A stretch of 64,000 nt of DNA, from NCBI RefSeq assembly GCF_900156725.1, contig NZ_FTOI01000004.1, positions 62,001-126,000 on the forward strand, written 5' to 3'. The translations under genes were made by a program, and so were the position numbers. This stretch comes from Kaistella chaponensis. Its GTDB lineage: Bacteria; Bacteroidota; Bacteroidia; Flavobacteriales; Weeksellaceae. Below, piece after piece: positions 1-64,000 of this stretch; position 1 is the stretch's first letter, and every line of letters begins with the position of its first letter. The notes below the pieces were generated by a model, which worked only from the letters and a program-made list of their open reading frames with translations, was not told the DNA's origin and did no database searches.

Positions 1-47
1 TTAGTAAAATCGCAATTCTATTGGTTGGTTATTTTCTGATGCAGATA

Positions 48-1259
48 TTACAAAACCTCAATTTGGTTTCTTAGTAAATCTTCAAATTCATCTCGTTTAC
101 GAATCAAATGCGCTTTTCCGTCGAGAAATAGAACTTCTGCCGGTTTTAATCTCGAATTGAAGTTGGAACTCATTTCAAAACCATACGCTCCTGCGTTTCT
201 GAAGACCAAAATATCGCCTTCGTGAACCTCATTTAATTTTCTGTCCCACGCAAAAGTGTCGGTTTCGCAAATATTTCCGACCACGGTGTAAATTCTTTCT
301 TTGCCTTTTGGATTAGAAAGATTTTCGATAATATGATAGGAATCATAGAACATGGGACGGATCAAATGGTTGAAACCAGAATTGATTCCTGCGAAAACGG
401 TGGCTGTAGTTTGTTTGATGACATTGGTTTTCACTAAAAAATGACCACTTCCGCTTACCAAAAATTTACCAGGTTCAAACCAAAGTTCGAATTTTTTCCC
501 CGAAGTTTTCGAGAAATCTGAGACGGCTTTCTCCACTTTTTTACCCAAGACTTTTACATCTGTTTCGATATCGCCTTCCTGATAAGGAACTTTGAAACCG
601 CTTCCCATATCGAGATATTTCAAGTTGGGAAATTTTTCTGCCAATTCAAACATAATTTCTAAGCCTTGAAGAAAAACATCGGGATCTTTAATTTCACTTC
701 CGGTATGCATGTGAAGTCCTTCAACATTGATGTTTGTAGTATTCATCACGCGTTCGATATGACGAAGTTGGTGGATTGAAATTCCAAATTTAGAATCAAT
801 ATGACCAGTAGATATTTTATAATTTCCGCCCGCAAAAATATGCGGATTAATTCTCACAAAAATCGGGTAGGAATTTCCGAACTTATTTCCAAACTGCTCC
901 AGAATCGAGATATTATCGATGTTGATGTGAACTTTCAAAGACATCGCTTCTTCTATTTCAGCTAAATCAACACAATTTGGTGTGAAAAGTATTCTTTTTG
1001 CCTCAAAACCGGCTCTGATTCCTAATTTTACTTCATTTATGGAAACACAATCTAAACTTCCACCCAATTTATTGATGAACTTTAAAATATTAATATTAGA
1101 AAGTGCTTTGCAGGCGTAAAAAAAACGGGTGCTTTTGTGAAAAGAAGAAGTCAGTTTTTCGTACTGTGTTTTAATGGATTCTGCATCATACACATAAGTC
1201 GGAGTGCCAAATTGTTCGGCAATTTTCAGTAAATCTTTATCGGTCATTTTATTATTCAT
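48..1259 (-). CDS. lysA: Diaminopimelate decarboxylase
   Basis: A cytoplasmic PLP enzyme that decarboxylates meso-diaminopimelate to L-lysine, the last step of the DAP pathway. The 403-residue protein has the fold-type III alanine-racemase-like barrel: the PLP lysine is K51 in FFYACKALSN, HMHTGSEI and the phosphate-binding GSGF motif follow, and the C-terminal part carries the active-site Cys-Glu of GNICETDTF. Length is normal for the family. Translation could start at M1 or M5 (MTDKDLL); the longer form is given. It is the last complete minus-strand gene at this edge and is separated from the upstream exonuclease by a tiny peptide gene and its hairpin, so it probably has its own promoter. 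High confidence. Confidence 0.95.
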   Translation of the reverse strand: MNNKMTDKDLLKIAEQFGTPTYVYDAESIKTQYEKLTSSFHKSTRFFYACKALSNINILKFINKLGGSLDCVSINEVKLGIRAGFEAKRILFTPNCVDLAEIEEAMSLKVHINIDNISILEQFGNKFGNSYPIFVRINPHIFAGGNYKISTGHIDSKFGISIHQLRHIERVMNTTNINVEGLHMHTGSEIKDPDVFLQGLEIMFELAEKFPNLKYLDMGSGFKVPYQEGDIETDVKVLGKKVEKAVSDFSKTSGKKFELWFEPGKFLVSGSGHFLVKTNVIKQTTATVFAGINSGFNHLIRPMFYDSYHIIENLSNPKGKERIYTVVGNICETDTFAWDRKLNEVHEGDILVFRNAGAYGFEMSSNFNSRLKPAEVLFLDGKAHLIRKRDEFEDLLRNQIEVL

Positions 1260-1273
1260 TTAAAAATTAAAAA

Positions 1274-1298
1274 AAGCAAGCCCGAAATGAGCTTGCTT
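1274..1298 (-). terminator. Hairpin after the 25-residue peptide gene
   Basis: AAGCAAGC and GCTTGCTT form a perfect 8-bp stem around a 9-base loop. On the minus strand it lies just after the small peptide gene, and the following bases are T-rich (TTTTTAATTTTT). It also sits 15 bases before the lysA start, so it could act as a terminator or attenuator in front of lysA. Confidence 0.7.
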
Positions 1299-1326
1299 GA
1301 ATATTAGTATCAAAAATTACAGCTCT

Positions 1327-1404
1327 TTAATCCACAGAAATTTCCTTAGAGAAAAACTTTTTTCCCTTAGCAACGATTTTTTTAATGGATTTAGCGGTAA
1401 TCAT
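1327..1404 (-). CDS. Small cationic peptide, 25 residues
   Basis: An open frame of 25 codons in the 205-base gap between lysA and the exonuclease gene. The peptide begins MITAKSIKKIVAKG and ends FFSKEISVD; it has seven lysines, all before residue 21, and alternating hydrophobic residues that could form an amphipathic helix. It has a -7 element (TACTTTTG) 26 bases upstream and a hairpin directly after the stop, so it looks like a free-standing transcription unit. I do not recognise a family. It could instead be a leader peptide for lysA or a non-coding RNA. Confidence 0.45.
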   Translation of the reverse strand: MITAKSIKKIVAKGKKFFSKEISVD

Positions 1405-1430
1405 TTTTGTATTTTTTTCTAAATTTTTGT

Positions 1431-1464
1431 CAAAAGTAATTTTTTTTATTTAATTCTACGCCAA
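1431..1464 (-). promoter_or_regulatory. Promoter of the 25-residue peptide gene
   Basis: On the minus strand TACTTTTG (1438 to 1431) fits TAnnTTTG and a TTG (1464 to 1462) lies 23 bp upstream, the far end of the spacing reported for flavobacteria. Predicted transcription start is near 1425, about 20 bases before the ATG. Confidence 0.5.
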
Positions 1465-2691
1465 TTATTTTTCAGGAAGCGGAATTATTTCGAAATCGCT
1501 TCTTAATAATGCGAGTTGTAAATCGTTCTGCAAGTCCTGTGGGAAGGACTTTAGATCGATCTGTAATTTTGAAAGTTTTTCCCAGGAATTAAGTTGCGAG
1601 TAAAGTTCATAAAATCCAAAAGCGGTTAATTTTCCTTTTTGAAAGATTAAAAATGATTTCTCGCCAAGTGTTCTTCCAGCAGAAAGCCAAAGTTCATTTC
1701 TGTCGTTTAAATGAATGACTTTTTTTAATTCTTCAACATCTTTAAACTGCGATTGGGTTTCTATAAAGCTTACTGCTTTTAATCCTTGTGTAAAAGACTT
1801 AAACCGAAGCAATGGTTTCTCTTCTTTTAAATTGCTGATTCTCTCGGCATAATATTTTTCGTTTTTATAATACAATCCGAACTGAAAATTATCGCGTTTT
1901 TGCAATCCTTTTGTCGTAATGATGAGTTTTGCCAGAATATCACTTCCTGTTAAATCGTAGTGAATATGCTCTACTTCATCTTGTATTTGTTTATGACGCT
2001 TTGATTTTGAGTTAAAAAGGGTTTTGGCAAATTTGCTTAAATCATCAACAAAATCAAAGAAAATAATTTTTCCTTCTGCGTTTTGAAAATAGATAATTCC
2101 CCGTTCAAAAGGCAAATCCTGCGTCAAGTATTTTATTTTGTTCAGGTACGTTTTTGCGTTGATTTCTTCGTGATGTTGTTGGATGATTTCGGAGTCTTTG
2201 TCCTTGAACATCAATAGTTTAAAAAGTTCTAAAGTTGCTCGTGCGTCTCCAGAAGCGCGGTGCTGATCGATCAAAGGAATTCCCAAAGATTTCACGAGTT
2301 TTCCTAAGGAGTAACTTTCTGCTTCGGGAATGAGTTTTTTTGCTAATGGAATGGTGTCGATTGTATTAATTTTGAATTCGTACCCCAATCTTTTAAATTC
2401 CTGGCGAAGCATTCTGTAATCAAATTCTATATTGTGACCGACCAAAGTGGTGTTTTGGGTTATCTCGACAATTCTTTTTGCAATTTCATGAAAACGGGGT
2501 GCAGATTTCACCATTTTTTGCGAAATGTTGGTTAGTCGCTGAACAAAGGGAGTGATCTCACTTTCTGGGTTCACCAAAGTAATAAACTGATCTACGATTT
2601 CATGACCATCATACTTGTATATTGCAATTTCAATGATGTTTTCTTTCCTGAAACCGGCTCCGTTGCTTTCGATATCTATTACTGAATACAT
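1465..2691 (-). CDS. DnaQ-type 3'-5' exonuclease with degenerate GIY-YIG-like domain
   Basis: Residues 1-160 form a DEDDh exonuclease domain like the epsilon subunit of DNA polymerase III: ExoI is DIESNG (D6, E8), ExoII is GHNIEFDY (D91) and ExoIII is HRASGDA (H144, D149), so all catalytic residues are present. Residues about 193-255 (LPFERGIIYFQNAEGKIIFF onward) follow the pattern of the UvrC/Cho GIY-YIG nuclease, but the tyrosines and the arginine of the active site are not obvious, so this part looks inactive. The C-terminal ~150 residues are unassigned. The architecture resembles bacterial DnaQ-UvrC-like fusions such as Cho-type repair proteins. A role in DNA repair or replication editing is an inference. 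Confidence 0.85.
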   Translation of the reverse strand: MYSVIDIESNGAGFRKENIIEIAIYKYDGHEIVDQFITLVNPESEITPFVQRLTNISQKMVKSAPRFHEIAKRIVEITQNTTLVGHNIEFDYRMLRQEFKRLGYEFKINTIDTIPLAKKLIPEAESYSLGKLVKSLGIPLIDQHRASGDARATLELFKLLMFKDKDSEIIQQHHEEINAKTYLNKIKYLTQDLPFERGIIYFQNAEGKIIFFDFVDDLSKFAKTLFNSKSKRHKQIQDEVEHIHYDLTGSDILAKLIITTKGLQKRDNFQFGLYYKNEKYYAERISNLKEEKPLLRFKSFTQGLKAVSFIETQSQFKDVEELKKVIHLNDRNELWLSAGRTLGEKSFLIFQKGKLTAFGFYELYSQLNSWEKLSKLQIDLKSFPQDLQNDLQLALLRSDFEIIPLPEK

Positions 2692-2743
2692 TTTTTCTTT
2701 TTCTATCTAACCATCTTCATGGGCACAAATGATATTTATACCT

Positions 2744-4267
2744 TTATTTTCTTCTGCCCAAACCAAACATTCCCAATACAAATTTGGCGCCTTCTCTTGC
2801 CAATGTGGTAGTAAAAGTTCGTCCTGCTCTCGATTTCATTACGTTTTCGAAAATGCCGGGTTCTTCTTTTACAGGTTTTGGTTTTGCTGCGGGTTCCGCA
2901 TTTTGAACTGCTTGTTCCATTCTGTTGGTCAACATTTCATACGCTGAATCTTTGTTCATCGGCTGTTCGTATTTCTCAACCATTGCAGAACTGCTCGTTA
3001 AATCTTCAACTTCAGCGTCACTTAAAACATCCATTCTTGATTCTGGGGAAATTAAATAGGTGTGAACCAAAGGTGTTGGAATTCCTTTTTCATCCAAAGC
3101 TGTGAAAAAAGCTTCCCCAATCCCTAGATTTTGAATAAGCTCATTGGCTTTGTAATATTCGGTGGTTGGATAATTTTCTACGGCTTTCGAAATTTCTTTT
3201 CGGTCTTTTGCGGTAAATCCGCGCAACGCATGCTGAATTTTTAAACCCAACTGTGATAAGACATTTTCGGGTACATCACCAGGAATTTGTGTGATAAAAT
3301 ATATTCCTACTCCTTTTGAGCGAATTAGTTTTACCATGGTTTCAATTTGGTTTAATAAAGTTTTGCTTGCTTCATTAAAGATCAAATGCGCTTCATCAAT
3401 AAATAGAACCAATTTGGGTTTACCAGCATCTCCTTCTTCCGGAAAAGTCATATAAATCTCTGCAAATAGCGAAAGCATAAAGGTGGAAAACAATTGCGGT
3501 TTACTTTGAATGTTGGCAACTCTTAGAATATTTACTACGCCTTTTCCGTCTCTTTGTTTCAATAAATCGGTAACATCGAAACTAGGTTCCCCAAATAATT
3601 GTGCAGCTCCTTCTTGTTCAAGAGCAACAATCGAGCGGAGAATTGCTCCGAGAGAAGCAGGTGCGATTGAACCGTAATTGTTGGCCAAATCTGCCTTTCC
3701 TTGTGCATTATCGGTGACATACTGCAAAACTTTCTTCAAGTCATCCAAATCGATGAGCGGTAAACCTTTGTCATCACAATATTTAAAAACGATTGAAATA
3801 ATACTTTGCTGCGTATCATTTAAATCTAAAATTTTCGACAGTAAAATAGGACCAAATTCTGTAACGGTTGCTCTCAATTTCACCCCTTTTTCTCCGGAAA
3901 TCGACATCAATTCTACAGGAAAAGCCTGTGGTTCGTAGGGTAGTTTTGTTTTGGTATATCTTTCGGAAATGATCGCATTTTCTGCACCTGGTTTCGCAAT
4001 CCCAGAAAAATCTCCCTTGATATCGAGAACCAAAGAAGGAATTCCTTTGTGCGACAATTGCTCTGCGAAAACCTGCAGCGTTTTAGTTTTTCCTGTTCCG
4101 GTTGCTCCGGCTATTAATCCGTGTCGGTTAATGGTTTTCAGGGGAATGGTAACATCAACTTCTGTAACCACTTCGCCGTCAAGCATTGCTTTTCCTATGG
4201 TGATGAAGTCGCCTTTTGGGGTGTATTTTGTAGAAAGCTCCTGAATAAATTTCGTTTTATCTGCCAT
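2744..4267 (-). CDS. HerA-like ATPase, DUF853 family
   Basis: A 507-residue cytoplasmic P-loop ATPase of the HerA/FtsK superfamily, DUF853 branch (E. coli YjgR-like). The Walker A motif GATGTGKT is at residues 54-61 and the Walker B LVLFIDEAH ends with D291-E292; ITQIPGDVPENV downstream fits the sensor region. The C-terminal ~60 residues are Ala/Lys/Pro-rich and end in a hydrophobic-basic segment (FVLGMFGLGRRK). Biological role of the family is not well defined; DNA or protein translocation is the family-level expectation. It is 52 bases upstream of the exonuclease gene on the same strand, so co-transcription is plausible. Confidence 0.85.
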   Translation of the reverse strand: MADKTKFIQELSTKYTPKGDFITIGKAMLDGEVVTEVDVTIPLKTINRHGLIAGATGTGKTKTLQVFAEQLSHKGIPSLVLDIKGDFSGIAKPGAENAIISERYTKTKLPYEPQAFPVELMSISGEKGVKLRATVTEFGPILLSKILDLNDTQQSIISIVFKYCDDKGLPLIDLDDLKKVLQYVTDNAQGKADLANNYGSIAPASLGAILRSIVALEQEGAAQLFGEPSFDVTDLLKQRDGKGVVNILRVANIQSKPQLFSTFMLSLFAEIYMTFPEEGDAGKPKLVLFIDEAHLIFNEASKTLLNQIETMVKLIRSKGVGIYFITQIPGDVPENVLSQLGLKIQHALRGFTAKDRKEISKAVENYPTTEYYKANELIQNLGIGEAFFTALDEKGIPTPLVHTYLISPESRMDVLSDAEVEDLTSSSAMVEKYEQPMNKDSAYEMLTNRMEQAVQNAEPAAKPKPVKEEPGIFENVMKSRAGRTFTTTLAREGAKFVLGMFGLGRRK

Positions 4268-4346
4268 GGTGTAAATCGTTTAAGGCGTTAAAGATAAATA
4301 ATATTGCAGGATTATTAATTTTATGACCAAAATAATTTTAAAATTT

Positions 4347-4362
4347 AATGACGAAAGTCATT
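4347..4362. promoter_or_regulatory. Candidate Crp/Fnr-type box upstream of the copper trio
   Basis: AATGAC-GAAA-GTCATT is a perfect 6-4-6 inverted repeat whose core TGAC-N4-GTCA has the geometry of an FNR/CRP half-site pair. Its centre (4354.5) is 30.5 bp upstream of the first base of the -7 element, about -42 from the predicted transcription start, the usual place for an activator that replaces a weak -33. No TTG is present at the -33 position. Thirteen of 15 bases match the box upstream of ccoS. Confidence 0.55.
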
Positions 4363-4384
4363 TTCAATTCAGATAAATTAGTCT

Positions 4385-4392
4385 TAATTTTG
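4385..4392 (+). promoter_or_regulatory. -7 promoter element of the copper trio
   Basis: TAATTTTG matches TAnnTTTG. The ATG at 4402 follows 10 bases after it, so the transcript has almost no leader. No -33 TTG is visible at 17-23 bp, which suggests dependence on an activator. Confidence 0.5.
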
Positions 4393-4401
4393 AAAAATCA
4401 A

Positions 4402-4764
4402 ATGAAGGCCATTTTATCTATCATATTGTCCACGATTATTTTTACAGCAAGTTTCCAAAACTCGTTGTTTATGATTGATTATCAGATCAACCGCAAGTTT
4501 TATGAAATCCATTGTATCAACAAGTCGAAACCCGAAATGGATTGCCATGGAAAATGCCAAATGAAAAAGGAAAGCGAAAAAACTTCTAATCCTTTTAGTT
4601 TAGTAAAGTATTCTTTTGAATTTAATATTCTTCCTTCTGAGCCTGCAGCGTTTTCCCTGAAACCGCATGGTTCTTTAGATTTTGATTCTTCCGCTTATTC
4701 GTATTACGCTCAGAATATTTCTGAGGTTTTCTTGGATATTGTTCCGAATCCGCCCCAAATTTAA
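4402..4764 (+). CDS. Cys/Met-rich small exported protein of the copper trio
   Basis: A 120-residue protein starting at the ATG at 4402; the in-frame ATG at 4348 lies inside the upstream inverted repeat and ahead of the promoter element, so it is rejected. Residues 1-25 are a signal peptide or membrane anchor. A conserved-looking metal motif follows: H37-C38, then KPEMDCHGKCQMKK with M46, C48, H49, C52 and M54, a good soft-metal ligand set. The rest is low in recognisable features. Similar Cys-motif proteins occur next to Bacteroidota copper TonB receptors (from memory, not searched). With the following lipoprotein and receptor it probably forms one unit; a periplasmic or membrane copper-handling role is inferred. 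Confidence 0.7.
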   Translation: MKAILSIILSTIIFTASFQNSLFMIDYQINRKFYEIHCINKSKPEMDCHGKCQMKKESEKTSNPFSLVKYSFEFNILPSEPAAFSLKPHGSLDFDSSAYSYYAQNISEVFLDIVPNPPQI

Positions 4765-4877
4765 CTTGATTCTTCAGTGCAATTTCTTCTTTTTCTTCTT
4801 GAAATTGAAGCGATACCTTCATCTTTTATCCAAAGATTGAGGATTAATTTTCAAGTTAACATTTAAAATAAAAAACA

Positions 4878-5744
4878 ATGAAATTTTCATTCAAAATTCT
4901 ATTTGCCTTTTTGGCAATGGCTTTCGCAATCGTATCATGTAGAACTTCAGAGGGCGATGAACCAATATCACCCACTAATCCGAATACTGAAATTGAAGGG
5001 TTGACTAAAATTAAAGAAATCAGTAACGATACCCACATTATTGAATTGTATTCGAAATCGGGATCAACCAATTTGGGATACAATGATCTTAAATTGAGAT
5101 TGAAAAATAAATCGACCAATCAATATGAAAAAAATGCGACCATCGCTTGGACTCCGTTGATGCACATGACAATGATGACGCATTCTTGCCCGAAATCTGC
5201 GGTTGAGAAAGTAACATCAGATGGCTCTTTGTATTCTGGATATATCGTTTTCCAAATGCCTGGAAACGACACCGAATATTGGGATCTGAAAATAGATTAT
5301 ACCATCGGCGGAACCTCTTACACTGCAACTACTTTAATTAATGTTCCTGTTGAAAATAAAAAAACAGTCAATTCATTTTTGGGAAGCGATAATGTAAGAT
5401 ATGTGGTTGCGTACATCGAGCCGAAATCTCCGAAAGTTGCCATTAATGAGATGACTTTAGGGGTTTGGAAAATGCAGGATATGATGACATTTCCGGTTGT
5501 TGATGGTTACACCGTAAAAGTGGATCCAAGAATGCCGGGAATGGGCAATCACAGTTCACCCAATAATGTTCATGCAACACAAGCTGCGACGGGCAAACTA
5601 TACAATGGGAAACTTTCTTTAACCATGACTGGTTATTGGAAAATAAATCTTCAGCTGGCGAAAGCAGACGGAACTGTTTTAGGCGGCCAAGAAGTTACGG
5701 CAACCAATCTCGCAAGCAGTTTATTTTTCGAAATCGATTTCTAA
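4878..5744 (+). CDS. Met/His-rich copper-associated lipoprotein (FixH/YtkA-like repeats)
   Basis: A 288-residue lipoprotein: signal peptide and lipobox ending AIVSC21. Two Ig-like halves follow. The first carries M95-H96-M97, M99-M100, H102 and C104 around WTPLMHMTMMTHSCP; the second carries M219, M222, H225 and H232 around DPRMPGMGNHSSPNN. These clusters resemble the MxGMxH-type motif of YtkA/FixH-like domains and are good Cu(I)/Cu(II) ligands. It sits between the Cys-rich small protein and the TonB receptor with gaps of about 113 and 132 bases, so it is probably the surface or periplasmic copper-binding partner. Function inferred from motifs and context. Confidence 0.75.
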   Translation: MKFSFKILFAFLAMAFAIVSCRTSEGDEPISPTNPNTEIEGLTKIKEISNDTHIIELYSKSGSTNLGYNDLKLRLKNKSTNQYEKNATIAWTPLMHMTMMTHSCPKSAVEKVTSDGSLYSGYIVFQMPGNDTEYWDLKIDYTIGGTSYTATTLINVPVENKKTVNSFLGSDNVRYVVAYIEPKSPKVAINEMTLGVWKMQDMMTFPVVDGYTVKVDPRMPGMGNHSSPNNVHATQAATGKLYNGKLSLTMTGYWKINLQLAKADGTVLGGQEVTATNLASSLFFEIDF

Positions 5745-5876
5745 ATTTCGGTCCAATTCCTATTCAAAGCTCATTGAACGTTTATCCTTGATTGAGCTTT
5801 GATTTTCTCTCTTTTCAGTTGCAATTAATCTTTTATTGGAAGGTTAATGCAACCTCAACACCCAAAATTCTTTACA

Positions 5877-7868
5877 ATGAAACGAATGATCTTCATGAGT
5901 TTTCTTATCCTTCTGTTTTTTAATTTGAATGCGCAGGAAAGATTAAAAGATTCGATCACCGCTCAACATATTCAAGAAGTTATTGTCATCGGAACTACGA
6001 AAATTTCGAGCAAAGAAAATAAACCTTTAGGATCCATCGATGAATATTTGCAGAAATCATCGAAAGTCGATATGATCAAAAGAGGTGCATACGCTTGGGA
6101 ACCTCTCATCAACAGTATGCCGACAGAAAGAACTTTGGTCACCATCGACGGAATGCGAATTTTCGGAGCCTGTACCGACAAAATGGATCCTGTGACTTCT
6201 TATATCGAAGTTTCGAATCTCAAAGAAGCAACGATTGTTTCTGGTCAGGAAGGTTCCTGCCACGGAAATACCATTGGTGGAGCTCTGGATTTGAAGAGAA
6301 ACAAAATGATGTTCGGTCACACGAAATGGAATTTTAATGTCAACAGCGGTTTTGAAACGGTAAACAATCAAAAAATTTTTGGTGCCGGAACAAACTTTAA
6401 ATCAGAAAAATTCTACACCGATTTTAATTTTATGATGCGTGATGCCGACAATTATAAAGCAGGAAAAAATGTCGAAATCCCTTTTTCTCAATTTAAAAAA
6501 ATTAATGTTTCGGGAATTTCTGGGGTGAAGTTGGGCGAAAATAAACTTTTAGAAGCCGCAGTGATTTACGATAAAGCTACCGATGTAGGTTATCCTGCAT
6601 TACCAATGGATGTATCGATTGCAGAGGCATTGATCACCTCCTTGAAATTTCAAATTTTGTCCAAAAGCGATTTCTTTAAAAGCTGGGAAACCAAAGTTTA
6701 TTTCAACACCATTATGCACCGAATGGATGATACAAAAAGACCCAATGTTCCTATTCATATGGATATGCCGGGTTGGAGCAAAACTTTCGGATATTATTCT
6801 CACCTAAAAGCTGATTACAATCAACATCATTTTTTGCTTAATGTAAATGGTTTTTACAATAAATCTTCTGCAGAAATGACCATGTATCCTACCGATCGAA
6901 GTGAAAAATTAATGTTTATGCTCACTTGGCCCGATGTGAGAACGCTCAATCAGGGAGTTTACGTGGAAGATCAAATTAATTTTAATCAACATTCCAGTTT
7001 AAAATTATCTGTTTCAGCAGCGATACATCAAAATAAAATCGAAAGTGAGTTTGGTCTAAACAGTCTGCAGATTTTTTATCCAGAAATGAAGCCAGAAAAA
7101 TCCAGGGTTCTAAAAAGTTTTGCAGTGAATTATGAGTTTAATTCAAATGTATTTCAGGCAGGTTTCGGTTTAGGATATGGTGATCGAGCGCCATCTGTTT
7201 CTGAAGGTTACGGGTTTTATCTGTTTAATAGTTTCGAGAAATATGATTATATCGGAAATCCATATTTAAAAAATGAATCTTCTGTGGAAGCAAACGCTTT
7301 TTTGGGAATGAAACTAGAAAAGTTCAACGCGAAGGTTTCTTCCTCTTATTTTTACCTCTCCAATTATATTGTGGGGGAAATTTTAGAGAATCTTGTTCCA
7401 ATGACCATCGGTGCAAATGGAGTGAAAAATTATACCGCGCTAGATAATGCGACCATTTTCAACGTGAGTTTATCAACCGAATTGCAAATTGCTGAACTTT
7501 TGAAATGGTCTGCACAATTTGTTTACACCCGTGGAAAAGACAATCAGAATCAGAATCTTCCTTTTATGAGTCCTTTCAGTTATCAATCTTCATTAAAATT
7601 TGAAAAAAATAAATTTTCCAGTGAATTGGCGGTACATGGGAACGCCAAATATCAAGATTTTGCCGAAAAGTACGGCGAATCTGCAACTCCAGATTACCTT
7701 GAAATAAATGCGAGTTTAGGATATCTTTTCAAAATGAATAACAGTAAAATCCTCGCAAAAATAGGGGTAGAAAATATATTCGACCGGTTTTATACCACTT
7801 TTTCTGACTGGAATAAAATTCCAAGACCCGGTAGAAATTTCTTCTTGAATTTAAGTTTTAATTGGTGA
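5877..7868 (+). CDS. TonB-dependent outer-membrane copper receptor, OprC-like
   Basis: A 663-residue TonB-dependent receptor starting at the ATG at 5877, which gives a clean signal peptide (cleavage near NLNAQ20). The plug domain is at about 30-145, with RTLVTIDGMRIFGACTDKMD, and the beta-barrel follows, ending FFLNLSFNW with a terminal aromatic. It has both parts of the CxxxM-HxM copper site described for Pseudomonas OprC: C99-T-D-K-M103 in the plug and H281-R-M283 followed by D-D in the barrel (OprC family: HVMDN). This supports copper import across the outer membrane, powered by TonB-ExbBD encoded elsewhere. It is the third gene of the copper trio. Strong for receptor, good for copper. Confidence 0.88.
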   Translation: MKRMIFMSFLILLFFNLNAQERLKDSITAQHIQEVIVIGTTKISSKENKPLGSIDEYLQKSSKVDMIKRGAYAWEPLINSMPTERTLVTIDGMRIFGACTDKMDPVTSYIEVSNLKEATIVSGQEGSCHGNTIGGALDLKRNKMMFGHTKWNFNVNSGFETVNNQKIFGAGTNFKSEKFYTDFNFMMRDADNYKAGKNVEIPFSQFKKINVSGISGVKLGENKLLEAAVIYDKATDVGYPALPMDVSIAEALITSLKFQILSKSDFFKSWETKVYFNTIMHRMDDTKRPNVPIHMDMPGWSKTFGYYSHLKADYNQHHFLLNVNGFYNKSSAEMTMYPTDRSEKLMFMLTWPDVRTLNQGVYVEDQINFNQHSSLKLSVSAAIHQNKIESEFGLNSLQIFYPEMKPEKSRVLKSFAVNYEFNSNVFQAGFGLGYGDRAPSVSEGYGFYLFNSFEKYDYIGNPYLKNESSVEANAFLGMKLEKFNAKVSSSYFYLSNYIVGEILENLVPMTIGANGVKNYTALDNATIFNVSLSTELQIAELLKWSAQFVYTRGKDNQNQNLPFMSPFSYQSSLKFEKNKFSSELAVHGNAKYQDFAEKYGESATPDYLEINASLGYLFKMNNSKILAKIGVENIFDRFYTTFSDWNKIPRPGRNFFLNLSFNW

Positions 7869-7932
7869 TATCTTGGGATGTTTTTATGCTAAATATTGGG
7901 TTTTAAAAAATAGAAATCCAGTAAGTTTTCAG

Positions 7933-7940
7933 TAAATTTG
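7933..7940 (+). promoter_or_regulatory. -7 element before the GreA-like gene
   Basis: TAAATTTG matches TAnnTTTG, 22 bases before the ATG at 7963. No TTG at the right distance upstream. Confidence 0.4.
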
Positions 7941-7962
7941 TTAGCAACCAAACGAAAGTACA

Positions 7963-8406
7963 ATGAACAGGAAAGATCTTATCGGCAGAATTATAAGAGA
8001 ACAGATGAAAGTTATCGAAAGTTTGCAGCAGTCTGTAGAGCACTATAAAGCAGCGTCAGAGATTGATGAAGAAAGCACCCACGATCCGGAGGATTTCTCC
8101 AATCAGTCTGTCGCAAAAGATATGCAGCTTCTGTTCGAAAAAATGATGGCTGAAGCGCAACAGATCCTTCGATTTTTAGAAAAGGAAAGAGAGGTTGTGC
8201 ACACAGAAATCGAGAAGGGATGTTTAATAGAAACCGATAAAAATTTTCTTTTTATTGGTCTTTCTGTGCCCGTTATTCAAGTGGATGATAAAGAACTTAT
8301 TTCCTTTTCAGAACAGGCGCCGGTTTTCCTCGAAATCAAAGGTAAAAATCTCGGCGATTCTCTAACAGTAGGAAATGATACTTTGAAAATTCTGACTTTC
8401 AGTTAA
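7963..8406 (+). CDS. GreA/GreB-like small protein
   Basis: A 147-residue soluble protein. The first ~85 residues are strongly helical and charged (coiled-coil, as in the Gre finger), and the last ~55 (FLFIGLSVPVIQVDDKELISFSEQAPVFLEIKG) look like a beta-rich C-terminal domain of the Gre type. Bacteroidota carry a group of ~150-residue proteins of this shape, sometimes miscalled 3-oxoacyl-ACP synthase. Binding to RNA polymerase is possible but not shown by any residue here. It is a single gene with its own -7 element. Confidence 0.45.
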   Translation: MNRKDLIGRIIREQMKVIESLQQSVEHYKAASEIDEESTHDPEDFSNQSVAKDMQLLFEKMMAEAQQILRFLEKEREVVHTEIEKGCLIETDKNFLFIGLSVPVIQVDDKELISFSEQAPVFLEIKGKNLGDSLTVGNDTLKILTFS

Positions 8407-8444
8407 TCTTAAATAAGACTTCGTGATTCGTTGTCACATTCTCT

Positions 8445-8473
8445 TTGATACTCGGTTTAAAGGATTAATTTTG
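8445..8473 (+). promoter_or_regulatory. Promoter giving a long leader ahead of a lipoprotein gene
   Basis: TTG (8445-8447), an 18-bp spacer and TAATTTTG (8466-8473) form a near-ideal flavobacterial promoter. Predicted start is near 8480, 140 bases ahead of the lipoprotein ATG at 8622. The leader holds a 15-codon frame at 8487-8534 of higher GC than its surroundings. Confidence 0.55.
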
Positions 8474-8621
8474 TCAGGATATTACAATGCTTTTCTGCGG
8501 TCGTTATCGGCTTCGTATGGTGCTGTATTGGTAGTTTAGGAGGTATTTAAAGCAAATCTTTTTATGAATTTCTTTGTTTTTAATGCATGTAACGAAATAT
8601 TTTTAAAACAACTTTTTTATT

Positions 8622-8987
8622 ATGAAAAACTTATATATCGCGATTATCGCATTACTTTTTTTGAGTTCTTGTTCCAAAAGCGAACAAAATTCTTCAAGTT
8701 CTGCGGGCAGCAAAACTCCATCCACAGAAATCAGCCAAGTTCAGGAACCTTTGAAAATGAAAAACAGCAAGGGTGAAGAAATAAGCGTTACCTACTTTGC
8801 GCAAGGCGATGCCGTAGCTGTAAAAATTCAGAAAGCGGGTAAAAATGAAGAAAAACTTTCTGCGAAAACCAGTAATCCAGCAGGAAATCCTATCTTTTCT
8901 AATGAGAATTATATGTGGGAAATGACACAGGAAGGAAAAGGAGGCAAGTTGACTGATAAAGCAGGAAACGCATCAGAATATAAATAG
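8622..8987 (+). CDS. Small lipoprotein
   Basis: A 121-residue lipoprotein: short signal peptide and lipobox FLSSC17, a Ser-rich linker to about residue 45, then one compact domain (VTYFAQGDAVAVKIQ to the C-terminus, containing ENYMWEMTQEGKGGKL). The layout of a short beta domain with a Trp and a Gly-rich end resembles MliC-type lysozyme-inhibitor lipoproteins, but the match is weak and MliC cysteines are absent. Function unknown. It has an unusually long predicted leader and is followed at 9069 by the sulfur operon, which has its own -7 element. Confidence 0.65.
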   Translation: MKNLYIAIIALLFLSSCSKSEQNSSSSAGSKTPSTEISQVQEPLKMKNSKGEEISVTYFAQGDAVAVKIQKAGKNEEKLSAKTSNPAGNPIFSNENYMWEMTQEGKGGKLTDKAGNASEYK

Positions 8988-9009
8988 AAGCAGACAATTC
9001 ATAAATGAC

Positions 9010-9017
9010 TAATTTTG
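9010..9017 (+). promoter_or_regulatory. -7 element of the sulfane-sulfur operon
   Basis: TAATTTTG matches TAnnTTTG; predicted leader is about 45 bases. No clear -33 TTG. Confidence 0.45.
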
Positions 9018-9068
9018 CAAGGACCAAATTGAAATGTAAAATTTGAAAACATTTATAAAAGATAAAAA

Positions 9069-10478
9069 ATGAAGATAGAACAAATATATACAGGATGTCT
9101 CGCGCAAGGAGCATATTACATTGTCTCCGAAAATGAGGCGGTAATTATTGATCCGCTTCGGGAAACGCAACCTTATTTGGCTCGGTTAGAAAAGGATCAG
9201 GTGAAACTTAAATATATTTTCGAAACGCACTTTCATGCAGATTTCGTCTCTGGACATGTCGATTTATCAAAGAAAACCGGCGCTGAAATCGTTTTCGGAC
9301 CTACAGCGAACCCCGAGTTTGAAGCGATTATTGCAAAAGACAATCAGATTTTCGACATTGGAAAAATTAAAATTAAAGTACTTCACACTCCTGGTCACAC
9401 CATGGAAAGTTCTACCTTTCTTTTAATTGATGAAGAGGGAAAAGAAACTGCCATTTTTTCTGGTGATACCTTATTTTTAGGCGATGTTGGAAGACCCGAT
9501 TTGGCGCAAAAATCAGCGCAAATGACACAGGAAGAATTGGCTGGTTTGCTCTACGAAAGTTTACAAAGTAAAATTATGCCACTTGCAGACGATATTATCG
9601 TTTACCCAGCTCATGGAGCCGGTTCTGCATGTGGGAAAAATATGCAGAAGGAAACAGTGGATTCGTTGGGAAATCAGAAAAAAACCAATTATGCATTGAA
9701 TCAACCAAATAAAGAATCATTTGCTCGTGAGGTTTTAGACGGACTTTTGCCTCCACCGAAATATTTCGGGATGAATGTAGCGATGAATAAAGGCGGAATT
9801 CCCAGTTTTGATGAGGTCATGAAACATGGAAACAAGCCTCTATCTCCAGACAATGTTGAAGAACTCGTCGAACACGCAGGAGCATTGATTTTAGATACAA
9901 GAAACGCTACAGATTTTCACAAAGGATTTATTCCAAATTCAATTAACATAGGTTTGAAAGGTGATTTCGCACCTTGGGTCGGAGCGATGATTGTTGATGT
10001 AAAGCAACCGATCGTGTTGGTTGCAGATTTGGGAACTGAAGAAGAAGTGATCACAAGACTTTCCCGCGTTGGGTTTGATGAGGTTTTGGGATTTTTGGAA
10101 GGAGGTTTTGATTCCTGGAAAAATTCCGAAAAAGAAATAGATACCGTAAACAGAATCTCACCAGAAGAATTTCAAAAACAGTACAACGAAAATTCAATCG
10201 TATTTGATGTAAGAAAGGAAAGTGAGTACGAAGCTGAACATGTAAATGAGGCATTTGAAAGACCATTATCGAATATTAATGAATGGGCAAACTTGATCGA
10301 TAAAAACGAACATTTCTTCTTGCATTGTGCAGGAGGATATAGAAGCATGATTGCAGCGAGCATTTTAAATTCCCGTGGAATCAGAAATTTTAGTGAAATT
10401 GAAGGTGGATTCAATAAAATTAAAGAAACAACTGTTCCGAAAAGCACTTTCATGTGCCAAAGTAAAATTTTAAAATAA
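9069..10478 (+). CDS. Metallo-beta-lactamase/double-rhodanese protein, persulfide dioxygenase-like
   Basis: A 469-residue fusion. Residues 1-235 are a glyoxalase II/ETHE1-type metallo-beta-lactamase domain: THFHADFVSGH gives H54, H56, D58 and H63, followed by H110 (TPGHT), D133 (SGDTLF) and H182 (YPAHG). Rhodanese domain 1 (about 265-350) has VLVADLG where the catalytic Cys should be and is inactive; domain 2 (about 365-450) keeps it as C420 in HCAGGYRS. Related enzymes oxidise glutathione or protein persulfides to sulfite (family knowledge). Its TAA overlaps the next ATG by one base, starting a five-gene run of sulfur-carrier proteins. Substrate is unknown; Bacteroidota often lack glutathione, so a different thiol is possible. 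Confidence 0.88.
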   Translation: MKIEQIYTGCLAQGAYYIVSENEAVIIDPLRETQPYLARLEKDQVKLKYIFETHFHADFVSGHVDLSKKTGAEIVFGPTANPEFEAIIAKDNQIFDIGKIKIKVLHTPGHTMESSTFLLIDEEGKETAIFSGDTLFLGDVGRPDLAQKSAQMTQEELAGLLYESLQSKIMPLADDIIVYPAHGAGSACGKNMQKETVDSLGNQKKTNYALNQPNKESFAREVLDGLLPPPKYFGMNVAMNKGGIPSFDEVMKHGNKPLSPDNVEELVEHAGALILDTRNATDFHKGFIPNSINIGLKGDFAPWVGAMIVDVKQPIVLVADLGTEEEVITRLSRVGFDEVLGFLEGGFDSWKNSEKEIDTVNRISPEEFQKQYNENSIVFDVRKESEYEAEHVNEAFERPLSNINEWANLIDKNEHFFLHCAGGYRSMIAASILNSRGIRNFSEIEGGFNKIKETTVPKSTFMCQSKILK

Positions 10479-10849
10479 TGAAATTTAATATTTTTTTATA
10501 TCTAGGAGTTCTTGCTGCAGTATTTTTTTCATGTGCCACAAAATCTCATGCAGAAACGATTAATCCGGCCAATTTCAAAGAAATCGTAAAAAATCCGATT
10601 ACGACTTTAGTAGATGTACGAATCCCAGAAGAATTCAGTGAAAAGACTGCAAAAGGCGCAGTCAATATTCCTTTGGCTAAAATTGAAGATAATATCAGTT
10701 TTTTCAAAAACCAAAAAACCACAGTTCTTTTCTGTAACCGCGGCATTCAGGCTGAACAAGCCGTAGAAATTCTAAGAAAAAATGGGGTTGAAAATGTCTA
10801 TTTTGGTAAATCTTTAGATAATGTTGAAGCCATACAAAACGAAAAATAA
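10478..10849 (+). CDS. Rhodanese-like lipoprotein
   Basis: A 123-residue single-domain rhodanese. A lipobox at FFSC19 predicts anchoring in the cell envelope after export. The active-site loop is FCNRGIQA with catalytic C86, and the CH2A-like DVRIPEEF is present. It would accept or pass sulfane sulfur on the periplasmic side, while the next rhodanese is cytoplasmic. Translation is probably coupled to the previous gene through a TAATG overlap. Rhodanese fold is clear; the donor and acceptor are not known. Confidence 0.85.
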   Translation: MKFNIFLYLGVLAAVFFSCATKSHAETINPANFKEIVKNPITTLVDVRIPEEFSEKTAKGAVNIPLAKIEDNISFFKNQKTTVLFCNRGIQAEQAVEILRKNGVENVYFGKSLDNVEAIQNEK

Positions 10850-10857
10850 AATAGAAG

Positions 10858-11169
10858 ATGTTTGATTTTATTAAAAATATTTTTGCCAAAAATTCAGTTG
10901 ATTATAAAGAACTGATGAAAAACGGCGCGCAAATTATCGATGTTCGAACCCCGAGTGAATTCAGCAACGGAAACATTAGAAATTCTAAAAATATCCCTTT
11001 GCAACATCTTGCAGCTGAGATGAAAAAATTAGATTTGAAAAAACCGATTATTACTTGTTGTGCAAGCGGAATGAGAAGTGCTTCGGCAAAATCGTTGCTC
11101 CAACAAAATGGTTTCGAAGCTTACAATGGAGGTGGTTGGAGCAGCCTTGAAAATAAATTAAACAAATGA
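10858..11169 (+). CDS. Cytoplasmic rhodanese
   Basis: A 103-residue rhodanese domain with no signal peptide. It shows DVRTPSEFSNGNI and the active loop CASGMRSA with C68 (preceded by C67). Similar short rhodaneses (PspE/GlpE size) move sulfane sulfur between thiols. The stop overlaps the next start by four bases (ATGA), which implies a single operon with the membrane protein that follows. Confidence 0.88.
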   Translation: MFDFIKNIFAKNSVDYKELMKNGAQIIDVRTPSEFSNGNIRNSKNIPLQHLAAEMKKLDLKKPIITCCASGMRSASAKSLLQQNGFEAYNGGGWSSLENKLNK

Positions 11170-11375
11170 AAGCCTTGCTGAAAAATTGGGACTTAAGAAG
11201 AGCGCTTTACTTCATGGGTGGCCTTTTCTTTGTATTGATTGCGCTTAATGATCGGTCTTGGTGGATGATTCCGTTTGGACTTTATTTTATTGCGATGGCT
11301 CTTTTTAGATTTGGATGTGCTGCCGGAAATTGCAATGTTCCCTTTTCAGAAGAGGATTCGGAAGTTAAAAACTAA
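11166..11375 (+). CDS. DUF2892-like membrane protein
   Basis: A 69-residue protein with two predicted membrane helices (about residues 12-30 and 33-52) and two cysteines (FGCAAGNCNVPF) just after the second. Bacterial DUF2892/YgaP-type segments are often fused or adjacent to rhodaneses, which fits the two rhodanese genes immediately upstream. The Cys pair could take part in sulfur or thiol transfer at the membrane; that is inference. Confidence 0.7.
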   Translation: MKALLKNWDLRRALYFMGGLFFVLIALNDRSWWMIPFGLYFIAMALFRFGCAAGNCNVPFSEEDSEVKN

Positions 11376-11380
11376 ATCTT

Positions 11381-11388
11381 TAGTTTTG
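11381..11388 (+). promoter_or_regulatory. -7 element before the thioredoxin gene
   Basis: TAGTTTTG matches TAnnTTTG and lies 27 bases before the ATG at 11416. It may allow thioredoxin expression separate from the sulfur operon. No -33 TTG is seen. Confidence 0.35.
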
Positions 11389-11415
11389 TAATGTTTAATC
11401 TCTTATTTTTTAATT

Positions 11416-11721
11416 ATGTCTCAAAAATTTCAAGAATTAATTAATTCAGAAAGGCCAGTTTTAATCGATTTTTTTGCCACTTGGTGCGGTCCGTGCAAAG
11501 TGCAGTCTTCTGTTTTGAATACCGTAAAAGAAAATATTGGCGACTTGGCAAGAATCATCAAAATTGATGTAGATCAGTATCCAGCGATTGCTGCAGAATA
11601 CGGAGTTCGCGGGGTTCCGACTTTAGCAGTATTTAAAAACAGTCAGTTACTTTGGAAAGAAAGTGGTGTACATGATGTGAATACTTTAACGAATCTGTTA
11701 CAAGATTTTTCTAAAACTTAA
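11416..11721 (+). CDS. trxA: Thioredoxin
   Basis: A 101-residue cytoplasmic thioredoxin with the classic WCGPCK site (C24, C27) and the cis-proline loop RGVPTL. It reduces disulfides and, in this context, probably reduces persulfides released by the upstream rhodaneses. It lies 40 bases after the DUF2892 gene with a possible -7 element of its own, so it may belong to the sulfur operon or be only partly linked. The gene symbol is given by family; paralogues are common, so it may not be the main thioredoxin. Confidence 0.88.
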   Translation: MSQKFQELINSERPVLIDFFATWCGPCKVQSSVLNTVKENIGDLARIIKIDVDQYPAIAAEYGVRGVPTLAVFKNSQLLWKESGVHDVNTLTNLLQDFSKT

Positions 11722-11724
11722 AGG

Positions 11725-12483
11725 CTATTTTATTTCAAAAGAATCTCTGTCATTCAGGAATTGAAAAGTTTCGCGAAATTCTTTGAGTTTTTTGGTATTA
11801 AATTCAGTTTTCACAATATTGTTTGTGACTTCTGAAAGGATATTTCCATCTGGGAAAAAGCAATATGAACTTTCAGGATAATGAAGTCGGTTTCCGTCGG
11901 TTCCAATTCTGTTTAATCCAAAAACATAAGCTTGGTTTTCAATTGCTCTCGCCTTCAATAAGGTTTTCCAGGCATCAATTCTCATTTCTGGCCAATTTGC
12001 AACATATAAAATAGCGTCGTAATCATCATTATTTCTAGCAAAAACTGGGAATCGCAAATCGTAACAAACCTGTAATAAAATTCGCCAACCTTTGTAATTT
12101 ACGATGACGCGCTCTGTTCCCGCAGAATATTTCTTGTCTTCACCTGTGAAAGAAAACAAATGTCTTTTGTCGTATTGATCGTAACTCCCATCTGGAAGCA
12201 CAAAATAGAAACGGTTAAAAAAGTGATTGTTTTCATAAACTGAAGCACTTCCGCAAATGGCAGTATCTGTTTTTTTTGCGAAACTTTTCATCCAGTCTAA
12301 AGTTTCATTTTGCCGATCCGCGATTTCTTCTGGGTTCATATAAAAGCCAGTCGTAAACATTTCTGGTAAAACAAAAAGATCTGTTGGTGTGTTTCCCAAA
12401 AGTTCTTCAATTCTCCGAAAATTTTCTTTTTTATCTTTCCAGACAATGTCGAAGTTTAAACCGCTTATTTTCAAGTCTTTCAT
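11725..12483 (-). CDS. Carbon-nitrogen hydrolase, omega-amidase-like (YafV/NIT2 type)
   Basis: A 252-residue nitrilase-superfamily enzyme with the complete catalytic triad: E41 (LPEMFTTGF), K106 (YDKRHLF) and C140 (QVCYDLRFP). The surrounding FTGEDKKYSAG pattern matches the YafV/omega-amidase group, which hydrolyses 2-oxoglutaramate or 2-oxosuccinamate from the methionine-salvage and glutamine-transaminase routes. Cytoplasmic, no signal peptide. It converges on the thioredoxin gene with only four bases between the stops. Confidence 0.85.
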   Translation of the reverse strand: MKDLKISGLNFDIVWKDKKENFRRIEELLGNTPTDLFVLPEMFTTGFYMNPEEIADRQNETLDWMKSFAKKTDTAICGSASVYENNHFFNRFYFVLPDGSYDQYDKRHLFSFTGEDKKYSAGTERVIVNYKGWRILLQVCYDLRFPVFARNNDDYDAILYVANWPEMRIDAWKTLLKARAIENQAYVFGLNRIGTDGNRLHYPESSYCFFPDGNILSEVTNNIVKTEFNTKKLKEFRETFQFLNDRDSFEIK

Positions 12484-12609
12484 TTTAAAATATTTCTAAA
12501 ATTGGGATTAAATATACAAATTTTTGGTTAAAAATGTTAAAAAATCCCAATATGGTCTTGTTTTTGATTGCCATCTTTTAGTATTAAAAATATTAAATAT
12601 TTAAACATT

Positions 12610-13053
12610 ATGAAAAAGTTAATTTTAGCATTCTCTTTATTGTTCGCGGCACAGCTTAGTTTTGCTCAAGCGTGGCAAGGAAAAGGTGACCAAAAAATCC
12701 AGGTTGGATTTAACGGATGGGGTTATGGAACCGGTATAACGGGAACTTACGACTACGGTTTATCAAAAATTATTTCTGTAGGAGCGGGTGCAAATTTCTT
12801 TTTTGATCATAGTAACGACAAATATGAAAATGATGACTTTGGCGTATTTGGCCGACTCAATTTTCACTTACAGGATCCATTAGGACTTCCTTCGCAATGG
12901 GATATTTATCCAGGCGTTGACTTGGGTCTCTTGGGTAAAAGCGGAACTTATTTCGGTGCGCATTTAGGAGTAAGATATTTCTTCAACAATAATGTTGGTG
13001 TTTATCTTGAAGCAGGAAACAACGGGAGTTTGGGTGTTTCATTCAATTTGTAA
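12610..13053 (+). CDS. Small outer-membrane beta-barrel protein (DUF6646-like)
   Basis: A 147-residue exported protein starting at the ATG at 12610, which gives a clean signal peptide (MKKLILAFSLLFAAQLSFAQ). The mature part has alternating Gly/aromatic strands (VGFNGWGYGTGITGTYDYG, GVRYFFNNNVGVYLE) typical of a small outer-membrane barrel. The pattern agrees with the DUF6646 group of Flavobacteriia proteins as I remember it. Function unknown. A strong terminator follows. Confidence 0.75.
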   Translation: MKKLILAFSLLFAAQLSFAQAWQGKGDQKIQVGFNGWGYGTGITGTYDYGLSKIISVGAGANFFFDHSNDKYENDDFGVFGRLNFHLQDPLGLPSQWDIYPGVDLGLLGKSGTYFGAHLGVRYFFNNNVGVYLEAGNNGSLGVSFNL

Positions 13054-13073
13054 CATTTAGTAAAATAAAGACC

Positions 13074-13102
13074 AAAAAGGTTCTCGTTTTGAGAACCTTT
13101 TT
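13074..13102 (+). terminator. Terminator after the DUF6646-like gene
   Basis: AAAAAGGTTCTC and GAGAACCTTTTT pair over 12 bp around a five-base loop, ending in a T-run. Confidence 0.85.
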
Positions 13103-13164
13103 TATTTCACATGCTTTTGATAATTTGTATCTTCGCACATCGTAAAATAATTTAACAGCAATCA

Positions 13165-14502
13165 ATGACATTAATACAGTTATTTCAATTTATATTGAGC
13201 ATTTCTATCCTAGTAATTCTACATGAATTAGGGCATTTCATCCCAGCGAAACTTTTTAAAACGAAGGTGGAAAAATTCTATCTATTTTTTGATCCCTGGT
13301 TTTCTATCGCAAAGAAAAAAATTGGTGATACCGAATACGGAATTGGTTGGCTGCCTTTCGGTGGCTATGTGAAAATTGCCGGAATGGTTGATGAAAGCAT
13401 GGATACAGAGCAACTAAAACAGCCTGCACAACCGTGGGAATTCCGCAGTAAACCAGCTTGGCAACGATTAATCATCATGATGGGTGGTGTTACAGTGAAC
13501 TTTTTCTTAGCTTGGTTGATTTATTCTTCATTAAGTTATTTTAAAGGAGAAACCTACCACGACCTTTCTAAATTTGAAAATGGAGTATCGGTTTCGGAGT
13601 CCGGTAAAAAAATGGGTCTTCAAAGTGGGGATAAAATCCTGAAAATTGATGGTAAACCTGCAGAAAGAATGGAGGTTTCTACCATTAACATGCTTTTCGC
13701 AGATCAGGTAACTGTTTCTAGAAACGGAAGCGAAATTACCTTTCCTGTTAATGAAGATGGCGTTGCTGCAGTTTTAGCCGATAATGAGGCCAAATTGTAT
13801 TTTGGTCCGCGTTTTCCTGCAATTATCGACAGTCTGACTCCAAGTGGTACTGCAAAAGCTGCCGGTTTATTGAAAGGTGATAAAATTGTAGGGATCAATG
13901 GAAAACCCATTCAATTTTTTGACGAACTGGGTGCTGAACTTTCTCATTATAAGAATCAAAACATTATTTTAGATGTTGAAAGAAATAATGTGCGTGAGAA
14001 AATCGATGTTAAAGTTGATGACAAAGGGAAAGTCGGGTTTTCACCAAATACTTCCGTAGCGCAAAAGGAGTTTGAAAAAACGCAAGTAACGAAGCAATAT
14101 TCATTGTTAGAAGCTATTCCAAGAGGTTTAACAAGAACAGTGGATGTTTTAACAATGCAAATCAAACAATTTAAAATTGTTTTTAACACCAAAACGCAAG
14201 GTTACAAGAAAGTTTCTGGTCCTATCGGAATTATCAAGCAAATGCCAAAAGAGATCAATTGGGAATTTTTCTGGAGTTTTACAGCGATGTTTTCTGTTTG
14301 GTTGGCGTTCCTAAATCTAATTCCGATTCCGGGTTTAGATGGAGGTCATGTTGTCTTTACTTTGTGGGAAATGATTACCGGAAAGCCGGTTCCGCAAAAA
14401 GTTCTGGAGAATGCGCAAATGATTGGAGTTATTTTCTTACTTGGATTAATGGTCTTAATCTTTGGAAATGACATTGTTAAGTGGATTACTGGTAAATTTT
14501 AG
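13165..14502 (+). CDS. rseP: Site-2 intramembrane metalloprotease RseP
   Basis: A 445-residue inner-membrane protease of the S2P family. The zinc motif HELGH is H20-E21-H24 in the first membrane helix and the third ligand motif NLIPIPGLDGGH is near residue 390. Two PDZ-like domains lie between: about 125-175 (GVSVSESGKKMGLQSGDKIL) and 215-265 (GLLKGDKIVGINGKP). Final helices at 370-390 and 420-440. The family releases anti-sigma factors or clears signal peptides. Length and motifs are complete. Confidence 0.95.
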   Translation: MTLIQLFQFILSISILVILHELGHFIPAKLFKTKVEKFYLFFDPWFSIAKKKIGDTEYGIGWLPFGGYVKIAGMVDESMDTEQLKQPAQPWEFRSKPAWQRLIIMMGGVTVNFFLAWLIYSSLSYFKGETYHDLSKFENGVSVSESGKKMGLQSGDKILKIDGKPAERMEVSTINMLFADQVTVSRNGSEITFPVNEDGVAAVLADNEAKLYFGPRFPAIIDSLTPSGTAKAAGLLKGDKIVGINGKPIQFFDELGAELSHYKNQNIILDVERNNVREKIDVKVDDKGKVGFSPNTSVAQKEFEKTQVTKQYSLLEAIPRGLTRTVDVLTMQIKQFKIVFNTKTQGYKKVSGPIGIIKQMPKEINWEFFWSFTAMFSVWLAFLNLIPIPGLDGGHVVFTLWEMITGKPVPQKVLENAQMIGVIFLLGLMVLIFGNDIVKWITGKF

Positions 14503-14534
14503 AAAAAAAATTTAAAAAAGTTTCTCAAAAAGTT

Positions 14535-14564
14535 TTGGCAAAACTAAAAAAGTTTTTATATTTG
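14535..14564 (+). promoter_or_regulatory. Promoter of tRNA-Asn
   Basis: TTG (14535-14537), 19-bp spacer, TATATTTG (14557-14564). Predicted start near 14571, 20 bases before the tRNA. One of the best promoter matches in the window. Confidence 0.75.
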
Positions 14565-14590
14565 CAAACGCTTAGCGCAAAGAGCAACAC

Positions 14591-14664
14591 TCCTCTTTAG
14601 CTCAGTTGGTTAGAGCATCTGACTGTTAATCAGAGGGTCCTTGGTTCGAGCCCAAGAAGAGGAG
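14591..14664 (+). tRNA. tRNA-Asn (GTT)
   Basis: A full cloverleaf can be folded: acceptor TCCTCTT/AAGAGGA, D-arm with TAGCTCAGTTGG, anticodon loop CTGTTAA (anticodon GTT), T-arm CTTGG-TTCGAGC-CCAAG, discriminator G at 14664. CCA is not encoded. It has its own promoter and terminator. Confidence 0.96.
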
Positions 14665-14668
14665 CAAA

Positions 14669-14697
14669 ACCATCACAGAAATGTGGTGGTTTTTTTT
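14669..14697 (+). terminator. Terminator of tRNA-Asn
   Basis: ACCATCAC and GTGGTGGT pair (one G-T pair) around AGAAAT, followed by seven T residues. Confidence 0.85.
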
Positions 14698-14893
14698 GTT
14701 TTCATAATTAATGTGATTGTAGAAATAACTTTCGTCTAAACAATCCTTTGCATCGTTTTTTGGGGATTTTAAAATGCTTATTTCAGGCTTTTAGAGGTTT
14801 TATTTTTATCATTAAAGAAACAATGCCATTGTTCCCTGGTTGGATCGTAGAATAATTAGAGGTATACCCTTATTTTAATCAGGATTTTTAGCC

Positions 14894-14924
14894 AAAAAAA
14901 GCCACCACTTTAAAGTGATGGCTT
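14894..14924 (-). terminator. Terminator of pepT
   Basis: AAGCCACCACTTT/AAAGTGATGGCTT is a 13-bp palindrome with one mismatch. On the minus strand it is followed by a T-run. The ~190 bases between it and the tRNA terminator hold no gene or repeat I can recognise. Confidence 0.85.
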
Positions 14925-14945
14925 CCCATAAAACTTCGTTGTATT

Positions 14946-16205
14946 TTATCTTTTCTTCACTGCTTTCGCGATATTGACAATCACTTTCACCGCTTTCTCC
15001 ATCGATTCTAAACATACATATTCATAAGGTCCGTGGAAGTTCATACCGCCCGCAAAAATATTCGGACACGGTAATCCCATATAAGAAAGTTGCGCACCAT
15101 CGGTTCCGCCACGAATGGCCTTTATTTTAGGTTCAATATTCGCGTCTTTCAGAGCTTGCTCAGCAATATCTATAATATGCATTTTGCCTTCAAATTGCTG
15201 CTTCATATTGCGGTACTGTTCTTTGATTTCAATTTCTGCAGTTCCTTCACCAAATTTTTTATTGAATGCTGCCACTTGATCCGTAATGAATTTTTTTCTT
15301 GCCTCAAATTTCTCGTTGTCGTGATCGCGGATGATATATTGAATCTTCGCTTCAGAAACATCCGATTTTAAATCGGTCAAATGATAAAATCCTTCGAAAT
15401 TTCGGGTTGTCGAAGGGGTTTCATTTTCTGGAAGCATTTTGATGAATTCTGCTGCCAATAAACTGGCGTTGACCATTTTCCCAAATGCATAACCAGGATG
15501 TACGCTTAAACCATGAATTTGTACCACTGCACCGGCTGCGTTGAAATTTTCATACTCCAATTCTCCCACTTCACTTCCATCCATTGTATATGCCCATTCT
15601 GCGCCGAATTTTTCAACGTTGAATTTGTGCGCACCTCTTCCTATTTCTTCATCTGGTGTAAAACCGATGGCAATTCTCCCATGTTTAATTTCGGGATGTG
15701 CCAACAAAAATTCTGCAGCGGTTACTATTTCTGCAATTCCTGCTTTATCATCTGCTCCTAATAAGCTTGTTCCGTCGGTTGTAATTAAAGTTTTCCCGAT
15801 GTATTCTTTCAAGGTTTCAAATTTTGAAGGAGACAGCGTGAATCCAGTTTCGGCATTCAAAACCAAATCTTTTCCGTCATAATCGTCCCAGATTTGAGGT
15901 TTTACATCTTTCCCATTAAAATCGGGAGAAGTGTCATAATGCGATATAAATCCAACTACAGGTTCGGTGTCATTTTCTAAATTGGAAGGAACATAGGCGT
16001 AAATATATCCGTTTTCATCCATCGAAACATCGCTCAAACCAAGGGTTTTCAACTCTTCGAAAATATATTGAGCGATATCCCATTGCTGCGGTGTAGAAGG
16101 TGTAGTATCACTTTCGGGATCGCTTGTAGAATATATTTTCACATAATTGATAAAGCGGTTTTGTAATTTTAGTTTCCAGTCGAGATTGAAATCTATGGTA
16201 ATCAT
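14946..16205 (-). CDS. pepT: Peptidase T (tripeptide aminopeptidase)
   Basis: A 419-residue M20B zinc aminopeptidase that removes the N-terminal residue of tripeptides in the cytoplasm. Two-zinc ligands are visible: H89 and D91 in GFISHYDTSPD, D in LLGADDKAG, the general base pair EE in TPDEEIGRG, D in AYTMDGSEVG, and the last His in GMNFHGPYEY. RGGTDGAQLS provides the substrate-carboxylate Arg. Full length for the family. It has its own promoter and terminator. Confidence 0.95.
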   Translation of the reverse strand: MITIDFNLDWKLKLQNRFINYVKIYSTSDPESDTTPSTPQQWDIAQYIFEELKTLGLSDVSMDENGYIYAYVPSNLENDTEPVVGFISHYDTSPDFNGKDVKPQIWDDYDGKDLVLNAETGFTLSPSKFETLKEYIGKTLITTDGTSLLGADDKAGIAEIVTAAEFLLAHPEIKHGRIAIGFTPDEEIGRGAHKFNVEKFGAEWAYTMDGSEVGELEYENFNAAGAVVQIHGLSVHPGYAFGKMVNASLLAAEFIKMLPENETPSTTRNFEGFYHLTDLKSDVSEAKIQYIIRDHDNEKFEARKKFITDQVAAFNKKFGEGTAEIEIKEQYRNMKQQFEGKMHIIDIAEQALKDANIEPKIKAIRGGTDGAQLSYMGLPCPNIFAGGMNFHGPYEYVCLESMEKAVKVIVNIAKAVKKR

Positions 16206-16221
16206 AAAGTAGTATTTTTAA

Positions 16222-16254
16222 CAAAGTTAAAATTTTACGTTGAGGATAAGGCAA
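16222..16254 (-). promoter_or_regulatory. Promoter of pepT
   Basis: On the minus strand TTG (16254 to 16252), 22-bp spacer, TAACTTTG (16229 to 16222). Predicted start near 16215, about 10 bases before the ATG. Confidence 0.5.
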
Positions 16255-16353
16255 CGATTTCGGAAATAATTTTGAAACATTCGTCAGTATTTATTGCTTA
16301 AAACAATGACTGCCAATTGATTAAATATTTTATTCTTTTTTTTAAAGTTTTGT

Positions 16354-16361
16354 TATATTTG
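16354..16361 (+). promoter_or_regulatory. -7 element of the HMG-CoA lyase gene
   Basis: TATATTTG, 18 bases before the ATG at 16379; no -33 TTG in the T-rich upstream sequence. Confidence 0.45.
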
Positions 16362-16378
16362 AGAAAGCCAAAATTATA

Positions 16379-17227
16379 ATGTTTTTAACTGAATGTTCAA
16401 GAGATGCGATGCAAGGTTGGGGTGAATTTATTCCTACCTCCAAGAAAATTGATTATATTAATTCATTGATGGCAGTTGGTTTTGATGTACTGGATTGCGG
16501 CAGTTTTGTTTCCCCAAAATCGATTCCTCAAATGGCAGATTCGGGACAAGTAATTGATGAAATTGACAAAGGTATTTCTACCACCAAATTATCGGTAATT
16601 GTTGCCAATTTACGTGGAGCCGAAAAAGCTTTGAAACATGATCAAGTCGATATTTTAGGGTTTCCGTTCTCAATCTCGGAGACTTTTCAACACAGAAATA
16701 CAAATAGAAGTCAGGAAGAAGCCTTCAGTGAAATTCAGAAAATCAGCGAGGTTTTAGCATCCGACGGAAGACTTTTAAATGTTTATTTTTCGATGGCATT
16801 TGGCAATCCTTATGGTGAAATGTGGAAGTGGGAAGATGTTGATTTCTGGGCAAAAAGATTCAGTGAGATCGGCATCAAAAACGTTTTGCTTTCTGATACC
16901 ACCGGAACAGGTACTTTAGAGCAAATTGAACTTTTATTTGCTAAACTTCCTTCCCAATATCCAAACATTGATTTCGGTGCTCATTTTCATAACCGCTACG
17001 AAGATTCTTATAAAAAACTGAAAGCTGCTTATGACAACGGTTGTCGCAGATTCGATTCTGCCATCAAAGGAATTGGTGGTTGTCCGATGGCGAAAGATGA
17101 TTTGGTGGGAAATATGCCTACAGAACAGGTAATCAATTTCATGGCGGTCGAAAAAATTGACCATTCTCTAAATCTACTCAATTTCGAAAGTTCTTATAAT
17201 CGCGCAAAGGATATTTTTCATTTTTAA
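16379..17227 (+). CDS. Hydroxymethylglutaryl-CoA lyase
   Basis: A 282-residue HMGL-like TIM-barrel lyase that cleaves HMG-CoA to acetoacetate and acetyl-CoA in leucine breakdown. Visible motifs: ECSRDAMQGW (R8-D9, where most families read RDGLQ), GSFVSPKSIPQM, LSDTTGTG, the metal-binding GAHFHNRYED and the catalytic-Cys loop GIGGCPMAKD. The RDAMQ variant is, to my recollection, usual for Bacteroidota members. No other leucine-catabolism gene is nearby. Confidence 0.88.
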   Translation: MFLTECSRDAMQGWGEFIPTSKKIDYINSLMAVGFDVLDCGSFVSPKSIPQMADSGQVIDEIDKGISTTKLSVIVANLRGAEKALKHDQVDILGFPFSISETFQHRNTNRSQEEAFSEIQKISEVLASDGRLLNVYFSMAFGNPYGEMWKWEDVDFWAKRFSEIGIKNVLLSDTTGTGTLEQIELLFAKLPSQYPNIDFGAHFHNRYEDSYKKLKAAYDNGCRRFDSAIKGIGGCPMAKDDLVGNMPTEQVINFMAVEKIDHSLNLLNFESSYNRAKDIFHF

Positions 17228-17337
17228 GAAAACAATCTCTACCTTTTATTTATCGCATTTTCTGGATTTTTTTTACAGAAATATAAATTTAAGTGTAATT
17301 TTTGAGCGAAAATACCTTATTTTTTTAATGATTTTAA

Positions 17338-17353
17338 TTGTTATCTTTAACAA
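17338..17353. promoter_or_regulatory. Inverted repeat before the OsmC-like gene
   Basis: TTGTTA-TCTT-TAACAA is a perfect 6-4-6 inverted repeat ending 17 bases before the ATG at 17371. It overlaps a -7-like TATCTTTA, so a repressor bound here would block transcription. Confidence 0.35.
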
Positions 17354-17370
17354 TCAATAAACACAAAACT

Positions 17371-17775
17371 ATGACATCAACAATTACTTATTTAGGAGAT
17401 TTTAAAATTGTTTCTCAACATGAAAAATCTGGTGCAGAAATTATTACTTGCGCACCTTTGCGGGAAGGTGGAACATCTGAACTTTTCTCGCCTTCAGATA
17501 TTTTTGGAATTTCTTTTGGTCAATCAATGTTGATGGCTGTAGCTGTTTTGGGTAAACATCGAGGAATTGATATTACCGGTGCAACTTGCGAACTAAAAAA
17601 ATCGACGCATCCAGAACCGAAGAGAATTGGTACTATATTTTGTATCGTGAGAATTCCAGGAAAATTTACCGATGAGGAAAAGAAATTTATCGAAGAAACC
17701 GCATTAAACTGTCCTGTTGCATTATCACTTCATCCTGATATACAGAAAACGGTACTGTTTGATTATGTAGGATAA
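17371..17775 (+). CDS. OsmC-family protein lacking the peroxidatic cysteine
   Basis: A 134-residue OsmC/Ohr-fold protein (start chosen at the ATG at 17371; the upstream in-frame TTG lies in the operator-like repeat). The central helix SPSDIFGISFGQSMLMAVAVLG aligns with the OsmC helix that normally reads GSCMLT, but S52 replaces the peroxidatic Cys. The second Cys is kept as C114 in NCPVALSLHP. The protein is therefore unlikely to be a standard thiol hydroperoxidase. Function unknown; Ser variants exist in uncharacterised OsmC branches. Confidence 0.75.
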   Translation: MTSTITYLGDFKIVSQHEKSGAEIITCAPLREGGTSELFSPSDIFGISFGQSMLMAVAVLGKHRGIDITGATCELKKSTHPEPKRIGTIFCIVRIPGKFTDEEKKFIEETALNCPVALSLHPDIQKTVLFDYVG

Positions 17776-17793
17776 ATAATTCAGCTGAAATAA

Positions 17794-17817
17794 AAATGCC
17801 GGGATTAACCGGCATTT
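17794..17817. terminator. Bidirectional terminator between OsmC-like and DUF59 genes
   Basis: AAATGCCGG-GATTAA-CCGGCATTT, a perfect 9-bp stem, T-rich on both exits, placed between convergent genes. Confidence 0.85.
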
Positions 17818-17822
17818 ATTTT

Positions 17823-18149
17823 TTAGATCATCCCTAATTCAAAACGAGCTTCTTCGCTCATCATGTCTTTGTTCCAAGAAGGTTCGAAAGTGAGTTCCAA
17901 ATCAACCTCTTTTACGCCTTCAGTTTCAGAAACTTTTTCGCGAACTTCGGCGGGTAAACTTTCTGCAACCGGACAGTTTGGAGTAGTCAACGTCATAATT
18001 ACTTTCACCGCACCTTCATCAGAGATTTGTACGTCGTAAATTAAACCGAGCTCATAAATATCAACAGGAATTTCGGGATCGTAAACGGTTTTTAAGGATT
18101 TTATAATGTTTTCGCCGATGTCAGCAATTTGTTCGTCTGTATATGCCAT
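17823..18149 (-). CDS. DUF59/MIP18-family Fe-S assembly protein
   Basis: A 108-residue cytoplasmic protein of the MIP18/SufT-PaaD family. Signature parts: DPEIPVDIYELGLIYDV at 24-40 and the reactive Cys C59 in TTPNCPVAESLP. In Bacteroidota such genes are often in suf operons and help iron-sulfur cluster maturation; here it stands outside one, 95 bases downstream of an exonuclease gene on the same strand. Confidence 0.88.
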   Translation of the reverse strand: MAYTDEQIADIGENIIKSLKTVYDPEIPVDIYELGLIYDVQISDEGAVKVIMTLTTPNCPVAESLPAEVREKVSETEGVKEVDLELTFEPSWNKDMMSEEARFELGMI

Positions 18150-18244
18150 AATTAAATATTGAAGATTGCCATCTTAAATTTCTTGATGAATACTGCTTTG
18201 CAAGCAATATGATCCTTTAAATTTTTAAACTGAAATTAATTTTT

Positions 18245-18940
18245 CTAGTCGCTTTTTTGCAATAGATTTTCCTGCCGCATGCGCCGAAAAACGTTTGCCA
18301 AAGTTAAGACATCTTTTTCACAATATTGAACTATTCTAAATAAGTCTTTTTCTATATAATAAATTGATGCGACCATTGAACCGTCGATATCATCTTTCGG
18401 CGTAGGAATTCCGAAAACATGAGCCAATAATTCTAAGGAAACATACGATTTGTAATCACCGAATTTCCACAATTCCATCGTATCGAGATGCTGAATTTCC
18501 CAAGGTTTTTTGCCAAATAACTGAAATGGTTTTGGTGGATGCATTCCATTGATGAGAAAGCGTCGTGCAATCCAAGGAAAATCGAATTCTTTTCCGTTAT
18601 GTGCGCAGAGAATAACATCGCGAAGTTTTGGGCGGTTAAAAATTTCTCCAAATTCTTCTAAAAGTTGTTTTTCGTCATCTCCATAAAAACTCTTAATGAT
18701 GATTTTCTCGCTTTTTTCTATGATTCCCACAGAAATACAGATAATTTTACCGAATTCTGCCATAATTCCGCCTCTTTCTTTGTAGAATTCTTCAGCAGTG
18801 AAATCGTCTTTTCTTTGTAAACGTGTTTTTTTGTCCCAAAGATTTTGCGTCGGTTCATCCAAATGTTGCCAATTTCCAACTTGCGGAACCGTTTCGATAT
18901 CGAGAAAAAGGACTTTTTCTATGGGAATAGTTTGAAGCAT
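18245..18940 (-). CDS. PolB-like 3'-5' exonuclease
   Basis: A 231-residue DEDDy exonuclease with the fold of the proofreading domain of family B polymerases. ExoI FLDIETVP (D14, E16), ExoII CAHNGKEFDFPW and ExoIII YCEKDVLTL (Tyr three residues before Asp) are all present. Annotated in relatives as predicted 3'-5' exonuclease or ribonuclease H-like protein. Cytoplasmic. Role in DNA repair or RNA processing not determined. Confidence 0.85.
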   Translation of the reverse strand: MLQTIPIEKVLFLDIETVPQVGNWQHLDEPTQNLWDKKTRLQRKDDFTAEEFYKERGGIMAEFGKIICISVGIIEKSEKIIIKSFYGDDEKQLLEEFGEIFNRPKLRDVILCAHNGKEFDFPWIARRFLINGMHPPKPFQLFGKKPWEIQHLDTMELWKFGDYKSYVSLELLAHVFGIPTPKDDIDGSMVASIYYIEKDLFRIVQYCEKDVLTLANVFRRMRQENLLQKSD

Positions 18941-19009
18941 ATTTGGTGCATTTTAGGAAGAAAATGAAAAGTGAACTGTTTGCGTTACGATACTTTTTGA
19001 GGTGCAAAA

Positions 19010-19558
19010 TTAGATTGCTATTGACTTTCGCCAGATTTCTTTTGTAATTTCATAAATATCAAACTTCTGATGATTATCATATATTTGCTCTTTATATTGT
19101 AATCCGTTTTTTTCTGCAGTTTTTTTTGAATTTATATTTTCGGGAATTATCATAGAAATTAATCTTTCGTGAAAGTTATTTTCAAAAGCGAAATCTTTAC
19201 ATTTTCTTATCGCTTCCAACGCAAAACCATTTCGCCGATGGTCGCGAAGAATAGAATATGCAATTTCTATTTCCTGATTTCCATTCACCTCGCGAACCAA
19301 TAATCCAGCTTGTCCAATGATTTTTCCAGTGGATTTTTCCAATAAAATATTTTGTCCGCCTAAATTATTCTTGTACCGATGAAAAGTCCACTCAAACCAT
19401 TTCTCACAACATTCTTTCGACGTTTTGAATGCTTGCATTCCCAACATTTTTTTGGTGGTTTCATCAAAAAATAGTTCTTGCCAAACCTCAAAATCCCTAA
19501 TTTCGAGTTTCCTGAATTGTAATCTTTCAGTTTCCTGATCCGTTAAAAGATATTTCAT
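19010..19558 (-). CDS. GNAT N-acetyltransferase, RimJ-like
   Basis: A 182-residue GNAT protein. The order LQFRKLEIRDFEVW, QAGLLVREVNGNQEIEIAYSILRDHRRNGFALEA, IPENINSKKTAEKNGLQ is the RimJ/Acetyltransf_3 pattern with the acetyl-CoA-binding R-x-x-G-x-A-type loop (RRNGFALEA). Substrate unknown. It lies nine bases from the CsaA gene on the same strand, so they are probably co-transcribed. Confidence 0.85.
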   Translation of the reverse strand: MKYLLTDQETERLQFRKLEIRDFEVWQELFFDETTKKMLGMQAFKTSKECCEKWFEWTFHRYKNNLGGQNILLEKSTGKIIGQAGLLVREVNGNQEIEIAYSILRDHRRNGFALEAIRKCKDFAFENNFHERLISMIIPENINSKKTAEKNGLQYKEQIYDNHQKFDIYEITKEIWRKSIAI

Positions 19559-19567
19559 ACGTAAAGT

Positions 19568-19912
19568 CTATCCAACCTGAAACCCATTTTTCACTGTATT
19601 TGTGGGAGTCAAGAGCGTAACTTCTTTTAGTTCTCCATAGATACCGAGAATCAGACATTCGCTCAGAAAATTGGCGATTTGTTTTTTAGGAAAATTGATG
19701 ACTGCTACAATCTGTTTTCCCAAAAGTTCTTCTTTGGTATATAAATTTGTGATCTGTGCCGAAGATTTTTTGATCCCGAAATCGCCGAAATCGATCTCGA
19801 CTTTATATGAGGGCTTTTTTGCCTCCGGAAAATCTGAAACGGAAACAATTGTGCCGCTTCTCATGTCAATTTTTTCAAAATCCAGCCAAGATATTTCTGG
19901 TTTTATCTGCAT
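19568..19912 (-). CDS. csaA: tRNA-binding protein CsaA
   Basis: A 114-residue single-OB-fold protein of the EMAPII/tRNA-binding type. The start WLDFEKIDMRSGTIVSV and the segments KKSSAQITNLYTKEELLGKQIVAVINFPKKQI match CsaA, a secretion-related chaperone and tRNA binder in Bacillus. Length is right for CsaA. Cytoplasmic. Confidence 0.88.
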   Translation of the reverse strand: MQIKPEISWLDFEKIDMRSGTIVSVSDFPEAKKPSYKVEIDFGDFGIKKSSAQITNLYTKEELLGKQIVAVINFPKKQIANFLSECLILGIYGELKEVTLLTPTNTVKNGFQVG

Positions 19913-19926
19913 TTGAAATCAAAAAT

Positions 19927-20211
19927 TTATTTTTTTACAGAAACGATATAATCATAAACCATTGCATGTTGATCATCGTTGAGTCTAGCTTTTGGCGCCA
20001 TAGAGTTCATGATTCCAACCCAATCTTGTGCGGAATGATCCGTGGGATTTGGTAAATCGTGGCATTTTCCGCAGGAATTATCATAAATTGTTTTTCCTAG
20101 CGCAATCCTTTTTACTGAATTGGTTTTAGTACCTTCTACCACCGCAGGTTTTGTCGTGCAAGAAGTTAATATTGCAATTGTTGAGATTGCACCAACTAAC
20201 ACGGTTTTCAT
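19927..20211 (-). CDS. Monohaem cytochrome c lipoprotein
   Basis: A 94-residue exported lipoprotein: start taken at the ATG at 20211, which gives a short signal peptide and lipobox ILTSC18. One haem c site, C47-G-K-C50-H51, with M71 of NSMAPKARL as likely distal ligand. It is a small electron carrier or sensor of the periplasm or outer membrane. A longer start at 20256 is possible because the predicted transcription start lies near 20272. Single copy, 15 bases after csaA in the reverse order, so it may lead that gene run. Confidence 0.8.
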   Translation of the reverse strand: MKTVLVGAISTIAILTSCTTKPAVVEGTKTNSVKRIALGKTIYDNSCGKCHDLPNPTDHSAQDWVGIMNSMAPKARLNDDQHAMVYDYIVSVKK

Positions 20212-20278
20212 TGGAATAAAGGCATTGTCGCTTTTATGAAGAAGTATTGGTTTCATAGATTTTATATTTTGTTCTATT

Positions 20279-20286
20279 CAAAAATA
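20279..20286 (-). promoter_or_regulatory. -7 element of the cytochrome c gene
   Basis: TATTTTTG on the minus strand (20286 to 20279) matches TAnnTTTG. It would drive cytochrome c, csaA and the GNAT gene. Confidence 0.4.
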
Positions 20287-20387
20287 AACAAATTTCTCCT
20301 TATAAATGTTTTTGATTGTGGTATTTTCAAAATTACAGCGGTATATTTTGTACTTAATATGCTAAAAATTGAATTGATGAGGTCGAA

Positions 20388-20421
20388 TTGAACAGACTTA
20401 AGAAAAACATTTGTATTTTTG
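20388..20421 (+). promoter_or_regulatory. Promoter of meaB, nearly leaderless
   Basis: TTG (20388-20390), 23-bp spacer, TATTTTTG (20414-20421). The ATG at 20427 begins 6 bases after the element, so the transcript starts at or next to the start codon. Confidence 0.5.
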
Positions 20422-20426
20422 AGTTT

Positions 20427-21410
20427 ATGGAAAATATTTCTACGCATGAATTGATAGTCGGAATAAAATCAGGTGACAAACGCCTGATTGGTAAAGCCAT
20501 CACCTTAGTAGAAAGTAAAAAACCAGAACATCGCAAACAAGCCGAAGATTTGCTCAAGGAAATAATGCCACTTACTGGCAACTCAATACGAATTGGAGTT
20601 ACGGGAGTTCCAGGTGCAGGAAAATCGACTTTTATAGAAAATTTCGGAAAACTGCTTATCGGAAAAGGGAAGAAAGTCGCCGTGTTAGCAATAGACCCGA
20701 GTTCTTCTTTTAATAAAGGATCGATTTTGGGTGATAAAACTCGAATGGAAGAGCTTGCAAAGGAAGAAAACGCTTTTATTCGACCTTCGCCAACTTCAGG
20801 TTTTTTGGGCGGTGTAGCCAATACGACTTTTGAGACGATGATGGTTTGTGAAGCAGCCGGTTACGATTGTATCTTAATTGAAACTGTTGGAGTGGGGCAA
20901 AGTGAAACCCTGGTTTCAGATATCACCGATGTTTTTTTGTTTTTAAAAATTATTGGTGGTGGCGACGAACTTCAAGGAATTAAACGAGGAATCATGGAAA
21001 TGGTAGATGTGATTTTCATTAATAAGGTAGATGAAAAAAACCTCATTAAAGCGAAAAATACCAAAGTTGAATTAAAGAGAGCGCTTCATTTTATGCCTGC
21101 AAAAGAAAACAAATGGACCGTTCCTGTGTTGCTTGGTTCTGCGCTAAAAAAAGAGGGTTTAGAAGAGGTTTATGGAAAGATTGAGGAATTTGTCACTTTG
21201 AAAATTCACAATAAAACCTTCGGGAAAATCCGTCAACTTCAGGCAGAAAAACGCTACGAATACTGGGTTCAAGAATATATCCTTCAGAAAACAAAAGAAG
21301 AAAAAGCAGTAGAAAATTTTTATGAACTCCACAAAAAAAATGCGTCTGAACTGAAATCCAATCCAAGTACCGAAGCAAAATTATTTGTGGATAGGTTATT
21401 GAATAAGTAA
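20427..21410 (+). CDS. meaB: Methylmalonyl-CoA mutase-associated GTPase MeaB
   Basis: A 327-residue G3E-family GTPase. Start taken at the ATG at 20427 because the upstream TTG at 20388 lies in the promoter. Walker A GVPGAGKS is at 60-67; ETVGVGQSE (G3) and NKVDEKN (G4) follow, and LGGVANTTFETM is the MeaB/ArgK signature. MeaB protects and reloads adenosylcobalamin in methylmalonyl-CoA mutase. The mutase is not in this window. High confidence. Confidence 0.93.
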   Translation: MENISTHELIVGIKSGDKRLIGKAITLVESKKPEHRKQAEDLLKEIMPLTGNSIRIGVTGVPGAGKSTFIENFGKLLIGKGKKVAVLAIDPSSSFNKGSILGDKTRMEELAKEENAFIRPSPTSGFLGGVANTTFETMMVCEAAGYDCILIETVGVGQSETLVSDITDVFLFLKIIGGGDELQGIKRGIMEMVDVIFINKVDEKNLIKAKNTKVELKRALHFMPAKENKWTVPVLLGSALKKEGLEEVYGKIEEFVTLKIHNKTFGKIRQLQAEKRYEYWVQEYILQKTKEEKAVENFYELHKKNASELKSNPSTEAKLFVDRLLNK

Positions 21411-21611
21411 TTATCTTTGAGTCTTTGCTACCAAGATGTAAAGTGGGGAACCACAATCATTCAGCAAAATCATCATCAAACCAGTCATCAGAATTTGAGA
21501 TCAATTTTTCTTTTTTTTTCTTGAGACCATACAGAGATTGTCCTGTTAGCAACGGTTTATGTGAATTGGAATAAAAATTGATTTAAGAATACAAATTGTA
21601 ATATATTTAAT

Positions 21612-22421
21612 ATGAAAACATTTACTCAATTATTAGGATCTTTTGCAATAGCTTTTGCAATGGTCGCTTGTACTACGAATCCAGTTACTGGTAGAAAATC
21701 ACTACAGCTCGCCAATAATCAAGAAATTTCTGCAATGGCATTGCAACAATACAGACAAACTTTGTCTCAATCTAAAGTTATCTCGGGAACTACAGCCTCA
21801 AGAAGTATTCAAAATGTAGGTTTGCGAATTAAAAACGCAGCCAATAATTATTACAAAAACATCGGAAGAGAGGGAGATTTGGCCAATTATCAATGGGAAT
21901 TTAACCTTATTGATGATAAACAAATAAATGCATGGTGTATGCCGGGTGGAAAAGTAGCCGTTTATACGGGAATCTTGCCGATTACGAAAACAGATACTGG
22001 TTTGGCGGTCGTATTGGGGCATGAAATTTCACATGCACTTGCAGGTCACGGAAACGAGAGAATTTCTCAGTCGATGATTGCGCAATATGGTGGTGCGATT
22101 TTGGGAAGTACGATTTCAAACGGACAAATGGCATCAATTTTTCAGCAAGTTTATCCGATTGGAGCACAGGTTGCCTTGTTGAAATATGGGCGAAACCAAG
22201 AGCTTGAAGCAGATGAGATGGGACTTTACTTAATGTCAATGGCGGGTTATGATCCAAGAGAAGCACAACCTTTTTGGCAAAGAATGGAAGCGGGTTCTTC
22301 AGGAAGTAAACAACCAGAATTTTTTTCTACTCACCCAAATCCTGACACCAGAAGAGCAGACTTAGATGCGCACATGGCAAAAGCTTTGCAATATTATAAA
22401 GCATCTGGAGCTAAAATATAA
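21612..22421 (+). CDS. M48-family metallopeptidase lipoprotein
   Basis: A 269-residue lipoprotein (lipobox AMVAC20) with one M48 peptidase domain. The zinc motif HEISH is H137-E138-H141, followed by AGHGNERIS, and the third ligand is the Glu of NQELEADEMG. It resembles BepA/LoiP-type periplasmic proteases that check outer-membrane protein assembly, but lacks the TPR domain of BepA. A strong terminator follows. Confidence 0.88.
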   Translation: MKTFTQLLGSFAIAFAMVACTTNPVTGRKSLQLANNQEISAMALQQYRQTLSQSKVISGTTASRSIQNVGLRIKNAANNYYKNIGREGDLANYQWEFNLIDDKQINAWCMPGGKVAVYTGILPITKTDTGLAVVLGHEISHALAGHGNERISQSMIAQYGGAILGSTISNGQMASIFQQVYPIGAQVALLKYGRNQELEADEMGLYLMSMAGYDPREAQPFWQRMEAGSSGSKQPEFFSTHPNPDTRRADLDAHMAKALQYYKASGAKI

Positions 22422-22440
22422 CACCTCAATTATCAAACAC

Positions 22441-22480
22441 AACCTTCCCGATAAATTCTTAAATTTGGGAAGGTTTTTTT
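22441..22480 (+). terminator. Terminator after the M48 peptidase gene
   Basis: AACCTTCCC and GGGAAGGTT pair over 9 bp with a 17-base loop, followed by a T-run to 22480. Confidence 0.8.
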
Positions 22481-22492
22481 AAATAAACCACT

Positions 22493-22819
22493 ATGAAAAA
22501 TTTAACATTTATTGGTTTTCTCCTTTTAGGATTAGCGTTTCTCCTGTATTATTTACAGCCTCAGTTTTCTGCTGTAAAACTTTTTGAGCCCATGACTTTA
22601 ATGGGAATTCTTGCGGGAATTGGTATTGGGCTTATTATTGGCGGAATTGTGGGTTATGTAAGTAAAGGTTCTGCGGTACGTGAAGAGCAGAAAAAACGGG
22701 AACTGAAACAACTTAAAAAAGAAAAAGAAGATCTCGAAAAGCAAGCCGCAGAATTGGCTAAGCAACAAACGGGAACCACCTATCTAACCGACGAAAACAA
22801 AAATCCTCAGAACTATTAA
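22493..22819 (+). CDS. Small membrane protein with coiled-coil tail
   Basis: A 108-residue protein with two predicted membrane helices (about 4-20 and 36-58, rich in Gly-Ile) and a cytoplasmic, highly charged coiled-coil tail (about 62-95, EEQKKRELKQLKKEKEDLEKQ). No recognised domain. The stop codon lies in the loop of the terminator. Function unknown. Confidence 0.7.
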   Translation: MKNLTFIGFLLLGLAFLLYYLQPQFSAVKLFEPMTLMGILAGIGIGLIIGGIVGYVSKGSAVREEQKKRELKQLKKEKEDLEKQAAELAKQQTGTTYLTDENKNPQNY

Positions 22820-22830
22820 TTCTGAGGATT
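22802..22830 (+). terminator. Terminator overlapping the end of the coiled-coil membrane gene
   Basis: AATCCTCAGAA-CTATTAA-TTCTGAGGATT, a perfect 11-bp stem; the gene's stop codon is in the loop. It may serve the convergent porin gene too. Confidence 0.8.
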
Positions 22831-22849
22831 ATTTTATGAACATTTTTCG

Positions 22850-23476
22850 TTAGAATTTGTAACCCAAACCTAACATAAAAGTACTTGCCCGGTTATCATA
22901 ATTAATTTCCTGGGTAGATCCTGCGACAGTATTGATGAATTTCCGCTGATCGCTCGAAAAAGCACCTTCATATTTTGCAGATAAAATCAATTTCGAGATT
23001 TCACTCTGTACACCGATTTGATAGCCTACCGAAAATTCTTTGGAATTTACTTTTTGGGCGAAACTGTCGTAATTTTCATCTTTTGAAAGATTAAAACTTC
23101 CCACTGGTCCCACATAAGCGCTCAATGTATTTCCTAACAGATTGTAACCAAGTAAAACAGGAATGTCAATTCTACTTGTTTTAGCTTTAATGGTAGTCTC
23201 GCTATTGTTCATATCATTCGATACCGTAAATTCATTGCTGAAATTGGTGTAATAAATTTCTGGCATTACAAAGATGGCAGTTGGTAAATTTACTTTCATC
23301 GATAAACCGGCGTTGAAACCAATGATGTTTTTACCATTTTGCGAAACTGCTGTTTTTAAATTTTCCCATGTTGCAGAACTTGTCGGGATTAGAACGTTTG
23401 CTTTGGCTGCAAACGACAGTTGGGCAGAAGCACAAACTGCGCTGGAAAGTAAAACGATACTAAGGATTTTCTTCAT
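22850..23476 (-). CDS. Outer-membrane beta-barrel protein
   Basis: A 208-residue exported protein with a signal peptide cut after CASAQ and a barrel of about eight strands (PorT/OmpW-like outer-membrane_beta-brl pattern), ending STFMLGLGYKF with C-terminal Phe. Its start overlaps the 3' end of mlaF by 17 bases, so it is translated from the same mRNA as mlaE-mlaF. A link to outer-membrane lipid transport is suggested only by this overlap. Confidence 0.8.
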   Translation of the reverse strand: MKKILSIVLLSSAVCASAQLSFAAKANVLIPTSSATWENLKTAVSQNGKNIIGFNAGLSMKVNLPTAIFVMPEIYYTNFSNEFTVSNDMNNSETTIKAKTSRIDIPVLLGYNLLGNTLSAYVGPVGSFNLSKDENYDSFAQKVNSKEFSVGYQIGVQSEISKLILSAKYEGAFSSDQRKFINTVAGSTQEINYDNRASTFMLGLGYKF

Positions 23477-24278
23477 TTGACTGGGGTTTTGTTATGATAT
23501 TTTCAATGGATGTCTTGTTGGTTTCCAGGAAGTATTCCCGTAATTCCTTAAACAACTCTGATGAATAAACGAAATCGATGAGGTTTTTATTGCCGGCATT
23601 GATGAGAATGTCTTTATTACCTTCCCATTCTTTAATTCCTTGGCGCAGATAAATTATTTTCTCGCCGATGGTCATTACCGAATTCATATCGTGTGAATTG
23701 ATGATGGTGGTTGTGTTGTACTCTTTGGTAATTTCTAACAGCAAATCATCAATAATATTGGAGGTATAAGGATCGAGCCCCGAATTCGGCTCATCACAAA
23801 ACAAATATTTGGGGTTGTTTACAATTGCTCGTGCAATGGCAACTCTTTTTTGCATTCCACCCGAGATTTCTGAAGGAAATTTTCTGTTGGCTTTTTCCAA
23901 ATGAACACGACCAATCACCTCAAAAGCACGTCTTTTCTTTTCCCGAAACGACAAGTTGGTAAACATATCTAAAGGGAACGTAATGTTTTCTTCCACCGTC
24001 ATCGAGTCGAATAGTGCACTTCCCTGGAAAACGGTACCGATTTCTGATCGAAGTTGTTGCTTGTCTTCTCTCCCCATTTTATTGATGTCTCTACCATCAA
24101 AAAGGATTTCCCCGGAGGTTGGTTGATAAACATTCAACAAACTCTTTAAAAATACAGTTTTTCCGGAACCACTTTGCCCGATGATAAGGTTTACTTTTCC
24201 CGTTTCAAAATTGGTACTGATTCCTTTTAGAACTTCTACGCCATCAAAACTTTTTTTAAGGTCTTTAATTTCAATCAT
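23460..24278 (-). CDS. mlaF: ABC transporter ATP-binding protein MlaF-like
   Basis: A 272-residue ABC ATPase starting at the ATG at 24278, which overlaps the mlaE stop by one base (TAATG). Walker A GQSGSGKT is at 34-41, the signature is ISGGMQKR, and Walker B CDEPNSGLDP follows. The short C-terminal extension and the MlaE neighbour identify it as the ATPase of an MCE/Mla phospholipid transporter. It powers lipid movement between the inner and outer membranes. Confidence 0.92.
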   Translation of the reverse strand: MIEIKDLKKSFDGVEVLKGISTNFETGKVNLIIGQSGSGKTVFLKSLLNVYQPTSGEILFDGRDINKMGREDKQQLRSEIGTVFQGSALFDSMTVEENITFPLDMFTNLSFREKKRRAFEVIGRVHLEKANRKFPSEISGGMQKRVAIARAIVNNPKYLFCDEPNSGLDPYTSNIIDDLLLEITKEYNTTTIINSHDMNSVMTIGEKIIYLRQGIKEWEGNKDILINAGNKNLIDFVYSSELFKELREYFLETNKTSIENIITKPQSNEENP

Positions 24279-25030
24279 TAGCTTAGGAACATTTGAGTTA
24301 ATAGTAAGTTCGTGATAATGATGGAAACGATCGTCCAAACTACTGCTTGAGTACTTGCACGTCCTACTTCTAGTGAACCACCTTTAACATTATATCCGAA
24401 ATAAGCAGGAATAGTTGCGATTAAAAACGCAAACACTGCAGTTTTCAGAAAAGCATACCAAATAAAATGCTGTGGCATATACATTTGAACTCCGGTAATA
24501 TAATCTGCTTTACTCCAACTTCCTGTTGCGATCCCGGCAAGATAACCGCCCCAAATACCGAAAACGATACTGATTGCGATTAGCAAAGGATTAAAAATAA
24601 TACTGGCCGCAATTTTCGGGAGAATTAAAAAGTTCGGAGAATTGACTCCCATGATATCCAGTGCGTCAATTTGTTCGGTAACCCTCATTGTTCCAATGCT
24701 TGATGCGATGTAAGAGCCTACTTTTCCGGCAAGAATAACCGAAATAATGGTAGGAGCAAATTCTAGAATCAATACCACTTTTGTTGCATAGCCTACAAAG
24801 GAATTGGGAACGGGAAAAGAAGATGCACTGAAATTATTAAACATTTGTATGGCGACCACTGCACCAACAAAAGTGGAAGTAAAAAGCACTAATCCAAAAG
24901 AATTAACGCCCAAATCATAAACTTCCCGCATAAAAAGTTTTCCAAATATGGAGGCTTTCTGCGGCCTGATCAGCGTTTTAGATAATAAAAGGAAGTATGC
25001 TCCTATCTCACTCAAAAATCTTTTTAACAT
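24278..25030 (-). CDS. mlaE: MlaE-family permease
   Basis: A 250-residue inner-membrane permease of the MlaE/YrbE family with five to six hydrophobic segments and the conserved region LEFAPTIISVILAGKVGSYIAS (the MlaE signature LxLxPVLxAxLxAGRxGAAIxAExGxM type) and RVTEQIDALDIMGVN. It pairs with mlaF by the TAATG overlap. The MCE-domain subunit is not adjacent: an MlaD-like gene lies 13 kb away at 38327. Confidence 0.92.
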   Translation of the reverse strand: MLKRFLSEIGAYFLLLSKTLIRPQKASIFGKLFMREVYDLGVNSFGLVLFTSTFVGAVVAIQMFNNFSASSFPVPNSFVGYATKVVLILEFAPTIISVILAGKVGSYIASSIGTMRVTEQIDALDIMGVNSPNFLILPKIAASIIFNPLLIAISIVFGIWGGYLAGIATGSWSKADYITGVQMYMPQHFIWYAFLKTAVFAFLIATIPAYFGYNVKGGSLEVGRASTQAVVWTIVSIIITNLLLTQMFLS

Positions 25031-25067
25031 TCTGCTAAATTAGTGTTTTTATTTTTTCTGATTTTTT

Positions 25068-26435
25068 TTAATTGGCATTTTTATCACCATTAATAACTAA
25101 AAACACTGTTTTTAAAATGATAATAAAATCAAGACTTAGACTCCAATTTTTAACGTAAAAAGCATCCGCCAAAATTCTTTTTTGCATTTGAATATCACGA
25201 TCACCCGAATCTCCACGCAGTCCATTTACTTGTGCTAATCCAGTAATGCCAGGTTTTACTAAACTTCGTATGGAATATCGGCCAATTTTTAATTTATAAA
25301 AATCATCAACCAAGAGCATGTGTGGTCTTGGTCCAACTACAGACATTTCGCCTTTTAATACATTTAAAAACTGAGGCATTTCATCTAAACTTGTTTTTCT
25401 GAGAAATCTGCCTATTTTGGTAATTCGTTTATCATTTGCTGTCGTTGTCTGTTTGGTGCAATCATCGTTTACGTACATCGTACGAAATTTGTAGCAGCTA
25501 AATACTTTGTCGTGATACCCATATCTTTTCTGTAAAAAAAAGATCGATCCAGGATTGTCGAGCTTAATCAAAATTGCAATCAAAGGGAAAAGCCAGGAAC
25601 AGATAAATAGCAAAATAAAAGTCGATAGAATGATATCCACCGTTCTTTTCATCGTGATATTGGTCAAATAATCTAAAGGAAATTTCGACCGAACCAAAAC
25701 GGGCTGCATTTCAATATATCCTAAATCGTACCGGAAAAAATTATTTTTTGCGATGCTTGGAACTAATGAAATTCGAACTTTATTCGTCTCCGCTAATTTA
25801 TAGATGTCTTTTTCTTCGTCTTGTTCAAAACGGAGCGCTGAAAGATACATGGTGTGAATTCCGTGATCTTTCCAAAATTTTTTTAAATTTTCTGCGTTAA
25901 ATTTTTCTTCGGTGGGATATTCGAAAATCTTGAATCCATAATCTTTTCTCTCTGTTAAAATATTCTTGAGCAATTCTGTAGAGGAATCTTCATGCAAGAA
26001 CATGATATTTCGATAATTAATCCCTAAAGTTCGAAGATATTTTAAGGCAAAAAACACCAATGATTTGATGAGAAAAAGCATTAAGAATAAGAAAATTGCA
26101 ATCAGGAAACGATCCTGTTTTAAAAAATCATTATTGCTTACTTTGGCTAATAAAATCACACCGAAAATAAATAAAAAAATGTGCGTGATAAGCCTTTCCA
26201 GATAAATAGTGTACGTGAGATTCCGTGCAATGCTGTATAATTTGGTTCTACCACTGAGTAAAATCCAAAACAGAGTAAGAAGAATTAAAGACAATAAATT
26301 TTGCTCCCAAATTTCTCCGTCATCATTAAAGTCATTATTTCTGAGGAAAAAAAACAGAAATACTGAGGCAATGACAAAAACGTCAAGCAAAATAATAGTG
26401 ACTTTAAAATATCTAGAATATCGAATTTTTTGCAT
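25068..26435 (-). CDS. Polyprenyl-phosphate sugar phosphotransferase (WcaJ/WbaP type)
   Basis: A 455-residue membrane protein: four or five helices in residues 10-140, a CoA-binding-like cytosolic domain at 140-240, one more membrane segment at about 265-290, and the bacterial sugar-transferase domain with FFLQKRYGYHDKVFSCYKFRTM and DEMPQFLNVLKGEMSVVGPRPH. It transfers a sugar-1-phosphate to undecaprenyl phosphate to start an O-antigen or exopolysaccharide unit. It stands alone here; the glycan genes at 43-47 kb could use its product. Confidence 0.9.
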   Translation of the reverse strand: MQKIRYSRYFKVTIILLDVFVIASVFLFFFLRNNDFNDDGEIWEQNLLSLILLTLFWILLSGRTKLYSIARNLTYTIYLERLITHIFLFIFGVILLAKVSNNDFLKQDRFLIAIFLFLMLFLIKSLVFFALKYLRTLGINYRNIMFLHEDSSTELLKNILTERKDYGFKIFEYPTEEKFNAENLKKFWKDHGIHTMYLSALRFEQDEEKDIYKLAETNKVRISLVPSIAKNNFFRYDLGYIEMQPVLVRSKFPLDYLTNITMKRTVDIILSTFILLFICSWLFPLIAILIKLDNPGSIFFLQKRYGYHDKVFSCYKFRTMYVNDDCTKQTTTANDKRITKIGRFLRKTSLDEMPQFLNVLKGEMSVVGPRPHMLLVDDFYKLKIGRYSIRSLVKPGITGLAQVNGLRGDSGDRDIQMQKRILADAFYVKNWSLSLDFIIILKTVFLVINGDKNAN

Positions 26436-26471
26436 AAAACCGAATTATAAGAAGAGTAAAAGTAAGATAAA

Positions 26472-27104
26472 TTACGGAATATTCAAATATTTGTGAGTCT
26501 GTACTGAAGCTTGCCATTTCGGATTTGCTAAGATAAAATCGGTGATTTTAGGATAAATCTCTTCTCTTTTGCTCCATTCACTTTGGAGGTACAATTTGCA
26601 GTTTTCTGAAACTTTGGCTGCTTGTTCTTCCGCAAATTTGAAATCATTATTGTTAAAAATAATCATTTTCAATTCGCTCGCTTTGGAATAAATAGAGGGT
26701 TTTGGTAGACCTGTTTTTTTAGGAGAAAGCGTTATCCAATCAAGTGTTCCACTCATTTCATAGGCACCGGAAGTTTCGATATGAATTTCGCAACCCAACT
26801 CTTTTAGTTTGGAAGTTAAAAAATCTAAATTCCACATCAAAGGTTCTCCACCTGTTAAAACGATGGTTTTGCAATGTTTCGCGGCTGTTTCTGCAATTTC
26901 CTGCGTAGAAAGCAAAGGATGAAGATTTGGATCCCAACTTTCTTTCACATCACACCAATGACAACCGACGTCGCAACCGCCTAATCGAATAAAATAAGCA
27001 GCTTTTCCGGTATGCGCTCCTTCGCCTTGAATCGTGTAAAAATGCTCCATCACGGGGAGCATTTTACCTTCTTTTAATAAAATATTTTCTTCTTCTTTAG
27101 TCAT
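26472..27104 (-). CDS. queE: 7-carboxy-7-deazaguanine synthase QueE
   Basis: A 210-residue radical-SAM enzyme in queuosine synthesis that ring-contracts 6-carboxytetrahydropterin. The cluster motif is C44-DVG-C48-HW-C51, followed by the SAM-binding TGGEPLMWN and GCEIHIETSGA. Opening VMEHFYTIQGEGAHTGK binds the substrate. Overlaps folD by eight bases. High confidence. Confidence 0.93.
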   Translation of the reverse strand: MTKEEENILLKEGKMLPVMEHFYTIQGEGAHTGKAAYFIRLGGCDVGCHWCDVKESWDPNLHPLLSTQEIAETAAKHCKTIVLTGGEPLMWNLDFLTSKLKELGCEIHIETSGAYEMSGTLDWITLSPKKTGLPKPSIYSKASELKMIIFNNNDFKFAEEQAAKVSENCKLYLQSEWSKREEIYPKITDFILANPKWQASVQTHKYLNIP

Positions 27105-27981
27105 TATATACTGAAGTTTTGTAGGCTAAAATTGTGTTTTTCATCAACATTGCTCTCGTCATTGGTCCAACTCCGCCCGGAACAGGTGTGATCGCAGATG
27201 CAATTTCCTTGCAACTTTCAAAATCGACATCTCCTGTTAAAGTGTAGCCTTTTTCGGTGTTGTCTTCTACTCTTGTAATTCCCACGTCGATTACTACCGC
27301 GCCTTTTTTGATCATTTCACCTTTCAAGAAATTGGGATCACCAAGAGCAGTAATTACAATATCTGCATTTTTGGTAAAATCCTCAATATGAGGTGTATAA
27401 GAATGGGTTAAAGTGACAGTAGAATTTCCCGGAAAATCTTTTCGTCCCATCAAAATACTCATCGGTTTTCCTACAATTCTGCTTCTTCCTATGATTACAC
27501 AGTGTTTTCCTTTGGTATCGATTTGATATCTTTCTAATAAAGTTAGAATTCCAAACGGAGTTGCGGGTAGAAAAGTATCCATTTCCAGCGCCATTTTCCC
27601 GAAATTTTCTGGGTGAAAACCATCTACATCTTTTCTAGGATCGATTGCCATAATGATTTTCTCCTGATCAATTTGCTTTGGCAAAGGCAATTGCACGATG
27701 AAACCATCTACATCTTTGTCTTTATTGAGCTCAGAAATCGTTTCTAAAAGTTCAGCTTCTGAAACCGTACTCGAAAATTTGATCAATGATGATTTAAAAC
27801 CTACTTCTTTACAATCTTTAATTTTGTTGTTCACGTAAGTCATACTTGCGCCGTTGCTTCCGACCAAGATTGCCACCAAATGTGGAGGTCTTCTTTTTCC
27901 AGCGACGATTTTATCAACATCTGCGCGAATTTCTTTCTTGATTTCTTTGGAAACTTTCAGTCCATCGAGAATTTTTGCCAT
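27097..27981 (-). CDS. folD: Bifunctional methylenetetrahydrofolate dehydrogenase/cyclohydrolase FolD
   Basis: A 294-residue cytoplasmic enzyme interconverting 5,10-methylene-, methenyl- and 10-formyl-THF. Signatures: the catalytic Y-x3-K segment TYVNNKIKDCKEVG, DGFIVQLPLP, the NADP-binding GRSRIVGKP and PVPGGVGPMTRAML. Full length. Its 3' end overlaps queE. Confidence 0.95.
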   Translation of the reverse strand: MAKILDGLKVSKEIKKEIRADVDKIVAGKRRPPHLVAILVGSNGASMTYVNNKIKDCKEVGFKSSLIKFSSTVSEAELLETISELNKDKDVDGFIVQLPLPKQIDQEKIIMAIDPRKDVDGFHPENFGKMALEMDTFLPATPFGILTLLERYQIDTKGKHCVIIGRSRIVGKPMSILMGRKDFPGNSTVTLTHSYTPHIEDFTKNADIVITALGDPNFLKGEMIKKGAVVIDVGITRVEDNTEKGYTLTGDVDFESCKEIASAITPVPGGVGPMTRAMLMKNTILAYKTSVYND

Positions 27982-28000
27982 TATACTTATACTTTTAGAT

Positions 28001-29641
28001 TTACTTTCTATCCTTAAAATAATTCATTAAGCCATTTGTAGAAGAGTCGTGAGAAGTAATTTTCTCAGAATTTTCTAATTCTGCCAAGATTTTTCCTGCT
28101 AAAACTTTTCCTAATTCCACCCCAAATTGATCAAAACTGAAAACATTCCAAATAACTCCTTGCACGAATATTTTATGCTCGTACATTGCGATCAATTGTC
28201 CTAATGAAAAAGGAGTTAAGGTATTGAATAACAAAGAGTTTGTTGGCGTATTTCCGTGGAAGACTTTGTAATTGACCAATCTGTTTATTTCGTCTTCTGA
28301 AATGCCAGATTTTACCAGTTCTGCTCTTGCTTCTTCTTCCGTTTTTCCAAAAGCCAAAGCTTCTGTTTGTGCAAAAAAGTTGGCCATCAATTTTTCCTGA
28401 TGATCAGAAACTTCGTTGCAAGATTTCACGTATGCAATAAAATCAGCCGGAATTAATTCTGTTCCTTGATGAATCAATTGATAAAATGCGTGTTGACCGT
28501 TAGTTCCAGGTTCTCCCCAAATAACTGGTCCCGTTTCATATTCTACAAAATTTCCATTTCTGTCTACACATTTTCCATTGCTTTCCATATCGCCTTGTTG
28601 CAAATAGGCTGCAAAACGGTCTAAATATTGAGAATAGGGAAGGATTGCATACGTTCCCGCATCAAAAAAGTTGCGGTACCAAATTCCCATTAAACCCATT
28701 ATAACTGGAACATTTTCTTTAAAATCAGCGGTTTGAAAATGAATGTCGCTTTCATTTGCTCCTTTCAATAATTGTTCAAAATTTTCATAACCAACGGAAA
28801 GTACGATGCTTAAGCCGATCGCGCTCCACAAAGAATATCTTCCACCGACCCAATCCCAGAATTCAAAAATATTTTCTTCTGCAATTCCGAAAATTTTCAC
28901 TGCATTGGTATTCGTAGAAAGCGCCACGAAATGTTTTGCGACTTCTTCTTGTTTTCCACTTTTCAAAAACCATGCTTTTGCAGAATCTGCGTTGGTCATT
29001 GTTTCTTGAGTAGTAAATGTTTTTGAAGCGATGATGAAAAGGGTCGTTTCAGGATTTAAATTTTTCAAAACTTCTGCGATGTGATTTCCATCGACATTTG
29101 AAACGAAATGAACATTGAGTCTGGTTTTAAAGTGCTTTAAAGCCGAACAAACCATCACTGGTCCCAAATCTGAACCGCCAATTCCGATATTTACAACATC
29201 GGTAATTTCTTTGCCCGAAAATCCTTTGTGTTCCCCAGAAATAATTTTCTCGGAGAATGTTTTCATCTGGTTTAGAACTCGTTTAATTCCGGGTTTAATA
29301 TTTTCGCCATCAACCAAAATTTCTTGATCAGAAAAATCTCTTAAAGCGGTATGTAAAACGGCTCTACCTTCAGTTTCATTGATTTTTTCACCAGAAAACA
29401 TGGCATCAATCGCCGATTTCAATTTACTTTCTTCGGCTAGATTTTGTAATAGTTCAAATGTTTTTGCATCAATTAAATTTTTGGAATAATCAAAAAGATA
29501 CTCTTCTCTTTGAACTGAAAATTGATTAAAACGTTCGGGATTGTACTGAAAAAGCGATCGAAGCTCGAAATCATTTTGCGCAAAATGAGTGTTAAGTGCT
29601 TTCCACGCTTCTGTTTGGGTAGGATTTATTTTGGGTAACAT
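28001..29641 (-). CDS. pgi: Glucose-6-phosphate isomerase
   Basis: A 546-residue full-length phosphoglucose isomerase of glycolysis. Signatures: [34 protein letters not shown] and the catalytic region [27 protein letters not shown]. The C-terminal [12 protein letters not shown] carries the catalytic-loop His. Cytoplasmic. Confidence 0.96.
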
Positions 29642-29695
29642 CTTAGAAATTTTTGAATTACAGATTTTAAATCTTTCTTTTTTTTAAAACCGCTA

Positions 29696-29703
29696 CAAAT
29701 TTA
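29696..29703 (-). promoter_or_regulatory. -7 element of pgi
   Basis: TAAATTTG on the minus strand (29703 to 29696), about 55 bases ahead of the pgi ATG. Confidence 0.35.
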
Positions 29704-29838
29704 CGGAAAAATGGATGGATGGAAAACTTTGTGGCCAAGAAGAAATGATTATTTTTGTTTGGATATGTAATGAGTTATCGGAATACAAATTCATTTTATC
29801 TTTAATTGAAACGTTACATTCTCTCAAATTCGATTTTT

Positions 29839-31668
29839 ATGAAATTATTTTTACAATTATTATTGCTCTTCATCGGGAATGTAACATTTTGCCAAAATAT
29901 GGAATGGGGGAAATTTTCGCAAAAAGAGATCGAAATGACCGATGTGTCTTTTGAGTCAGGAGCAGAAGCTGTAAAGTTGGGAGAAATTGGTCATTTGAAA
30001 ATTACAGAAAGTGGTTACGAACTTCTCGAGTACGACAGAACAAAAATTTTATCTGTAGACGGATTTGATCACGCTCAGAAGAAATGGAGTTATCATCCTG
30101 GTGTTTTGAATGATAAAGTGGTTATTCAGGACGCGCACACTGTTAATTTTGTGAACGGAACAGCGATCATCACACCGCTGGATAAAAAAGACATTATCAT
30201 CAGTAGAAATGGGGATGAAGAGGAAATTGCATTTGCTTTTCCTAATGTTCGTATTGGTTCTATTATCGAATATAAAGTGAAAATTCTTCGCACCAGTAAT
30301 CTTTATGCTTCGCCGTGGCGTTTTCAAAACTCAATTCCCACGATTTCGTCGCAACTGTTTCTAAATTTAGCGACAACGGCTGATTATAAAACCATCTTAA
30401 AAGGAAAACAGCTCAACCGAAAATACGGTGGAAAGAAGAATAATAAGCGGTGGGAATTGTTGAATATTCCAAGTGACAATGTAATTAAAAACGTCTATAA
30501 TCCAGATGATTACAGGGAAAAACTGATGTATCAGTATACTTCTGCAAGGTTGTATTACGGTAGTTATTATTCCGAAAACACATGGAATGGATTCAGAAAA
30601 TTGATCAATAATGATATTCAGAAAAGTAAAAAAGGTGCTGATTTTAAAGAAATTGCCAATAGCATCAGGAATGGTTCTACAAAATTAGAAACCCTCAGAA
30701 ACACTGTTCGTTATTTACGGGATCATTACCAGTGGAATCGCCATACCGCTGTGCAGTCATTTAACCTTGCTTCGGAATTTTTAAAAAAGAAAACAGGAAA
30801 CACTGCTGATTTTAATATTGTTTTAGAAGAGATTTTGAAAGTAAAAAATATACAATCAGAAATAGCCGTCAATAGTCTTCGGTCGAATGGTAGAATTATT
30901 GTTGCTTATCCCACATTTTCAAAATTACAAACGCTCGTGAATATTGTTGAAATTGATAATGGAGAAAAATTAATGATCGATGCTGCTACTTCACAGCCAG
31001 ATAATCTGCGCTTTTTATCTTTAAATCATTACAATTACATTGTTTTAGGACTGGAAGAAACGGGCGATGTTTTTACCGTTGTTTCGCCGCCGCTTTCTGA
31101 ATTTATTTCCCAGCAGAATTTAACAATTGAGGATGAAAATTCGCAGGTTCAAGTGACAAATAGAAGTACAGGATATTTTAATTCAGGTGATTTTAAACCA
31201 CAGATTTTTAATGTTTTTCGCGGAATTCAAACCAATGAAAATACGAAGAAGGAACCCGACGAATGGCAAGTGAACAACCAAACAATATCGTTTGAAAATC
31301 CTGCCAATTCTTTTTTTGTAATCGAAAATCCTTTAACCAAAACTCTAGCGACGATATTGGTAGAAAAAGATAGAGATTATCCGATCGAGATAGATTTTCC
31401 TTTTTTGACAACAGTAATATTGAATACCAAACTTCCGGAAAACTATCATCTTGAAAGCACTAATTTTAACCGAAAAATATCGGCTTTTAATGGAGCATTA
31501 CAATATTTGCAACAAGTTGAATTGAAAGATGGTGAACCACTTTTAACTTGGTCTTTGCTTATCAATAAAACCGTTTTTGAGACTGGTGAAATTCAGGAAT
31601 ATCAGAATTTTACCAGCCAGTTATCTGCTGTTTTTTCTGAAGTTGCGGTTGCTAAAAAGGTTAAATAA
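29839..31668 (+). CDS. DUF3857 domain exported protein
   Basis: A 609-residue protein starting at the ATG at 29839, which gives a clean signal peptide (MKLFLQLLLLFIGNVTFCQ). A DUF3857 domain (about 40-210) leads into a transglutaminase-like region (RNTVRYLRDHYQWNRHTA, about 285-380) and a C-terminal beta-rich DUF3858-like part. The transglutaminase Cys is not visible: the expected position reads AVQSFNLASEFL, so it is likely non-catalytic. Function unknown; family members are periplasmic or surface proteins of Bacteroidota. Confidence 0.8.
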   Translation: MKLFLQLLLLFIGNVTFCQNMEWGKFSQKEIEMTDVSFESGAEAVKLGEIGHLKITESGYELLEYDRTKILSVDGFDHAQKKWSYHPGVLNDKVVIQDAHTVNFVNGTAIITPLDKKDIIISRNGDEEEIAFAFPNVRIGSIIEYKVKILRTSNLYASPWRFQNSIPTISSQLFLNLATTADYKTILKGKQLNRKYGGKKNNKRWELLNIPSDNVIKNVYNPDDYREKLMYQYTSARLYYGSYYSENTWNGFRKLINNDIQKSKKGADFKEIANSIRNGSTKLETLRNTVRYLRDHYQWNRHTAVQSFNLASEFLKKKTGNTADFNIVLEEILKVKNIQSEIAVNSLRSNGRIIVAYPTFSKLQTLVNIVEIDNGEKLMIDAATSQPDNLRFLSLNHYNYIVLGLEETGDVFTVVSPPLSEFISQQNLTIEDENSQVQVTNRSTGYFNSGDFKPQIFNVFRGIQTNENTKKEPDEWQVNNQTISFENPANSFFVIENPLTKTLATILVEKDRDYPIEIDFPFLTTVILNTKLPENYHLESTNFNRKISAFNGALQYLQQVELKDGEPLLTWSLLINKTVFETGEIQEYQNFTSQLSAVFSEVAVAKKVK

Positions 31669-31702
31669 AAAATCTTCAGTATGGTATAACACTGAAGATT
31701 TT
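31669..31702 (+). terminator. Terminator after the DUF3857 gene
   Basis: AAAATCTTCAGT and ACTGAAGATTTT pair perfectly over 12 bp with a 10-base loop. Confidence 0.75.
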
Positions 31703-31817
31703 AGAAAATAATTTGACGAACGTTTATAACTCGGTCTGAAATTATTGGTAACAAACCGCTGTAAATCCTTTGGACTAAAAAATCAGCGTGGTTGTATCAT
31801 TATTAAATAAATAATTG

Positions 31818-32195
31818 CTACCTGAAAATTTCTTTCAACTTATGTGCATTGTCAAACAAAATCCAAAATAAAATTACCAGCAGAACTACTGAAATTCCGA
31901 TTCCTGCACCACTTGGATCCACAGTGAAGTTTTGGGCCAAAATCCCTACCATTACAGGTAAAAGTACCATTGCTCCCAATGTTCTAGTTTTGGAAAAAAT
32001 CGCCAATAATCCGCCAATAAATTCGATGACTCCTACTAATGGCAAGATCCAGGGAATAACCATCAATGCTGCAAAAACTTTTTTGGTTTCTTCAGGAAGC
32101 TCCGGTGTTGGCATATAATGAAAAAATTTGTCGAGACCAGCGTTGATAAACATCAAGCCGAATAGCGTGAAAAGGATAGTTTTTAGGATTTTCAT
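31818..32195 (-). CDS. DoxX-family membrane protein
   Basis: A 125-residue protein with four predicted helices, DoxX/SURF4-like: the first helix with FINAGLDKFFHYMP, then LPLVGVIEFIGGLLAIF, LGAMVLLPVMVGIL and the last helix. The start is the ATG at 32195 because the -7 element makes the transcript begin near 32210. DoxX proteins of this kind are often uncharacterised. Confidence 0.82.
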   Translation of the reverse strand: MKILKTILFTLFGLMFINAGLDKFFHYMPTPELPEETKKVFAALMVIPWILPLVGVIEFIGGLLAIFSKTRTLGAMVLLPVMVGILAQNFTVDPSGAGIGISVVLLVILFWILFDNAHKLKEIFR

Positions 32196-32216
32196 AGACT
32201 TAGATTTTAAAAGAAC

Positions 32217-32224
32217 CAAATATA
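32217..32224 (-). promoter_or_regulatory. -7 element of the DoxX gene
   Basis: TATATTTG on the minus strand (32224 to 32217); its position decides the start codon of the DoxX gene. No -33 TTG. Confidence 0.45.
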
Positions 32225-32229
32225 ATAAA

Positions 32230-33339
32230 TTACTCTTTCTCTTCTAAAGTAATTTTCTTTGTGATTTTGTATTTCCTGCGGATTTTATTCATCTTGCTTT
32301 CTTCACCCAAAAGTTTTCCCCACGGTTCTAAACCTTCAATTCTTTCAAATATAATTTTCAGAATCGCTAAAAAAGGAATACTCAAAAACATTCCCGAAAT
32401 TCCCCACAATTCTTCTCCTATTAAAAGTCCAATAAAAGTAAATAATGCATTGATTTTTACCTTGGAACCTACAACCAATGGTAAAACAATGTTCGCATCG
32501 ATTATGTGAATGACAATGTATCCTAGCAAAACAAAAAAGGTGTGATTTCCACCAGTTGCAAAGGATATCAAACAAGCCATTAAACCTGCAATTAAAACCC
32601 CTACATAAGGAATAACATTGAGAAGTCCTGTTAGAACTCCCAGTAAAATTGCATATTTCACTCCTAATATAGAAAGGAGAATACTCGTTAAAATGCTTAC
32701 AATAAGAATTTGAATGAGAAGACCCGAAATATAAATCTTAATTATTTTTTGAATTTCCAGGATCGCGTCGTTTACTTTATAAAAATGTCTTTCGTGAAAG
32801 ACAGAAATGATAAAACCATATAAAATACGGCGGTAATTCAATAGAAAAATAAAAAATAAGGCACTGAAAACAAAAAATGCCATCGTAGATGAAAACATCG
32901 AAAATGTGAAACCCAAGATCAATGCGGTTGAAGACAGTACTTTTTCCAATGCCTGATTGATGTAACTCATCTGTTTCGTAAAGTTCACGTGAAAGTTGTG
33001 AGAAACCCAAACCTGCAACTGCTCGAAAGATGTGAACACCTGTGATTTCAAGGTTGGAAAATCATTCGCAAAGTCGCCAAGTTGTACCGTAAAAAAGTAA
33101 ATGAGTCCGGATAGAAATGTCAACATCACCAGTAAAGAGGAAAATGTAGAAATGGTACGCGAAAATTTCGCTTTTCTCTCTAGAAAATTTGCAAAGGGCA
33201 GAAACAACAATGCCATTAAAAAAGAGAAGAAAAGGGGAGCCAAAACTCCTTTCCCGATTTTTGCTAAATACCCAATTGCCAAAATACTCACCAAAATTAA
33301 GGCAAGTCTAAGCACAAAAGGAAGTTTAATTTCTTTCAT
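32230..33339 (-). CDS. AI-2E family transporter
   Basis: A 369-residue polytopic inner-membrane protein (about eight helices) of the AI-2E/PerM family, start chosen at the ATG at 33339, since the earlier in-frame ATG lies inside the Lon terminator. The conserved segment LGVLTGLLNVIPYVGVLIAG and a Gly-rich helix near the C-terminus (LIGEELWGISGMFLSIPFLAI) are typical. Substrate unknown; related members export AI-2 or Na+. The C-terminal tail is Lys-rich. Confidence 0.85.
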   Translation of the reverse strand: MKEIKLPFVLRLALILVSILAIGYLAKIGKGVLAPLFFSFLMALLFLPFANFLERKAKFSRTISTFSSLLVMLTFLSGLIYFFTVQLGDFANDFPTLKSQVFTSFEQLQVWVSHNFHVNFTKQMSYINQALEKVLSSTALILGFTFSMFSSTMAFFVFSALFFIFLLNYRRILYGFIISVFHERHFYKVNDAILEIQKIIKIYISGLLIQILIVSILTSILLSILGVKYAILLGVLTGLLNVIPYVGVLIAGLMACLISFATGGNHTFFVLLGYIVIHIIDANIVLPLVVGSKVKINALFTFIGLLIGEELWGISGMFLSIPFLAILKIIFERIEGLEPWGKLLGEESKMNKIRRKYKITKKITLEEKE

Positions 33340-33376
33340 GAAACAAAGTAACAATAAATTATTTTTTGGCAAAAAA

Positions 33377-33401
33377 AAACGTTTCAAATATTGAAACGTT
33401 T
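33377..33401 (-). terminator. Terminator of lon
   Basis: AAACGTTTCAA-ATA-TTGAAACGTTT, a perfect 11-bp stem followed by nine T on the minus strand. Separates lon from the AI-2E gene. Confidence 0.9.
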
Positions 33402-33408
33402 CTTGGTG

Positions 33409-35814
33409 TTATTTTTCAATCGCGAGATCAATTACTTCGCTCATTCGACTTACATAATTGACCTTCAGATTTTTAAGATAGTCTTTCTTGATTTCTTCAA
33501 CATCTTTTCGATTGGCTTCACACAGAATGATTTCTTTAATTCCGGCTCTTGCTGCAGCGAGTAGTTTTTCTTTGATTCCGCCTACAGGAAGTACTTTTCC
33601 TCTCAGTGTAATTTCTCCGGTCATGGCGAGATGCTCTTTTACTTTTTTGTTTTTAAAACTCGACACAATGGAAGTTAACATTGCAATTCCGGCTGAAGGT
33701 CCGTCTTTTGGTGTCGCACCTTCAGGAACGTGAACGTGAATGTTGTTTTTTTGAATGTCTTCAGAAGAAATCCCGAGTTCATTATGTTTGGCTTTAATAT
33801 ATTCAAGCGCAATCGTTGCTGATTCCTTCATCACATTTCCGAGGTTTCCGGTCATCGTCAGATTTCCTTTTCCTTCGCTCAAAATACTTTCGATAAACAA
33901 AATGTCTCCACCAACTTGGGTCCAAGCTAAACCGGTTACAACTCCTGGAACACCGGTGATTTCAGATAAACTCTTCATTCTTGGAACGCCTAAAATTTCA
34001 TCAATTTTCTCAACCGTAATTTTCGGATCGTAGGCTTTTTCCATGGCAGTTTGCAAAGCGATCCATCGAGCTACTGCAGCAATTTGCTTTTCTAGTCCAC
34101 GAACGCCGCTTTCCGAAGTGTGCGCATCAACAATATGTTTCAGTTCTGGATTTCCGAGTTTGAAAGATTTAGCATCCAAACCATTTTCTTCCTGTTGTTT
34201 TTTAATGAGATGGCGTTTTGCGATTTCTACTTTTTCTTCTAAAGTATAACCCGCAATTTCGATAATTTCCATTCGGTCAAGAAGTGGTCTTTGAACGGTT
34301 GAAAGGGAATTTGCTGTTGCAATAAACATGACTTTCGACAAATCATAACCCAGTTCTAAGAAATTATCATAGAACGCGTGATTTTGTTCTGGATCTAAAA
34401 CTTCTAACAAAGCAGAACTTGGATCACCATGAATTCCTGTGCCGATTTTATCGATTTCATCTAATACAATCACAGGATTTGAAGTTCCTGATTTCTTGAT
34501 GGATTGCAGAATTCTTCCCGCCATTGCACCAATATAGGTTTTTCGATGTCCACGGATTTCAGATTCATCGTGAAGTCCACCCAAAGAAACACGCACATAT
34601 TTTCTTCCCAAAGCATCTGCAATTGATTTTCCTAAAGAAGTTTTTCCAACTCCGGGAGGACCAACCAAACATAAAATTGGGGATTTCATATTATTTTTCA
34701 ATTTCAGAACCGCCATGTGTTCCAAAATTCTTTTCTTAATGTCTTCTAAACCAAAATGAGCTTTATCCAAAACTTTTTCAGCTTTTTGAATGTCGAAAAC
34801 ATCTTTTGAAAATTTTTCCCACGGTAAATCAGTAAAAAAGTCGAGATAATTTCTTTGAACATTATAATCCGGAGAGTTTGGATTTTGACGTTGCAGTCGG
34901 TTGATTACTTTTTTGAAATGTTCTTCAACTTCCTCACTCCAATTGATCTTTTTTGCTTTTTCTAAAAGTTCTTCTACATCAGATTCCGGACCACCTCCCA
35001 ATTCATCCTGAATGGTTCTCATCTGCTGATTCAGGAAATATTCTCTTTGGCTTTTGTCTAATTCTTTATTGGTTTTTTGATGAATTTGATTTCGCAATTC
35101 CAGTTTTCTGAAATCGTCGTGCATCAGTTCATAACATTTCTGCGCGCGATTGAGGAGACTTTTTTCTTCCAACAATTTCTGTTTATCACCAGAAGTGAAA
35201 TTAGCATTGGTACAGATGAAATTAAGCAGATCTTCCGGATCGCTCATGTTTTTGATGGCGAAATTAGCAGCATTTGGAATGTTTGGATCCAAATCAATGA
35301 TTTTTACCGCTAGATCTTTAATGTTTTCTAATAATGCATTGTACTCCTCGGTTTTTTTGGAAACAACATCTTTCAGTTTCGTAATTTCCGCTTTAAAATA
35401 AGGTTTTGTAGCGGTAAAAGTTTTTATTTTAAACCTTTGAAAACCTTTAGTGATCGCCGTTACATTGCCTTCAGGAAGTTTAATGATTTTGATAATCTTC
35501 GCCAAAGTTCCTGTCTGATAAAGATCTTTTTGAGTGGGATTTTCAATGGCTGAATTGTTTTGGCTTAAAATCCCGATAAATTCATTGTTTCTTTGCGCTT
35601 CTTCTAAAAGCTGAATCGACATTTCTCTTCCTGCGGTTATAGGAATAACCACTTTTGGAAACATCACCAAATTTCTTACTGGCAAAATAGGAAATACTTT
35701 TTGCTCTTTGTTTTCAGAAACATCCATAATGTCTGAAATATTTATTTCTTCTGCTAGAATGCTGAAACTATCTTCCATAATTTCATCGAATGAAATTTCT
35801 TCAAAATCTGTCAT
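33409..35814 (-). CDS. lon: Lon protease
   Basis: An 801-residue ATP-dependent cytoplasmic protease with the LonA layout: N-terminal substrate domain (about 45-255), AAA+ module with Walker A GPPGVGKT, and C-terminal protease with the catalytic Ser of KDGPSAGIAM and the Lys of GGIKEKLLAA. The start is the ATG at 35814 (MTDFEEISF). A 19-bp palindrome lies 11 bases upstream of the start and could be its operator. Confidence 0.96.
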   Translation of the reverse strand: MTDFEEISFDEIMEDSFSILAEEINISDIMDVSENKEQKVFPILPVRNLVMFPKVVIPITAGREMSIQLLEEAQRNNEFIGILSQNNSAIENPTQKDLYQTGTLAKIIKIIKLPEGNVTAITKGFQRFKIKTFTATKPYFKAEITKLKDVVSKKTEEYNALLENIKDLAVKIIDLDPNIPNAANFAIKNMSDPEDLLNFICTNANFTSGDKQKLLEEKSLLNRAQKCYELMHDDFRKLELRNQIHQKTNKELDKSQREYFLNQQMRTIQDELGGGPESDVEELLEKAKKINWSEEVEEHFKKVINRLQRQNPNSPDYNVQRNYLDFFTDLPWEKFSKDVFDIQKAEKVLDKAHFGLEDIKKRILEHMAVLKLKNNMKSPILCLVGPPGVGKTSLGKSIADALGRKYVRVSLGGLHDESEIRGHRKTYIGAMAGRILQSIKKSGTSNPVIVLDEIDKIGTGIHGDPSSALLEVLDPEQNHAFYDNFLELGYDLSKVMFIATANSLSTVQRPLLDRMEIIEIAGYTLEEKVEIAKRHLIKKQQEENGLDAKSFKLGNPELKHIVDAHTSESGVRGLEKQIAAVARWIALQTAMEKAYDPKITVEKIDEILGVPRMKSLSEITGVPGVVTGLAWTQVGGDILFIESILSEGKGNLTMTGNLGNVMKESATIALEYIKAKHNELGISSEDIQKNNIHVHVPEGATPKDGPSAGIAMLTSIVSSFKNKKVKEHLAMTGEITLRGKVLPVGGIKEKLLAAARAGIKEIILCEANRKDVEEIKKDYLKNLKVNYVSRMSEVIDLAIEK

Positions 35815-35824
35815 AATATTCTTG

Positions 35825-35843
35825 GAATGACAAATTGTCATTC
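35825..35843. promoter_or_regulatory. Perfect palindrome before lon
   Basis: GAATGACAAATTGTCATTC: two 9-bp arms around one A. It lies 11 bases upstream of the lon start and is not followed by a T-run, so it is more likely a protein-binding site than a terminator. It is not a CIRCE element. Confidence 0.5.
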
Positions 35844-36050
35844 ATTTTAATTAGTTAACCATCAAAATGAGATGATTCTTGTTAAAAGTGCCTTTAATAA
35901 AAAGTTCCATTTAATTTCACAAGCACTATGCCAACAGAAAATTTAGACAAATTTTCCATTATCGAGAAATAAATCGTTTTTAAACCTTGAAAATTTTTCT
36001 CAATCTCCTAAAAATGTGTATTTTCGCAAACTGATAAAATTATACAAAAA

Positions 36051-38204
36051 ATGGCAGTTTTAGGAGAGATTAGAAACAGACCGTGGCTTTTGATGGGAAT
36101 TATCGCAATTGCGATGTTAGCGTTTGTGGTAAATCCGGATAGTTTAGAAAAATTATTTGGTGCAAAACCAGGGGTTTACGGTAAAGTGAATGGTGATGAA
36201 ATTACAAAAGAAGATTATGATGATCAGCTTTTTATGCTTCAACAACAGGCGCAACAAAAAGGTCAACCTACAAAAGGATTAGAAGAACAAGCATGGCAAT
36301 TGGTAGTTCAGTCAAAACTTATCAAGCAGCAGTTTGAAAAAATGGGACTTACTTTAACCGACGATATGTTCTGGAATCAACTCCAGTTCGATCCGATGTT
36401 TGCGCAAAACAAAGAAAATTTTGATGCGAAAGGAAATTTCAAAGTCCAAGAAATTAAAAAACAAATCGACGAGCTTCAAAAAAGCGGAAACGTAGAAATG
36501 TACAATAATTGGTTGAAAACTAAAAAATCAATTGAGTACAGAATGATGGCGAGACAGCTTTTTGCGAATGTATCTACAGGAATTACCGTAGGCAAAAAAG
36601 AAGCTGAGGAAATGATGAAGCAAAGAGATCAAGTGGCGGATATCGATTATGTAAAAGTTGATTACAATGCTTATGCTCAAAAAAATCCTGTAAAAGTTAC
36701 CACTCAGGATTTAGAAGATTATATTAAGAAACATCCCGTGATGTACAAAAGAGACGCAAGTAGAAATGTCGGTTTGGTATATTTCCCTGCAGCTCCAAGT
36801 ACTGAAGATGATCAATTGGCTGAAAAAGAAATCAACAAATTATTCACGCAAGGAAGTGACGTAAGTGGTGGAAAGGAAAACTTTCAAAATACGACGAATG
36901 ATTCCATGTTCGTTGCATTAAATTCTGATATGCCTTTTAATCCACAGTATTTTCCGGCGGCACAATTACCTTTGGCTGTAAAAGATAAAGTAGCTGCGGC
37001 AAGTGTCGGAACTACTTTTGGTCCTTATAAAGAGCAGAATTTCTATGTGGTTACTAAATTATTAGATAAAAAACCTTCAGATTCTACGCTTTCGCGCCAT
37101 ATTTTAGTTTCATACAAAGGAAATCAAGCGGGTGCAAATGAAACACGAACCAAAGAACAGGCTAAAAAATTAGCAGATTCAATCGGTGTGATTTTGAAAG
37201 CTAATCCTGCGAAGTTTACAGAATTTTTGAAATATTCATCAGATCCAGGTTCCGCTGCACAAGGTGGAAGCGTGGGTTGGACAACACCAGCAACTCCATT
37301 TGTACCAGAATATTTGAAGTTCCTTGCTGACAATGCAAAAGGAGCAACCGCAGTTGTTGAAACCCAATTCGGATATCATATCATCAACATTGAGGAGAAA
37401 AAATCTGGATCCATGAGCTATAAAGTAGCGAATTTAGTGAAAGCTATTAAGCCTTCTGATAAAACTGAAAACGAGATTTACACAAAAGCAACTAAATTTA
37501 TTCAGCAGGTTCAGGGAAAAACGTTTAATGATTTTTCAAACGTTGCGAAAAAGAACAGTTATATTTTCTTAAATCCAAAAGAAGTTGGTCGTTTCCAAGG
37601 GCAATTACCAGGTTTAGGAACGGATAAAGATGAAGAAATTATCGCATGGGCTTTTAACAAAAAGAGAAATAAAGGAGATACTGATATTTTCACTGTAGAC
37701 GGAACAGGTGACCGTGTTGTGGCCTTCCTTAATGGAGTTCAAGATGCAGGAACAGCTGATCCTGAAGCAGTAAGAGAACAAGTAGAACCACTTGTTAAAA
37801 ACAAAATTTTGGCAAAACAAATTTCAGATAAAATTTCTGCGGCAAAAGCTACGAGTTTAGACCAAATCGCGAAATTATTCGGTTCTACAAAACAATCTGC
37901 GCAAGCAAATATGTTGAATCCTCAAATTGCCGGAGCAATGGAGCCACGTGTTGCAGGTGCTGCATTTGGTGTTGCAAAAGGAAAACTTTCTAATCCTGTT
38001 GAAGGAATGACAGGAGTTTATGTTTTGGTGAAAAAATCTGAAACAATCAATAAACAACCAGGAGATATCAAACAGATTACACAAGCGATTGCAGGACAGA
38101 ATTCTCAACAGTTCGGCCAGTCATTGCTAAAAAGTCTTCAAGATAATGCCGATATCAAAGATTACCGAATCGAAGTTTACAATAATGCATCACAACAGCA
38201 ATAA
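36051..38204 (+). CDS. PpiD/SurA-like peptidyl-prolyl isomerase
   Basis: A 717-residue inner-membrane-anchored periplasmic chaperone of the PpiD type. One helix at about 13-30 (LLMGIIAIAMLAFVV), a SurA_N-like helical domain (40-220), and a parvulin PPIase domain beginning SRHILVSYKG with AQGGSVGWTTPATPF and FGYHIINI. A second, less clear region continues to the Gln-rich C-terminus. Folds outer-membrane and secreted proteins. Length is large for the family but usual in Bacteroidota. Confidence 0.9.
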   Translation: MAVLGEIRNRPWLLMGIIAIAMLAFVVNPDSLEKLFGAKPGVYGKVNGDEITKEDYDDQLFMLQQQAQQKGQPTKGLEEQAWQLVVQSKLIKQQFEKMGLTLTDDMFWNQLQFDPMFAQNKENFDAKGNFKVQEIKKQIDELQKSGNVEMYNNWLKTKKSIEYRMMARQLFANVSTGITVGKKEAEEMMKQRDQVADIDYVKVDYNAYAQKNPVKVTTQDLEDYIKKHPVMYKRDASRNVGLVYFPAAPSTEDDQLAEKEINKLFTQGSDVSGGKENFQNTTNDSMFVALNSDMPFNPQYFPAAQLPLAVKDKVAAASVGTTFGPYKEQNFYVVTKLLDKKPSDSTLSRHILVSYKGNQAGANETRTKEQAKKLADSIGVILKANPAKFTEFLKYSSDPGSAAQGGSVGWTTPATPFVPEYLKFLADNAKGATAVVETQFGYHIINIEEKKSGSMSYKVANLVKAIKPSDKTENEIYTKATKFIQQVQGKTFNDFSNVAKKNSYIFLNPKEVGRFQGQLPGLGTDKDEEIIAWAFNKKRNKGDTDIFTVDGTGDRVVAFLNGVQDAGTADPEAVREQVEPLVKNKILAKQISDKISAAKATSLDQIAKLFGSTKQSAQANMLNPQIAGAMEPRVAGAAFGVAKGKLSNPVEGMTGVYVLVKKSETINKQPGDIKQITQAIAGQNSQQFGQSLLKSLQDNADIKDYRIEVYNNASQQQ

Positions 38205-38222
38205 TTGAAACATCATCCTATA

Positions 38223-38246
38223 TAAAGCGTCTTTTACAAGTCGCTT
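38223..38246 (+). terminator. Terminator after ppiD
   Basis: AAAGCG-T-CTT and AAG-T-CGCTTT pair with a T-T mismatch, followed by T residues. Confidence 0.55.
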
Positions 38247-38276
38247 TTTTTTGGTCCGTGAATAAACATAATCCGA

Positions 38277-38305
38277 TTGTTTTTATTTTAAATGTATTAT
38301 ATTTG
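38277..38305 (+). promoter_or_regulatory. Promoter of the MlaD-like gene
   Basis: TTG (38277-38279), 18-bp spacer, TATATTTG (38298-38305). Predicted start near 38312, 15 bases before the GTG start. Confidence 0.6.
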
Positions 38306-38326
38306 TTGATTAAAAATTAGAAAAAA

Positions 38327-39277
38327 GTGAAATTCACAAAAGAAATAAAAGCAGGATTAATCGCGCTTTTGGCGATCATTGGATTCGTAATTCTGTTTCA
38401 ATTTATGAAGGGCAAAAGTCTCTTTACCACCGATAATATTTTTTATGCAAAGTTTGATAATGTGGAAGGTCTTTCCGCTTCTAATCCAGTTTCTATCAAT
38501 GGGTTAAAAGTTGGGCAGGTTGATAAAATTATTCCTCAAACTGAAGCTGATGGCAAAATTCATTTCGTAGTTAAAGTAACGGTAGATGATGATTTTGAGT
38601 TTTCAAAACGGTCTACTTTAGAAATTTTTGAACCAGGATTAATGTCGGGAAAACAGATGAGAATTAACCTTGCTTATGGGAATCCGATGGCGAAAGATGG
38701 CGATACTTTGAAAGGTGCATTTACGCTTTCTTTGATGAATAACATTTCTTCGCAGGTGGGTCCGGTAAAAGATCAGCTTCAAGTTGTTCTCAGAAGAGTG
38801 GATTCTTTGACCACAAATGCTAATGAAATTTTGAATGATCAAAATAAAGCGGAGATAAAAGCGCTTCTCATTAATCTGAACAAAACCGTTGCATCATTTG
38901 AAGGAACTTCCAGACAGACCAATGCTTTGTTGGCGAACTCCGATCCGAAAATTCAGAAAGTGCTCGATAATGCTAATCTTGCAACAATTAGTGCAAAATC
39001 TGCCATCGATAAATACGGAAAAGTTGCTGAACAAGTTGATGTGAAGTCACTCAATAATACCATCGAAAAGTTGAGCGTTACCTCAGATAAATTGAACAGT
39101 GTAATTTCTGGTGTTCAAAATGGAGAAGGAAGTCTCGGGAAATTGACCAAAGACGAGCAGTTGTATAATAATTTAAACACTGCATCCGACAATCTCAATA
39201 AATTAATTCAAGACCTGAAAACCAATCCGAAGCGATATCTGAATTTTTCGGTTTTTGGGAAAAATACGAAAGACTAA
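38327..39277 (+). CDS. MlaD-family MCE-domain protein
   Basis: A 316-residue inner-membrane-anchored periplasmic protein, read from a GTG start. A single N-terminal helix (about 9-25) is followed by one MCE domain (about 35-115, TDNIFYAKFDNVEGLSASNPVSINGLKVG) and a long helical, coiled-coil tail. It carries lipid in an Mla-type system; the ATPase and permease (mlaF, mlaE) are encoded 13 kb away, so the system is split. It leads a run of genes continuing with two Fe-S proteins. Confidence 0.88.
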   Translation: MKFTKEIKAGLIALLAIIGFVILFQFMKGKSLFTTDNIFYAKFDNVEGLSASNPVSINGLKVGQVDKIIPQTEADGKIHFVVKVTVDDDFEFSKRSTLEIFEPGLMSGKQMRINLAYGNPMAKDGDTLKGAFTLSLMNNISSQVGPVKDQLQVVLRRVDSLTTNANEILNDQNKAEIKALLINLNKTVASFEGTSRQTNALLANSDPKIQKVLDNANLATISAKSAIDKYGKVAEQVDVKSLNNTIEKLSVTSDKLNSVISGVQNGEGSLGKLTKDEQLYNNLNTASDNLNKLIQDLKTNPKRYLNFSVFGKNTKD

Positions 39278-39288
39278 ACCTTTTCAGT

Positions 39289-40608
39289 ATGCAGTATATT
39301 GACAATATTATTTTTCTTATCGCCCTGATTGTAGGGTTTGGCCTTTTTTTTAAAAGTACCAAAGAAATCTACCGTAACATCAAACTCGGTAAAAAAATAG
39401 ACCGCTCAGATCAATCTGCAGTGCGTTGGAAAACCATGGGCAAAGTCGCTTTGGGTCAAAGCAAAATGGTAAAACGCCCAATTGCAGGGTTTTTGCACAT
39501 TTTAGTGTATGTAGGTTTCGTCATTATTAATGTTGAATTAATAGAAATTATCATTGATGGAATTTTCGGAACCCACCGAATCCTTATTGATGTTTTCGGC
39601 GCATCTTTTTACGCTGTTTTCACCTCAATTTTAGAAATTTTTGCCCTTTTAGTTCTAATTGCAGTCGTTTTATTTTTCATCAGAAGAAATTTTTATGGTG
39701 TGAAGCGACTCAATATGAAAGAACTTTTCGGGTGGCCAAAAAATGATGCCAACTGGATTTTGATTATTGAATTTGCTTTGATGCTCGCTTTTTTTACGAT
39801 GAATGGAGCGGATTATTTTACAGACACCCAAAAGTTTAGCAGTAATTTCCCGATTTCCAAACATTTATTTCCCTTTTTTGAAAATTTAGGCGAGTCAACT
39901 TTACATCTCATCGAAAAATCTGCTTGGTGGTTTCATTTTATTGGTATTCTTTTCTTCATGAATTACCTTTATTATTCAAAACATTTGCATATTATTTTAG
40001 CTTTCCCAAACACGTGGTATTCCAATTTAAAGCCAAAAGGACAGTTTAATAATTTAGATTCCGTTACCAAAGAAATTAGGTTAATGATGGATCCAAATGC
40101 AGATCCTTACGCTGCAGCACCAGAAGTTGATCCCAATGAAGTTCCTGAAAAATTTGGCGCAAGTGATATCTTTGATTTGAATCAAGTACAACTCCTCAAT
40201 GCCTATTCTTGTACTGAGTGTGGAAGATGTACCGCAGTTTGTCCTGCAAATATTACGGGTAAGAAATTATCTCCCCGAAAAATTATGATGGACACTCGTG
40301 ATAGAATTGAAGAAGTGGGCAAAAACATCAATAAAAACGGAAAGTTTGTAGATGATGGTAAAAAATTATTAGACGATCATATTCAAAGGGAAGAACTTTG
40401 GGCATGTACCACTTGTAACGCTTGTGTAGAAGCTTGTCCGGTGCTTATTGATCCCCTTTCGATTATTGTAGAAATGCGCAGATTTCTTGTGATGGAGCAA
40501 TCTTCCGCACCAAGTGAATTGAATGTGATGATGGCAAATGTGGAAAACAACGCTGCTCCATGGGCGTATAATCAAGCAGATCGCTTGAATTGGGCAAAAG
40601 AAAATTAA
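39289..40608 (+). CDS. Membrane Fe-S oxidoreductase, two 4Fe-4S clusters
   Basis: A 439-residue membrane protein with about five or six helices (first at 6-22, then 70-90, 105-135, 155-172, 210-230) and a cytoplasmic ferredoxin domain with two 4Fe-4S motifs: C308/C311/C314/C318 (CTECGRCTAVCP) and C373/C376/C379/C383 (CTTCNACVEACP). The helices with conserved His resemble NarI/HdrE-type haem b anchors. With the CCG-domain protein at 41213 it looks like a split HdrD- or EtfDH-like unit that passes electrons to quinone; donor and acceptor unknown. Confidence 0.82.
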   Translation: MQYIDNIIFLIALIVGFGLFFKSTKEIYRNIKLGKKIDRSDQSAVRWKTMGKVALGQSKMVKRPIAGFLHILVYVGFVIINVELIEIIIDGIFGTHRILIDVFGASFYAVFTSILEIFALLVLIAVVLFFIRRNFYGVKRLNMKELFGWPKNDANWILIIEFALMLAFFTMNGADYFTDTQKFSSNFPISKHLFPFFENLGESTLHLIEKSAWWFHFIGILFFMNYLYYSKHLHIILAFPNTWYSNLKPKGQFNNLDSVTKEIRLMMDPNADPYAAAPEVDPNEVPEKFGASDIFDLNQVQLLNAYSCTECGRCTAVCPANITGKKLSPRKIMMDTRDRIEEVGKNINKNGKFVDDGKKLLDDHIQREELWACTTCNACVEACPVLIDPLSIIVEMRRFLVMEQSSAPSELNVMMANVENNAAPWAYNQADRLNWAKEN

Positions 40609-40623
40609 TTTGAAAATTACCCC

Positions 40624-40655
40624 ATCAACACATCAACACATTAGCAAATCAACAC
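40624..40655. repeat. Short tandem repeat, 8-base unit ATCAACAC
   Basis: Four 8-base units in a row, ATCAACAC, ATCAACAC, ATTAGCAA, ATCAACAC, in the spacer between the Fe-S gene and the GNAT gene. One of several A/C-rich repeats in this region. Confidence 0.6.
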
Positions 40656-40685
40656 ATTTAAATAAATGGATTTCATTATAAAAAA

Positions 40686-41144
40686 ATGCCGGAAATAATT
40701 TCATATCAACCAAAATACGCCGAAGATTTCAAAAATTTGAATTTTGCCTGGTTAGAAAAATATTTTGTTGTAGAATCTTACGATTTAGAAGTATTGTCTT
40801 TTCCAGAAAAATATATTTTAGAAAAAGGAGGGAACATCTATTTTGCAGTAGAAAATGGAAAAGCGATCGGAACTTTTGCCTTAATGTATAATGAATATGG
40901 CGAATTAGAATTTACGAAAATGGCCGTTGATGAAACGGTTCAAGGAAAAGGATTTGGTAACTTACTAATGCAGCACTGTATTGATGAAGCCAAGAAAATG
41001 GGAGGTGAAGAGTTAATTCTTTATTCCAATACGAGTTTAAAACCAGCAATTAATCTGTATGAGAAATTTGGTTTTATAGAAATTCCGGTCGGGAACTCAG
41101 AATATGCAAGATGTAATATAAAAATGAAAAAACAATTAATTTGA
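40686..41144 (+). CDS. GNAT N-acetyltransferase
   Basis: A 152-residue GNAT protein. The acetyl-CoA loop is VQGKGFGNLLMQ and the following GGEELILYSNTSLKPAINLYEKFGF is the classic strand-helix end. Substrate unknown. It sits between the two Fe-S genes, separated from each by a repeat-bearing spacer, and looks inserted into their cluster. Confidence 0.87.
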   Translation: MPEIISYQPKYAEDFKNLNFAWLEKYFVVESYDLEVLSFPEKYILEKGGNIYFAVENGKAIGTFALMYNEYGELEFTKMAVDETVQGKGFGNLLMQHCIDEAKKMGGEELILYSNTSLKPAINLYEKFGFIEIPVGNSEYARCNIKMKKQLI

Positions 41145-41168
41145 GGATCAAATAATTGGTGAGTTGAG

Positions 41169-41206
41169 AATTACCAAATTTTCACCTGGCCGAATTATCA
41201 AATTTT
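41169..41206. repeat. Pair of direct repeats AATTAYCAAATTTT
   Basis: Two copies (41169-41182 and 41193-41206), 24 bases apart, differ by one base. They fill the spacer between the GNAT gene and the CCG-domain gene. Confidence 0.45.
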
Positions 41207-41212
41207 AATAAT

Positions 41213-41995
41213 ATGGATTTCACTATAAAAACAATGGCAGAATATGCTGCCGAAGGAAAAGCACCCGAAGTTTTATTTTTTGTTGGATGTGCGGGAAGTT
41301 TCGACGATAGAGCAAAGAAAATTACGAAAGCATTGTGTAAAATTTTACATAAAGTTGGCGTGGAATTCGCCGTTTTGGGGCAGGAAGAATCTTGCAACGG
41401 TGATCCTGCAAAACGTGCCGGAAACGAATTTGTCTTCCAGATGATGGCGCATACCAACATTGAAATTATGAATGGGTATGGCGTGAAAAAAATCGTAACC
41501 GCGTGTCCACACTGTTTCAATATTATTAAAAATGAATATCCAAGTTTGGGCGGGAGTTATGAAGTATTGCATCATACGCAGTTCCTGAAAAAATTAATGG
41601 AAGAAGGCCGACTGAAAATAGAAGGCGGTACGTTCAAAGGGAAAAAAATCACCTTCCATGATCCTTGTTATCTCGGTAGAGGAAATGGCGAATATGAAGC
41701 TCCAAGACAACTTTTAGAAAAGTTAGATGCCGAATTGGTAGAAATGAAACGTTGCAAAACCAACGGTTTATGTTGTGGTGCAGGTGGAGCGCAAATGTTT
41801 AAAGAACCTGAAAAAGGAGACAAGGACATCAATATTGAAAGAACGGAAGAAGCATTAAGCATGAAGCCCAATATCATCGCAACAGGTTGTCCTTTCTGCA
41901 ACACCATGATGACAGATGGAGTGAAGCACTTCAACAATGCAGAAGTTACCGTAAAAGATATCGCTGAGTTATTGGCAGAAGCAGAGGATTTGTAA
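41213..41995 (+). CDS. CCG-domain Fe-S protein (HdrB-like)
   Basis: A 260-residue protein with the two CCG domains of heterodisulfide reductase HdrB/LutA/GlpC type. Cys groups: FFVGCAGSF, TACPHCFN, HDPCYLGR, LCCGAGG and TGCPFCNTMM. These bind a noncubane or 4Fe-4S cluster. With the membrane Fe-S protein at 39289 it probably forms one complex. It has no membrane helix. Confidence 0.88.
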   Translation: MDFTIKTMAEYAAEGKAPEVLFFVGCAGSFDDRAKKITKALCKILHKVGVEFAVLGQEESCNGDPAKRAGNEFVFQMMAHTNIEIMNGYGVKKIVTACPHCFNIIKNEYPSLGGSYEVLHHTQFLKKLMEEGRLKIEGGTFKGKKITFHDPCYLGRGNGEYEAPRQLLEKLDAELVEMKRCKTNGLCCGAGGAQMFKEPEKGDKDINIERTEEALSMKPNIIATGCPFCNTMMTDGVKHFNNAEVTVKDIAELLAEAEDL

Positions 41996-42005
41996 CATAG
42001 AACCA

Positions 42006-42074
42006 AGATACAAGACTCAAGAACCAAGATTTCATTATTTTCGTCTTAAATCTTGTGTCTTGGCTCTTGAATCT
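42006..42074. repeat. Large imperfect inverted repeat in a spacer
   Basis: Arms 42006-42032 and 42048-42074 (27 bases each, 22 paired) surround a 15-base loop. Arms are built from CAAGA/TCTTG units. No T-run follows; more like a REP-type spacer repeat than a terminator. Confidence 0.6.
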
Positions 42075-42085
42075 AATTAAAAAAT

Positions 42086-42577
42086 ATGAAAATAGAAGAA
42101 TCAACCGTAGTAGAAACCAACGATTATCGCGTAATTATTTATCCCGCGTCGAGAAGTTTTACGCCAAAGGAAAGCAAAGTCATCACCGAAAAATTATATG
42201 ATTTCCTCGCAACTTGGGCTGCACACGGAAAACCACTTTCCTCCTCCTTTAAAATTGAAAAAAATCAATTTATTATCATTTGTGTTGATGAAGAAAAAGA
42301 AGCCGCTTCTGGCTGTTCCATCGATGCTTTGGGACAGGTTATACGCGAAATAGAGGCAGAATTCAACCTTGGTTTATTTGACCGAATGAAAGCCACTTTT
42401 GTCGAAAATGGTGAAATCAAAACCATGAAATTGCAGGATTTCCAAAATGGCTTGAAATCTGGAGAGATCGCGAAAGACATCGAAGTTTTCGATTTTTCTA
42501 AAAATACATACGTTGCTTTTTTAAGTGATTTCTTGCTTCCTTTAAGAAGAAGTTGGGCCGGAATTTATATCGACTAA
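42086..42577 (+). CDS. Conserved Bacteroidota protein, often miscalled ABC transporter ATPase
   Basis: A 163-residue soluble protein with no Walker A or ABC signature, so the common database label ABC transporter ATPase (as I remember it) is not supported by the sequence. It has a mixed alpha/beta pattern with FLATWAAHGKPLSSSFKIEKNQFIIICVDE and a C-terminal end SDFLLPLRRSWAGIYID. Function unknown; it closes the MlaD/Fe-S gene run. Confidence 0.75.
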   Translation: MKIEESTVVETNDYRVIIYPASRSFTPKESKVITEKLYDFLATWAAHGKPLSSSFKIEKNQFIIICVDEEKEAASGCSIDALGQVIREIEAEFNLGLFDRMKATFVENGEIKTMKLQDFQNGLKSGEIAKDIEVFDFSKNTYVAFLSDFLLPLRRSWAGIYID

Positions 42578-42595
42578 AAAGACATTTTACATAAT

Positions 42596-42632
42596 AAAAA
42601 ACCCTTTAAAATCTACTTTTAAAGGGTTTTTT
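42596..42632. terminator. Bidirectional terminator
   Basis: AAAACCCTTTAAAA and TTTTAAAGGGTTTT pair around TCTAC with A/T runs on both sides; lies between convergent genes. Confidence 0.85.
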
Positions 42633-42672
42633 AATCATGATAAAGAACGATTTAAGAAATACTTTGCTTTAT

Positions 42673-43482
42673 CTAAAATGTTTTACTATCAATTTTCAGT
42701 TCGAATATTTTCTGTGGAATCTCCATTTCATCAAATACAGTTGTAGGGAGTTGAGCTTTCGTGAAAATAGCACACATCGTATTTTTTGGATGATAAAGAT
42801 ATTGATGATTTTCGTCGCCCACCGCATCCAGAATTGCTTTGAAAACTTCGTACCGAATTTTCTGTGCGCTGTAAGCGTAATCATGCCAAACAACGATCGA
42901 GTTTTCATGCAAAAGGTTTTTGAAAACTTTTTTGGTGTCATTCAAAACCATTTCGTAGCTGTGATCGCCATCAATAAAGACCAAATCATATTTTTTGTGA
43001 AGACCTGCAAAATCAAAAGTTTTCGTGTTTCCGGAAAGGTGTAGGATTTTCGGGTTTTTGCCGGAAAGAATTCCGTGTTGTACGGCGTATTTTTCTGGCC
43101 AACCTAATTCATGCATTTCCTCTTCAGAGAGATTCAGAGTGCTGCAATCGTCCACGAATTTTGCGACATTGTAAACACTTTCACCGCGCCATGTTCCGAT
43201 TTCAAAATAAGAATTGACGGTTTTTCGGTTGGCTAAAGTTGAGAGAAGTTGCAGATCGGTAATCAATGAACTTCCATCTAACAGGAAACTCTCCACATGA
43301 TCGATTACAATTTGATCATTCAAATCTTTGATTTCAATCTGTGGTAAAGTGGTAAAATTAGAGTATTTTTGTTTGAATCTTTCCTCAAAAACAATGTTGC
43401 TGTCATTAATCAGATTAATTAAGCTGGGTTTTTTTAGAATAATTTGAATAACTGAAAATAATTTTTGAATTTTAGAGGTCAT
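42673..43482 (-). CDS. Class I SAM methyltransferase (Methyltransf_24-like)
   Basis: A 269-residue enzyme; start taken at the ATG at 43482 because the promoter element at 43526 to 43519 makes the transcript begin near 43512, downstream of the alternative start at 43521. SAM motif I is YFEIGTWRGESVYNVA, and DLVFIDGDHSYEMV is the metal/SAM region of the O-methyltransferase/cephalosporin-hydroxylase type. It is divergent from the glycan genes and may modify a sugar or lipid. Substrate unknown. Confidence 0.8.
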   Translation of the reverse strand: MTSKIQKLFSVIQIILKKPSLINLINDSNIVFEERFKQKYSNFTTLPQIEIKDLNDQIVIDHVESFLLDGSSLITDLQLLSTLANRKTVNSYFEIGTWRGESVYNVAKFVDDCSTLNLSEEEMHELGWPEKYAVQHGILSGKNPKILHLSGNTKTFDFAGLHKKYDLVFIDGDHSYEMVLNDTKKVFKNLLHENSIVVWHDYAYSAQKIRYEVFKAILDAVGDENHQYLYHPKNTMCAIFTKAQLPTTVFDEMEIPQKIFELKIDSKTF

Positions 43483-43518
43483 TTGTGAGCAAAGATTTAT
43501 TAGCAAAAAGTCATCAAA

Positions 43519-43526
43519 CAAAGATA
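43519..43526 (-). promoter_or_regulatory. -7 element of the methyltransferase gene
   Basis: TATCTTTG on the minus strand (43526 to 43519), which sets the start codon at 43482. Confidence 0.45.
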
Positions 43527-43545
43527 ATATTATTTAAATAGAGTT

Positions 43546-44670
43546 TTGGAGAAAAAAAACATCCTTTTTATTTCCTCTTGGTTTCCCAATAAACTTGAAC
43601 CAACTAACGGTAATTTTGTGCAGCGTCATGCAGAAGCGGTGTCACAGATTCATAGTGTAGAAGTTTTGCATGCGATTAATGTAACCCATCAAAAAGAAAA
43701 ATTCATTTTCGATGACCAAGTCATCAATGGGATCAGAACTTTAATTGTTTATTACAGAAACGCTCCCAATCCTCTTCTGAATTTCTGGCGGCGAATGCTC
43801 GCTTATTCACGAGGATTCAAGAAATTACAAAAACCGGATCTTGTTCATGCCAATGTTTTGCACAACAATTTGCTTTTTGCCATTTATCTAAAAAAGAAAT
43901 TTAAAATTCCGTTTATCGTTACCGAACATTGGACTGCTTTGCGTAAAATTAATTCGGAAACAACTCCTTCAAGTATAAAAAAAATTGCGAAATTAATTGG
44001 CAATCATGCGTCGATAATTCTGCCAGTTTCTCATGATCTTGCGGCAGGTTTAAAGTATTTAGGCATAAAAACTCCAATGAAAGTGATTCCCAATGTGGTG
44101 AATACGAATCTTTTTGTGCCGAAATCAGAACCCAATGAAAGATTTACTTTTATTCATGTTTCCAATTTAATCGCCCGAAAAAATTCTGATAAGATTTTGA
44201 AAACGGCATTAAGACTTTTACAGAAAGGTTACGATTTATCCCTGAAAATTGGTGGTGATGGTGATATTTCTGAGCTTGAGAAGATCCGTGAACATTCTGA
44301 ATTTAAAGATAAAATCGAAATTTTCGGAACACAGACCATTCAGGAAATTGCAGAAAGAATGAAATCATCGGATTGTTTTATATTATTGAGCAATGATGAA
44401 AATCAACCATGCGTTATCGCAGAATCTTTCGGAAGTGGGATCAATGTAATCTCAACCAATGTTGGTGGAATTGCAGAGTTTTTTCCCGAGAATGCAGGAA
44501 TTTTGTTAGACTCAGTTGATGAGGAATTGCTCGAAAAAACCATGATTGAGGTGATGTCACCAACTTTTGAAAAAGATCCGCTAACTTTGGTCAAATATGC
44601 AAACGAGACTTTTTCTGTCGCAGCAATCGGACAACAATTTTCAGCAATTTACAAGGAAATTTTAAAATGA
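43546..44670 (+). CDS. Glycosyltransferase family 4
   Basis: A 374-residue GT-B glycosyltransferase read from a TTG start at 43546 (no ATG fits). N-terminal acceptor domain ILFISSWFPNKLEPTNGNFVQRH; C-terminal donor domain with FTFIHVSNLIARKNSDKILKTA, LKIGGDGD, and the GT4 E-x7-E pattern in LSNDENQPCVIAESFGSG. It builds a surface glycan from a nucleotide sugar. Overlaps the next gene by four bases. Confidence 0.88.
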   Translation: MEKKNILFISSWFPNKLEPTNGNFVQRHAEAVSQIHSVEVLHAINVTHQKEKFIFDDQVINGIRTLIVYYRNAPNPLLNFWRRMLAYSRGFKKLQKPDLVHANVLHNNLLFAIYLKKKFKIPFIVTEHWTALRKINSETTPSSIKKIAKLIGNHASIILPVSHDLAAGLKYLGIKTPMKVIPNVVNTNLFVPKSEPNERFTFIHVSNLIARKNSDKILKTALRLLQKGYDLSLKIGGDGDISELEKIREHSEFKDKIEIFGTQTIQEIAERMKSSDCFILLSNDENQPCVIAESFGSGINVISTNVGGIAEFFPENAGILLDSVDEELLEKTMIEVMSPTFEKDPLTLVKYANETFSVAAIGQQFSAIYKEILK

Positions 44671-46313
44671 AAAAGGGATTTTCAATCATCATTTCACATT
44701 CAGATACAGAGATCAGTTCTTTTATAGAAGAGGAATATGATAGTTTCTATATTAAAAATCAACGGTTTGAATTTCTCTTCGAAGGAGTCTTGCTCAATAA
44801 GAATAAATTGCTGAAAGAGTTTGCCTTAAAAGATTTTGAAACCTTGATTCAGGAATTGTATTTGATCAAAAAAGAGCAAATCATCCATTTATTTGAAGGA
44901 GAATACCGCGGTTTTATTTTTGATAAAATTCAAAATAAGTTATTCGTTTATACTAATATTACTTCGACGCAAAGGGTTTTCTACACCAGTTTTGAGGATA
45001 AGATTTTTATTGATACGAATCTCATTCGGCTCAATGAAACCTTAAGAAATTCTGAAATTACAACGAAACCTGATGTAGAGTCGATTTATCAGTTGTTGTG
45101 TTTTACCAATTTACCGGAAGATAAAACGCCGATTCAAAACGTTAAAAAACTGTTGGATGGAAATTACCTCGATATCGATTGTAGCACTTTGCAATGGAAG
45201 GAATTAGCCTATTTTAACATTTCGGAAACATCAGCTTTTTCAGGAGATAAAAATAGAGCAATCGACCAAATTCACGAAATTTTCACCGATTCGGTTTTGT
45301 TGGAATATGAAAAAGATACAGAACTCGGCACCGATCATCTCGCCCTTTTGAGCGGCGGTTTAGACAGTCGTGTTGCAATGATGTATGCCATCAAAAACAA
45401 TCAAAAACCAGGAAATGCTTTTTGTTTTTCGCAGTCTGGATATTTCGATCACACGATTTCTGAAAAAATTGCTCACGATTTTGATATTCATTACGAGTTT
45501 ATTCCTTTGAATGGCGGAAAATTTTTAAATAAAATCGATGAACTGACGGAGATTTCAGAAGGAATGGTTTTTTATACCGGCGGAATCCACATACAGCACG
45601 CTTTAGATAAAATGCAGTACCAAAATTTTGCGCTTTTTCACAGCGGACAGATTGGTGACGGCGTTTTGGGTGGCTTTAACAGTGAAGCGAAAAGGAAAAA
45701 ACCGACGTATTATAAAATTGTTGATAACCAAAAATTTTTTCCTAAAGTTCAGAACTCTTTAGATGAAATTCTGGAAAAATACGAAACCGAAGAATTATTT
45801 ATGTTGCGGAACGTGGCCTACAATCGCACCATTTTAGGAGCGCAGGTTTTTCAGCAACAACGCTATCAAACTTCGCCTTTTATGACGAAAGATTTTCTGA
45901 AATTTGCGATTTCGCTACCGGAAAAGTGGAAATTTAATCACCGTTTCTACATCGAATGGATCAACAAGCATTGCAAAGAAGCTACGCAATATCGATGGGA
46001 ACGAACTTTGATGAAACCCGATGCGAACTGGAAAACATCCTTTGGCGATAAAGTGATGAAGCGCGGTTTCAATCTTTTGAATAAGAAAATTCTGCAAACT
46101 CCGCAAAATTCCAGCATGTATCCGTATCAGTATTATTTTGATAATGATTTGGAAATTCAGCGGTATTATCAAAAATATTTCGATGATAATATTCATCGGC
46201 TTGAACATTATCCGGAGCTTACGCAGGATGTTTTCACGCTTTTTGAGGCGAACAGTTTTTCTTTAAAATCGAAGGCGATTAATATTTTATCCATCTTCAA
46301 GTTGTATTTTTAA
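44667..46313 (+). CDS. Asparagine-synthetase-like amidotransferase
   Basis: A 548-residue AsnB-type protein. The glutaminase-like N-domain begins MKKGFS, so the Cys2 nucleophile of AsnB is missing and it probably uses free ammonia or is not an amidase. The ATP PP-loop is SGGLDS (229-234). In surface-glycan clusters such proteins amidate uronic-acid sugars (WbpS-like); here the neighbours are a GT4 and a flippase, which supports that role. Substrate unknown. Confidence 0.83.
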   Translation: MKKGFSIIISHSDTEISSFIEEEYDSFYIKNQRFEFLFEGVLLNKNKLLKEFALKDFETLIQELYLIKKEQIIHLFEGEYRGFIFDKIQNKLFVYTNITSTQRVFYTSFEDKIFIDTNLIRLNETLRNSEITTKPDVESIYQLLCFTNLPEDKTPIQNVKKLLDGNYLDIDCSTLQWKELAYFNISETSAFSGDKNRAIDQIHEIFTDSVLLEYEKDTELGTDHLALLSGGLDSRVAMMYAIKNNQKPGNAFCFSQSGYFDHTISEKIAHDFDIHYEFIPLNGGKFLNKIDELTEISEGMVFYTGGIHIQHALDKMQYQNFALFHSGQIGDGVLGGFNSEAKRKKPTYYKIVDNQKFFPKVQNSLDEILEKYETEELFMLRNVAYNRTILGAQVFQQQRYQTSPFMTKDFLKFAISLPEKWKFNHRFYIEWINKHCKEATQYRWERTLMKPDANWKTSFGDKVMKRGFNLLNKKILQTPQNSSMYPYQYYFDNDLEIQRYYQKYFDDNIHRLEHYPELTQDVFTLFEANSFSLKSKAINILSIFKLYF

Positions 46314-46315
46314 AG

Positions 46316-47563
46316 ATGAAAAGTTTGCGCATTTTCATTCGTGATTTTTTTAAAAACAAAGGACAACATGTTTTCCTTTCGTTGTTGATTGCGAAAATTT
46401 GCGCTTTTCTAGGTTCGCTTTTTGTGATCCGAATTTTGCCCGAAAATGAATTTGGAATTCTGAGTATTGTGGCTTCTGTTTTTGCGGTTTTTGCGCCGTT
46501 CAGTGGATTTGGAAGCCAGCAAAGTTTGCTTCGTTTTGGTTCTGTAACTTTCGATGATAATGAAAAGAAAAGCCTGTCGAAATACCTTTTGATGAAAGGG
46601 TTTTTTTACCAGCTTTTGCTCAGCGTACTTTTTCTGGTTGTAAGTTTATTCTATATTACAAGATATGAGGATATATTTTACATTTTTCTCTTGTTTGCAG
46701 TTCGATTGGTTGGTTTCTACTTTCTGAATCATATTCAGTCTGAATTTAGAATTTTCGGCAACAATCGAGGTTTTGCCAGAATTACGAATGTGGTGAATGT
46801 TTTGGGCGTCAGTTTATTATTGCTCTTATCGTATCTTTTTGGTTTAAAGGGATATTTAATTGCCATTGCTTTTACACCATTTCTCGCTTTATTTTGGTTC
46901 AAAAAAGAACATTATGTTTCGGTTGCCGAATCCTTTAGTTTTAGCAAAAAAGAAATTTTCAGTTATGGACTTCACGCTTCAGGAACCGCTTTGCTTTCTG
47001 ATGCGCTTTTTTCAGCCGATGTTTTGATGATTAGTTTTCTGATGAATGAAACTTCCGTTGCGAACTATAAAGTTGCGATTTTAATTCCGGCAAATATTAC
47101 ATTTTTGGCGTTAACTTTTATGCAAAGTGACTTTCCTGTTTTGGCGAAAAATTTCAAAAACAAACGGTTTTTACAAGATTACATCGCGAATTATTATAAA
47201 ATTTTTCTTCCGGTTTCGCTGCTTATTTTCATGGTGGGTTTTTGGTTTAAAACGGAAATCCTGGAAGTCTTTTTTACGGGTAAATATTCCGATAATTCCA
47301 GTGTTTTTATCATATTATTAGGCGGTTTCTGTTTGAATATGCTGCTGAGAAATCTCTATGGCAACCTGCTTTCCGCCGTTGGTAAGATGAAAGTAAACAC
47401 GTTGGTTTCTTTTCTGACTCTGCTTTTGTTGGTGCTTTTTTCCGCTTTTCTCGTTACCAAATTTGGCGTAATCGGAATGGCGATGAGTTTAAGTTTAAGC
47501 ATGACATTGGGTGGATTATTGTTGATGTATTCTTTTTTGCTTTATTTAAAAGATTTAAAATAA
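46316..47563 (+). CDS. Polysaccharide flippase (Wzx/MATE-like)
   Basis: A 415-residue membrane protein with about 12 hydrophobic helices, typical of the MOP/Wzx flippase group that moves lipid-linked sugar units across the inner membrane. It starts three bases after the AsnB-like gene. Sequence has the usual N-terminal FKNKGQHVFLSLLIAKICAFLGSLFVIRIL pattern. No O-antigen polymerase is in the window. Confidence 0.85.
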   Translation: MKSLRIFIRDFFKNKGQHVFLSLLIAKICAFLGSLFVIRILPENEFGILSIVASVFAVFAPFSGFGSQQSLLRFGSVTFDDNEKKSLSKYLLMKGFFYQLLLSVLFLVVSLFYITRYEDIFYIFLLFAVRLVGFYFLNHIQSEFRIFGNNRGFARITNVVNVLGVSLLLLLSYLFGLKGYLIAIAFTPFLALFWFKKEHYVSVAESFSFSKKEIFSYGLHASGTALLSDALFSADVLMISFLMNETSVANYKVAILIPANITFLALTFMQSDFPVLAKNFKNKRFLQDYIANYYKIFLPVSLLIFMVGFWFKTEILEVFFTGKYSDNSSVFIILLGGFCLNMLLRNLYGNLLSAVGKMKVNTLVSFLTLLLLVLFSAFLVTKFGVIGMAMSLSLSMTLGGLLLMYSFLLYLKDLK

Positions 47564-47565
47564 AT

Positions 47566-47573
47566 TATCTTTG
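47566..47573 (+). promoter_or_regulatory. -7 element, leaderless lipoprotein gene
   Basis: TATCTTTG, whose last G is 6 bases before the ATG at 47579, so the mRNA likely starts at the codon. Confidence 0.4.
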
Positions 47574-47578
47574 CATCT

Positions 47579-48076
47579 ATGAAAAATCTGTTTTTTTTAG
47601 CGGTGGTTGTTTTTTTTGTGCTGCTTTCGTGCAGAAATGATGATCGAAGTGTTCAACAAATAGATCAGGTGCTGAATATTTATATTGATTCTGCTGGTCA
47701 AGATATGCTCAATACCAAAATCAAGGGTTCTTACACGACGGTTCGGTGGAATGATATCAATGGTCTCACCGACAATTCGCCGGTTAGTTTTAATACCGCA
47801 AAAGATGCAGATACGCTGAATTATATGGAATATCTTGCCGGTGCAAAAAGAATTGCGGTTGATTCTTCGGGAAGTTCGAAAACGTACGAGTCGAGAATCA
47901 ATCTTTTTTTAACAAAGAAAATTAATGACAGTACGAATTCCGTGGGAAAAGATTTGATGGTGATTCATTATACTTCTACACCCGACTTATTTGAGGTTTC
48001 TAAGATTTGGTATAATAATATTTTGAAATTTACAAAAGTTCAAGGGAAACCCAATATCGTGAAAATCACGAAATAA
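47579..48076 (+). CDS. Lipoprotein of unknown function
   Basis: A 165-residue exported lipoprotein with lipobox VLLSC18. The rest is a single beta-rich domain (KGSYTTVRWNDINGLTDNSPVSFN to VQGKPNIVKITK) that I do not recognise. It sits between the flippase and serS with its own -7 element. Confidence 0.7.
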   Translation: MKNLFFLAVVVFFVLLSCRNDDRSVQQIDQVLNIYIDSAGQDMLNTKIKGSYTTVRWNDINGLTDNSPVSFNTAKDADTLNYMEYLAGAKRIAVDSSGSSKTYESRINLFLTKKINDSTNSVGKDLMVIHYTSTPDLFEVSKIWYNNILKFTKVQGKPNIVKITK

Positions 48077-48152
48077 TCATTAAATTTGCACATTCAGATC
48101 ATCATTTGAAGTTTCAATTCTTGGAGCTTGAATATTAAATAGAAGACTTTAT

Positions 48153-49421
48153 ATGTTACAGGTTAATTTTTTGCGCGAAAATAAAGAACGCGTTTTGGAA
48201 GGTTTAGGAAAACGAGGTTTCAAACAAGTAGATTTGGTTGATCAAGCCATCTCTTTGGATGACGATAGAAAAAAATTGCAGTTCGAACTGGATCAGAATT
48301 TATCGGAAATGAATAGAATTTCCAAAGAAATTGGTCTTTTGATGCGCGATGGTAAAAAAGAGGAAGCTGAAGCTGCAAAATCGCAAACCGCCATTTTCAA
48401 AGAAAATTCACAGGATCTACAGCAAAAATTAAAGGAGACAGAATCGAAACTTTTAGAAGTTTTGTATCAGATTCCGAATATTCCTTACGAGAAGGTAAAA
48501 GCTGGAACGACCGCTGAAGAAAACGAAATTATTTATCAATCGCACGATGTTGAAGGTTTAGGCGAAGGTGCAATACCACATTGGGAACTGGCGAAGAAAT
48601 ACAATTTAATTGATTTTGAACTCGGTGTTAAAATTGCGGGTGCAGGATTTCCTGTTTATTTTGGGAAAGGAGCGAGGTTGCAAAGAGCTTTGGTTCAATA
48701 TTTTTTAGATAAAAATGGAGATGCAGGTTATCTTGAGGTTAATCCGCCGCATGTTGCCAACGAAGCTTCAGGGTATGGAACCGGTCAATTGCCCGATAAA
48801 GAAGGTCAAATGTATTATATCAATGAAGATAAATTGTATTTGATTCCCACTGCAGAAGTACCTGTAACCAATCTTTACCGTGATGTTTTGCTGGATGAAA
48901 AAGATTTGCCGATCAAAAACACTGCATTTTCCCAATGTTATCGAAGAGAAGCGGGAAGTTACGGAGCTCATGTTCGTGGTCTAAACAGATTGCATCAATT
49001 TGAAAAAGTAGAAATTGTACGAATAGAAAAACCGGAAAATTCTTACGCTGTTTTAGAGGAAATGGTAGATCATATCAAAGAAATTTTAAATGATCTTGAG
49101 CTTCCTTACCGTGTTTTAAGATTGTGTGGAGGCGATACAGGATTTGCATCTGCAATGACTTACGATTTTGAGGTTTGGAGCGCTGCGCAAGAAAAATGGC
49201 TGGAAGTTTCTTCAGTTTCTAATTTCGAAACCTTCCAAGCAAACCGTTTGAAATGCAGATACAAAAGCGACGGAAAAACACAGTTGGTTCATACTTTAAA
49301 TGGTTCTGCAATGGCTTTACCGAGAATTATGGCCGCGTTACTAGAGAATAATCAAACAGAAAATGGGATAAAAATTCCTGCGAAAATTGCGGCATACGCA
49401 AGATTTGATCTGATCAACTAA
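48153..49421 (+). CDS. serS: Seryl-tRNA synthetase
   Basis: A 422-residue class II synthetase that charges tRNA-Ser (and tRNA-Sec). The N-terminal coiled-coil arm is at about 25-100; class II motif 2 is FSQCYRREAGSYG and motif 3 is TLNGSAMALPRIMAALLENNQ. TAEVPVTNLYRDV marks the active site. Full length. A terminator follows. Confidence 0.96.
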   Translation: MLQVNFLRENKERVLEGLGKRGFKQVDLVDQAISLDDDRKKLQFELDQNLSEMNRISKEIGLLMRDGKKEEAEAAKSQTAIFKENSQDLQQKLKETESKLLEVLYQIPNIPYEKVKAGTTAEENEIIYQSHDVEGLGEGAIPHWELAKKYNLIDFELGVKIAGAGFPVYFGKGARLQRALVQYFLDKNGDAGYLEVNPPHVANEASGYGTGQLPDKEGQMYYINEDKLYLIPTAEVPVTNLYRDVLLDEKDLPIKNTAFSQCYRREAGSYGAHVRGLNRLHQFEKVEIVRIEKPENSYAVLEEMVDHIKEILNDLELPYRVLRLCGGDTGFASAMTYDFEVWSAAQEKWLEVSSVSNFETFQANRLKCRYKSDGKTQLVHTLNGSAMALPRIMAALLENNQTENGIKIPAKIAAYARFDLIN

Positions 49422-49443
49422 TAAGACACTTGTCATTTAAAAC

Positions 49444-49474
49444 AAAATCCACCGGAAATTTTCGGTGGATTTTT
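49444..49474 (+). terminator. Terminator after serS
   Basis: AAAATCCACCG and CGGTGGATTTT pair over 11 bp, then T residues. Confidence 0.85.
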
Positions 49475-49479
49475 GGTTG

Positions 49480-49938
49480 TTAATTATATTTCCATTTATT
49501 TTCGTCTTTCTGCTCTTTGATAGATTTATCGATATCATCAAGGATTTGGGCGACGAAATCTATTTTGCTTTTTAAGAGGAGCTGATCATTGGTTTTCCAA
49601 TAGTCGCCTTCATCTTCTACCCAAAAATCCTGAAAAAAATCTTCAATTGCATGCAAGAAGGCTATGATTTCAAGGTGAGCTTCTACTCCGCCAAATTGGG
49701 TTTTACAAAAAGTGGACAGAGTAAGAGAATCATCAAAGTAAATATGAAGAGGTTCAACCTCTGGGTGTGCTTGCAAACTGATTCCTTTTTCCCACGGCTG
49801 CAATTGTGTTTGGGAATCTTCTTTTAGTGCAGAAAAAGACCAATCATGTTCTTCTGCATAATAAGTAGTAAATGAGAGCAAAGCGTCTAAATCCTTCAAA
49901 GACGCAAGTTGTCCGCCAAAATGAATGGTTATCGACAT
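49480..49938 (-). CDS. Uncharacterised acidic protein, 152 residues
   Basis: A soluble acidic protein of mixed alpha/beta pattern with many Asp/Glu and Trp/Phe residues in the second half (FLHAIEDFFQDFWVEDEGDYWKTND). No signal peptide or known motif. It is separate from the lipoprotein upstream. Function unknown. Confidence 0.6.
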   Translation of the reverse strand: MSITIHFGGQLASLKDLDALLSFTTYYAEEHDWSFSALKEDSQTQLQPWEKGISLQAHPEVEPLHIYFDDSLTLSTFCKTQFGGVEAHLEIIAFLHAIEDFFQDFWVEDEGDYWKTNDQLLLKSKIDFVAQILDDIDKSIKEQKDENKWKYN

Positions 49939-50020
49939 TTTTATTGATGATTAGTTGATTAAAATTACTAAATTTTTTCCAACTTAAAGAAACGCGTCAA
50001 GAAATTTACTTTTAATTTTC

Positions 50021-50809
50021 TTATTCGGTAGTGATGGTAATTTGTTTATCCTTATTCACCAGATTTTTACTGCCATCGAATAAATCGTTGCTTCGAACAG
50101 TGATCTGAATGGTTTTTTTATCAATTTGCTTTACAAAATCATGTTTTCCAACGATGCTTATAATTGGTTTTTGAAATTTCAAAGTGCTTGTGAAATTCAT
50201 ATTAATCATCTTCATCATTCCGAGCATTCCTTCCGCCATTTGTTTGCCATAAACTTCTAATGAATCACTTTTGGTAGCTGGATTTGATTGTTTTTTGTCG
50301 CCAGAATTTTTTGCAATTTCATTTAAAAACTCAGTGTTGTTAAATTTTTCGGTATCAATGGTCAAGGTTTTTCCATTCCAAATCGCGATATTTTGTAGCG
50401 GTAGATTTTTTAATTCTTTGCTTTGGGAAAGGAGATTGGTGATTTCTGTAGGAAATAATTTGTCGTATTTTAAAGATAGGCCATAAATTTCACCTTTGTC
50501 TTTATTCACTTTCATAAACATTTTTTTCAGAACTTTTGCTGAATCCTGATTCAAGGTAATTTTTTCGTCTTTTTGCAGATCAAATAAACTTTTCCAATCG
50601 GTAGATAGATTTCCGAGTTCTTTAGATTTCGAAATTTCATCAGTTTTATTTCCCATCATGCTCAACATTCCGAGCATGCTTTTATCCAAAAGGATATTAG
50701 ATTCCATGCTGGTTGCCGAATCTTTGTAGTATGTTGTTTCGGTATTGACCGAACACGACTGCAAACCGAAAATTATTAGGAGCAGCCAAAGGCTAGATTT
50801 TTTGATCAT
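50021..50809 (-). CDS. Uncharacterised lipoprotein, 262 residues
   Basis: A lipoprotein with lipobox GLQSC19. The body is rich in Lys, Met, Asn and predicts alternating strands and helices; KKMFMKVNKDKGEIYGLSLKYDKLFP is conserved-looking. Ends with a plain beta hairpin. I do not recognise a family. Transcribed alone or with the 49480 gene. Confidence 0.65.
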   Translation of the reverse strand: MIKKSSLWLLLIIFGLQSCSVNTETTYYKDSATSMESNILLDKSMLGMLSMMGNKTDEISKSKELGNLSTDWKSLFDLQKDEKITLNQDSAKVLKKMFMKVNKDKGEIYGLSLKYDKLFPTEITNLLSQSKELKNLPLQNIAIWNGKTLTIDTEKFNNTEFLNEIAKNSGDKKQSNPATKSDSLEVYGKQMAEGMLGMMKMINMNFTSTLKFQKPIISIVGKHDFVKQIDKKTIQITVRSNDLFDGSKNLVNKDKQITITTE

Positions 50810-50916
50810 TATTAAATTTTTTCGTTAGTAATTCAATTTAGAGACCAAGTTTTAGGGGGATACTTTTAGAAGATATAAAAGCTTTGAAAAAGTTGTATTA
50901 AAGCACTTTTTGAAGG

Positions 50917-51528
50917 CTAATTTTCCGGTAGGTAATCAACATCTATTTTCAAAGATGAACTAAGTTGCTCGTTATCTTTTTGCCAGTTTCTATCGAAAAA
51001 GAACAGATTCGGCTTTTCAATTTGTATCCCAGAAATTGCTGGATTGTAAGGTTTTGGACCATCGGTTTGGGTTCCGTTGATGATATTTTTTTTGGAATGA
51101 ATCCATTCAAAACCAATAAAATAGCCATTCGTGGGAACTTTAATTTTTAATGAAGAAAGATCTGCAATTATTTTATTGTTCTTAATAGGAATTTCGAGGA
51201 TAATTTTTGCATGATCTAAAATTTTTCCGGGCAAACCATTTTCGTTTTCATAGATACATAGAAAAACTGTGGATTTTTTTCCGTCGAAATTCATGGCTTC
51301 AAATTGAACTTTATTGAAAATTTCTGGAGAATGATCTGTTGATTCTTGTTCAATAAATATCGCAAATGCTTTGATCGTTTGCATTCCCACAACACCGGTT
51401 CCTAAAGATGGTCCTTTAATTTTATGAAATTCGAAGGTTGCTTTTCTTGTTTCTACATTTGAAAATTCAGCCGTTTGCGCAGAAAAGGAAAGAGATAAAA
51501 ATAAAAAGAGTAAAAATTGATATTTCAT
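50917..51528 (-). CDS. Exported protein, 203 residues
   Basis: Starts at the second Met (ATG at 51528) giving a signal peptide MKYQFLLFLFLSLSFSAQ. The body is beta-rich with LGTGVVGMQTIKAFAIFIEQESTDH and LDHAKIILEIPIKNNKIIADLSSLKIKVPTNGYFIGFEWI, a jelly-roll-like pattern seen in exported Bacteroidota proteins that bind carbohydrate or act as surface partners. Function unknown. Confidence 0.65.
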   Translation of the reverse strand: MKYQFLLFLFLSLSFSAQTAEFSNVETRKATFEFHKIKGPSLGTGVVGMQTIKAFAIFIEQESTDHSPEIFNKVQFEAMNFDGKKSTVFLCIYENENGLPGKILDHAKIILEIPIKNNKIIADLSSLKIKVPTNGYFIGFEWIHSKKNIINGTQTDGPKPYNPAISGIQIEKPNLFFFDRNWQKDNEQLSSSLKIDVDYLPEN

Positions 51529-51556
51529 CATCTAAATTTACTCTAATGTACAAAAT

Positions 51557-52300
51557 TTAGTGACACGTAGCATGATTACCTTCCTGATGATCTTTCGAAT
51601 CATTGTGGTGAACTTGTAAAGCCTCTTTTTTCGGGGAAATAAAAGGAATCCCAATCTCTAAACCACGAAGAATGAAAAGTCCGCCTAAAACGATCATCAT
51701 TACGGGAACAAATTTCAAAATTTTTATTCTGAATGCGGTGGTCATTAAATTTCCTAATAGCACTATTGCAAACATAAATGGTAAAGTTCCTAAACCAAAT
51801 AATGCCATAAAAGTTGCACTTTGCCAAATTCCCCCAGATGCTAAACTTGCTGTTAAAGCCATGTAAACCATTCCGCACGGTAGGAATCCATTAAGAATTC
51901 CGGTAGTAAATCGAGATCTGTAATCTGCTTTTTGTAAGAGTTTTCCTAGATTCATTTTTACCTTTAGTAAAGATTGAGATAAAAAAGGGATCTTCGAAGC
52001 GAAATCTTTTCCGCCAAAGGAAAATACAGCCATTACTATTAAAAGTATTCCGACACCGATGGTTAAATATTGTTGAAATCCAGCCATTTGAAATCCTTTT
52101 CCAACGGTTCCTAGAATTGCTCCTAAAAAGGAATACGTGACGATTCTACCGAATTGATAGGTTAAATTTTGCAGGTAATAATTGGTGGCTTGTTTTTTAG
52201 TTAATCCCAATGATAAAGCGATAGGACCGCACATTCCGATGCAGTGAAAACCAGAAGCGAAACCTAAAGCGAGTGCGGAAAATATGAGTGCTAATTCCAT
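51557..52300 (-). CDS. SafE/TauE-like membrane protein of the cbb3 locus
   Basis: A 247-residue inner-membrane protein (six helices) of the sulfite exporter TauE/SafE or DsbD-like COG2836 type. Signature FHCIGMCGP (C20, C24) in the first helix and LPCGMVYMAL later match the SafE group. The tail is His-rich (VHHNDSKDHQEGNHATCH), which points to metal, probably copper. Its start overlaps ccoH by 10 bases; relatives beside cbb3 genes (CcoS/CcoH context) are thought to supply copper for the oxidase. Confidence 0.82.
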   Translation of the reverse strand: MELALIFSALALGFASGFHCIGMCGPIALSLGLTKKQATNYYLQNLTYQFGRIVTYSFLGAILGTVGKGFQMAGFQQYLTIGVGILLIVMAVFSFGGKDFASKIPFLSQSLLKVKMNLGKLLQKADYRSRFTTGILNGFLPCGMVYMALTASLASGGIWQSATFMALFGLGTLPFMFAIVLLGNLMTTAFRIKILKFVPVMMIVLGGLFILRGLEIGIPFISPKKEALQVHHNDSKDHQEGNHATCH

Positions 52301-52746
52301 TGAACGTCGTAGTCGAGTTGATAAGGTTTATTAGTAGATTTCCATTTAAGTTTTAAAGTATAGCCGCCTTTGGAGATTACTTTGGCGGGAATCAGAAATG
52401 ACTGTTGTGCGTCGAGGATCACTTCTTTTTTTACATCAAGATTGGCATCATTGGTTCGGAAAAGCTCAAAATTTACTTTTGATTGATCCACGATAATGCT
52501 TTTTGGAAATGTAAGTTGAATGCCTTTATCATTTTGTAAATAAAGCGGTTTTTCGGCTAATAAATCTCCATTTTTTTTTGCGTTGATGACATCCTGATAT
52601 TGCAGCTCTTCGCTATAATAATGGTCGGTCACCAATTCGGCATTTTTCTGACCGTTTGGAAAAATTAAAATCATAAATAATATGAAAGCCATAAATGAGC
52701 CAAGTGCAAGAACAATCCCGTGTCCCCAAGTAAATTTTTTGAACAT
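52291..52746 (-). CDS. ccoH: FixH/CcoH-family protein
   Basis: A 151-residue inner-membrane protein with one helix at about 9-30 and a periplasmic domain (YYSEELQYQDVINAKKNG to C-terminus), the FixH/CcoH layout. CcoH is needed to assemble cbb3 oxidase in purple bacteria. The stop overlaps the next gene by 10 bases, and its start is six bases from ccoG. Confidence 0.85.
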   Translation of the reverse strand: MFKKFTWGHGIVLALGSFMAFILFMILIFPNGQKNAELVTDHYYSEELQYQDVINAKKNGDLLAEKPLYLQNDKGIQLTFPKSIIVDQSKVNFELFRTNDANLDVKKEVILDAQQSFLIPAKVISKGGYTLKLKWKSTNKPYQLDYDVQWN

Positions 52747-52751
52747 TGTTT

Positions 52752-54203
52752 TTAAAATTGAAGTTTGAATGGGCCTTCGAAATACGTTTTGAAAGTATCT
52801 AAAAGTTCCCCTTTATCATCATACACGCCGATGCTGATGTTCTGTTTTGAAAGTTTGATTTCGTTCACCGGGAAACTGATGTTTACGGTTCCTTTGGTGA
52901 TGTCGCCTTTCTTTATTTTTATTTTATTGGATTCGCTTAAGGAAACTTCTGCGTGTTGCGGTTCTAATACTTTAATCGTAATAATTTTATCTTTATTGCT
53001 TTTGTTTAAAAAAGTGTAGCTGTACGTATTGGTTATTTTTGCGTCGCGCACGAAGAATGAGGAACCTGCAGGTTTGATAAATTTGGCTTCTACATCGGCT
53101 CTGTTGTACATTAGGAATCCCATAAATGCGACCATTAATGCAAGTACAAAAGAATAGGCTTTCATTCTGGTTGTAAATTGGAACGGAATTTCTTTTTCAA
53201 TTTCATCTTCGGTGGCATATCTGATGAGTCCTGGAGGAAGTCCGGTTTTAACCATTACTTCATCACAAGCATCGATGCAAGCGGTACAATTCACACATTC
53301 TAGTTGTTGTCCGTCACGAATATCAATTCCGGTGGGACAAACGACAACACATTGGTTACAGTCAATACAGTCTCCTTTTCCTTCGGCTTTTCGATCTTCT
53401 CCTTTTCTCCATTTAGATCGGTTTTCTCCTCTTTTAAAATCATAATAAACGTTGATCGTTTGTTTATCAATCAAAACGCCTTGTAATCTCCCGTACGGAC
53501 AAACCAAAGTACAAACCTGCTCTCTGAACCACGCAAATGTGAAATAAAAAGCGCCGGTGAAAATAATCATGACAAGAAAACTGGTGAAATTGTTAAATGG
53601 ACCTTCCTTAATCATGGTAAAGACTTCCTGATAACCTACGATGTACATAAACATCCAGTGTGTGATGATTAAAGAAATAATAATGAATATTGACCATTTT
53701 AAGGATCGTTTCCATATTTTTTCAGTATTCCATTCCTGTCGGTCTAGTTTCATCTGTTTGTTACGGTCGCCTTCAATCAAATAATCGATTTTGCGGAAAA
53801 CCATTTCTAGGAAAATAGTTTGAGGGCAAATCCAGCCGCAAAAAATTCTACCAAAAACGACGGTAAATAAAATAACAAATACAATAGAAGTAATCGCACC
53901 TAAAGCAAGAATGAAAAAATCTTGTGGATAAAATGGTTGTCCGAAAATAAAGAAATGTCTTTCAACGATATTTATTAAAAGGAGCGGATTGCCATTAATT
54001 TTCAAGAAAGGAATTACGAAAAACAGTGCAAGTAGAACATAAGCCACAATATTTCTATAATTGGTGAACTTACCATGTGGTTTTCGTGGGAAAACCCAAA
54101 CTCGTTTCCCCGAATCGTCCATTGTTCCTACGGAATCTCTGAAATTTTCTGGTTCTATTACTTGTCCTTGTCCTCCTCGGAATACATTATCTTGTTCGGC
54201 CAT
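52752..54203 (-). CDS. ccoG: Cytochrome oxidase accessory protein CcoG
   Basis: A 483-residue membrane Fe-S protein (RdxA/FixG family). Four to five helices in the first ~240 residues, then two 4Fe-4S motifs: CIDCNQCVVVCPTGIDIRDG and CVNCTACIDACDEV, and a soluble C-terminal Ig-like domain. It is thought to reduce Cu(II) to Cu(I) for oxidase assembly. The terminator at 54226-54274 lies between it and ccoP. Confidence 0.92.
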   Translation of the reverse strand: MAEQDNVFRGGQGQVIEPENFRDSVGTMDDSGKRVWVFPRKPHGKFTNYRNIVAYVLLALFFVIPFLKINGNPLLLINIVERHFFIFGQPFYPQDFFILALGAITSIVFVILFTVVFGRIFCGWICPQTIFLEMVFRKIDYLIEGDRNKQMKLDRQEWNTEKIWKRSLKWSIFIIISLIITHWMFMYIVGYQEVFTMIKEGPFNNFTSFLVMIIFTGAFYFTFAWFREQVCTLVCPYGRLQGVLIDKQTINVYYDFKRGENRSKWRKGEDRKAEGKGDCIDCNQCVVVCPTGIDIRDGQQLECVNCTACIDACDEVMVKTGLPPGLIRYATEDEIEKEIPFQFTTRMKAYSFVLALMVAFMGFLMYNRADVEAKFIKPAGSSFFVRDAKITNTYSYTFLNKSNKDKIITIKVLEPQHAEVSLSESNKIKIKKGDITKGTVNISFPVNEIKLSKQNISIGVYDDKGELLDTFKTYFEGPFKLQF

Positions 54204-54225
54204 TTTTACATCTATTTAATAAAAA

Positions 54226-54274
54226 AAAACATAATTCGTATTCTTGAATCTTCTCGAATAGCGAATTATGTTTT
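54226..54274 (-). terminator. Terminator or attenuator between ccoP and ccoG
   Basis: AAAACATAATTCG (54226-54238) and CGAATTATGTTTT (54262-54274) pair perfectly over 13 bp. On the minus strand it follows ccoP and is followed by nine T residues, so it ends or limits transcription into the assembly genes. Confidence 0.8.
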
Positions 54275-54297
54275 CAAAGTAATATTGTTTTTAAATT

Positions 54298-55176
54298 TTA
54301 TTTCTCCCAGTTTGCTGGTGTTCCTTGTGGAGCTGCACCACCTTGAGCTGGAGTAATTGGATTTTGTTCCTGATTGATATGATAAACATAAGCTGCTACA
54401 TTTTGGATATCGAAACCGGTTAGAACTCCATTTTTTCCCCAAGCTTGCATGGTAGGATTATTTGGACTTCCGTTTTCAACCATGTGGAATACATTTTTAA
54501 ATAATGTTTTTTCCGGTTGATTGATCCATGCTTGATCGGTAAGATTTGGTCCAATTCCACCTTTTCCGCCATCACCGTGACAAGAAACGCAGTTTGTTTT
54601 AAAAACTTCCTGCCCCGCTGCAATATTATCCGGAGAATAAACCGCATTGTCTATAGTTGGAGGAGGGGTGTTTTTTACATATTCTGCGATGCTTGCAGTT
54701 TGAGCTTTGTATTCTGCATCATATTCTGTGCCTTGATGCGCAAAATCGGTCAAAAAGAAAGAAATCATATAAACAGCACAATAAGCAACTCCGAAATAGA
54801 ATAAACCAAGCCACCATTTTGGTAACTGATTGTCTAATTCCATAATTCCATCGAAACCGTGGTCGATTAGCAAATCCTGTTCTGTACTTGCTGTTTGTTT
54901 TTTAAATGCACTTTCATACAATCCCTTGAAATATGGGATTTTTTTTGATTGAAGATATTCTGCCTTTTGAGCGTCGGTTAAACTTTTGAATTTTTCATTT
55001 TCAATCAAGTCACCGATTGCATTTTGAATAAGGGCAAGAATTGTACTTATCACTGCTGTTCCCCAAAAATAAGGTGAAGACAGGAATGAGGAATTCTGTA
55101 CAAACATGTAATACATGATGAAAAGAATTACCAGTATAATAGCGATCGTTACGTAAACGGGGGATCTTTGTTTCAT
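54298..55176 (-). CDS. ccoP: cbb3 oxidase diheme-type subunit, single-haem CcoP
   Basis: A 292-residue membrane cytochrome c. Three helices: two near the N-terminus (about 8-50) and one at about 119-142. Only one haem c site is present, CVSCHGDGGKGG, with the distal Met likely in NPTMQAW; classical CcoP has two. The C-terminal end is Pro/Gly/Ala-rich. It carries electrons from the periplasm to CcoO. One-haem CcoP is known in Bacteroidota. Confidence 0.9.
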   Translation of the reverse strand: MKQRSPVYVTIAIILVILFIMYYMFVQNSSFLSSPYFWGTAVISTILALIQNAIGDLIENEKFKSLTDAQKAEYLQSKKIPYFKGLYESAFKKQTASTEQDLLIDHGFDGIMELDNQLPKWWLGLFYFGVAYCAVYMISFFLTDFAHQGTEYDAEYKAQTASIAEYVKNTPPPTIDNAVYSPDNIAAGQEVFKTNCVSCHGDGGKGGIGPNLTDQAWINQPEKTLFKNVFHMVENGSPNNPTMQAWGKNGVLTGFDIQNVAAYVYHINQEQNPITPAQGGAAPQGTPANWEK

Positions 55177-55197
55177 TTTATTTAGTTTTATATAAAA

Positions 55198-55389
55198 TTA
55201 CAAGTTTTTATCGTCAATATCATCTTCTAAAGGAGCATTTGCTTCTTCGTCATAATGTTTCTTAGACCTTGAAAAAACCCAAATTACGATTCCTAAAAAA
55301 AATATAAGAAAGAATATCATGGAGAAAGTTTGGTACAAACCAACATTTTCGCCATTTGCTAGAATATCTTTTATATTTTGAGGAATCAT
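55198..55389 (-). CDS. ccoQ: cbb3 oxidase small subunit CcoQ-like
   Basis: A 63-residue protein with one predicted helix (about 21-41, FSMIFFLIFFLGIVIWVF) and an acidic C-terminal tail. Size, topology and position between ccoNO and ccoP fit CcoQ. The match is based on place more than on motif. Confidence 0.75.
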   Translation of the reverse strand: MIPQNIKDILANGENVGLYQTFSMIFFLIFFLGIVIWVFSRSKKHYDEEANAPLEDDIDDKNL

Positions 55390-55404
55390 AATTTTGATTT
55401 TAAT

Positions 55405-57684
55405 TTATTTAGTACTTGCCGTTTTAATTTCGGTTGTTTTAATATCGGTTCCTAATCTTTGCAAATATGAAATCAAGGCTACGATCTCTTTTTTCTCAAG
55501 AGGGACGAAATTAGCACCTTCTTGTGCTTTTCTTTGAGCATAAGCTTCTTTCACATCGGCAGCTTCAGAATAGATCTGTTTTACGATAAACTTCGCCTGG
55601 TTATCTGCCCAGCTGTCAGCTGAATCGATTTGGGCTTGAGTGTAAGGAACATCAAACGTATTTTTCATCAGTTTGATTTTATCCACCATTTGGCTTCTGT
55701 CTAAATCTCTTGCAATTAGCCATGGGTATCTTGGCATAATTGATCCGGCCGAAGTTACTCTAGGATTTAACATGTGTTTGTAATGCCAAGAACTTGGGTT
55801 TTTACCGCCTTCTCGGTGCAAATCTGGTCCTGTTCTTTTCGAGCCCCACAAGAATGGTCGGTCATAAATAAATTCACCAGCTTTTGAATATTGCCCATTT
55901 TTACCATTAAATCGAACTACTTCATCTCTAAAAGGACGAATCATTTGACTGTGACAAGCATTACAACCTTCACGGATGTATAAGTCTCTTCCTTCTAATT
56001 CAAGCGGAGAGTAGGGTTTAACCGCTGCAATTGTTGGTACGTTATCTTTAATAGTAAGGGTTGGAACGATTTCTACAAATCCACCAATAGCAACTGCGAT
56101 AAATGAAAGTACTGTTAAAAGAATCGGAGTTCTCTCTAACCAAAGGTGTAGTCCTTCTCCCTCTTTTCTTTTCTTCGTTGTCGCAGCCAAAGCTGGTGCT
56201 TCTGCAGGAACATTTTTTTGGAAAGATCCGCTTCTTACTGTTGCTACTACGTTTACACACATTAAGATTGCTCCGGAAATATACAATAAACCACCTACAA
56301 ATCTCATTTGATAATAAGGAATAATCGCTGTAACAGTATCTAACCAGTTTTTATAAAGTAAGGTACCATCTGGATTAAATTGTTTCCACATTAGTCCTTG
56401 TGTAAATCCGGCAATATATAAAGGAACAGCATAGAAAATAATTCCTAATGTACCTAGCCAAAAGTGCCAGTTTGCTAATTTTACAGACCAAAGTTTAGTT
56501 CTCCACATAATTGGAAGAAGGTAATAAATCATACCAAAGGTTATGAATCCATTCCAACCTAGAGCACCAACGTGAACGTGACCAATTACCCAATCGGTAT
56601 AGTGACCAATTTTATTTAATGTTTTTGTTGCCAATAATGGTCCTTCGAAAGTTGCCATACCATAACAGGTAACTGCTACCACGAAGAATTTAAGTACAGG
56701 GTTTTCTCTCACTTTGTCCCATGCCCCTCTTAAAGTAAGAAGCCCGTTTAGCATTCCTCCCCAAGACGGTGCAATCAACATAATAGAAAATCCTGTTGCC
56801 AATGCTTGCGCCCAACCTGGAACGGCGGTGTATTGTAAATGGTGAGGTCCTGCCCAAATGTAAACAAAAATCAATGACCAAAAGTGAATAATTGATAATT
56901 TGTAAGAAAATACAGGCCGATCTGCAGCTTTAGGTAAGAAATAATACATCAAACCAAGTATAGGAGTTGTAAGGAAAAATGCTACTGCATTGTGACCATA
57001 CCACCATTGAACCAAAGCATCTTTCACTCCTGCATAAGCAGAATAAGATTTCCATCCGGTGAAAGTTAAAGGTACTTCTAAGTTGTTGATGAGGTGTAAC
57101 ATCGCTACAGCAACCCAGGTTCCTAAATAGAACCAAATGGCTACATATAAATGTCGCACTCTTCGGATTAATATGGTACCAATCATATTGATTCCGAAAA
57201 TAACCCAAACAACAGTGATTAAAATATCAATAGGCCATTCATGTTCTGCGTATTCTTTAGAAGTATTAATCCCCATTAGGAATGTAATAACTACCGCAAC
57301 AATCATTAATTGCCATCCCCAGAAATGAATCCAAGAAAGCACATCACTGTACATTCTCGTTTTTAGGAGTCTTTGCAAAGAATAATAAATACCCGCGAAC
57401 ATACCATTGCCAACAAATGCAAAAATTACTGCACTGGTATGCAACATTCTAATCCGGCCAAAACCGAAAGCACCATGCGTATTAATAAGCCCCTGCAAAT
57501 TACCGCTTCGCAAACTTACGATGGTTGCATCGTCTGTTCCGAAGAAATATTCGGGAAGTTCGGGATAAAATAGCATTAAAGCGGCAGTTAGTCCTAGCAA
57601 AAATCCGACAAGCCCGAAGACTACGGTTGCATAGAGAAACGCTCGCACAATGCTGTTGTCATAACTAAATTTTTGAGTTTCCAT
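55405..57684 (-). CDS. ccoNO: Fused cbb3 oxidase catalytic subunit CcoN-CcoO
   Basis: A 759-residue fusion of CcoN (about 1-470, about 12 helices, haem b and b3/CuB sites with His motifs such as MLHTSAVIF, WWYGHNAVAFF, GPHHLQY and DWVIGHVHVGALG) and CcoO (about 515-759) with one haem c, C574-NAC-H578 in CNACHSQMIRP. The fusion is typical of Bacteroidota. It is the oxygen-reducing core used at low oxygen, and it needs copper. Confidence 0.95.
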   Translation of the reverse strand: METQKFSYDNSIVRAFLYATVVFGLVGFLLGLTAALMLFYPELPEYFFGTDDATIVSLRSGNLQGLINTHGAFGFGRIRMLHTSAVIFAFVGNGMFAGIYYSLQRLLKTRMYSDVLSWIHFWGWQLMIVAVVITFLMGINTSKEYAEHEWPIDILITVVWVIFGINMIGTILIRRVRHLYVAIWFYLGTWVAVAMLHLINNLEVPLTFTGWKSYSAYAGVKDALVQWWYGHNAVAFFLTTPILGLMYYFLPKAADRPVFSYKLSIIHFWSLIFVYIWAGPHHLQYTAVPGWAQALATGFSIMLIAPSWGGMLNGLLTLRGAWDKVRENPVLKFFVVAVTCYGMATFEGPLLATKTLNKIGHYTDWVIGHVHVGALGWNGFITFGMIYYLLPIMWRTKLWSVKLANWHFWLGTLGIIFYAVPLYIAGFTQGLMWKQFNPDGTLLYKNWLDTVTAIIPYYQMRFVGGLLYISGAILMCVNVVATVRSGSFQKNVPAEAPALAATTKKRKEGEGLHLWLERTPILLTVLSFIAVAIGGFVEIVPTLTIKDNVPTIAAVKPYSPLELEGRDLYIREGCNACHSQMIRPFRDEVVRFNGKNGQYSKAGEFIYDRPFLWGSKRTGPDLHREGGKNPSSWHYKHMLNPRVTSAGSIMPRYPWLIARDLDRSQMVDKIKLMKNTFDVPYTQAQIDSADSWADNQAKFIVKQIYSEAADVKEAYAQRKAQEGANFVPLEKKEIVALISYLQRLGTDIKTTEIKTASTK

Positions 57685-57689
57685 ATAAA

Positions 57690-57893
57690 TTAATCACTTT
57701 TTTCTTCTGAAGGTATATCTAATTTCTGTTCTTTGTCACCTTTGTTTTTTACGATTTCTGATTCTAAAAGTATTCGAACTGCTGGTGATTCATCATCATC
57801 AAATTGGCCATTTCTAGCGCTTACTATAAAAATGATCAGAAAAACGACAGCTAATAAAACGCTGCAGAAAATCATTAAATATAGTATATCCAT
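57690..57893 (-). CDS. ccoS: CcoS-like small protein
   Basis: A 67-residue protein with one N-terminal helix (about 3-25) and an acidic tail; CcoS helps insert haem and copper into cbb3 oxidase. First gene of the operon, six bases before ccoNO. Its ATG is 8 bases after the -7 element, so the transcript is nearly leaderless. Confidence 0.82.
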   Translation of the reverse strand: MDILYLMIFCSVLLAVVFLIIFIVSARNGQFDDDESPAVRILLESEIVKNKGDKEQKLDIPSEEKSD

Positions 57894-57900
57894 AGCAATG

Positions 57901-57908
57901 CAAATTTA
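57901..57908 (-). promoter_or_regulatory. -7 element of the ccoS operon
   Basis: TAAATTTG on the minus strand (57908 to 57901), 8 bases from the ATG. A second copy lies at 57930 to 57923. The Crp/Fnr-type box centre is 39.5 bp upstream of its first base. Confidence 0.5.
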
Positions 57909-57941
57909 TTATAAAATTCATCCAAATTTACTCAAAAAATA

Positions 57942-57953
57942 TGATTTTCATCA
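57942..57953. promoter_or_regulatory. Candidate Crp/Fnr-type box upstream of ccoS-NOQP
   Basis: TGAT-TTTC-ATCA, the FNR core (TTGAT-N4-ATCAA) without the outer T/A. Read on the minus strand it is AATGAT-GAAA-ATCAT, which matches the copper-trio box in 13 of 15 bases. Confidence 0.65.
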
Positions 57954-58007
57954 TTTAATGTTAAAATAAGTTAATTTAAAATATTTCTAAATTAGGGTAA
58001 TTCATTT

Positions 58008-60398
58008 TTAACTGTTGATTTTGAAATATTTAGTGCTTCGCCACCATGTGGCAACTGATGTAAATGCAACAACGCTTATTGAACTGATCGGCATTAATAT
58101 CGCTGCAAAAAGTGGCGACATATGTCCTGTTACGGCAAAACCAAGTCCGATTATATTGTACATAAAGCTAATTGCAAAGGTTATTTTTACAATCATCATC
58201 GCATCTTTACAAAATTTCAAATATTTTTCAAAATCAACTAATTTAACTCCTGCCATGATTACATCAGACGACGGCGTAAAGGAGTTCGTGTCATCTGCAA
58301 CCGCAATGCCAACATTGCTTTGTTTCAAAGCTCCCGCATCATTTAAACCATCGCCAAACATGGCAACTTTGTGTTGGTGATCTTGTAAATTTTTTATGTA
58401 GTTCAGTTTATCTTCTGGACTTTGATTAAAAGCCATTTCCGTCACATTTGGAATCATGGTTTTTAATTTAATTTCTTCCGAAGAGTTGTCACCACTTAAA
58501 ATATGAATTTGATAACCATAAAGACTTTTAAATAAAGTTTTCAAATCATCTCGATATTCATTCTTGAAAATAAATTTCCCTAAAAATTCCTCATTTCTGC
58601 TTATATATACGGCGGTTTCCAAGCTTTTAGATCTTTGCCCAATCAACTTTGCGGAGCCAATTTTGTAATTCGTTCCGCGAACATTGGCTTCATATCCTTT
58701 TCCTGGAATTTCCCTGAAGTTTTCTACGGGAAAATATTCGTCCTCAACTTCCACAAAATTGTAAAGAGCCTTTGATAAAGGATGGTTTGAATTTTTTAAA
58801 AGTGACTTGATGTTTTTTAAATCAAAATCTGAAAAATCATTGCCCTCAAAATTAATATTTGATTTTTTATTGTGCGTAATCGTTCCCGTTTTGTCGAAAA
58901 CCAAAGTGTCAATTTTGGATATTTTCTCAATGGTCAAAGTGTCTTTTACATAAAATTTATTTCGACCCAAAATCCGCATGACATGTCCGAAAGTAAAAGG
59001 TGCAGACAAAGCCAATGCACAAGGACAGGCAATGATCAAAATCGCTGCGACCACTTGAAACATTTTTTCGAAATCAATTCTTCCCCAATAAATTCCGGCA
59101 ATTAATGTGATTGCTAAAATAATGAAAGTGAAATATTTTGAAATTTCATTGGTCAAATTATCGAGACCGGTTTCGTATTTTTTAAAAGCCTCCTTATTCC
59201 AAAGTTGGGTAAGGTAACTTTGATTCACGGTTTTGATGACTTCTAATTCTAAAGCTGAACCAATTTGTTTTCCACCGGCAAAAATTTTATCACCTGCTTT
59301 TTTAGGGATCGAAGCACTTTCACCTGTAATGAAACTGTTATCGATGTTTCCTTCCCCATTAATTAAAACTGCATCTACAGGAATAATTTCCTGATTCCGA
59401 ACCATTATTCGGTCGCCAATTTTTAAATCTGAAAGTAAAATATTGTCCTGTTTTCCATTGAAATCTACTTTTGTGACTGCAATCGGATAAAAGGATTTGT
59501 AATCTCGGTCATAAGAAAGCGCGCTGTAGGTTCTTTTCTGAAATAATTTCCCCAAAAGCATGAAAAATAAAAGCCCACACAAAGTATCGAAATAGCCAGC
59601 TCCATAGTTGGTTAATGTTTCGTAAATACTTCGTCCATAGAGCATTAGAATTCCTAGGACAATGGGAACATCAATGTTTACAATCTTATTTTTTAGACCA
59701 AACCAAGCTGATTTAAAGTAATCTGAGGCGGAATAAAATACAACGGGTGTTGCCAGCAAAAACATTAAAAAACGAAAAAGTGGTTTGTATTTATCCATCC
59801 AGAAATCGGTGGTTCCCATTACTTCTCCAGCATATTCCGGGTAGGAAAAAAACATACCGTTTCCGAATGCAAATCCTGCAATTGCCAATTTGATGACCAA
59901 GGTTTTATCTAAAAACTCTTCCTTTTTTTCTGCAGTTTCCAGATTGATTACCGGTTTGTAACCCAAGTTGCTTAGAAATTTCGCAAGTTCACTTAATTTT
60001 AATTCATTGTGATTGAATGAAATTTGAACGTTTTTCCGGGTAAAGTTCACCTGTGAATAATTGATGTTTGGGTTTAGAGTATGCAAACTCTCCAATAGCC
60101 AAATACAAGATGAGCAGTGAATGACAGGAATTTTGAAAGTGACAAGACTTGTGTTTCCTTCAGAAAAATCAGTTACTTTATCAAAAATTTCTTGGGTGTC
60201 GAGATAATCAAATTGGGAAATGTTATCATCATTGGGTCTGATTCCGGACCGTTTATTCAGTTCATAAAAATTGCCTAAATCATTAATATTCAGGATTTCA
60301 TAAACCGATTTACATCCGTTACAGCAAAATATTTTGTTGTCCAAAGAAATTCGCTCTTTTTCTATCTCCTGACCGCAATGAAAACAATTTTCTGACAC
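58008..60398 (-). CDS. ccoI: Copper-transporting P-type ATPase CcoI/CopA2
   Basis: A 796-residue P1B copper ATPase. N-terminal Cys pairs (C5-C8, C25/C26-C29) and a heavy-metal domain with H94-C95-SS-C98 precede eight helices. The membrane metal site is CPC in IIACPCALALSAP; phosphorylation motif DKTGTITH, HP in SNHPLSKAL, and GDGLNDAGAL follow. This type exports Cu(I) for cbb3 assembly. Its promoter region is shared with the divergent crp-like gene. Confidence 0.94.
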   Translation of the reverse strand: MSENCFHCGQEIEKERISLDNKIFCCNGCKSVYEILNINDLGNFYELNKRSGIRPNDDNISQFDYLDTQEIFDKVTDFSEGNTSLVTFKIPVIHCSSCIWLLESLHTLNPNINYSQVNFTRKNVQISFNHNELKLSELAKFLSNLGYKPVINLETAEKKEEFLDKTLVIKLAIAGFAFGNGMFFSYPEYAGEVMGTTDFWMDKYKPLFRFLMFLLATPVVFYSASDYFKSAWFGLKNKIVNIDVPIVLGILMLYGRSIYETLTNYGAGYFDTLCGLLFFMLLGKLFQKRTYSALSYDRDYKSFYPIAVTKVDFNGKQDNILLSDLKIGDRIMVRNQEIIPVDAVLINGEGNIDNSFITGESASIPKKAGDKIFAGGKQIGSALELEVIKTVNQSYLTQLWNKEAFKKYETGLDNLTNEISKYFTFIILAITLIAGIYWGRIDFEKMFQVVAAILIIACPCALALSAPFTFGHVMRILGRNKFYVKDTLTIEKISKIDTLVFDKTGTITHNKKSNINFEGNDFSDFDLKNIKSLLKNSNHPLSKALYNFVEVEDEYFPVENFREIPGKGYEANVRGTNYKIGSAKLIGQRSKSLETAVYISRNEEFLGKFIFKNEYRDDLKTLFKSLYGYQIHILSGDNSSEEIKLKTMIPNVTEMAFNQSPEDKLNYIKNLQDHQHKVAMFGDGLNDAGALKQSNVGIAVADDTNSFTPSSDVIMAGVKLVDFEKYLKFCKDAMMIVKITFAISFMYNIIGLGFAVTGHMSPLFAAILMPISSISVVAFTSVATWWRSTKYFKINS

Positions 60399-60428
60399 TT
60401 TTTATTAATTTCAACCCACAAAATTATA

Positions 60429-60442
60429 ACAAATATATTTGT
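60429..60442. promoter_or_regulatory. Symmetric double -7 element between ccoI and the Crp/Fnr gene
   Basis: ACAAATATATTTGT is a perfect palindrome that contains TATATTTG on both strands, so it can serve as a -7 element for ccoI (60437 to 60430) and, on the plus strand, for the regulator. It also overlaps the -33 TTG of the plus-strand promoter. Confidence 0.5.
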
Positions 60443-60469
60443 GTTAAGGTTTTAAAAACTCTATTTTTG
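60439..60469 (+). promoter_or_regulatory. Promoter of the Crp/Fnr regulator gene
   Basis: TTG (60439-60441), 20-bp spacer, TATTTTTG (60462-60469). Predicted start near 60476, 13 bases before the ATG. Confidence 0.5.
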
Positions 60470-60470
60470 C

Positions 60471-60482
60471 TGATAAATGTCA
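60471..60482. promoter_or_regulatory. Candidate Crp/Fnr-type box at the regulator's own start
   Basis: TGAT-AAAT-GTCA; read on the minus strand TGAC-N4-ATCA, one half-site from each of the other two boxes. It overlaps the predicted start of the regulator transcript (repression position) and its centre is 39.5 bp upstream of the ccoI -7 element (activation position). Confidence 0.45.
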
Positions 60483-60488
60483 TAAATA

Positions 60489-61202
60489 ATGTCGGTAGAA
60501 AAACAAAACTTAATTGAAGAAAATTTAAAGCAGATTTTTAATGAAGATTTTTTAATGGAAATGCTTTCAGCAGAAGATTTTCAAAATTATAATTCCGTTA
60601 AACAAATACTTAAGTTTCATAAAGGAGATACCATTTTTGAGGATGGCGACAATTCAAAAGGGGTATATTTTATTAAAAAAGGGACTACAAAGCTAGCCAA
60701 ACAAGGCGTTTACGGAAAAGAGCAGATTTTGCGATTTATAAAAGAAGGTGATTTGATTGGATACCGTTCTTTACTTTGCGGAGAAAATTTTCAAGCAAAA
60801 GGAGAAGCGATGACCGAGGTGGAAGCACTGTTTTTACCCTCTGAATTTTTTCTTCATCTTTTAGAAGTATATCCTAAATTATCTTTTGTCATGCTGCAGA
60901 AAATAGCTTTTGAATTGGGAGAATCTTCGAATACGGTTACTTTTTTAGCACAAAAAACGGTTCGCGAAAGATTGGCAGAAATTTTACTCTTATTAGAACA
61001 GAAACTGGGAACCGATCCCGAAGGATTTATTAAAATATCTTTAACAAGAGAAGAAATCGCAAACATCATCGGAACTGCAACAGAAAGTGCAATTCGATTG
61101 ATTTCTGAATTTAAGCAAGATGAACTGATCGAAGTTGAAGGACGAAATATAAAAATTATTCATCACGAGAAATTAAGAAAATTAGGTCACGTTATCAATT
61201 GA
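60489..61202 (+). CDS. Crp/Fnr-family transcription regulator
   Basis: A 237-residue regulator: cyclic-nucleotide-like beta roll (about 40-130), dimer helix (130-170) and a winged helix-turn-helix with LTREEIANIIGTATESAIRLISEF. In the recognition helix E199 and R203 keep the Glu-x3-Arg spacing that reads TGA half-sites in CRP and FNR. The protein has a single Cys (C97), so it lacks the N-terminal 4Fe-4S cysteines of true FNR and must sense something else. Divergent from ccoI; likely regulator of the cbb3 genes. Confidence 0.87.
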   Translation: MSVEKQNLIEENLKQIFNEDFLMEMLSAEDFQNYNSVKQILKFHKGDTIFEDGDNSKGVYFIKKGTTKLAKQGVYGKEQILRFIKEGDLIGYRSLLCGENFQAKGEAMTEVEALFLPSEFFLHLLEVYPKLSFVMLQKIAFELGESSNTVTFLAQKTVRERLAEILLLLEQKLGTDPEGFIKISLTREEIANIIGTATESAIRLISEFKQDELIEVEGRNIKIIHHEKLRKLGHVIN

Positions 61203-61362
61203 TGAGTGAATTTGAAAATGTATTAATTTGATTATTTTTTTGATTTCTTAAACATTCAGGAATCTAATTTTAATCAGCACTTATTGCATATTAAAATTTC
61301 CTTTTTTATCATTTATTACCCAAATTTCACATTTTCAAATTCTCACATTAACCCATTTAATT

Positions 61363-62178
61363 ATGTCTGTACATTCTGAAATAAAAAAAATTACTACCGA
61401 AACTTTGCGAAAAATGAAATTCGACAAAGAAAAAATAACCATGCTCACTGCGTATGATTTTACCACGGCAAAAATGGTTGATGCAGGTGGAGTAGATGCG
61501 ATTTTGGTAGGCGATTCTGCATCAAATGTGATGGCTGGTTTTGAAACCACTTTACCCATTACGCTTGATCACATGATTTATCATGCACAATGCGTGGTAC
61601 GTGGAGTTGACCGAGCTTTGGTAGTGGTCGATTTGCCTTTCGGAAGTTACCAGTCTAATCCCGAAAAAGCTTTGGAATCTGCAGTAAGAATTATGAAAGA
61701 ATCGGAAGCACATGCCATCAAATTAGAAGGTGGAAGTGAAGTTGAAGAATCCATCAGAAAAATTGTGAATGCGGGAATTCCTGTGATGGGACATTTGGGT
61801 TTAACGCCACAATCTATTTTTCAGTTCGGAACGTATAAAGTTCGTGCAAAAGAAGATGAAGAAGCAGAAAAATTATTGAAAGACGCAAAATTACTAGAGG
61901 AATTAGGATGTTTCGCCTTGGTTTTAGAAAAAATTCCGGCTGCATTGGCAAAAAAAGTATCAGAAAGTATTTCCATTCCAACCATCGGAATTGGAGCGGG
62001 ACCAGATTGCGACGGTCAAGTTTTGGTTTACCACGATATGGTGGGAATGAATCAGGGTTTTTCGCCCAAATTTCTCAGAAGATATTTAGATCTATACACT
62101 GAAATTACCGGTGCGGTTTCTCAGTTTGTGAAAGATGTAAAAGCTGTAGATTTCCCTAATGAAAAAGAAAGTTATTAA
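61363..62178 (+). CDS. panB: 3-methyl-2-oxobutanoate hydroxymethyltransferase
   Basis: A 271-residue cytoplasmic enzyme, first step of pantothenate synthesis, using methylene-THF. Signatures: [45 protein letters not shown], and [20 protein letters not shown]. Full length. Its stop overlaps the next gene start by 20 bases, so the esterase is probably translated from the same mRNA. Confidence 0.95.
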
Positions 62179-63007
62179 GTTTTTCTATTTGCTGATTGGT
62201 TTTTGTTTTTTTCAATCCTGTGTTTCTCGAAAAACGCAGTTTGGAACAAAGACAGAAATCCGTGATTCTAAGGATTCCGCTCAAAGTTTGGCTAAAATTT
62301 CCTTGATTAAAAGTTTAGAATATTCCGAATTCAAGGAAGGTCAATTTAGCAATGAAAATGAATCTTTAAAATATCGCATTTTACGACCAGAAAAATTAGA
62401 TTTAAATAAAAAATATCCGCTTATCGTAGTTTTTCACGGTTCTGGCGCAATAGGTTCCGACAACAGATCACAAATGGGAGTTTTGTCTAAAATGTGGCTG
62501 CTTCCGGAAAATAGAAAGAAATTTCCTGCGTTTGTTATCGCTCCTCAATTTCCTGGTCGTTCTTCCAATTATCATCTCGATACAACACGTGGAGTTCAGG
62601 TTTCCGAATCGAATGAATATCTTGATTTGCTTTTAAAATCCGTTGATTCATTGGCAAGTGCAGAAAATATCGATCGATCCCGAATTTATGTTATGGGATT
62701 TTCGATGGGAGGTTCCACCACCACCAATGCGGTTTCTAAAAGACCTGATTTATTTGCCGCAGCGATTAATATTTCGGGAATTTCACAATTCAATAATAAT
62801 GAAAACCTTCTAAAAACCCCAATTTGGATGGTTCACGGAAGTTTAGATGCCGATAATTATCCCCAAAGCAATTTGAAATTTTACGAAGAAATGAAAGACA
62901 AAGGACAGGTTCTTTTTTGGGAATTTAAAGATAAATATCATAATAATATCATCTCTGCGAAACTCGTAGATGCACTACCAAAATGGCTTTTTAATCAAAA
63001 AAAATAA
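62159..63007 (+). CDS. Alpha/beta-hydrolase lipoprotein
   Basis: A 282-residue exported lipoprotein (lipobox FFQSC21) with an alpha/beta-hydrolase domain of the phospholipase/carboxylesterase or dienelactone-hydrolase type. The nucleophile elbow is GFSMGG, the acid is D in [10 protein letters not shown] and the catalytic His is in [19 protein letters not shown] forms the oxyanion loop. Surface esterase, substrate unknown. Overlaps panB by 20 bases. Confidence 0.85.
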
Positions 63008-63010
63008 ACA

Positions 63011-63340
63011 ATGAATACCAATACCCAAACCATTCAAGGCATCCTTTCAATCGGCGCAATTTTGTGTCTCGTGGTAGGTTTTTTTAACCTTTTTTCTCCT
63101 GAAATCAATGATTTGCTTTACAACAAATTATTTTACATTTTAATCGGAGTAAGCTTCTTTTTTCAAGCGCCCACTTTAGGAAACAAAAATTTGTTATATC
63201 CAATGTATGCAGCGGCAGCTTTGTGCGTAATCGGTGCGTTTTTGCCAAAAGAGTCCCAATTTGGAATGATCAAAACTATTGGACTTTTTGCGGGTGTAAT
63301 TCTCTCTATTTTTAATAGACCGAAAGTTTCGCGACAATAA
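63011..63340 (+). CDS. Small membrane protein
   Basis: A 109-residue protein with four predicted membrane helices (about 9-28, 36-52, 60-76 and 85-102). No recognised domain. Starts three bases after the esterase gene, so part of the panB run. Function unknown. Confidence 0.75.
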   Translation: MNTNTQTIQGILSIGAILCLVVGFFNLFSPEINDLLYNKLFYILIGVSFFFQAPTLGNKNLLYPMYAAAALCVIGAFLPKESQFGMIKTIGLFAGVILSIFNRPKVSRQ

Positions 63341-63406
63341 GATTACGGGGGATTTTTTTCGGTTGTCAAAAGTTTTCTTAGAAGTTTTTTGAGTTTTTAA
63401 GAAAGC

Positions 63407-63865
63407 CTAAAATTTTCCCGATTTCAAGATTTCTTCCAGATAACCGCTCAGTAAAACCCGTTCAGCTTTTGTTAGATTTGCTTTCGGGTGTTTCGCGATA
63501 TAAGCGGTCATCGGCATCGAGTAATCCTTCACCGATTTCGCGGAGTTTTCGAGCATATTTTTCTTCAGATCTTTATTGAAAGTTCCCCATTCCGAGAAAT
63601 TAAGATGTTTTCTGCCCTCATTGATGTGATTTTTTATCGACCAGGAAATGGGCGCTAAATACGCGTAATCTGGATATACAGTTTCGTTGCTGTGACAATC
63701 GTAACACCCTTTTTTTAAAATTTGCTGTACATTTCCCGGCGTCGCAAAAACATTCACGAAATTTACTTTTTCATCTACAGGTTTATTTACCCTGTTAACT
63801 GGAATGAATTGAATCAATGCAATTACAATCAGGAACCAGTAGAGAATATTTTTGAAAATTTTCAT
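63407..63865 (-). CDS. Haem-binding domain membrane protein
   Basis: A 152-residue protein with one N-terminal helix (about 7-23) and a periplasmic haem-binding domain (Haem_bd) with one haem c site C-YD-C-H at about residue 54-58 (KGCYDCHSNET) and YSMPMTAYIAKHPKA, where a Met may be the distal ligand. Its ATG overlaps the stop of the upstream gene (ATGA). Confidence 0.82.
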   Translation of the reverse strand: MKIFKNILYWFLIVIALIQFIPVNRVNKPVDEKVNFVNVFATPGNVQQILKKGCYDCHSNETVYPDYAYLAPISWSIKNHINEGRKHLNFSEWGTFNKDLKKNMLENSAKSVKDYSMPMTAYIAKHPKANLTKAERVLLSGYLEEILKSGKF

Positions 63866-64000
63866 TCTTGTTTTTTAGGTGAATCGGTTTTTGTTGGACT
63901 AAGGATTTTCTCCTCGGAAATATTTTTTGTTGGGAGAATTTCTGTCGCTTGAAGATCCCAAGTTTCCCGAATTTCCCAAAGCGGTCGTATTTCTACTTTC
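63862..64000 (-). CDS. C-terminal part of a gene cut by the window edge
   Basis: An open frame on the minus strand, without a start in the window, ends in TGA overlapping the next ATG. The last 45 residues include RPLWEIRETWDLQA and a Lys/Ser/Pro-rich tail TKTDSPKKQE. Too short to assign. The ATGA overlap suggests co-translation with the haem-binding gene. Confidence 0.6.
   Translation of the reverse strand, partial: KVEIRPLWEIRETWDLQATEILPTKNISEEKILSPTKTDSPKKQE

Follow-up and report, generated by a model that had tools for sequence, protein, structure and literature searches.

The site of FNR, ANR and FixK, which control the cbb3 oxidase in Proteobacteria, is a TGA...TCA palindrome like the box described here, and in Crp/Fnr proteins a glutamate and an arginine of the recognition helix read the TGA half-sites. 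Denitrification has Crp/Fnr regulators of the DNR/NnrR type. Bacteroidota transcribe their genes from an unusual kind of promoter and, to our knowledge, few regulators of this phylum have known sites. In the parts of the literature cited here, the TAnnTTTG element of the promoter lies at -12 to -5 (PMC9723704), FixK2 is under negative autorepression (PMC9104804), similar to the autorepression predicted below, the OprC relative NosA is linked to NosZ (PMC8610252), and CrtA of Bordetella is a TonB-dependent copper importer for heme-copper oxidases that is tied to respiratory oxidases (PMC12914433). Judged by titles and the first lines of abstracts, no open-access paper on a Crp/Fnr box at Bacteroidota cco or copper genes was found. 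Here we analyze a candidate regulon of this kind in Kaistella chaponensis.

Results

The window, the whole stretch of 64,000 nucleotides that was analyzed, contains three inverted-repeat boxes at the positions given by the original prediction. These are TGACGAAAGTCA in the promoter of a copper trio (4349..4360, + strand), TGATGAAAATCA in the ccoS-NO-P promoter (57942..57953, - strand) and the shared box TGATAAATGTCA (60471..60482), which overlaps the predicted start of crp and lies upstream of ccoI. The first two are identical in 13 of 15 bases, as had been noted. Taken alone, the sequence pattern carries little weight: the window holds 12 exact matches compared with 5.0 expected from shuffling, the largest shuffle giving 11. 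The GAAA spacer was rejected as a mark on its own, since TGAYGAAARTCA has nine matches in the whole genome (two for the backwards pattern) and seven of the nine fall inside open reading frames.

Pairing the box with a promoter element changes the picture. In the own genome, a box followed by TAnnTTTG at gaps of 18-40 bp is found 27 times, several of them in genes, compared with once for the backwards pattern, and the gaps peak at 22-24 and 33-34 bp (nine matches at 22-24 vs 2.2 expected from the remaining gaps). The frequency of boxes near promoters, set beforehand as a point on which the prediction could fail, is thus not random, and conservation in relatives, likewise checked, holds at the crp, ccoS, ccoI and copper promoters. 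The view that AT-rich promoters simply yield such palindromes by chance could appeal to the GAAA-type matches in open reading frames and to the fact that only three of the 12 exact window matches were put forward. It is already contradicted, and we give it hardly any weight, as half-sites are conserved while spacers change and the arrangement box-N22-25-TAnnTTTG has 87 matches in 13 genomes vs 3 backwards. Because promoter-spaced pairs are in excess and the boxes are kept in relatives, the three boxes stand above chance and look selected; the relatives are not independent of one another, and P values carry no correction for descent.

The gene beside ccoI (60489..61202, + strand) encodes a Crp/Fnr-family regulator of 237 amino acids with the recognition helix region TREEIANIIGTATESAIRLI. 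Matches above cut-off to PF00027, PF13545 and PF00325 indicate a cNMP-binding-type sensor domain and a Crp-type helix-turn-helix, which place it in the Crp/Fnr superfamily, and its best solved relative is 2gau. The Glu/Arg pair of the helix, which the original prediction had pointed out, is invariant as E199 and R203 in 39/39 aligned proteins (41 were sought, two of which were not extracted). The FNR-type cysteine cluster is absent; the single cysteine in 237 residues, C97, is kept in 27 of the 39. The protein falls below the curated family cut-offs for Fnr (80.8 of 228 bits), CRP (76.9 of 266) and FixK (54.7 of 300). Orthologs occur in 145/148 genomes of the family. A Crp/Fnr homolog of a Flavobacteriales genome was grouped with MalR, a carbon-responsive regulator, in the cited part of PMC8510549.

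The -7 element of crp, TATTTTTG (60462..60469, + strand), ends 1 bp before the box. This abutting arrangement of TAnnTTTG and box is present in 80/80 named loci, the best 80 of 186 found, while in other families of the order 13 of 20 crp loci have the exact box and seven lack it. In three genera crp has no neighboring ccoI, and the box is kept in two of them (L106 and L135, not L107); it would therefore also be an autoregulatory site of crp. Its location over the regulator's own predicted start suggests a site of autorepression.

On the other side of the shared box lie, all on the - strand, a ccoI-type heavy-metal P-type ATPase gene (58008..60398), ccoS (57690..57893, 67 amino acids, named by position and after the original prediction), a ccoNO fusion encoding cbb3 oxidase subunits I/II (55405..57684), a ccoP-like gene (54298..55176, named by match and position, its 82.5 bits falling short of the ccoP cut-off of 180) and ccoG (52752..54203). 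We compared 40 loci, nine from the own genus and 31 from 29 other genera, in 34 of which ccoI, ccoS and ccoNO adjoin crp. An exact box stands upstream of ccoI in 31/37 and upstream of ccoS in 20/34, compared with 3.6% of random 130-nt windows from the same loci. With one mismatch allowed, which lets 15% of random windows pass, ten more ccoS regions and one more ccoI region have a box, and 4/34 ccoS and 5/37 ccoI regions still have none.

The ccoS box is exact in 69/79 relatives. Two copies of TAAATTTG follow it on the - strand. The farther one (57901..57908) has a gap of 33 bp, which puts the box center at about -52; among the 69 loci with the box this gap is 33 in five, 34 in 11 and 35 in 52, and in some other genera the box takes the class II position (about -42). 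The nearer element (57923..57930), anticipated by the original prediction, has a gap of 11 bp and is conserved in 69/69 loci with the box. At ccoI the conserved -7 element is TAATTTTG (60419..60426, - strand), 44 bp from the box, whose center is then at about -62.5; the gap is 43 bp in 41 and 44 bp in 39 of 80 loci. The prediction had instead used TATATTTG (60430..60437, - strand; gap 33). Its distances of 30.5 bp at the copper trio and 39.5 bp at both ccoS (farther element) and ccoI were measured correctly, but the equality of the latter two is a coincidence: a gap like that of TATATTTG occurs in only 6/80 loci, whereas the conserved element sits about one turn further away in 80/80. We therefore rejected the shared 39.5 bp geometry as evidence.

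Upstream of the ccoS box lies a palindrome-like stretch, TTTAGAAATATTTTAAAT (57974..57991, - strand), and by eye many relatives have a similar one. A Fur-like reading of this TTTAGA...TAAAT stretch was tried; the own genome has two matches vs four for the backwards pattern, so no regulon was seen. The other genomic match stands before a gene that we take to resemble mreB.

The copper trio, on the + strand, starts 3' of its box and -7 element TAATTTTG (4385..4392), which are 24 bp apart and put the box center at about -42.5. ORF1 (4402..4764, 120 amino acids) matched no Pfam family and carries a CHGKC motif that is found in 20/20 trio loci with ORF1 (the set of at least 59% identity). ORF2 (4878..5744, 288 amino acids) has a lipoprotein-like start and a weak YtkA-like domain match (25.3 bits, below the cut-off of 25.9). 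The third gene (5886..7868) encodes a TonB-dependent receptor with similarity to OprC, a copper importer. It keeps CxxxM (residues 96-100) and HxM (278-280), the copper ligands of OprC/NosA as given in the cited part of PMC8610252. The solved relatives found are all OprC entries, with low similarity (E 3.7e-14), and at 117.5 of 472 bits the receptor remains below the NCBIfam copper-receptor cut-off (TIGR01778). Among orthologous copper promoters with ORF1, 19/20 have a box 23-25 bp before the -7 element (16 exact, three with one mismatch, the spacer bases varying), which centers it near -42, the class II activator position. In G030 the trio and the regulator are present without box, nosZ or Crp2, and in G003 neither the copper lipoprotein gene nor crp has the box any longer, and ORF1 is gone as well.

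The same arrangement of box and promoter was found before nos, hemA, hemN and globin genes. These distances bear on the idea that the box is chiefly a repressor site, with crp, ccoI, ccoS and the copper genes repressed when oxygen is plentiful. The crp box does cover the predicted start, and the conserved TAnnTTTG 11 bp from the ccoS box would put that box at about -30. Against this, the copper-trio box and those before nos, globin and heme genes lie at the distance for class II activation, and the other boxes are spaced in steps of about one turn; we consider chief repression improbable.

The boxes come in two dialects, cco-type and nos-type, the latter preceding the nos cytochrome c gene. 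The 26 exact copper boxes comprise 21 that score as cco dialect (+1.6 to +8.6), among them the AT-spacer box of the window (+3.6), one neutral box (L062, -0.2) and four nos-type second boxes. Nos-type sites score below zero in 21/23. The crp box, which was left out when the score was built, falls in the cco class (+7.8; read from the ccoI side, +2.7), and the scores of the five hem boxes (-0.4 to -6.5) are either intermediate or lean toward nos. Of the 19 trio promoters with a box, 18 have at least one exact box of cco type, L062 being neutral. Paired boxes occur in four copper promoters from three genera (G012; G024 and G047; G013): one of nos type occupies the class II position at gap 23, and one of cco type lies exactly 23 bp farther upstream. 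G011, G040 and G057, from a fourth genus, show this 23 bp pairing too, with a second box that is degenerate and cco-like.

Beside nosZ lies the gene for Crp2, a Crp/Fnr paralog in whose recognition helix Glu and Arg are likewise retained. The copper box could be read mainly by Crp2, or by both paralogs, leaving only cco and itself to the ccoI-side regulator. The trio and Crp2 do occur together in 20/21 genomes, the exception, G030, also being without a box, and the four paired copper promoters have their nos-type box at gap 23. Yet most exact copper boxes are of the cco dialect. In G102 a copper box is kept and nothing matches Crp2 at E<=1e-25, though no TAnnTTTG was found to follow this box. 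Nos-dialect sites are associated with Crp2 (33/46 Crp2 genomes vs 61/148 overall) but also occur in 28 genomes without it, so the dialect does not mark Crp2 cleanly. That Crp2 reads the copper box, mainly or together with its paralog, while the ccoI-side regulator controls only cco and itself, is unlikely, if less so than chief repression.

Copper import tracks nosZ, which is present in 19/21 clear copper-trio genomes (24/31 counting distant ones) compared with 50/148 overall, and within the genus in 11/11 trio genomes vs 17/21. The conserved boxes support the predicted joint control of copper import and oxidase. The oxidase alone leaves the link unexplained, however, since the regulator itself occurs in nearly every genome of the family. 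The purpose of copper import in the regulon may be the supply of N2O reductase and not of the cbb3 oxidase, a serious possibility that we place somewhat short of even; a proposed role of NosA as a loader of NosZ, in the cited part of PMC8610252, fits it. On the other hand, the copper-promoter dialect is mostly cco, a P. stutzeri strain with nosA loss showed unchanged NosZ (also cited in PMC8610252), cbb3 requires copper as well, and the two purposes are compatible. As a reason for copper import, N2O reductase is about as likely as cbb3.

Discussion

The regulator encoded beside ccoI is probably an autoregulated FixK/FNR-like activator of micro-oxic respiration, including copper import. The original reading as a Crp/Fnr regulon is supported, with corrections to the ccoI geometry, the autoregulation of crp and the link to nosZ. 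From the sites, their spacing and conservation and the invariant recognition helix, we infer that a regulator dimer would bind TGAYNNNNRTCA. At crp the bound site would cover the predicted transcription start and repress, giving negative feedback. At ccoS-NO-P, ccoI and the copper trio it would lie upstream of TAnnTTTG promoters at helical steps of about -42 (copper, and ccoS in some other genera), -52 (ccoS here) and -62 (ccoI) and activate, so that the OprC-like receptor would be made alongside copper-using respiratory enzymes. By analogy the signal may be low oxygen; in Flavobacterium psychrophilum, cbb3 and heme genes go up at low oxygen, as described in part of PMC9723704.

These data suggest that, in certain bacteria of soil and water, copper uptake is switched on together with copper-needing respiratory enzymes. 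For Weeksellaceae and parts of Flavobacteriales they provide a concrete site, a promoter geometry and a candidate regulator for micro-oxic respiration, and they link outer-membrane copper uptake to the demand of copper enzymes. Since about a third of the sampled genomes have nosZ, its control and copper supply bear on a greenhouse gas. The two dialects also allow one to ask how paralogous Crp/Fnr proteins separate their targets. More tentatively, the copper-import promoter may be a demand integrator that reads both dialects. If so, copper uptake would be set by whichever copper enzyme is being built, cbb3 or N2O reductase, and not governed by a copper sensor alone.

Comparison with known systems

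Like OprC and NosA, TonB-dependent copper receptors expressed without oxygen, the window receptor has the CxxxM and HxM ligands; unlike them, it is encoded as part of a trio, next to a YtkA-like lipoprotein and a protein with the CHGKC motif. CrtA resembles it as a TonB-dependent copper receptor associated with respiratory oxidases but, according to the cited part of PMC12914433, is controlled post-transcriptionally by copper via CruR and has other operon partners. The location of Crp2 near nosZ, with nos-type boxes before the nos cytochrome c gene, recalls DNR/NnrR, although Crp2 belongs to another phylum. A class II center near -41.5 is found at 19/20 copper-trio promoters, while ccoS and ccoI of the window have theirs farther upstream. 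As in FNR/ANR/FixK control of cbb3 in Proteobacteria, a Crp/Fnr protein is accompanied by a conserved candidate regulator box upstream of cco genes. The differences are the absence of the FNR cysteine cluster, the short TGAY half-sites, the Bacteroidota TAnnTTTG promoters and, in most of the loci examined, the divergent orientation of the regulator gene and ccoI. Overall, we regard the box system as a new version of the FNR/FixK type of control.

Occurrence of the box and its spacing from promoters

The original prediction named three inverted repeats of the form TGA[C/T]-N4-[G/A]TCA (the box), at 4349-4360 ahead of the copper trio, at 57942-57953 at ccoS and at 60471-60482 between ccoI and the adjacent Crp/Fnr regulator gene (crp). 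All three are present in the window sequence, at the distances given for them. The box pattern by itself is weak, with 12 matches in the window versus 5.0 expected. Combined with the −7 promoter element TAnnTTTG 18-40 bp downstream, it yields 27 matches in the 3.04 Mb genome (G000, of which the window is C13:62001-126000), versus a single match for the backwards pattern. Nine of these 27 have box-to-element gaps of 22-24 bp, versus 2.2 expected from the other gaps (P 4e-4); gaps of 33-34 hold five versus 1.4 expected (P 0.016, for a peak chosen post hoc). In 13 genomes that we selected (eight of the genus and five of other genera), the form with a gap of 22-25 gives 87 matches versus 3 backwards. 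Because promoter frequency is not matched in the backwards control, the dependence on gap length argues against chance more strongly. Both the gap peak in the own genome and the count in the 13 genomes indicate that the frequency of box plus promoter is not random.

Conservation and promoter geometry at the cco locus

Conservation of the boxes in relatives, also set as a check at the outset, was confirmed. The crp box, abutted by the TAnnTTTG of crp, occurs in 80/80 named loci (the best 80 of 186 found); the box itself stands in 30/30 loci that were oriented in the family-wide search, counting the own genome. These 80 named loci contain 196 exact boxes in 692 kb, 80 at crp and 69 at ccoS, the latter from 79 named loci with ccoS. 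In a set of 40 loci, nine of the genus and 31 from 29 other genera, ccoI adjoins crp in 37, with an exact box at ccoI in 31 of these, and ccoI, ccoS and ccoNO are all there in 34. The three crp loci without ccoI keep the box beside the crp −7 element in two cases (L106, L135) and lack it in the third (L107). In other families of the order, 38 genomes gave a match and 20 of them were taken; upstream of crp, an exact box stands no more than 350 nt away in 13 of the 20. Mapped promoters of F. psychrophilum carry TAnnTTTG at −12 to −5 (PMC9723704); therefore the crp box would span about −3 to +9, a putative repression position.

The geometry proposed for ccoI did not hold: a gap of 33 is found in only 6/80 named loci, while a gap of 43 (41 loci) or 44 (39 loci) accounts for all 80. 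At ccoS, the far element of the 69 boxed loci lies at a gap of 33 in 5, 34 in 11 and 35 in 52. A near element, TAAATTTG (window 57923-57930), 11 bp from the box, is kept in 69/69 of them and may be a second promoter, which the box would block. Some other genera have ccoS gaps of 23-25. Across 148 family genomes there are 52 cco-type sites (see below) in class II position, where an activator would be centred at about −42; ccoS accounts for at least 19 of these, 14 of them from one genus. Of the six order-level loci with ccoS, four have the box 23-24 bp ahead of TAnnTTTG. Gaps of about 24, 34 and 44 differ by about one helical turn, with centres at about −42, −52 and −62, consistent with an activator confined to a single face of the helix. 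A palindrome-like TTATTTAGAnnnnnTTTTAAATTAA closely precedes the ccoS box (window 57974-57991) and by eye recurs at this place in many genera.

The copper trio

ORF1 (4402-4764), the first gene of the trio, encodes 120 aa without a Pfam family. The second protein (288 aa) is lipoprotein-like, with a YtkA-like domain at borderline score. For the third, a TonB-dependent receptor, OprC entries were the only solved relatives found, and the CxxxM-HxM copper site is conserved in each of its two halves. Among 21 trio loci at ≥59% identity, one (L057) has neither ORF1 nor box; the other 20 all have ORF1 with its CHGKC motif, and 19 carry the box at a gap of 23-25 (16 exact, three with one mismatch), the exception being L052 (G030). 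The three mismatched loci (L058, L059, L061) belong to one genus and also have an exact box at a gap of 46. Half-sites are constant and spacers differ (GAAA, CAAT, GTAT, TATA, GCTT, CGCA and others), as expected for a putative binding site under selection. Nine distant trio loci (L064-L072) are mixed: L065 and L066 have an exact upstream box, with no TAnnTTTG downstream of it in L065, and the other seven have none.

Other class II genes and two box dialects

Subtracting nine own-genome matches, read separately, and nine copper promoters of relatives from the 87 class II matches left 69 whose downstream genes were read. Across the 13 genomes, a class II box precedes the cytochrome c gene ahead of nosZ in all 11 that have nosZ (counting the own genome), a globin in five, a 398-aa membrane protein in four, relatives of tyrosine phenol-lyase/tryptophanase in four (L195, L197, L206, L142), hemA in three, hemN in two, and Crp2, a Crp/Fnr paralog beside nosZ, in three (again counting the own genome). 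One example per recurring gene was compared with NCBIfam and Pfam, which confirmed the names except for the 398-aa protein, whose example matched neither. Many remaining matches sit before unrelated genes or inside genes and are perhaps due to chance. In G008:C1:693925-712151, six box-plus-promoter matches (L167, L170-L174) lie within 18 kb, before mostly small or unrelated open frames. At G000:C16:273721-273793 in the own genome (L087, L088), one box is common to two diverging promoters with −7 gaps of 22 and 23; the gene opposite Crp2 is presumably polyphosphate-kinase-like. L210 (G004:C1:2050555-2051798), a nos-type class II box before a weakly CopD-like membrane protein gene, perhaps represents another copper gene under such a site.

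The boxes fall into two dialects. Those at ccoS have AT spacers (cco-type); G or C is frequent in the spacers at nos, globin, the 398-aa protein and crp2 (nos-type). When the six central positions are scored by log-odds, leaving each site out in turn, ccoS sites score above 0 in 20/20 cases (two below 1) and nos-type sites below 0 in 21/23; hem boxes are intermediate or nos-like. The 26 exact copper boxes divide into 21 at +1.6 to +8.6, L062 at −0.2, and a group of four at −8.3 to −10.2. The members of this last group are second boxes (L046, L053, L054, L060), and in every case a cco-type box lies exactly 23 bp upstream. At 632-723 bp upstream of nosZ, 30 of the 50 nosZ genomes have a nos-type class II site and none a cco-type one; the nos pattern was partly built from pre-nosZ sites of 11 genomes, and the site occurs in 8/11 of these and 22/39 others.

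Copper import and N2O reduction

The copper lipoprotein is found in 31/148 family genomes at E ≤ 1e-20, 21 of them with clear orthologs. nosZ is above cut-off in 19 of these 21 versus 50/148 overall (hypergeometric P 9e-9, ignoring descent), one of the two genomes without it (G057) being a fragmented draft of 460 contigs, and Crp2 in 20. All 31 lipoprotein genomes include 24 with nosZ and 22 with Crp2. Within the genus, nosZ occurs in 11/11 trio genomes versus 17/21 overall (P 0.035). Copper import therefore accompanies N2O reduction, in counts that covered nosZ and Crp2, though its promoter is mostly of the cco dialect.

The regulator

The regulator is present in 145/148 family genomes. Its 237 aa have Crp/Fnr architecture, with one cysteine and no FNR cysteine cluster, and reach no cut-off of the curated Fnr, CRP, NtcA and FixK models. 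The closest named orthologs among the matches listed are from Kaistella gelatinilytica (92%) and K. jeonii (91%), which places the source as a Kaistella-like bacterium within the Weeksellaceae. The recognition-helix motif TATES-IR is invariant in 39 aligned proteins (two of the 41 sought are absent); one position varies once. Possibly the protein is FixK-like, cofactor-free and governed by its own level. The analysis establishes the sites, their spacing, their conservation and their co-occurrence. Beyond that, we propose that this protein would read the boxes, activating at the upstream ones and repressing at the crp box, and that low oxygen would be the condition for control. The recurring gene content of the class II matches is like that of FNR-type low-oxygen respiration regulons. 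The placement of ORF1, ahead of the lipoprotein and receptor genes, is reminiscent of CruR, a copper-responsive leader in Bordetella, as a candidate likeness.

Follow-up and report, generated by a model that had tools for sequence, protein, structure and literature searches.

A probable copper-acquisition operon in Kaistella chaponensis with a putative copper-sensing leader peptide, a Met/His-rich lipoprotein and an OprC-like receptor

The stretch of DNA analyzed here (the window) comprises 64,000 nucleotides of Kaistella chaponensis (NCBI RefSeq assembly GCF_900156725.1, contig NZ_FTOI01000004.1, positions 62,001 to 126,000 of the forward strand), the genome of which measures 3.04 Mb. Three open reading frames of the same direction lie at 4402-4764, 4878-5744 and 5877-7868, exactly where a sequence-only reading of this DNA had placed a trio of genes for a small Cys-rich protein, a Met/His-rich lipoprotein and a receptor. 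An ATG at 4348 was rejected as start of the first frame, being unconserved, and relatives begin at the position of 4402. The gene upstream of the trio is divergent and runs from 4267 down to 2744, and the next downstream gene starts at 7963. The features are the following:

4349..4360, plus strand: candidate CRP/FNR-type palindromic operator TGACGAAAGTCA (motif conserved upstream of leaders)
4385..4392, plus strand: candidate Bacteroidota -7 promoter box TAATTTTG (motif conserved; 23-24 nt after the operator)
4402..4764, plus strand: leader open reading frame, 120 aa, CruR/CutF-like putative copper-sensing leader peptide (family search, invariant residues, contexts)
4513-4515 and 4543-4557, plus strand: codons of C38 and of CHGKC of the leader
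4750..4755, plus strand: invariant Pro117-Pro118 codons of the leader, putative arrest site
4761..4769, plus strand: 5' arm TTAACTTGA of a predicted long-range stem, covering the stop codon of the leader (pairing analysis)
4851..4859, plus strand: 3' arm TCAAGTTAA of the stem, 18 nt ahead of the lipoprotein start codon (pairing analysis, swapped controls)
4878..5744, plus strand: lipoprotein, 288 aa, two Ig-like beta-sandwich domains, C-terminal half YtkA-like (Pfam, AlphaFold2, conservation)
5160-5189 and 5532-5567, plus strand: Met/His clusters of the lipoprotein, one per domain
5877..7868, plus strand: OprC-like TonB-dependent receptor, 663 aa (TIGR01778 score, OprC in the PDB, site conservation)
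6171-6173, 6183-6185, 6717-6719 and 6723-6725, plus strand: receptor site codons C99, M103, H281 and M283

The sequence-only reading had seen neither the invariant C-terminal Pro-Pro (residues 117-118) nor the RNA pairing between stop and start nor the upstream operator.

Do the three genes form a unit? Including the window, 81 loci were collected, 80 of them from named genomes, two of which are broken off by a contig end, and in all 79 evaluable loci leader, lipoprotein and receptor follow each other in the same order. As the named loci were retrieved via the lipoprotein, this figure describes the presence of leader and receptor given the lipoprotein. The nearest named relative at the locus is Kaistella gelatinilytica, whose lipoprotein is 84% identical. 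Starting from the other end, a close receptor is encoded in 22 of 100 family genomes, and in all 22 the lipoprotein gene is adjacent or nearly adjacent. Since the order is kept in 79 of 81 loci and the remaining two are cut by contig ends, the trio is a real unit; a lack of co-conservation, which had been named earlier as an observation that would refute the proposed chain, is thus seen neither in the 22 genomes nor in the 79 loci.

Searching the PDB with the receptor by phmmer yielded OprC only (6fok, E 3.8e-14), with the segments GACTDKMD and HRMDD aligning onto the copper site of OprC, such that C99, M103, H281 and M283 correspond to C143, M147, H323 and M325 (OprC numbering from PMC8610252). 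The CxxxM (C99-M103) and HxM (H281-M283) elements recognized before are therefore exact with the start at 5877, and all four residues are conserved throughout the receptor subfamily, C99 and M103 in an alignment of 35 members. The best NCBIfam model is TIGR01778 with 117.5 bits and an E value of 7e-34, which stays below the curated cut-off of 472 bits, and the receptor is therefore called OprC-like and not, by that test, a member. Two subtypes of leader-linked receptors can be distinguished, the type found in the window with GACTDKMDP/HxMDD and HMDMPGW, and a type nearer to OprC with ACPNRMDP/DHLM; CxxxM and HxM are present in nearly all receptors of both (exceptions L165 and L170). In the window the extra HMDMPGW occupies residues 294-300, and M295, M297, M334, M336 and M346 are additional conserved methionines. 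By analogy, the extra invariant methionines of the window-type receptors may form a Met track resembling that of OprC. In the AlphaFold2 model the plug has a pLDDT below 50, too low to read the geometry of the copper site. Like OprC of Pseudomonas aeruginosa and NosA of P. stutzeri, the protein is a TonB-dependent receptor with a CxxxM-HxM copper site, but it belongs to a distant subfamily, has the extra conserved HMDMPGW and MTM Met motifs and always occurs together with the lipoprotein, a partner that is undescribed for OprC. An OprC-like receptor was noted earlier in the flavobacterium Bizionia argentinensis (PMC11213822).

The lipoprotein has its lipobox cysteine at position 21, followed by acidic residues (a mean of 2.5 Asp or Glu in positions +2 to +9 across 78 loci), resembling the acidic stretch that serves as surface-export signal of Flavobacterium and Bacteroides lipoproteins (PMC5080379). 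Judged from this sequence feature, the lipoprotein is probably exposed on the cell surface. AlphaFold2 predicts two beta-sandwich domains with a mean pLDDT of 90.7. Against the Pfam family YtkA (PF13115) the protein scores 25.3 bits (E 2.5e-5), just short of the gathering cut-off of 25.9, and a fold search returned generic Ig-like sandwiches only, the best Z value being 8.4 for the first domain; no copper protein is among the matches listed, which carries no weight as proof. Among the putative metal ligands, M219, M222, H225 and M250 do not vary across 26 diverse members. The second cluster, MPxMGNHxSPNN, together with M250 is nearly invariant in these relatives, whereas the first cluster is replaced in some; M95, M97 and H102 are invariant among 54 closer members. 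The ligand clusters to which the sequence-only reading had drawn attention (CHGKCQM in the small protein; MHMTMMTHSC and MPGMGNH in the lipoprotein) are hence not a matter of chance, as their key residues are conserved across relatives. A lipoprotein gene adjoining the gene of a TonB receptor is also the arrangement of the SusCD-like and vitamin B12 capture pairs of Bacteroidota. In contrast to these pairs, which take glycans or corrinoids, the substrate here would be a metal, and the fold of the lipoprotein is Ig-like and YtkA-like and not that of SusD.

The small Cys-rich protein belongs to a family that has members in 93 of 296 Bacteroidota genomes and 54 of 139 genera, and for which no convincing Pfam or NCBIfam model was found. 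In particular, DUF2946 (PF11162) does not match the leader at an E value of 10, has no match in the genome and matches none of 79 family members at an E value of 0.1. Across 79 diverse members with a mean column identity of 24%, only C38, C48, G50, C52, P117 and P118 are invariant, and the stretch that separates the Cys cluster from the terminal Pro-Pro is variable. Inspection of the alignment shows a hydrophobic N-terminus. In all 106 members, located in 100 fetched regions, Pro-Pro lies 3-10 residues ahead of the stop, preceded mostly by His, Arg or Pro, and the distance from CxGxC to Pro-Pro is 66-78 residues across the family. As the full profile could have selected for Pro-Pro, the family profile was rebuilt from the N-terminal half, whereupon Pro-Pro within at most 12 residues of the stop was again found in 106 of 106 members, as compared to 3.3% of 973 other open reading frames. 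What follows the leader differs from place to place. Among 99 next genes scanned there are 37 TonB plug proteins, 31 MbnP, 8 YtkA and 5 SCO1, and among 58 second genes 18 di-haem peroxidases of the MbnH/MauG family and 7 PepSY_TM proteins, and the family also heads operons that do not contain the lipoprotein. The same types of genes were reported behind CruR in Proteobacteria (PMC9426467). The gap after the leader amounts to tens to hundreds of bases with a median of 116 nt. A conservation that is limited to three cysteines, a glycine and Pro-Pro, combined with many unrelated copper operons downstream, fits a cis-acting leader peptide of the CruR/CutF kind, and judged from sequence and gene contexts the Bacteroidota family very probably senses copper.

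Features common to the family, CruR and CutF are a hydrophobic segment at the N-terminus, a Cys motif and Pro-Pro near the C-terminus. CruR of Bordetella pertussis is likewise the first gene of an operon with a copper TonB receptor, its Pro-Pro is also only a few residues away from the stop, and it has a near-fixed distance from Cys motif to Pro-Pro and a long gap to the next gene as well (PMC9426467). Unlike CruR, the leader described here has no match to DUF2946, contains CxGxC and an upstream cysteine instead of CxxC, ends in [H/R/P]PP instead of RAPP, has about 71 instead of 45 residues between the Cys motif and Pro-Pro, and shows RNA pairing between stop and start. During arrest on CruR the two Pro codons occupy the P and A sites (PMC12992588). 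The likeness to CutF of Rhodobacter capsulatus consists in a CxxxC motif, a Pro-rich C-terminal end, the character of a short and, in the present case, putatively exported protein, and a stem-loop (here a predicted one) between leader and following gene that masks the start of the latter. However, CutF raises the expression of a copper oxidase at high copper, whereas the target here is an importer, and for this reason control of the opposite polarity would be expected. CutF-like proteins were delimited as shorter than 150 aa, with Pro-Pro within 15 residues of the C-terminus and a same-strand next gene within 1,000 nt, in a survey that includes Bacteroidota members (PMC9973294); with 120 aa, Pro-Pro at 117-118 and a same-strand gene 113 nt on, the leader falls within these limits, and its family may already be among the proteins surveyed there. 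An experimentally tested CutF-like member from Bacteroidota was not found in the literature.

The intergenic stretch from leader to lipoprotein folds more stably than shuffled sequences, with a z value of -1.8 in the window and a mean of -3.06 over 72 loci. Relatives pair other sequences at the same two places, such as TAAATTTTTGAT with ATCAAAAATTTA, TTTAGGTTTTT with AAAAACCTAAA, and AATATAACAT with ATGTTATATT. Watson-Crick helices of at least 9 base pairs are formed by 18 of 57 own pairs of arms as compared to 4.3% of arms swapped between loci, and the observed value was not attained in any of 50,000 permutations, although such p values are optimistic because the relatives are not independent. 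About half of the Weeksellaceae loci show strong pairing, and many Flavobacterium loci, in which the gaps are longer, show weak pairing. If the geometry of CruR applies, a ribosome stalled at 4750-4755 would extend to about 4765 and thus overlie the first part of the 5' arm. No Rfam RNA, riboswitches included, was detected between 4200 and 6000 at gathering score.

How might the operon be switched on? The palindrome TGAY-N4-RTCA precedes the leader in 65 of 75 loci, as compared to 1.5% in mononucleotide shuffles, and the box TAnnTTTG in 53 of 62 loci, as compared to 5% in shuffled sequence; 59 of the 65 palindromes lie 22-25 nt before such a box. Sigma-70 promoters and intrinsic terminators did not exceed shuffles, and the Bacteroidota-type box was used instead. 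With an exact spacing of 24 nt this composite occurs at four sites in the genome and at none in the reversed control, and with a spacing of 22-25 nt at nine. One of the exact sites precedes a cytochrome c gene, nosZ (TIGR04246, 919 bits) and the genes of NosL and NosD, and a divergent pair of composites lies before a CRP/FNR gene adjoining the nos genes. Moreover, in 30 of 30 relatives the same composite is present 460-645 nt upstream of nosZ, with none in shuffles, and operator and spacing of the leader promoter match these nosZ promoters (TGAY-N4-RTCA-N24-TAnnTTTG). Among 22 genomes with the trio 16 encode nosZ, as compared to 22 of 78 without the trio (Fisher p 3e-4, uncorrected for kinship); since 6 trio genomes lack nosZ and 22 genomes have nosZ but no trio, NosZ cannot be the sole client. 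NosA of P. stutzeri, which is orthologous to OprC, is expressed under anaerobic conditions and repressed by copper, and the copper-containing N2O reductase was reported to require it (PMC8610252), albeit a contrary report for another strain is cited in the same paper. As function and control agree with the trio in these respects, and as the composite precedes nosZ in all 30 relatives, the operon is probably a Bacteroidota counterpart of the NosA/OprC copper supply for N2O reductase in P. stutzeri.

Taken together, we consider it rather likely that the trio is a copper-acquisition operon with a CRP/FNR switch, an arrest leader, a lipoprotein and an OprC-like importer, serving mainly N2O reductase. 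An activator of the CRP/FNR family would switch on the operon together with the nos genes, and the first frame would act in cis. When copper is scarce, the ribosome would arrest at the C-terminal Pro-Pro of the leader and cover the stop-codon arm of the stem, freeing the translation start of the lipoprotein. Copper bound to CxGKC and C38 of the nascent chain would relieve the arrest, the stem would form and the operon would be turned off. The lipoprotein would hold copper via its Met/His clusters and hand it to the receptor, which would import it with the help of TonB, mainly for N2O reductase but also for other cuproenzymes.

Alternatively, the small protein could be a periplasmic metal-binding protein that passes copper to lipoprotein and receptor, as would follow from the earlier proposal of a copper capture-and-import chain. 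Its hydrophobic N-terminus, three invariant cysteines, CHGKCQM cluster and co-conservation with the other two genes would suit such a role. A chain member would, however, hardly be expected to vary in its middle and yet keep Pro-Pro at 66-78 residues from the Cys cluster, to head operons that lack the lipoprotein, and to be separated from the next gene by a gap of the observed length, which makes this explanation quite improbable. The conservation pattern and the gene contexts suggest that the small protein was probably wrongly counted as a link of the chain; import by the receptor with the Met/His-rich lipoprotein, on the other hand, agrees with homology, site and co-conservation. A cis-acting leader could also work through Rho-dependent transcription termination, the mechanism of CruR and thus of the best-studied case ahead of a TonB receptor gene (PMC9426467), with the intergenic stem being incidental, and the many loci in which strong pairing between stop and start is missing would be accommodated readily. 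The excess of structure over shuffles and the better pairing of own than of swapped arms argue against an incidental stem, and we consider the Rho mechanism unlikely.

Which client and which substrate does the receptor serve? The operon might provide copper generally, for instance to heme-copper oxidases, and share nothing with N2O reductase but the control by low oxygen. In favor of this are the trio genomes that do without nosZ, CrtA of Bordetella pertussis, which serves heme-copper oxidases (PMC12914433), and the presence of OprC in non-denitrifiers (PMC8610252). An identical composite before nosZ in every relative inspected and the small number of such sites genome-wide point to a closer connection, so that general supply is possible but rather doubtful. 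The receptor could furthermore take up a copper chelate or another metal instead of ionic copper; CrtA takes in chelated copper (PMC12914433), and the low TIGR01778 score leaves room for a different specificity. Considering that all four copper ligands of OprC are retained along with further conserved methionines, and that the same leader family precedes copper gene types elsewhere, such a substrate seems very unlikely. 

Copper uptake by Gram-negative bacteria is little understood, and that of Bacteroidota has hardly been investigated. Nitrous-oxide reductase is a copper enzyme and breaks down a greenhouse gas, and should the nos link be true, copper supply and N2O reduction would be wired together in flavobacteria with Sec-dependent NosZ. 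In a 2025 survey of RAPP/RGPP arrest peptides, many lineages contributed copper-related examples, Bacteroidota none (PMC12992588); this gap could be filled by the leader family with its [H/R/P]PP endings. It may be, although on this tentative view we are almost evenly divided, that Bacteroidota have a copper-sensing arrest-peptide family of their own, unrelated to DUF2946 and acting via a stop-to-start stem, to which flavobacteria add a CRP/FNR switch that matches import to the synthesis of N2O reductase. The system had been taken before for one that is not known as described, which holds only in part. Receptors like OprC and NosA and leaders like CruR and CutF have been described, and the components are accordingly of known kinds; as far as we found, neither their combination nor the features of the leader family nor the nos link has been described. 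Phylum-wide the composite is present at only 10 of 106 leaders and mostly confined to the lineage of the trio, suggesting that the copper leader is modular and the more widespread element, with the CRP/FNR link being mainly a trait of this lineage. Some of the other composite sites of the genome (C11, C14, C28) precede genes without an evident connection to copper.

A gene for a CRP/FNR-family regulator lies about 9 kb from nosZ in the genome that carries the window (L314:4309-4905, contig G000:C16), with TGAY-N4-RTCA operators present as a divergent pair, and downstream of it a 404-residue membrane protein without Pfam match is encoded. This regulator is a candidate activator of both the nos genes and the window operon. 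In one congener, nosZ is directly adjoined by a leader and an OprC-type receptor (G026:C1:837509-843082; L092, L282), which are oriented divergently to it.

Among leader-linked TonB receptors, those at L165:3529-5841 and L170:1901-4273 lack the plug cysteine of the copper site (GGPARMD) and nevertheless keep HxM. Leaders also precede exported proteins. At the loci L115, L140, L163 and L175 the protein has about 300 residues and, past the signal peptide, a Cys-rich N-terminus starting with ACDVCGCS or ACDSCGG. At L171, L172, L179, L184 and L185 the leader ends in SPPP, and the next gene encodes an exported protein of about 340 residues with the N-terminal start QWSxxRPD; after it come two smaller genes in the same orientation. 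Two ORFs of this leader family occur within the same region at L105, L109, L138, L153 and L177, each heading one of successive operons or standing in tandem (L138).

Elsewhere in the window, a gene cluster (9069-11721) encodes, as judged from inspecting the translations, a metallo-beta-lactamase/rhodanese-like fusion, two more rhodanese-like proteins and a thioredoxin.
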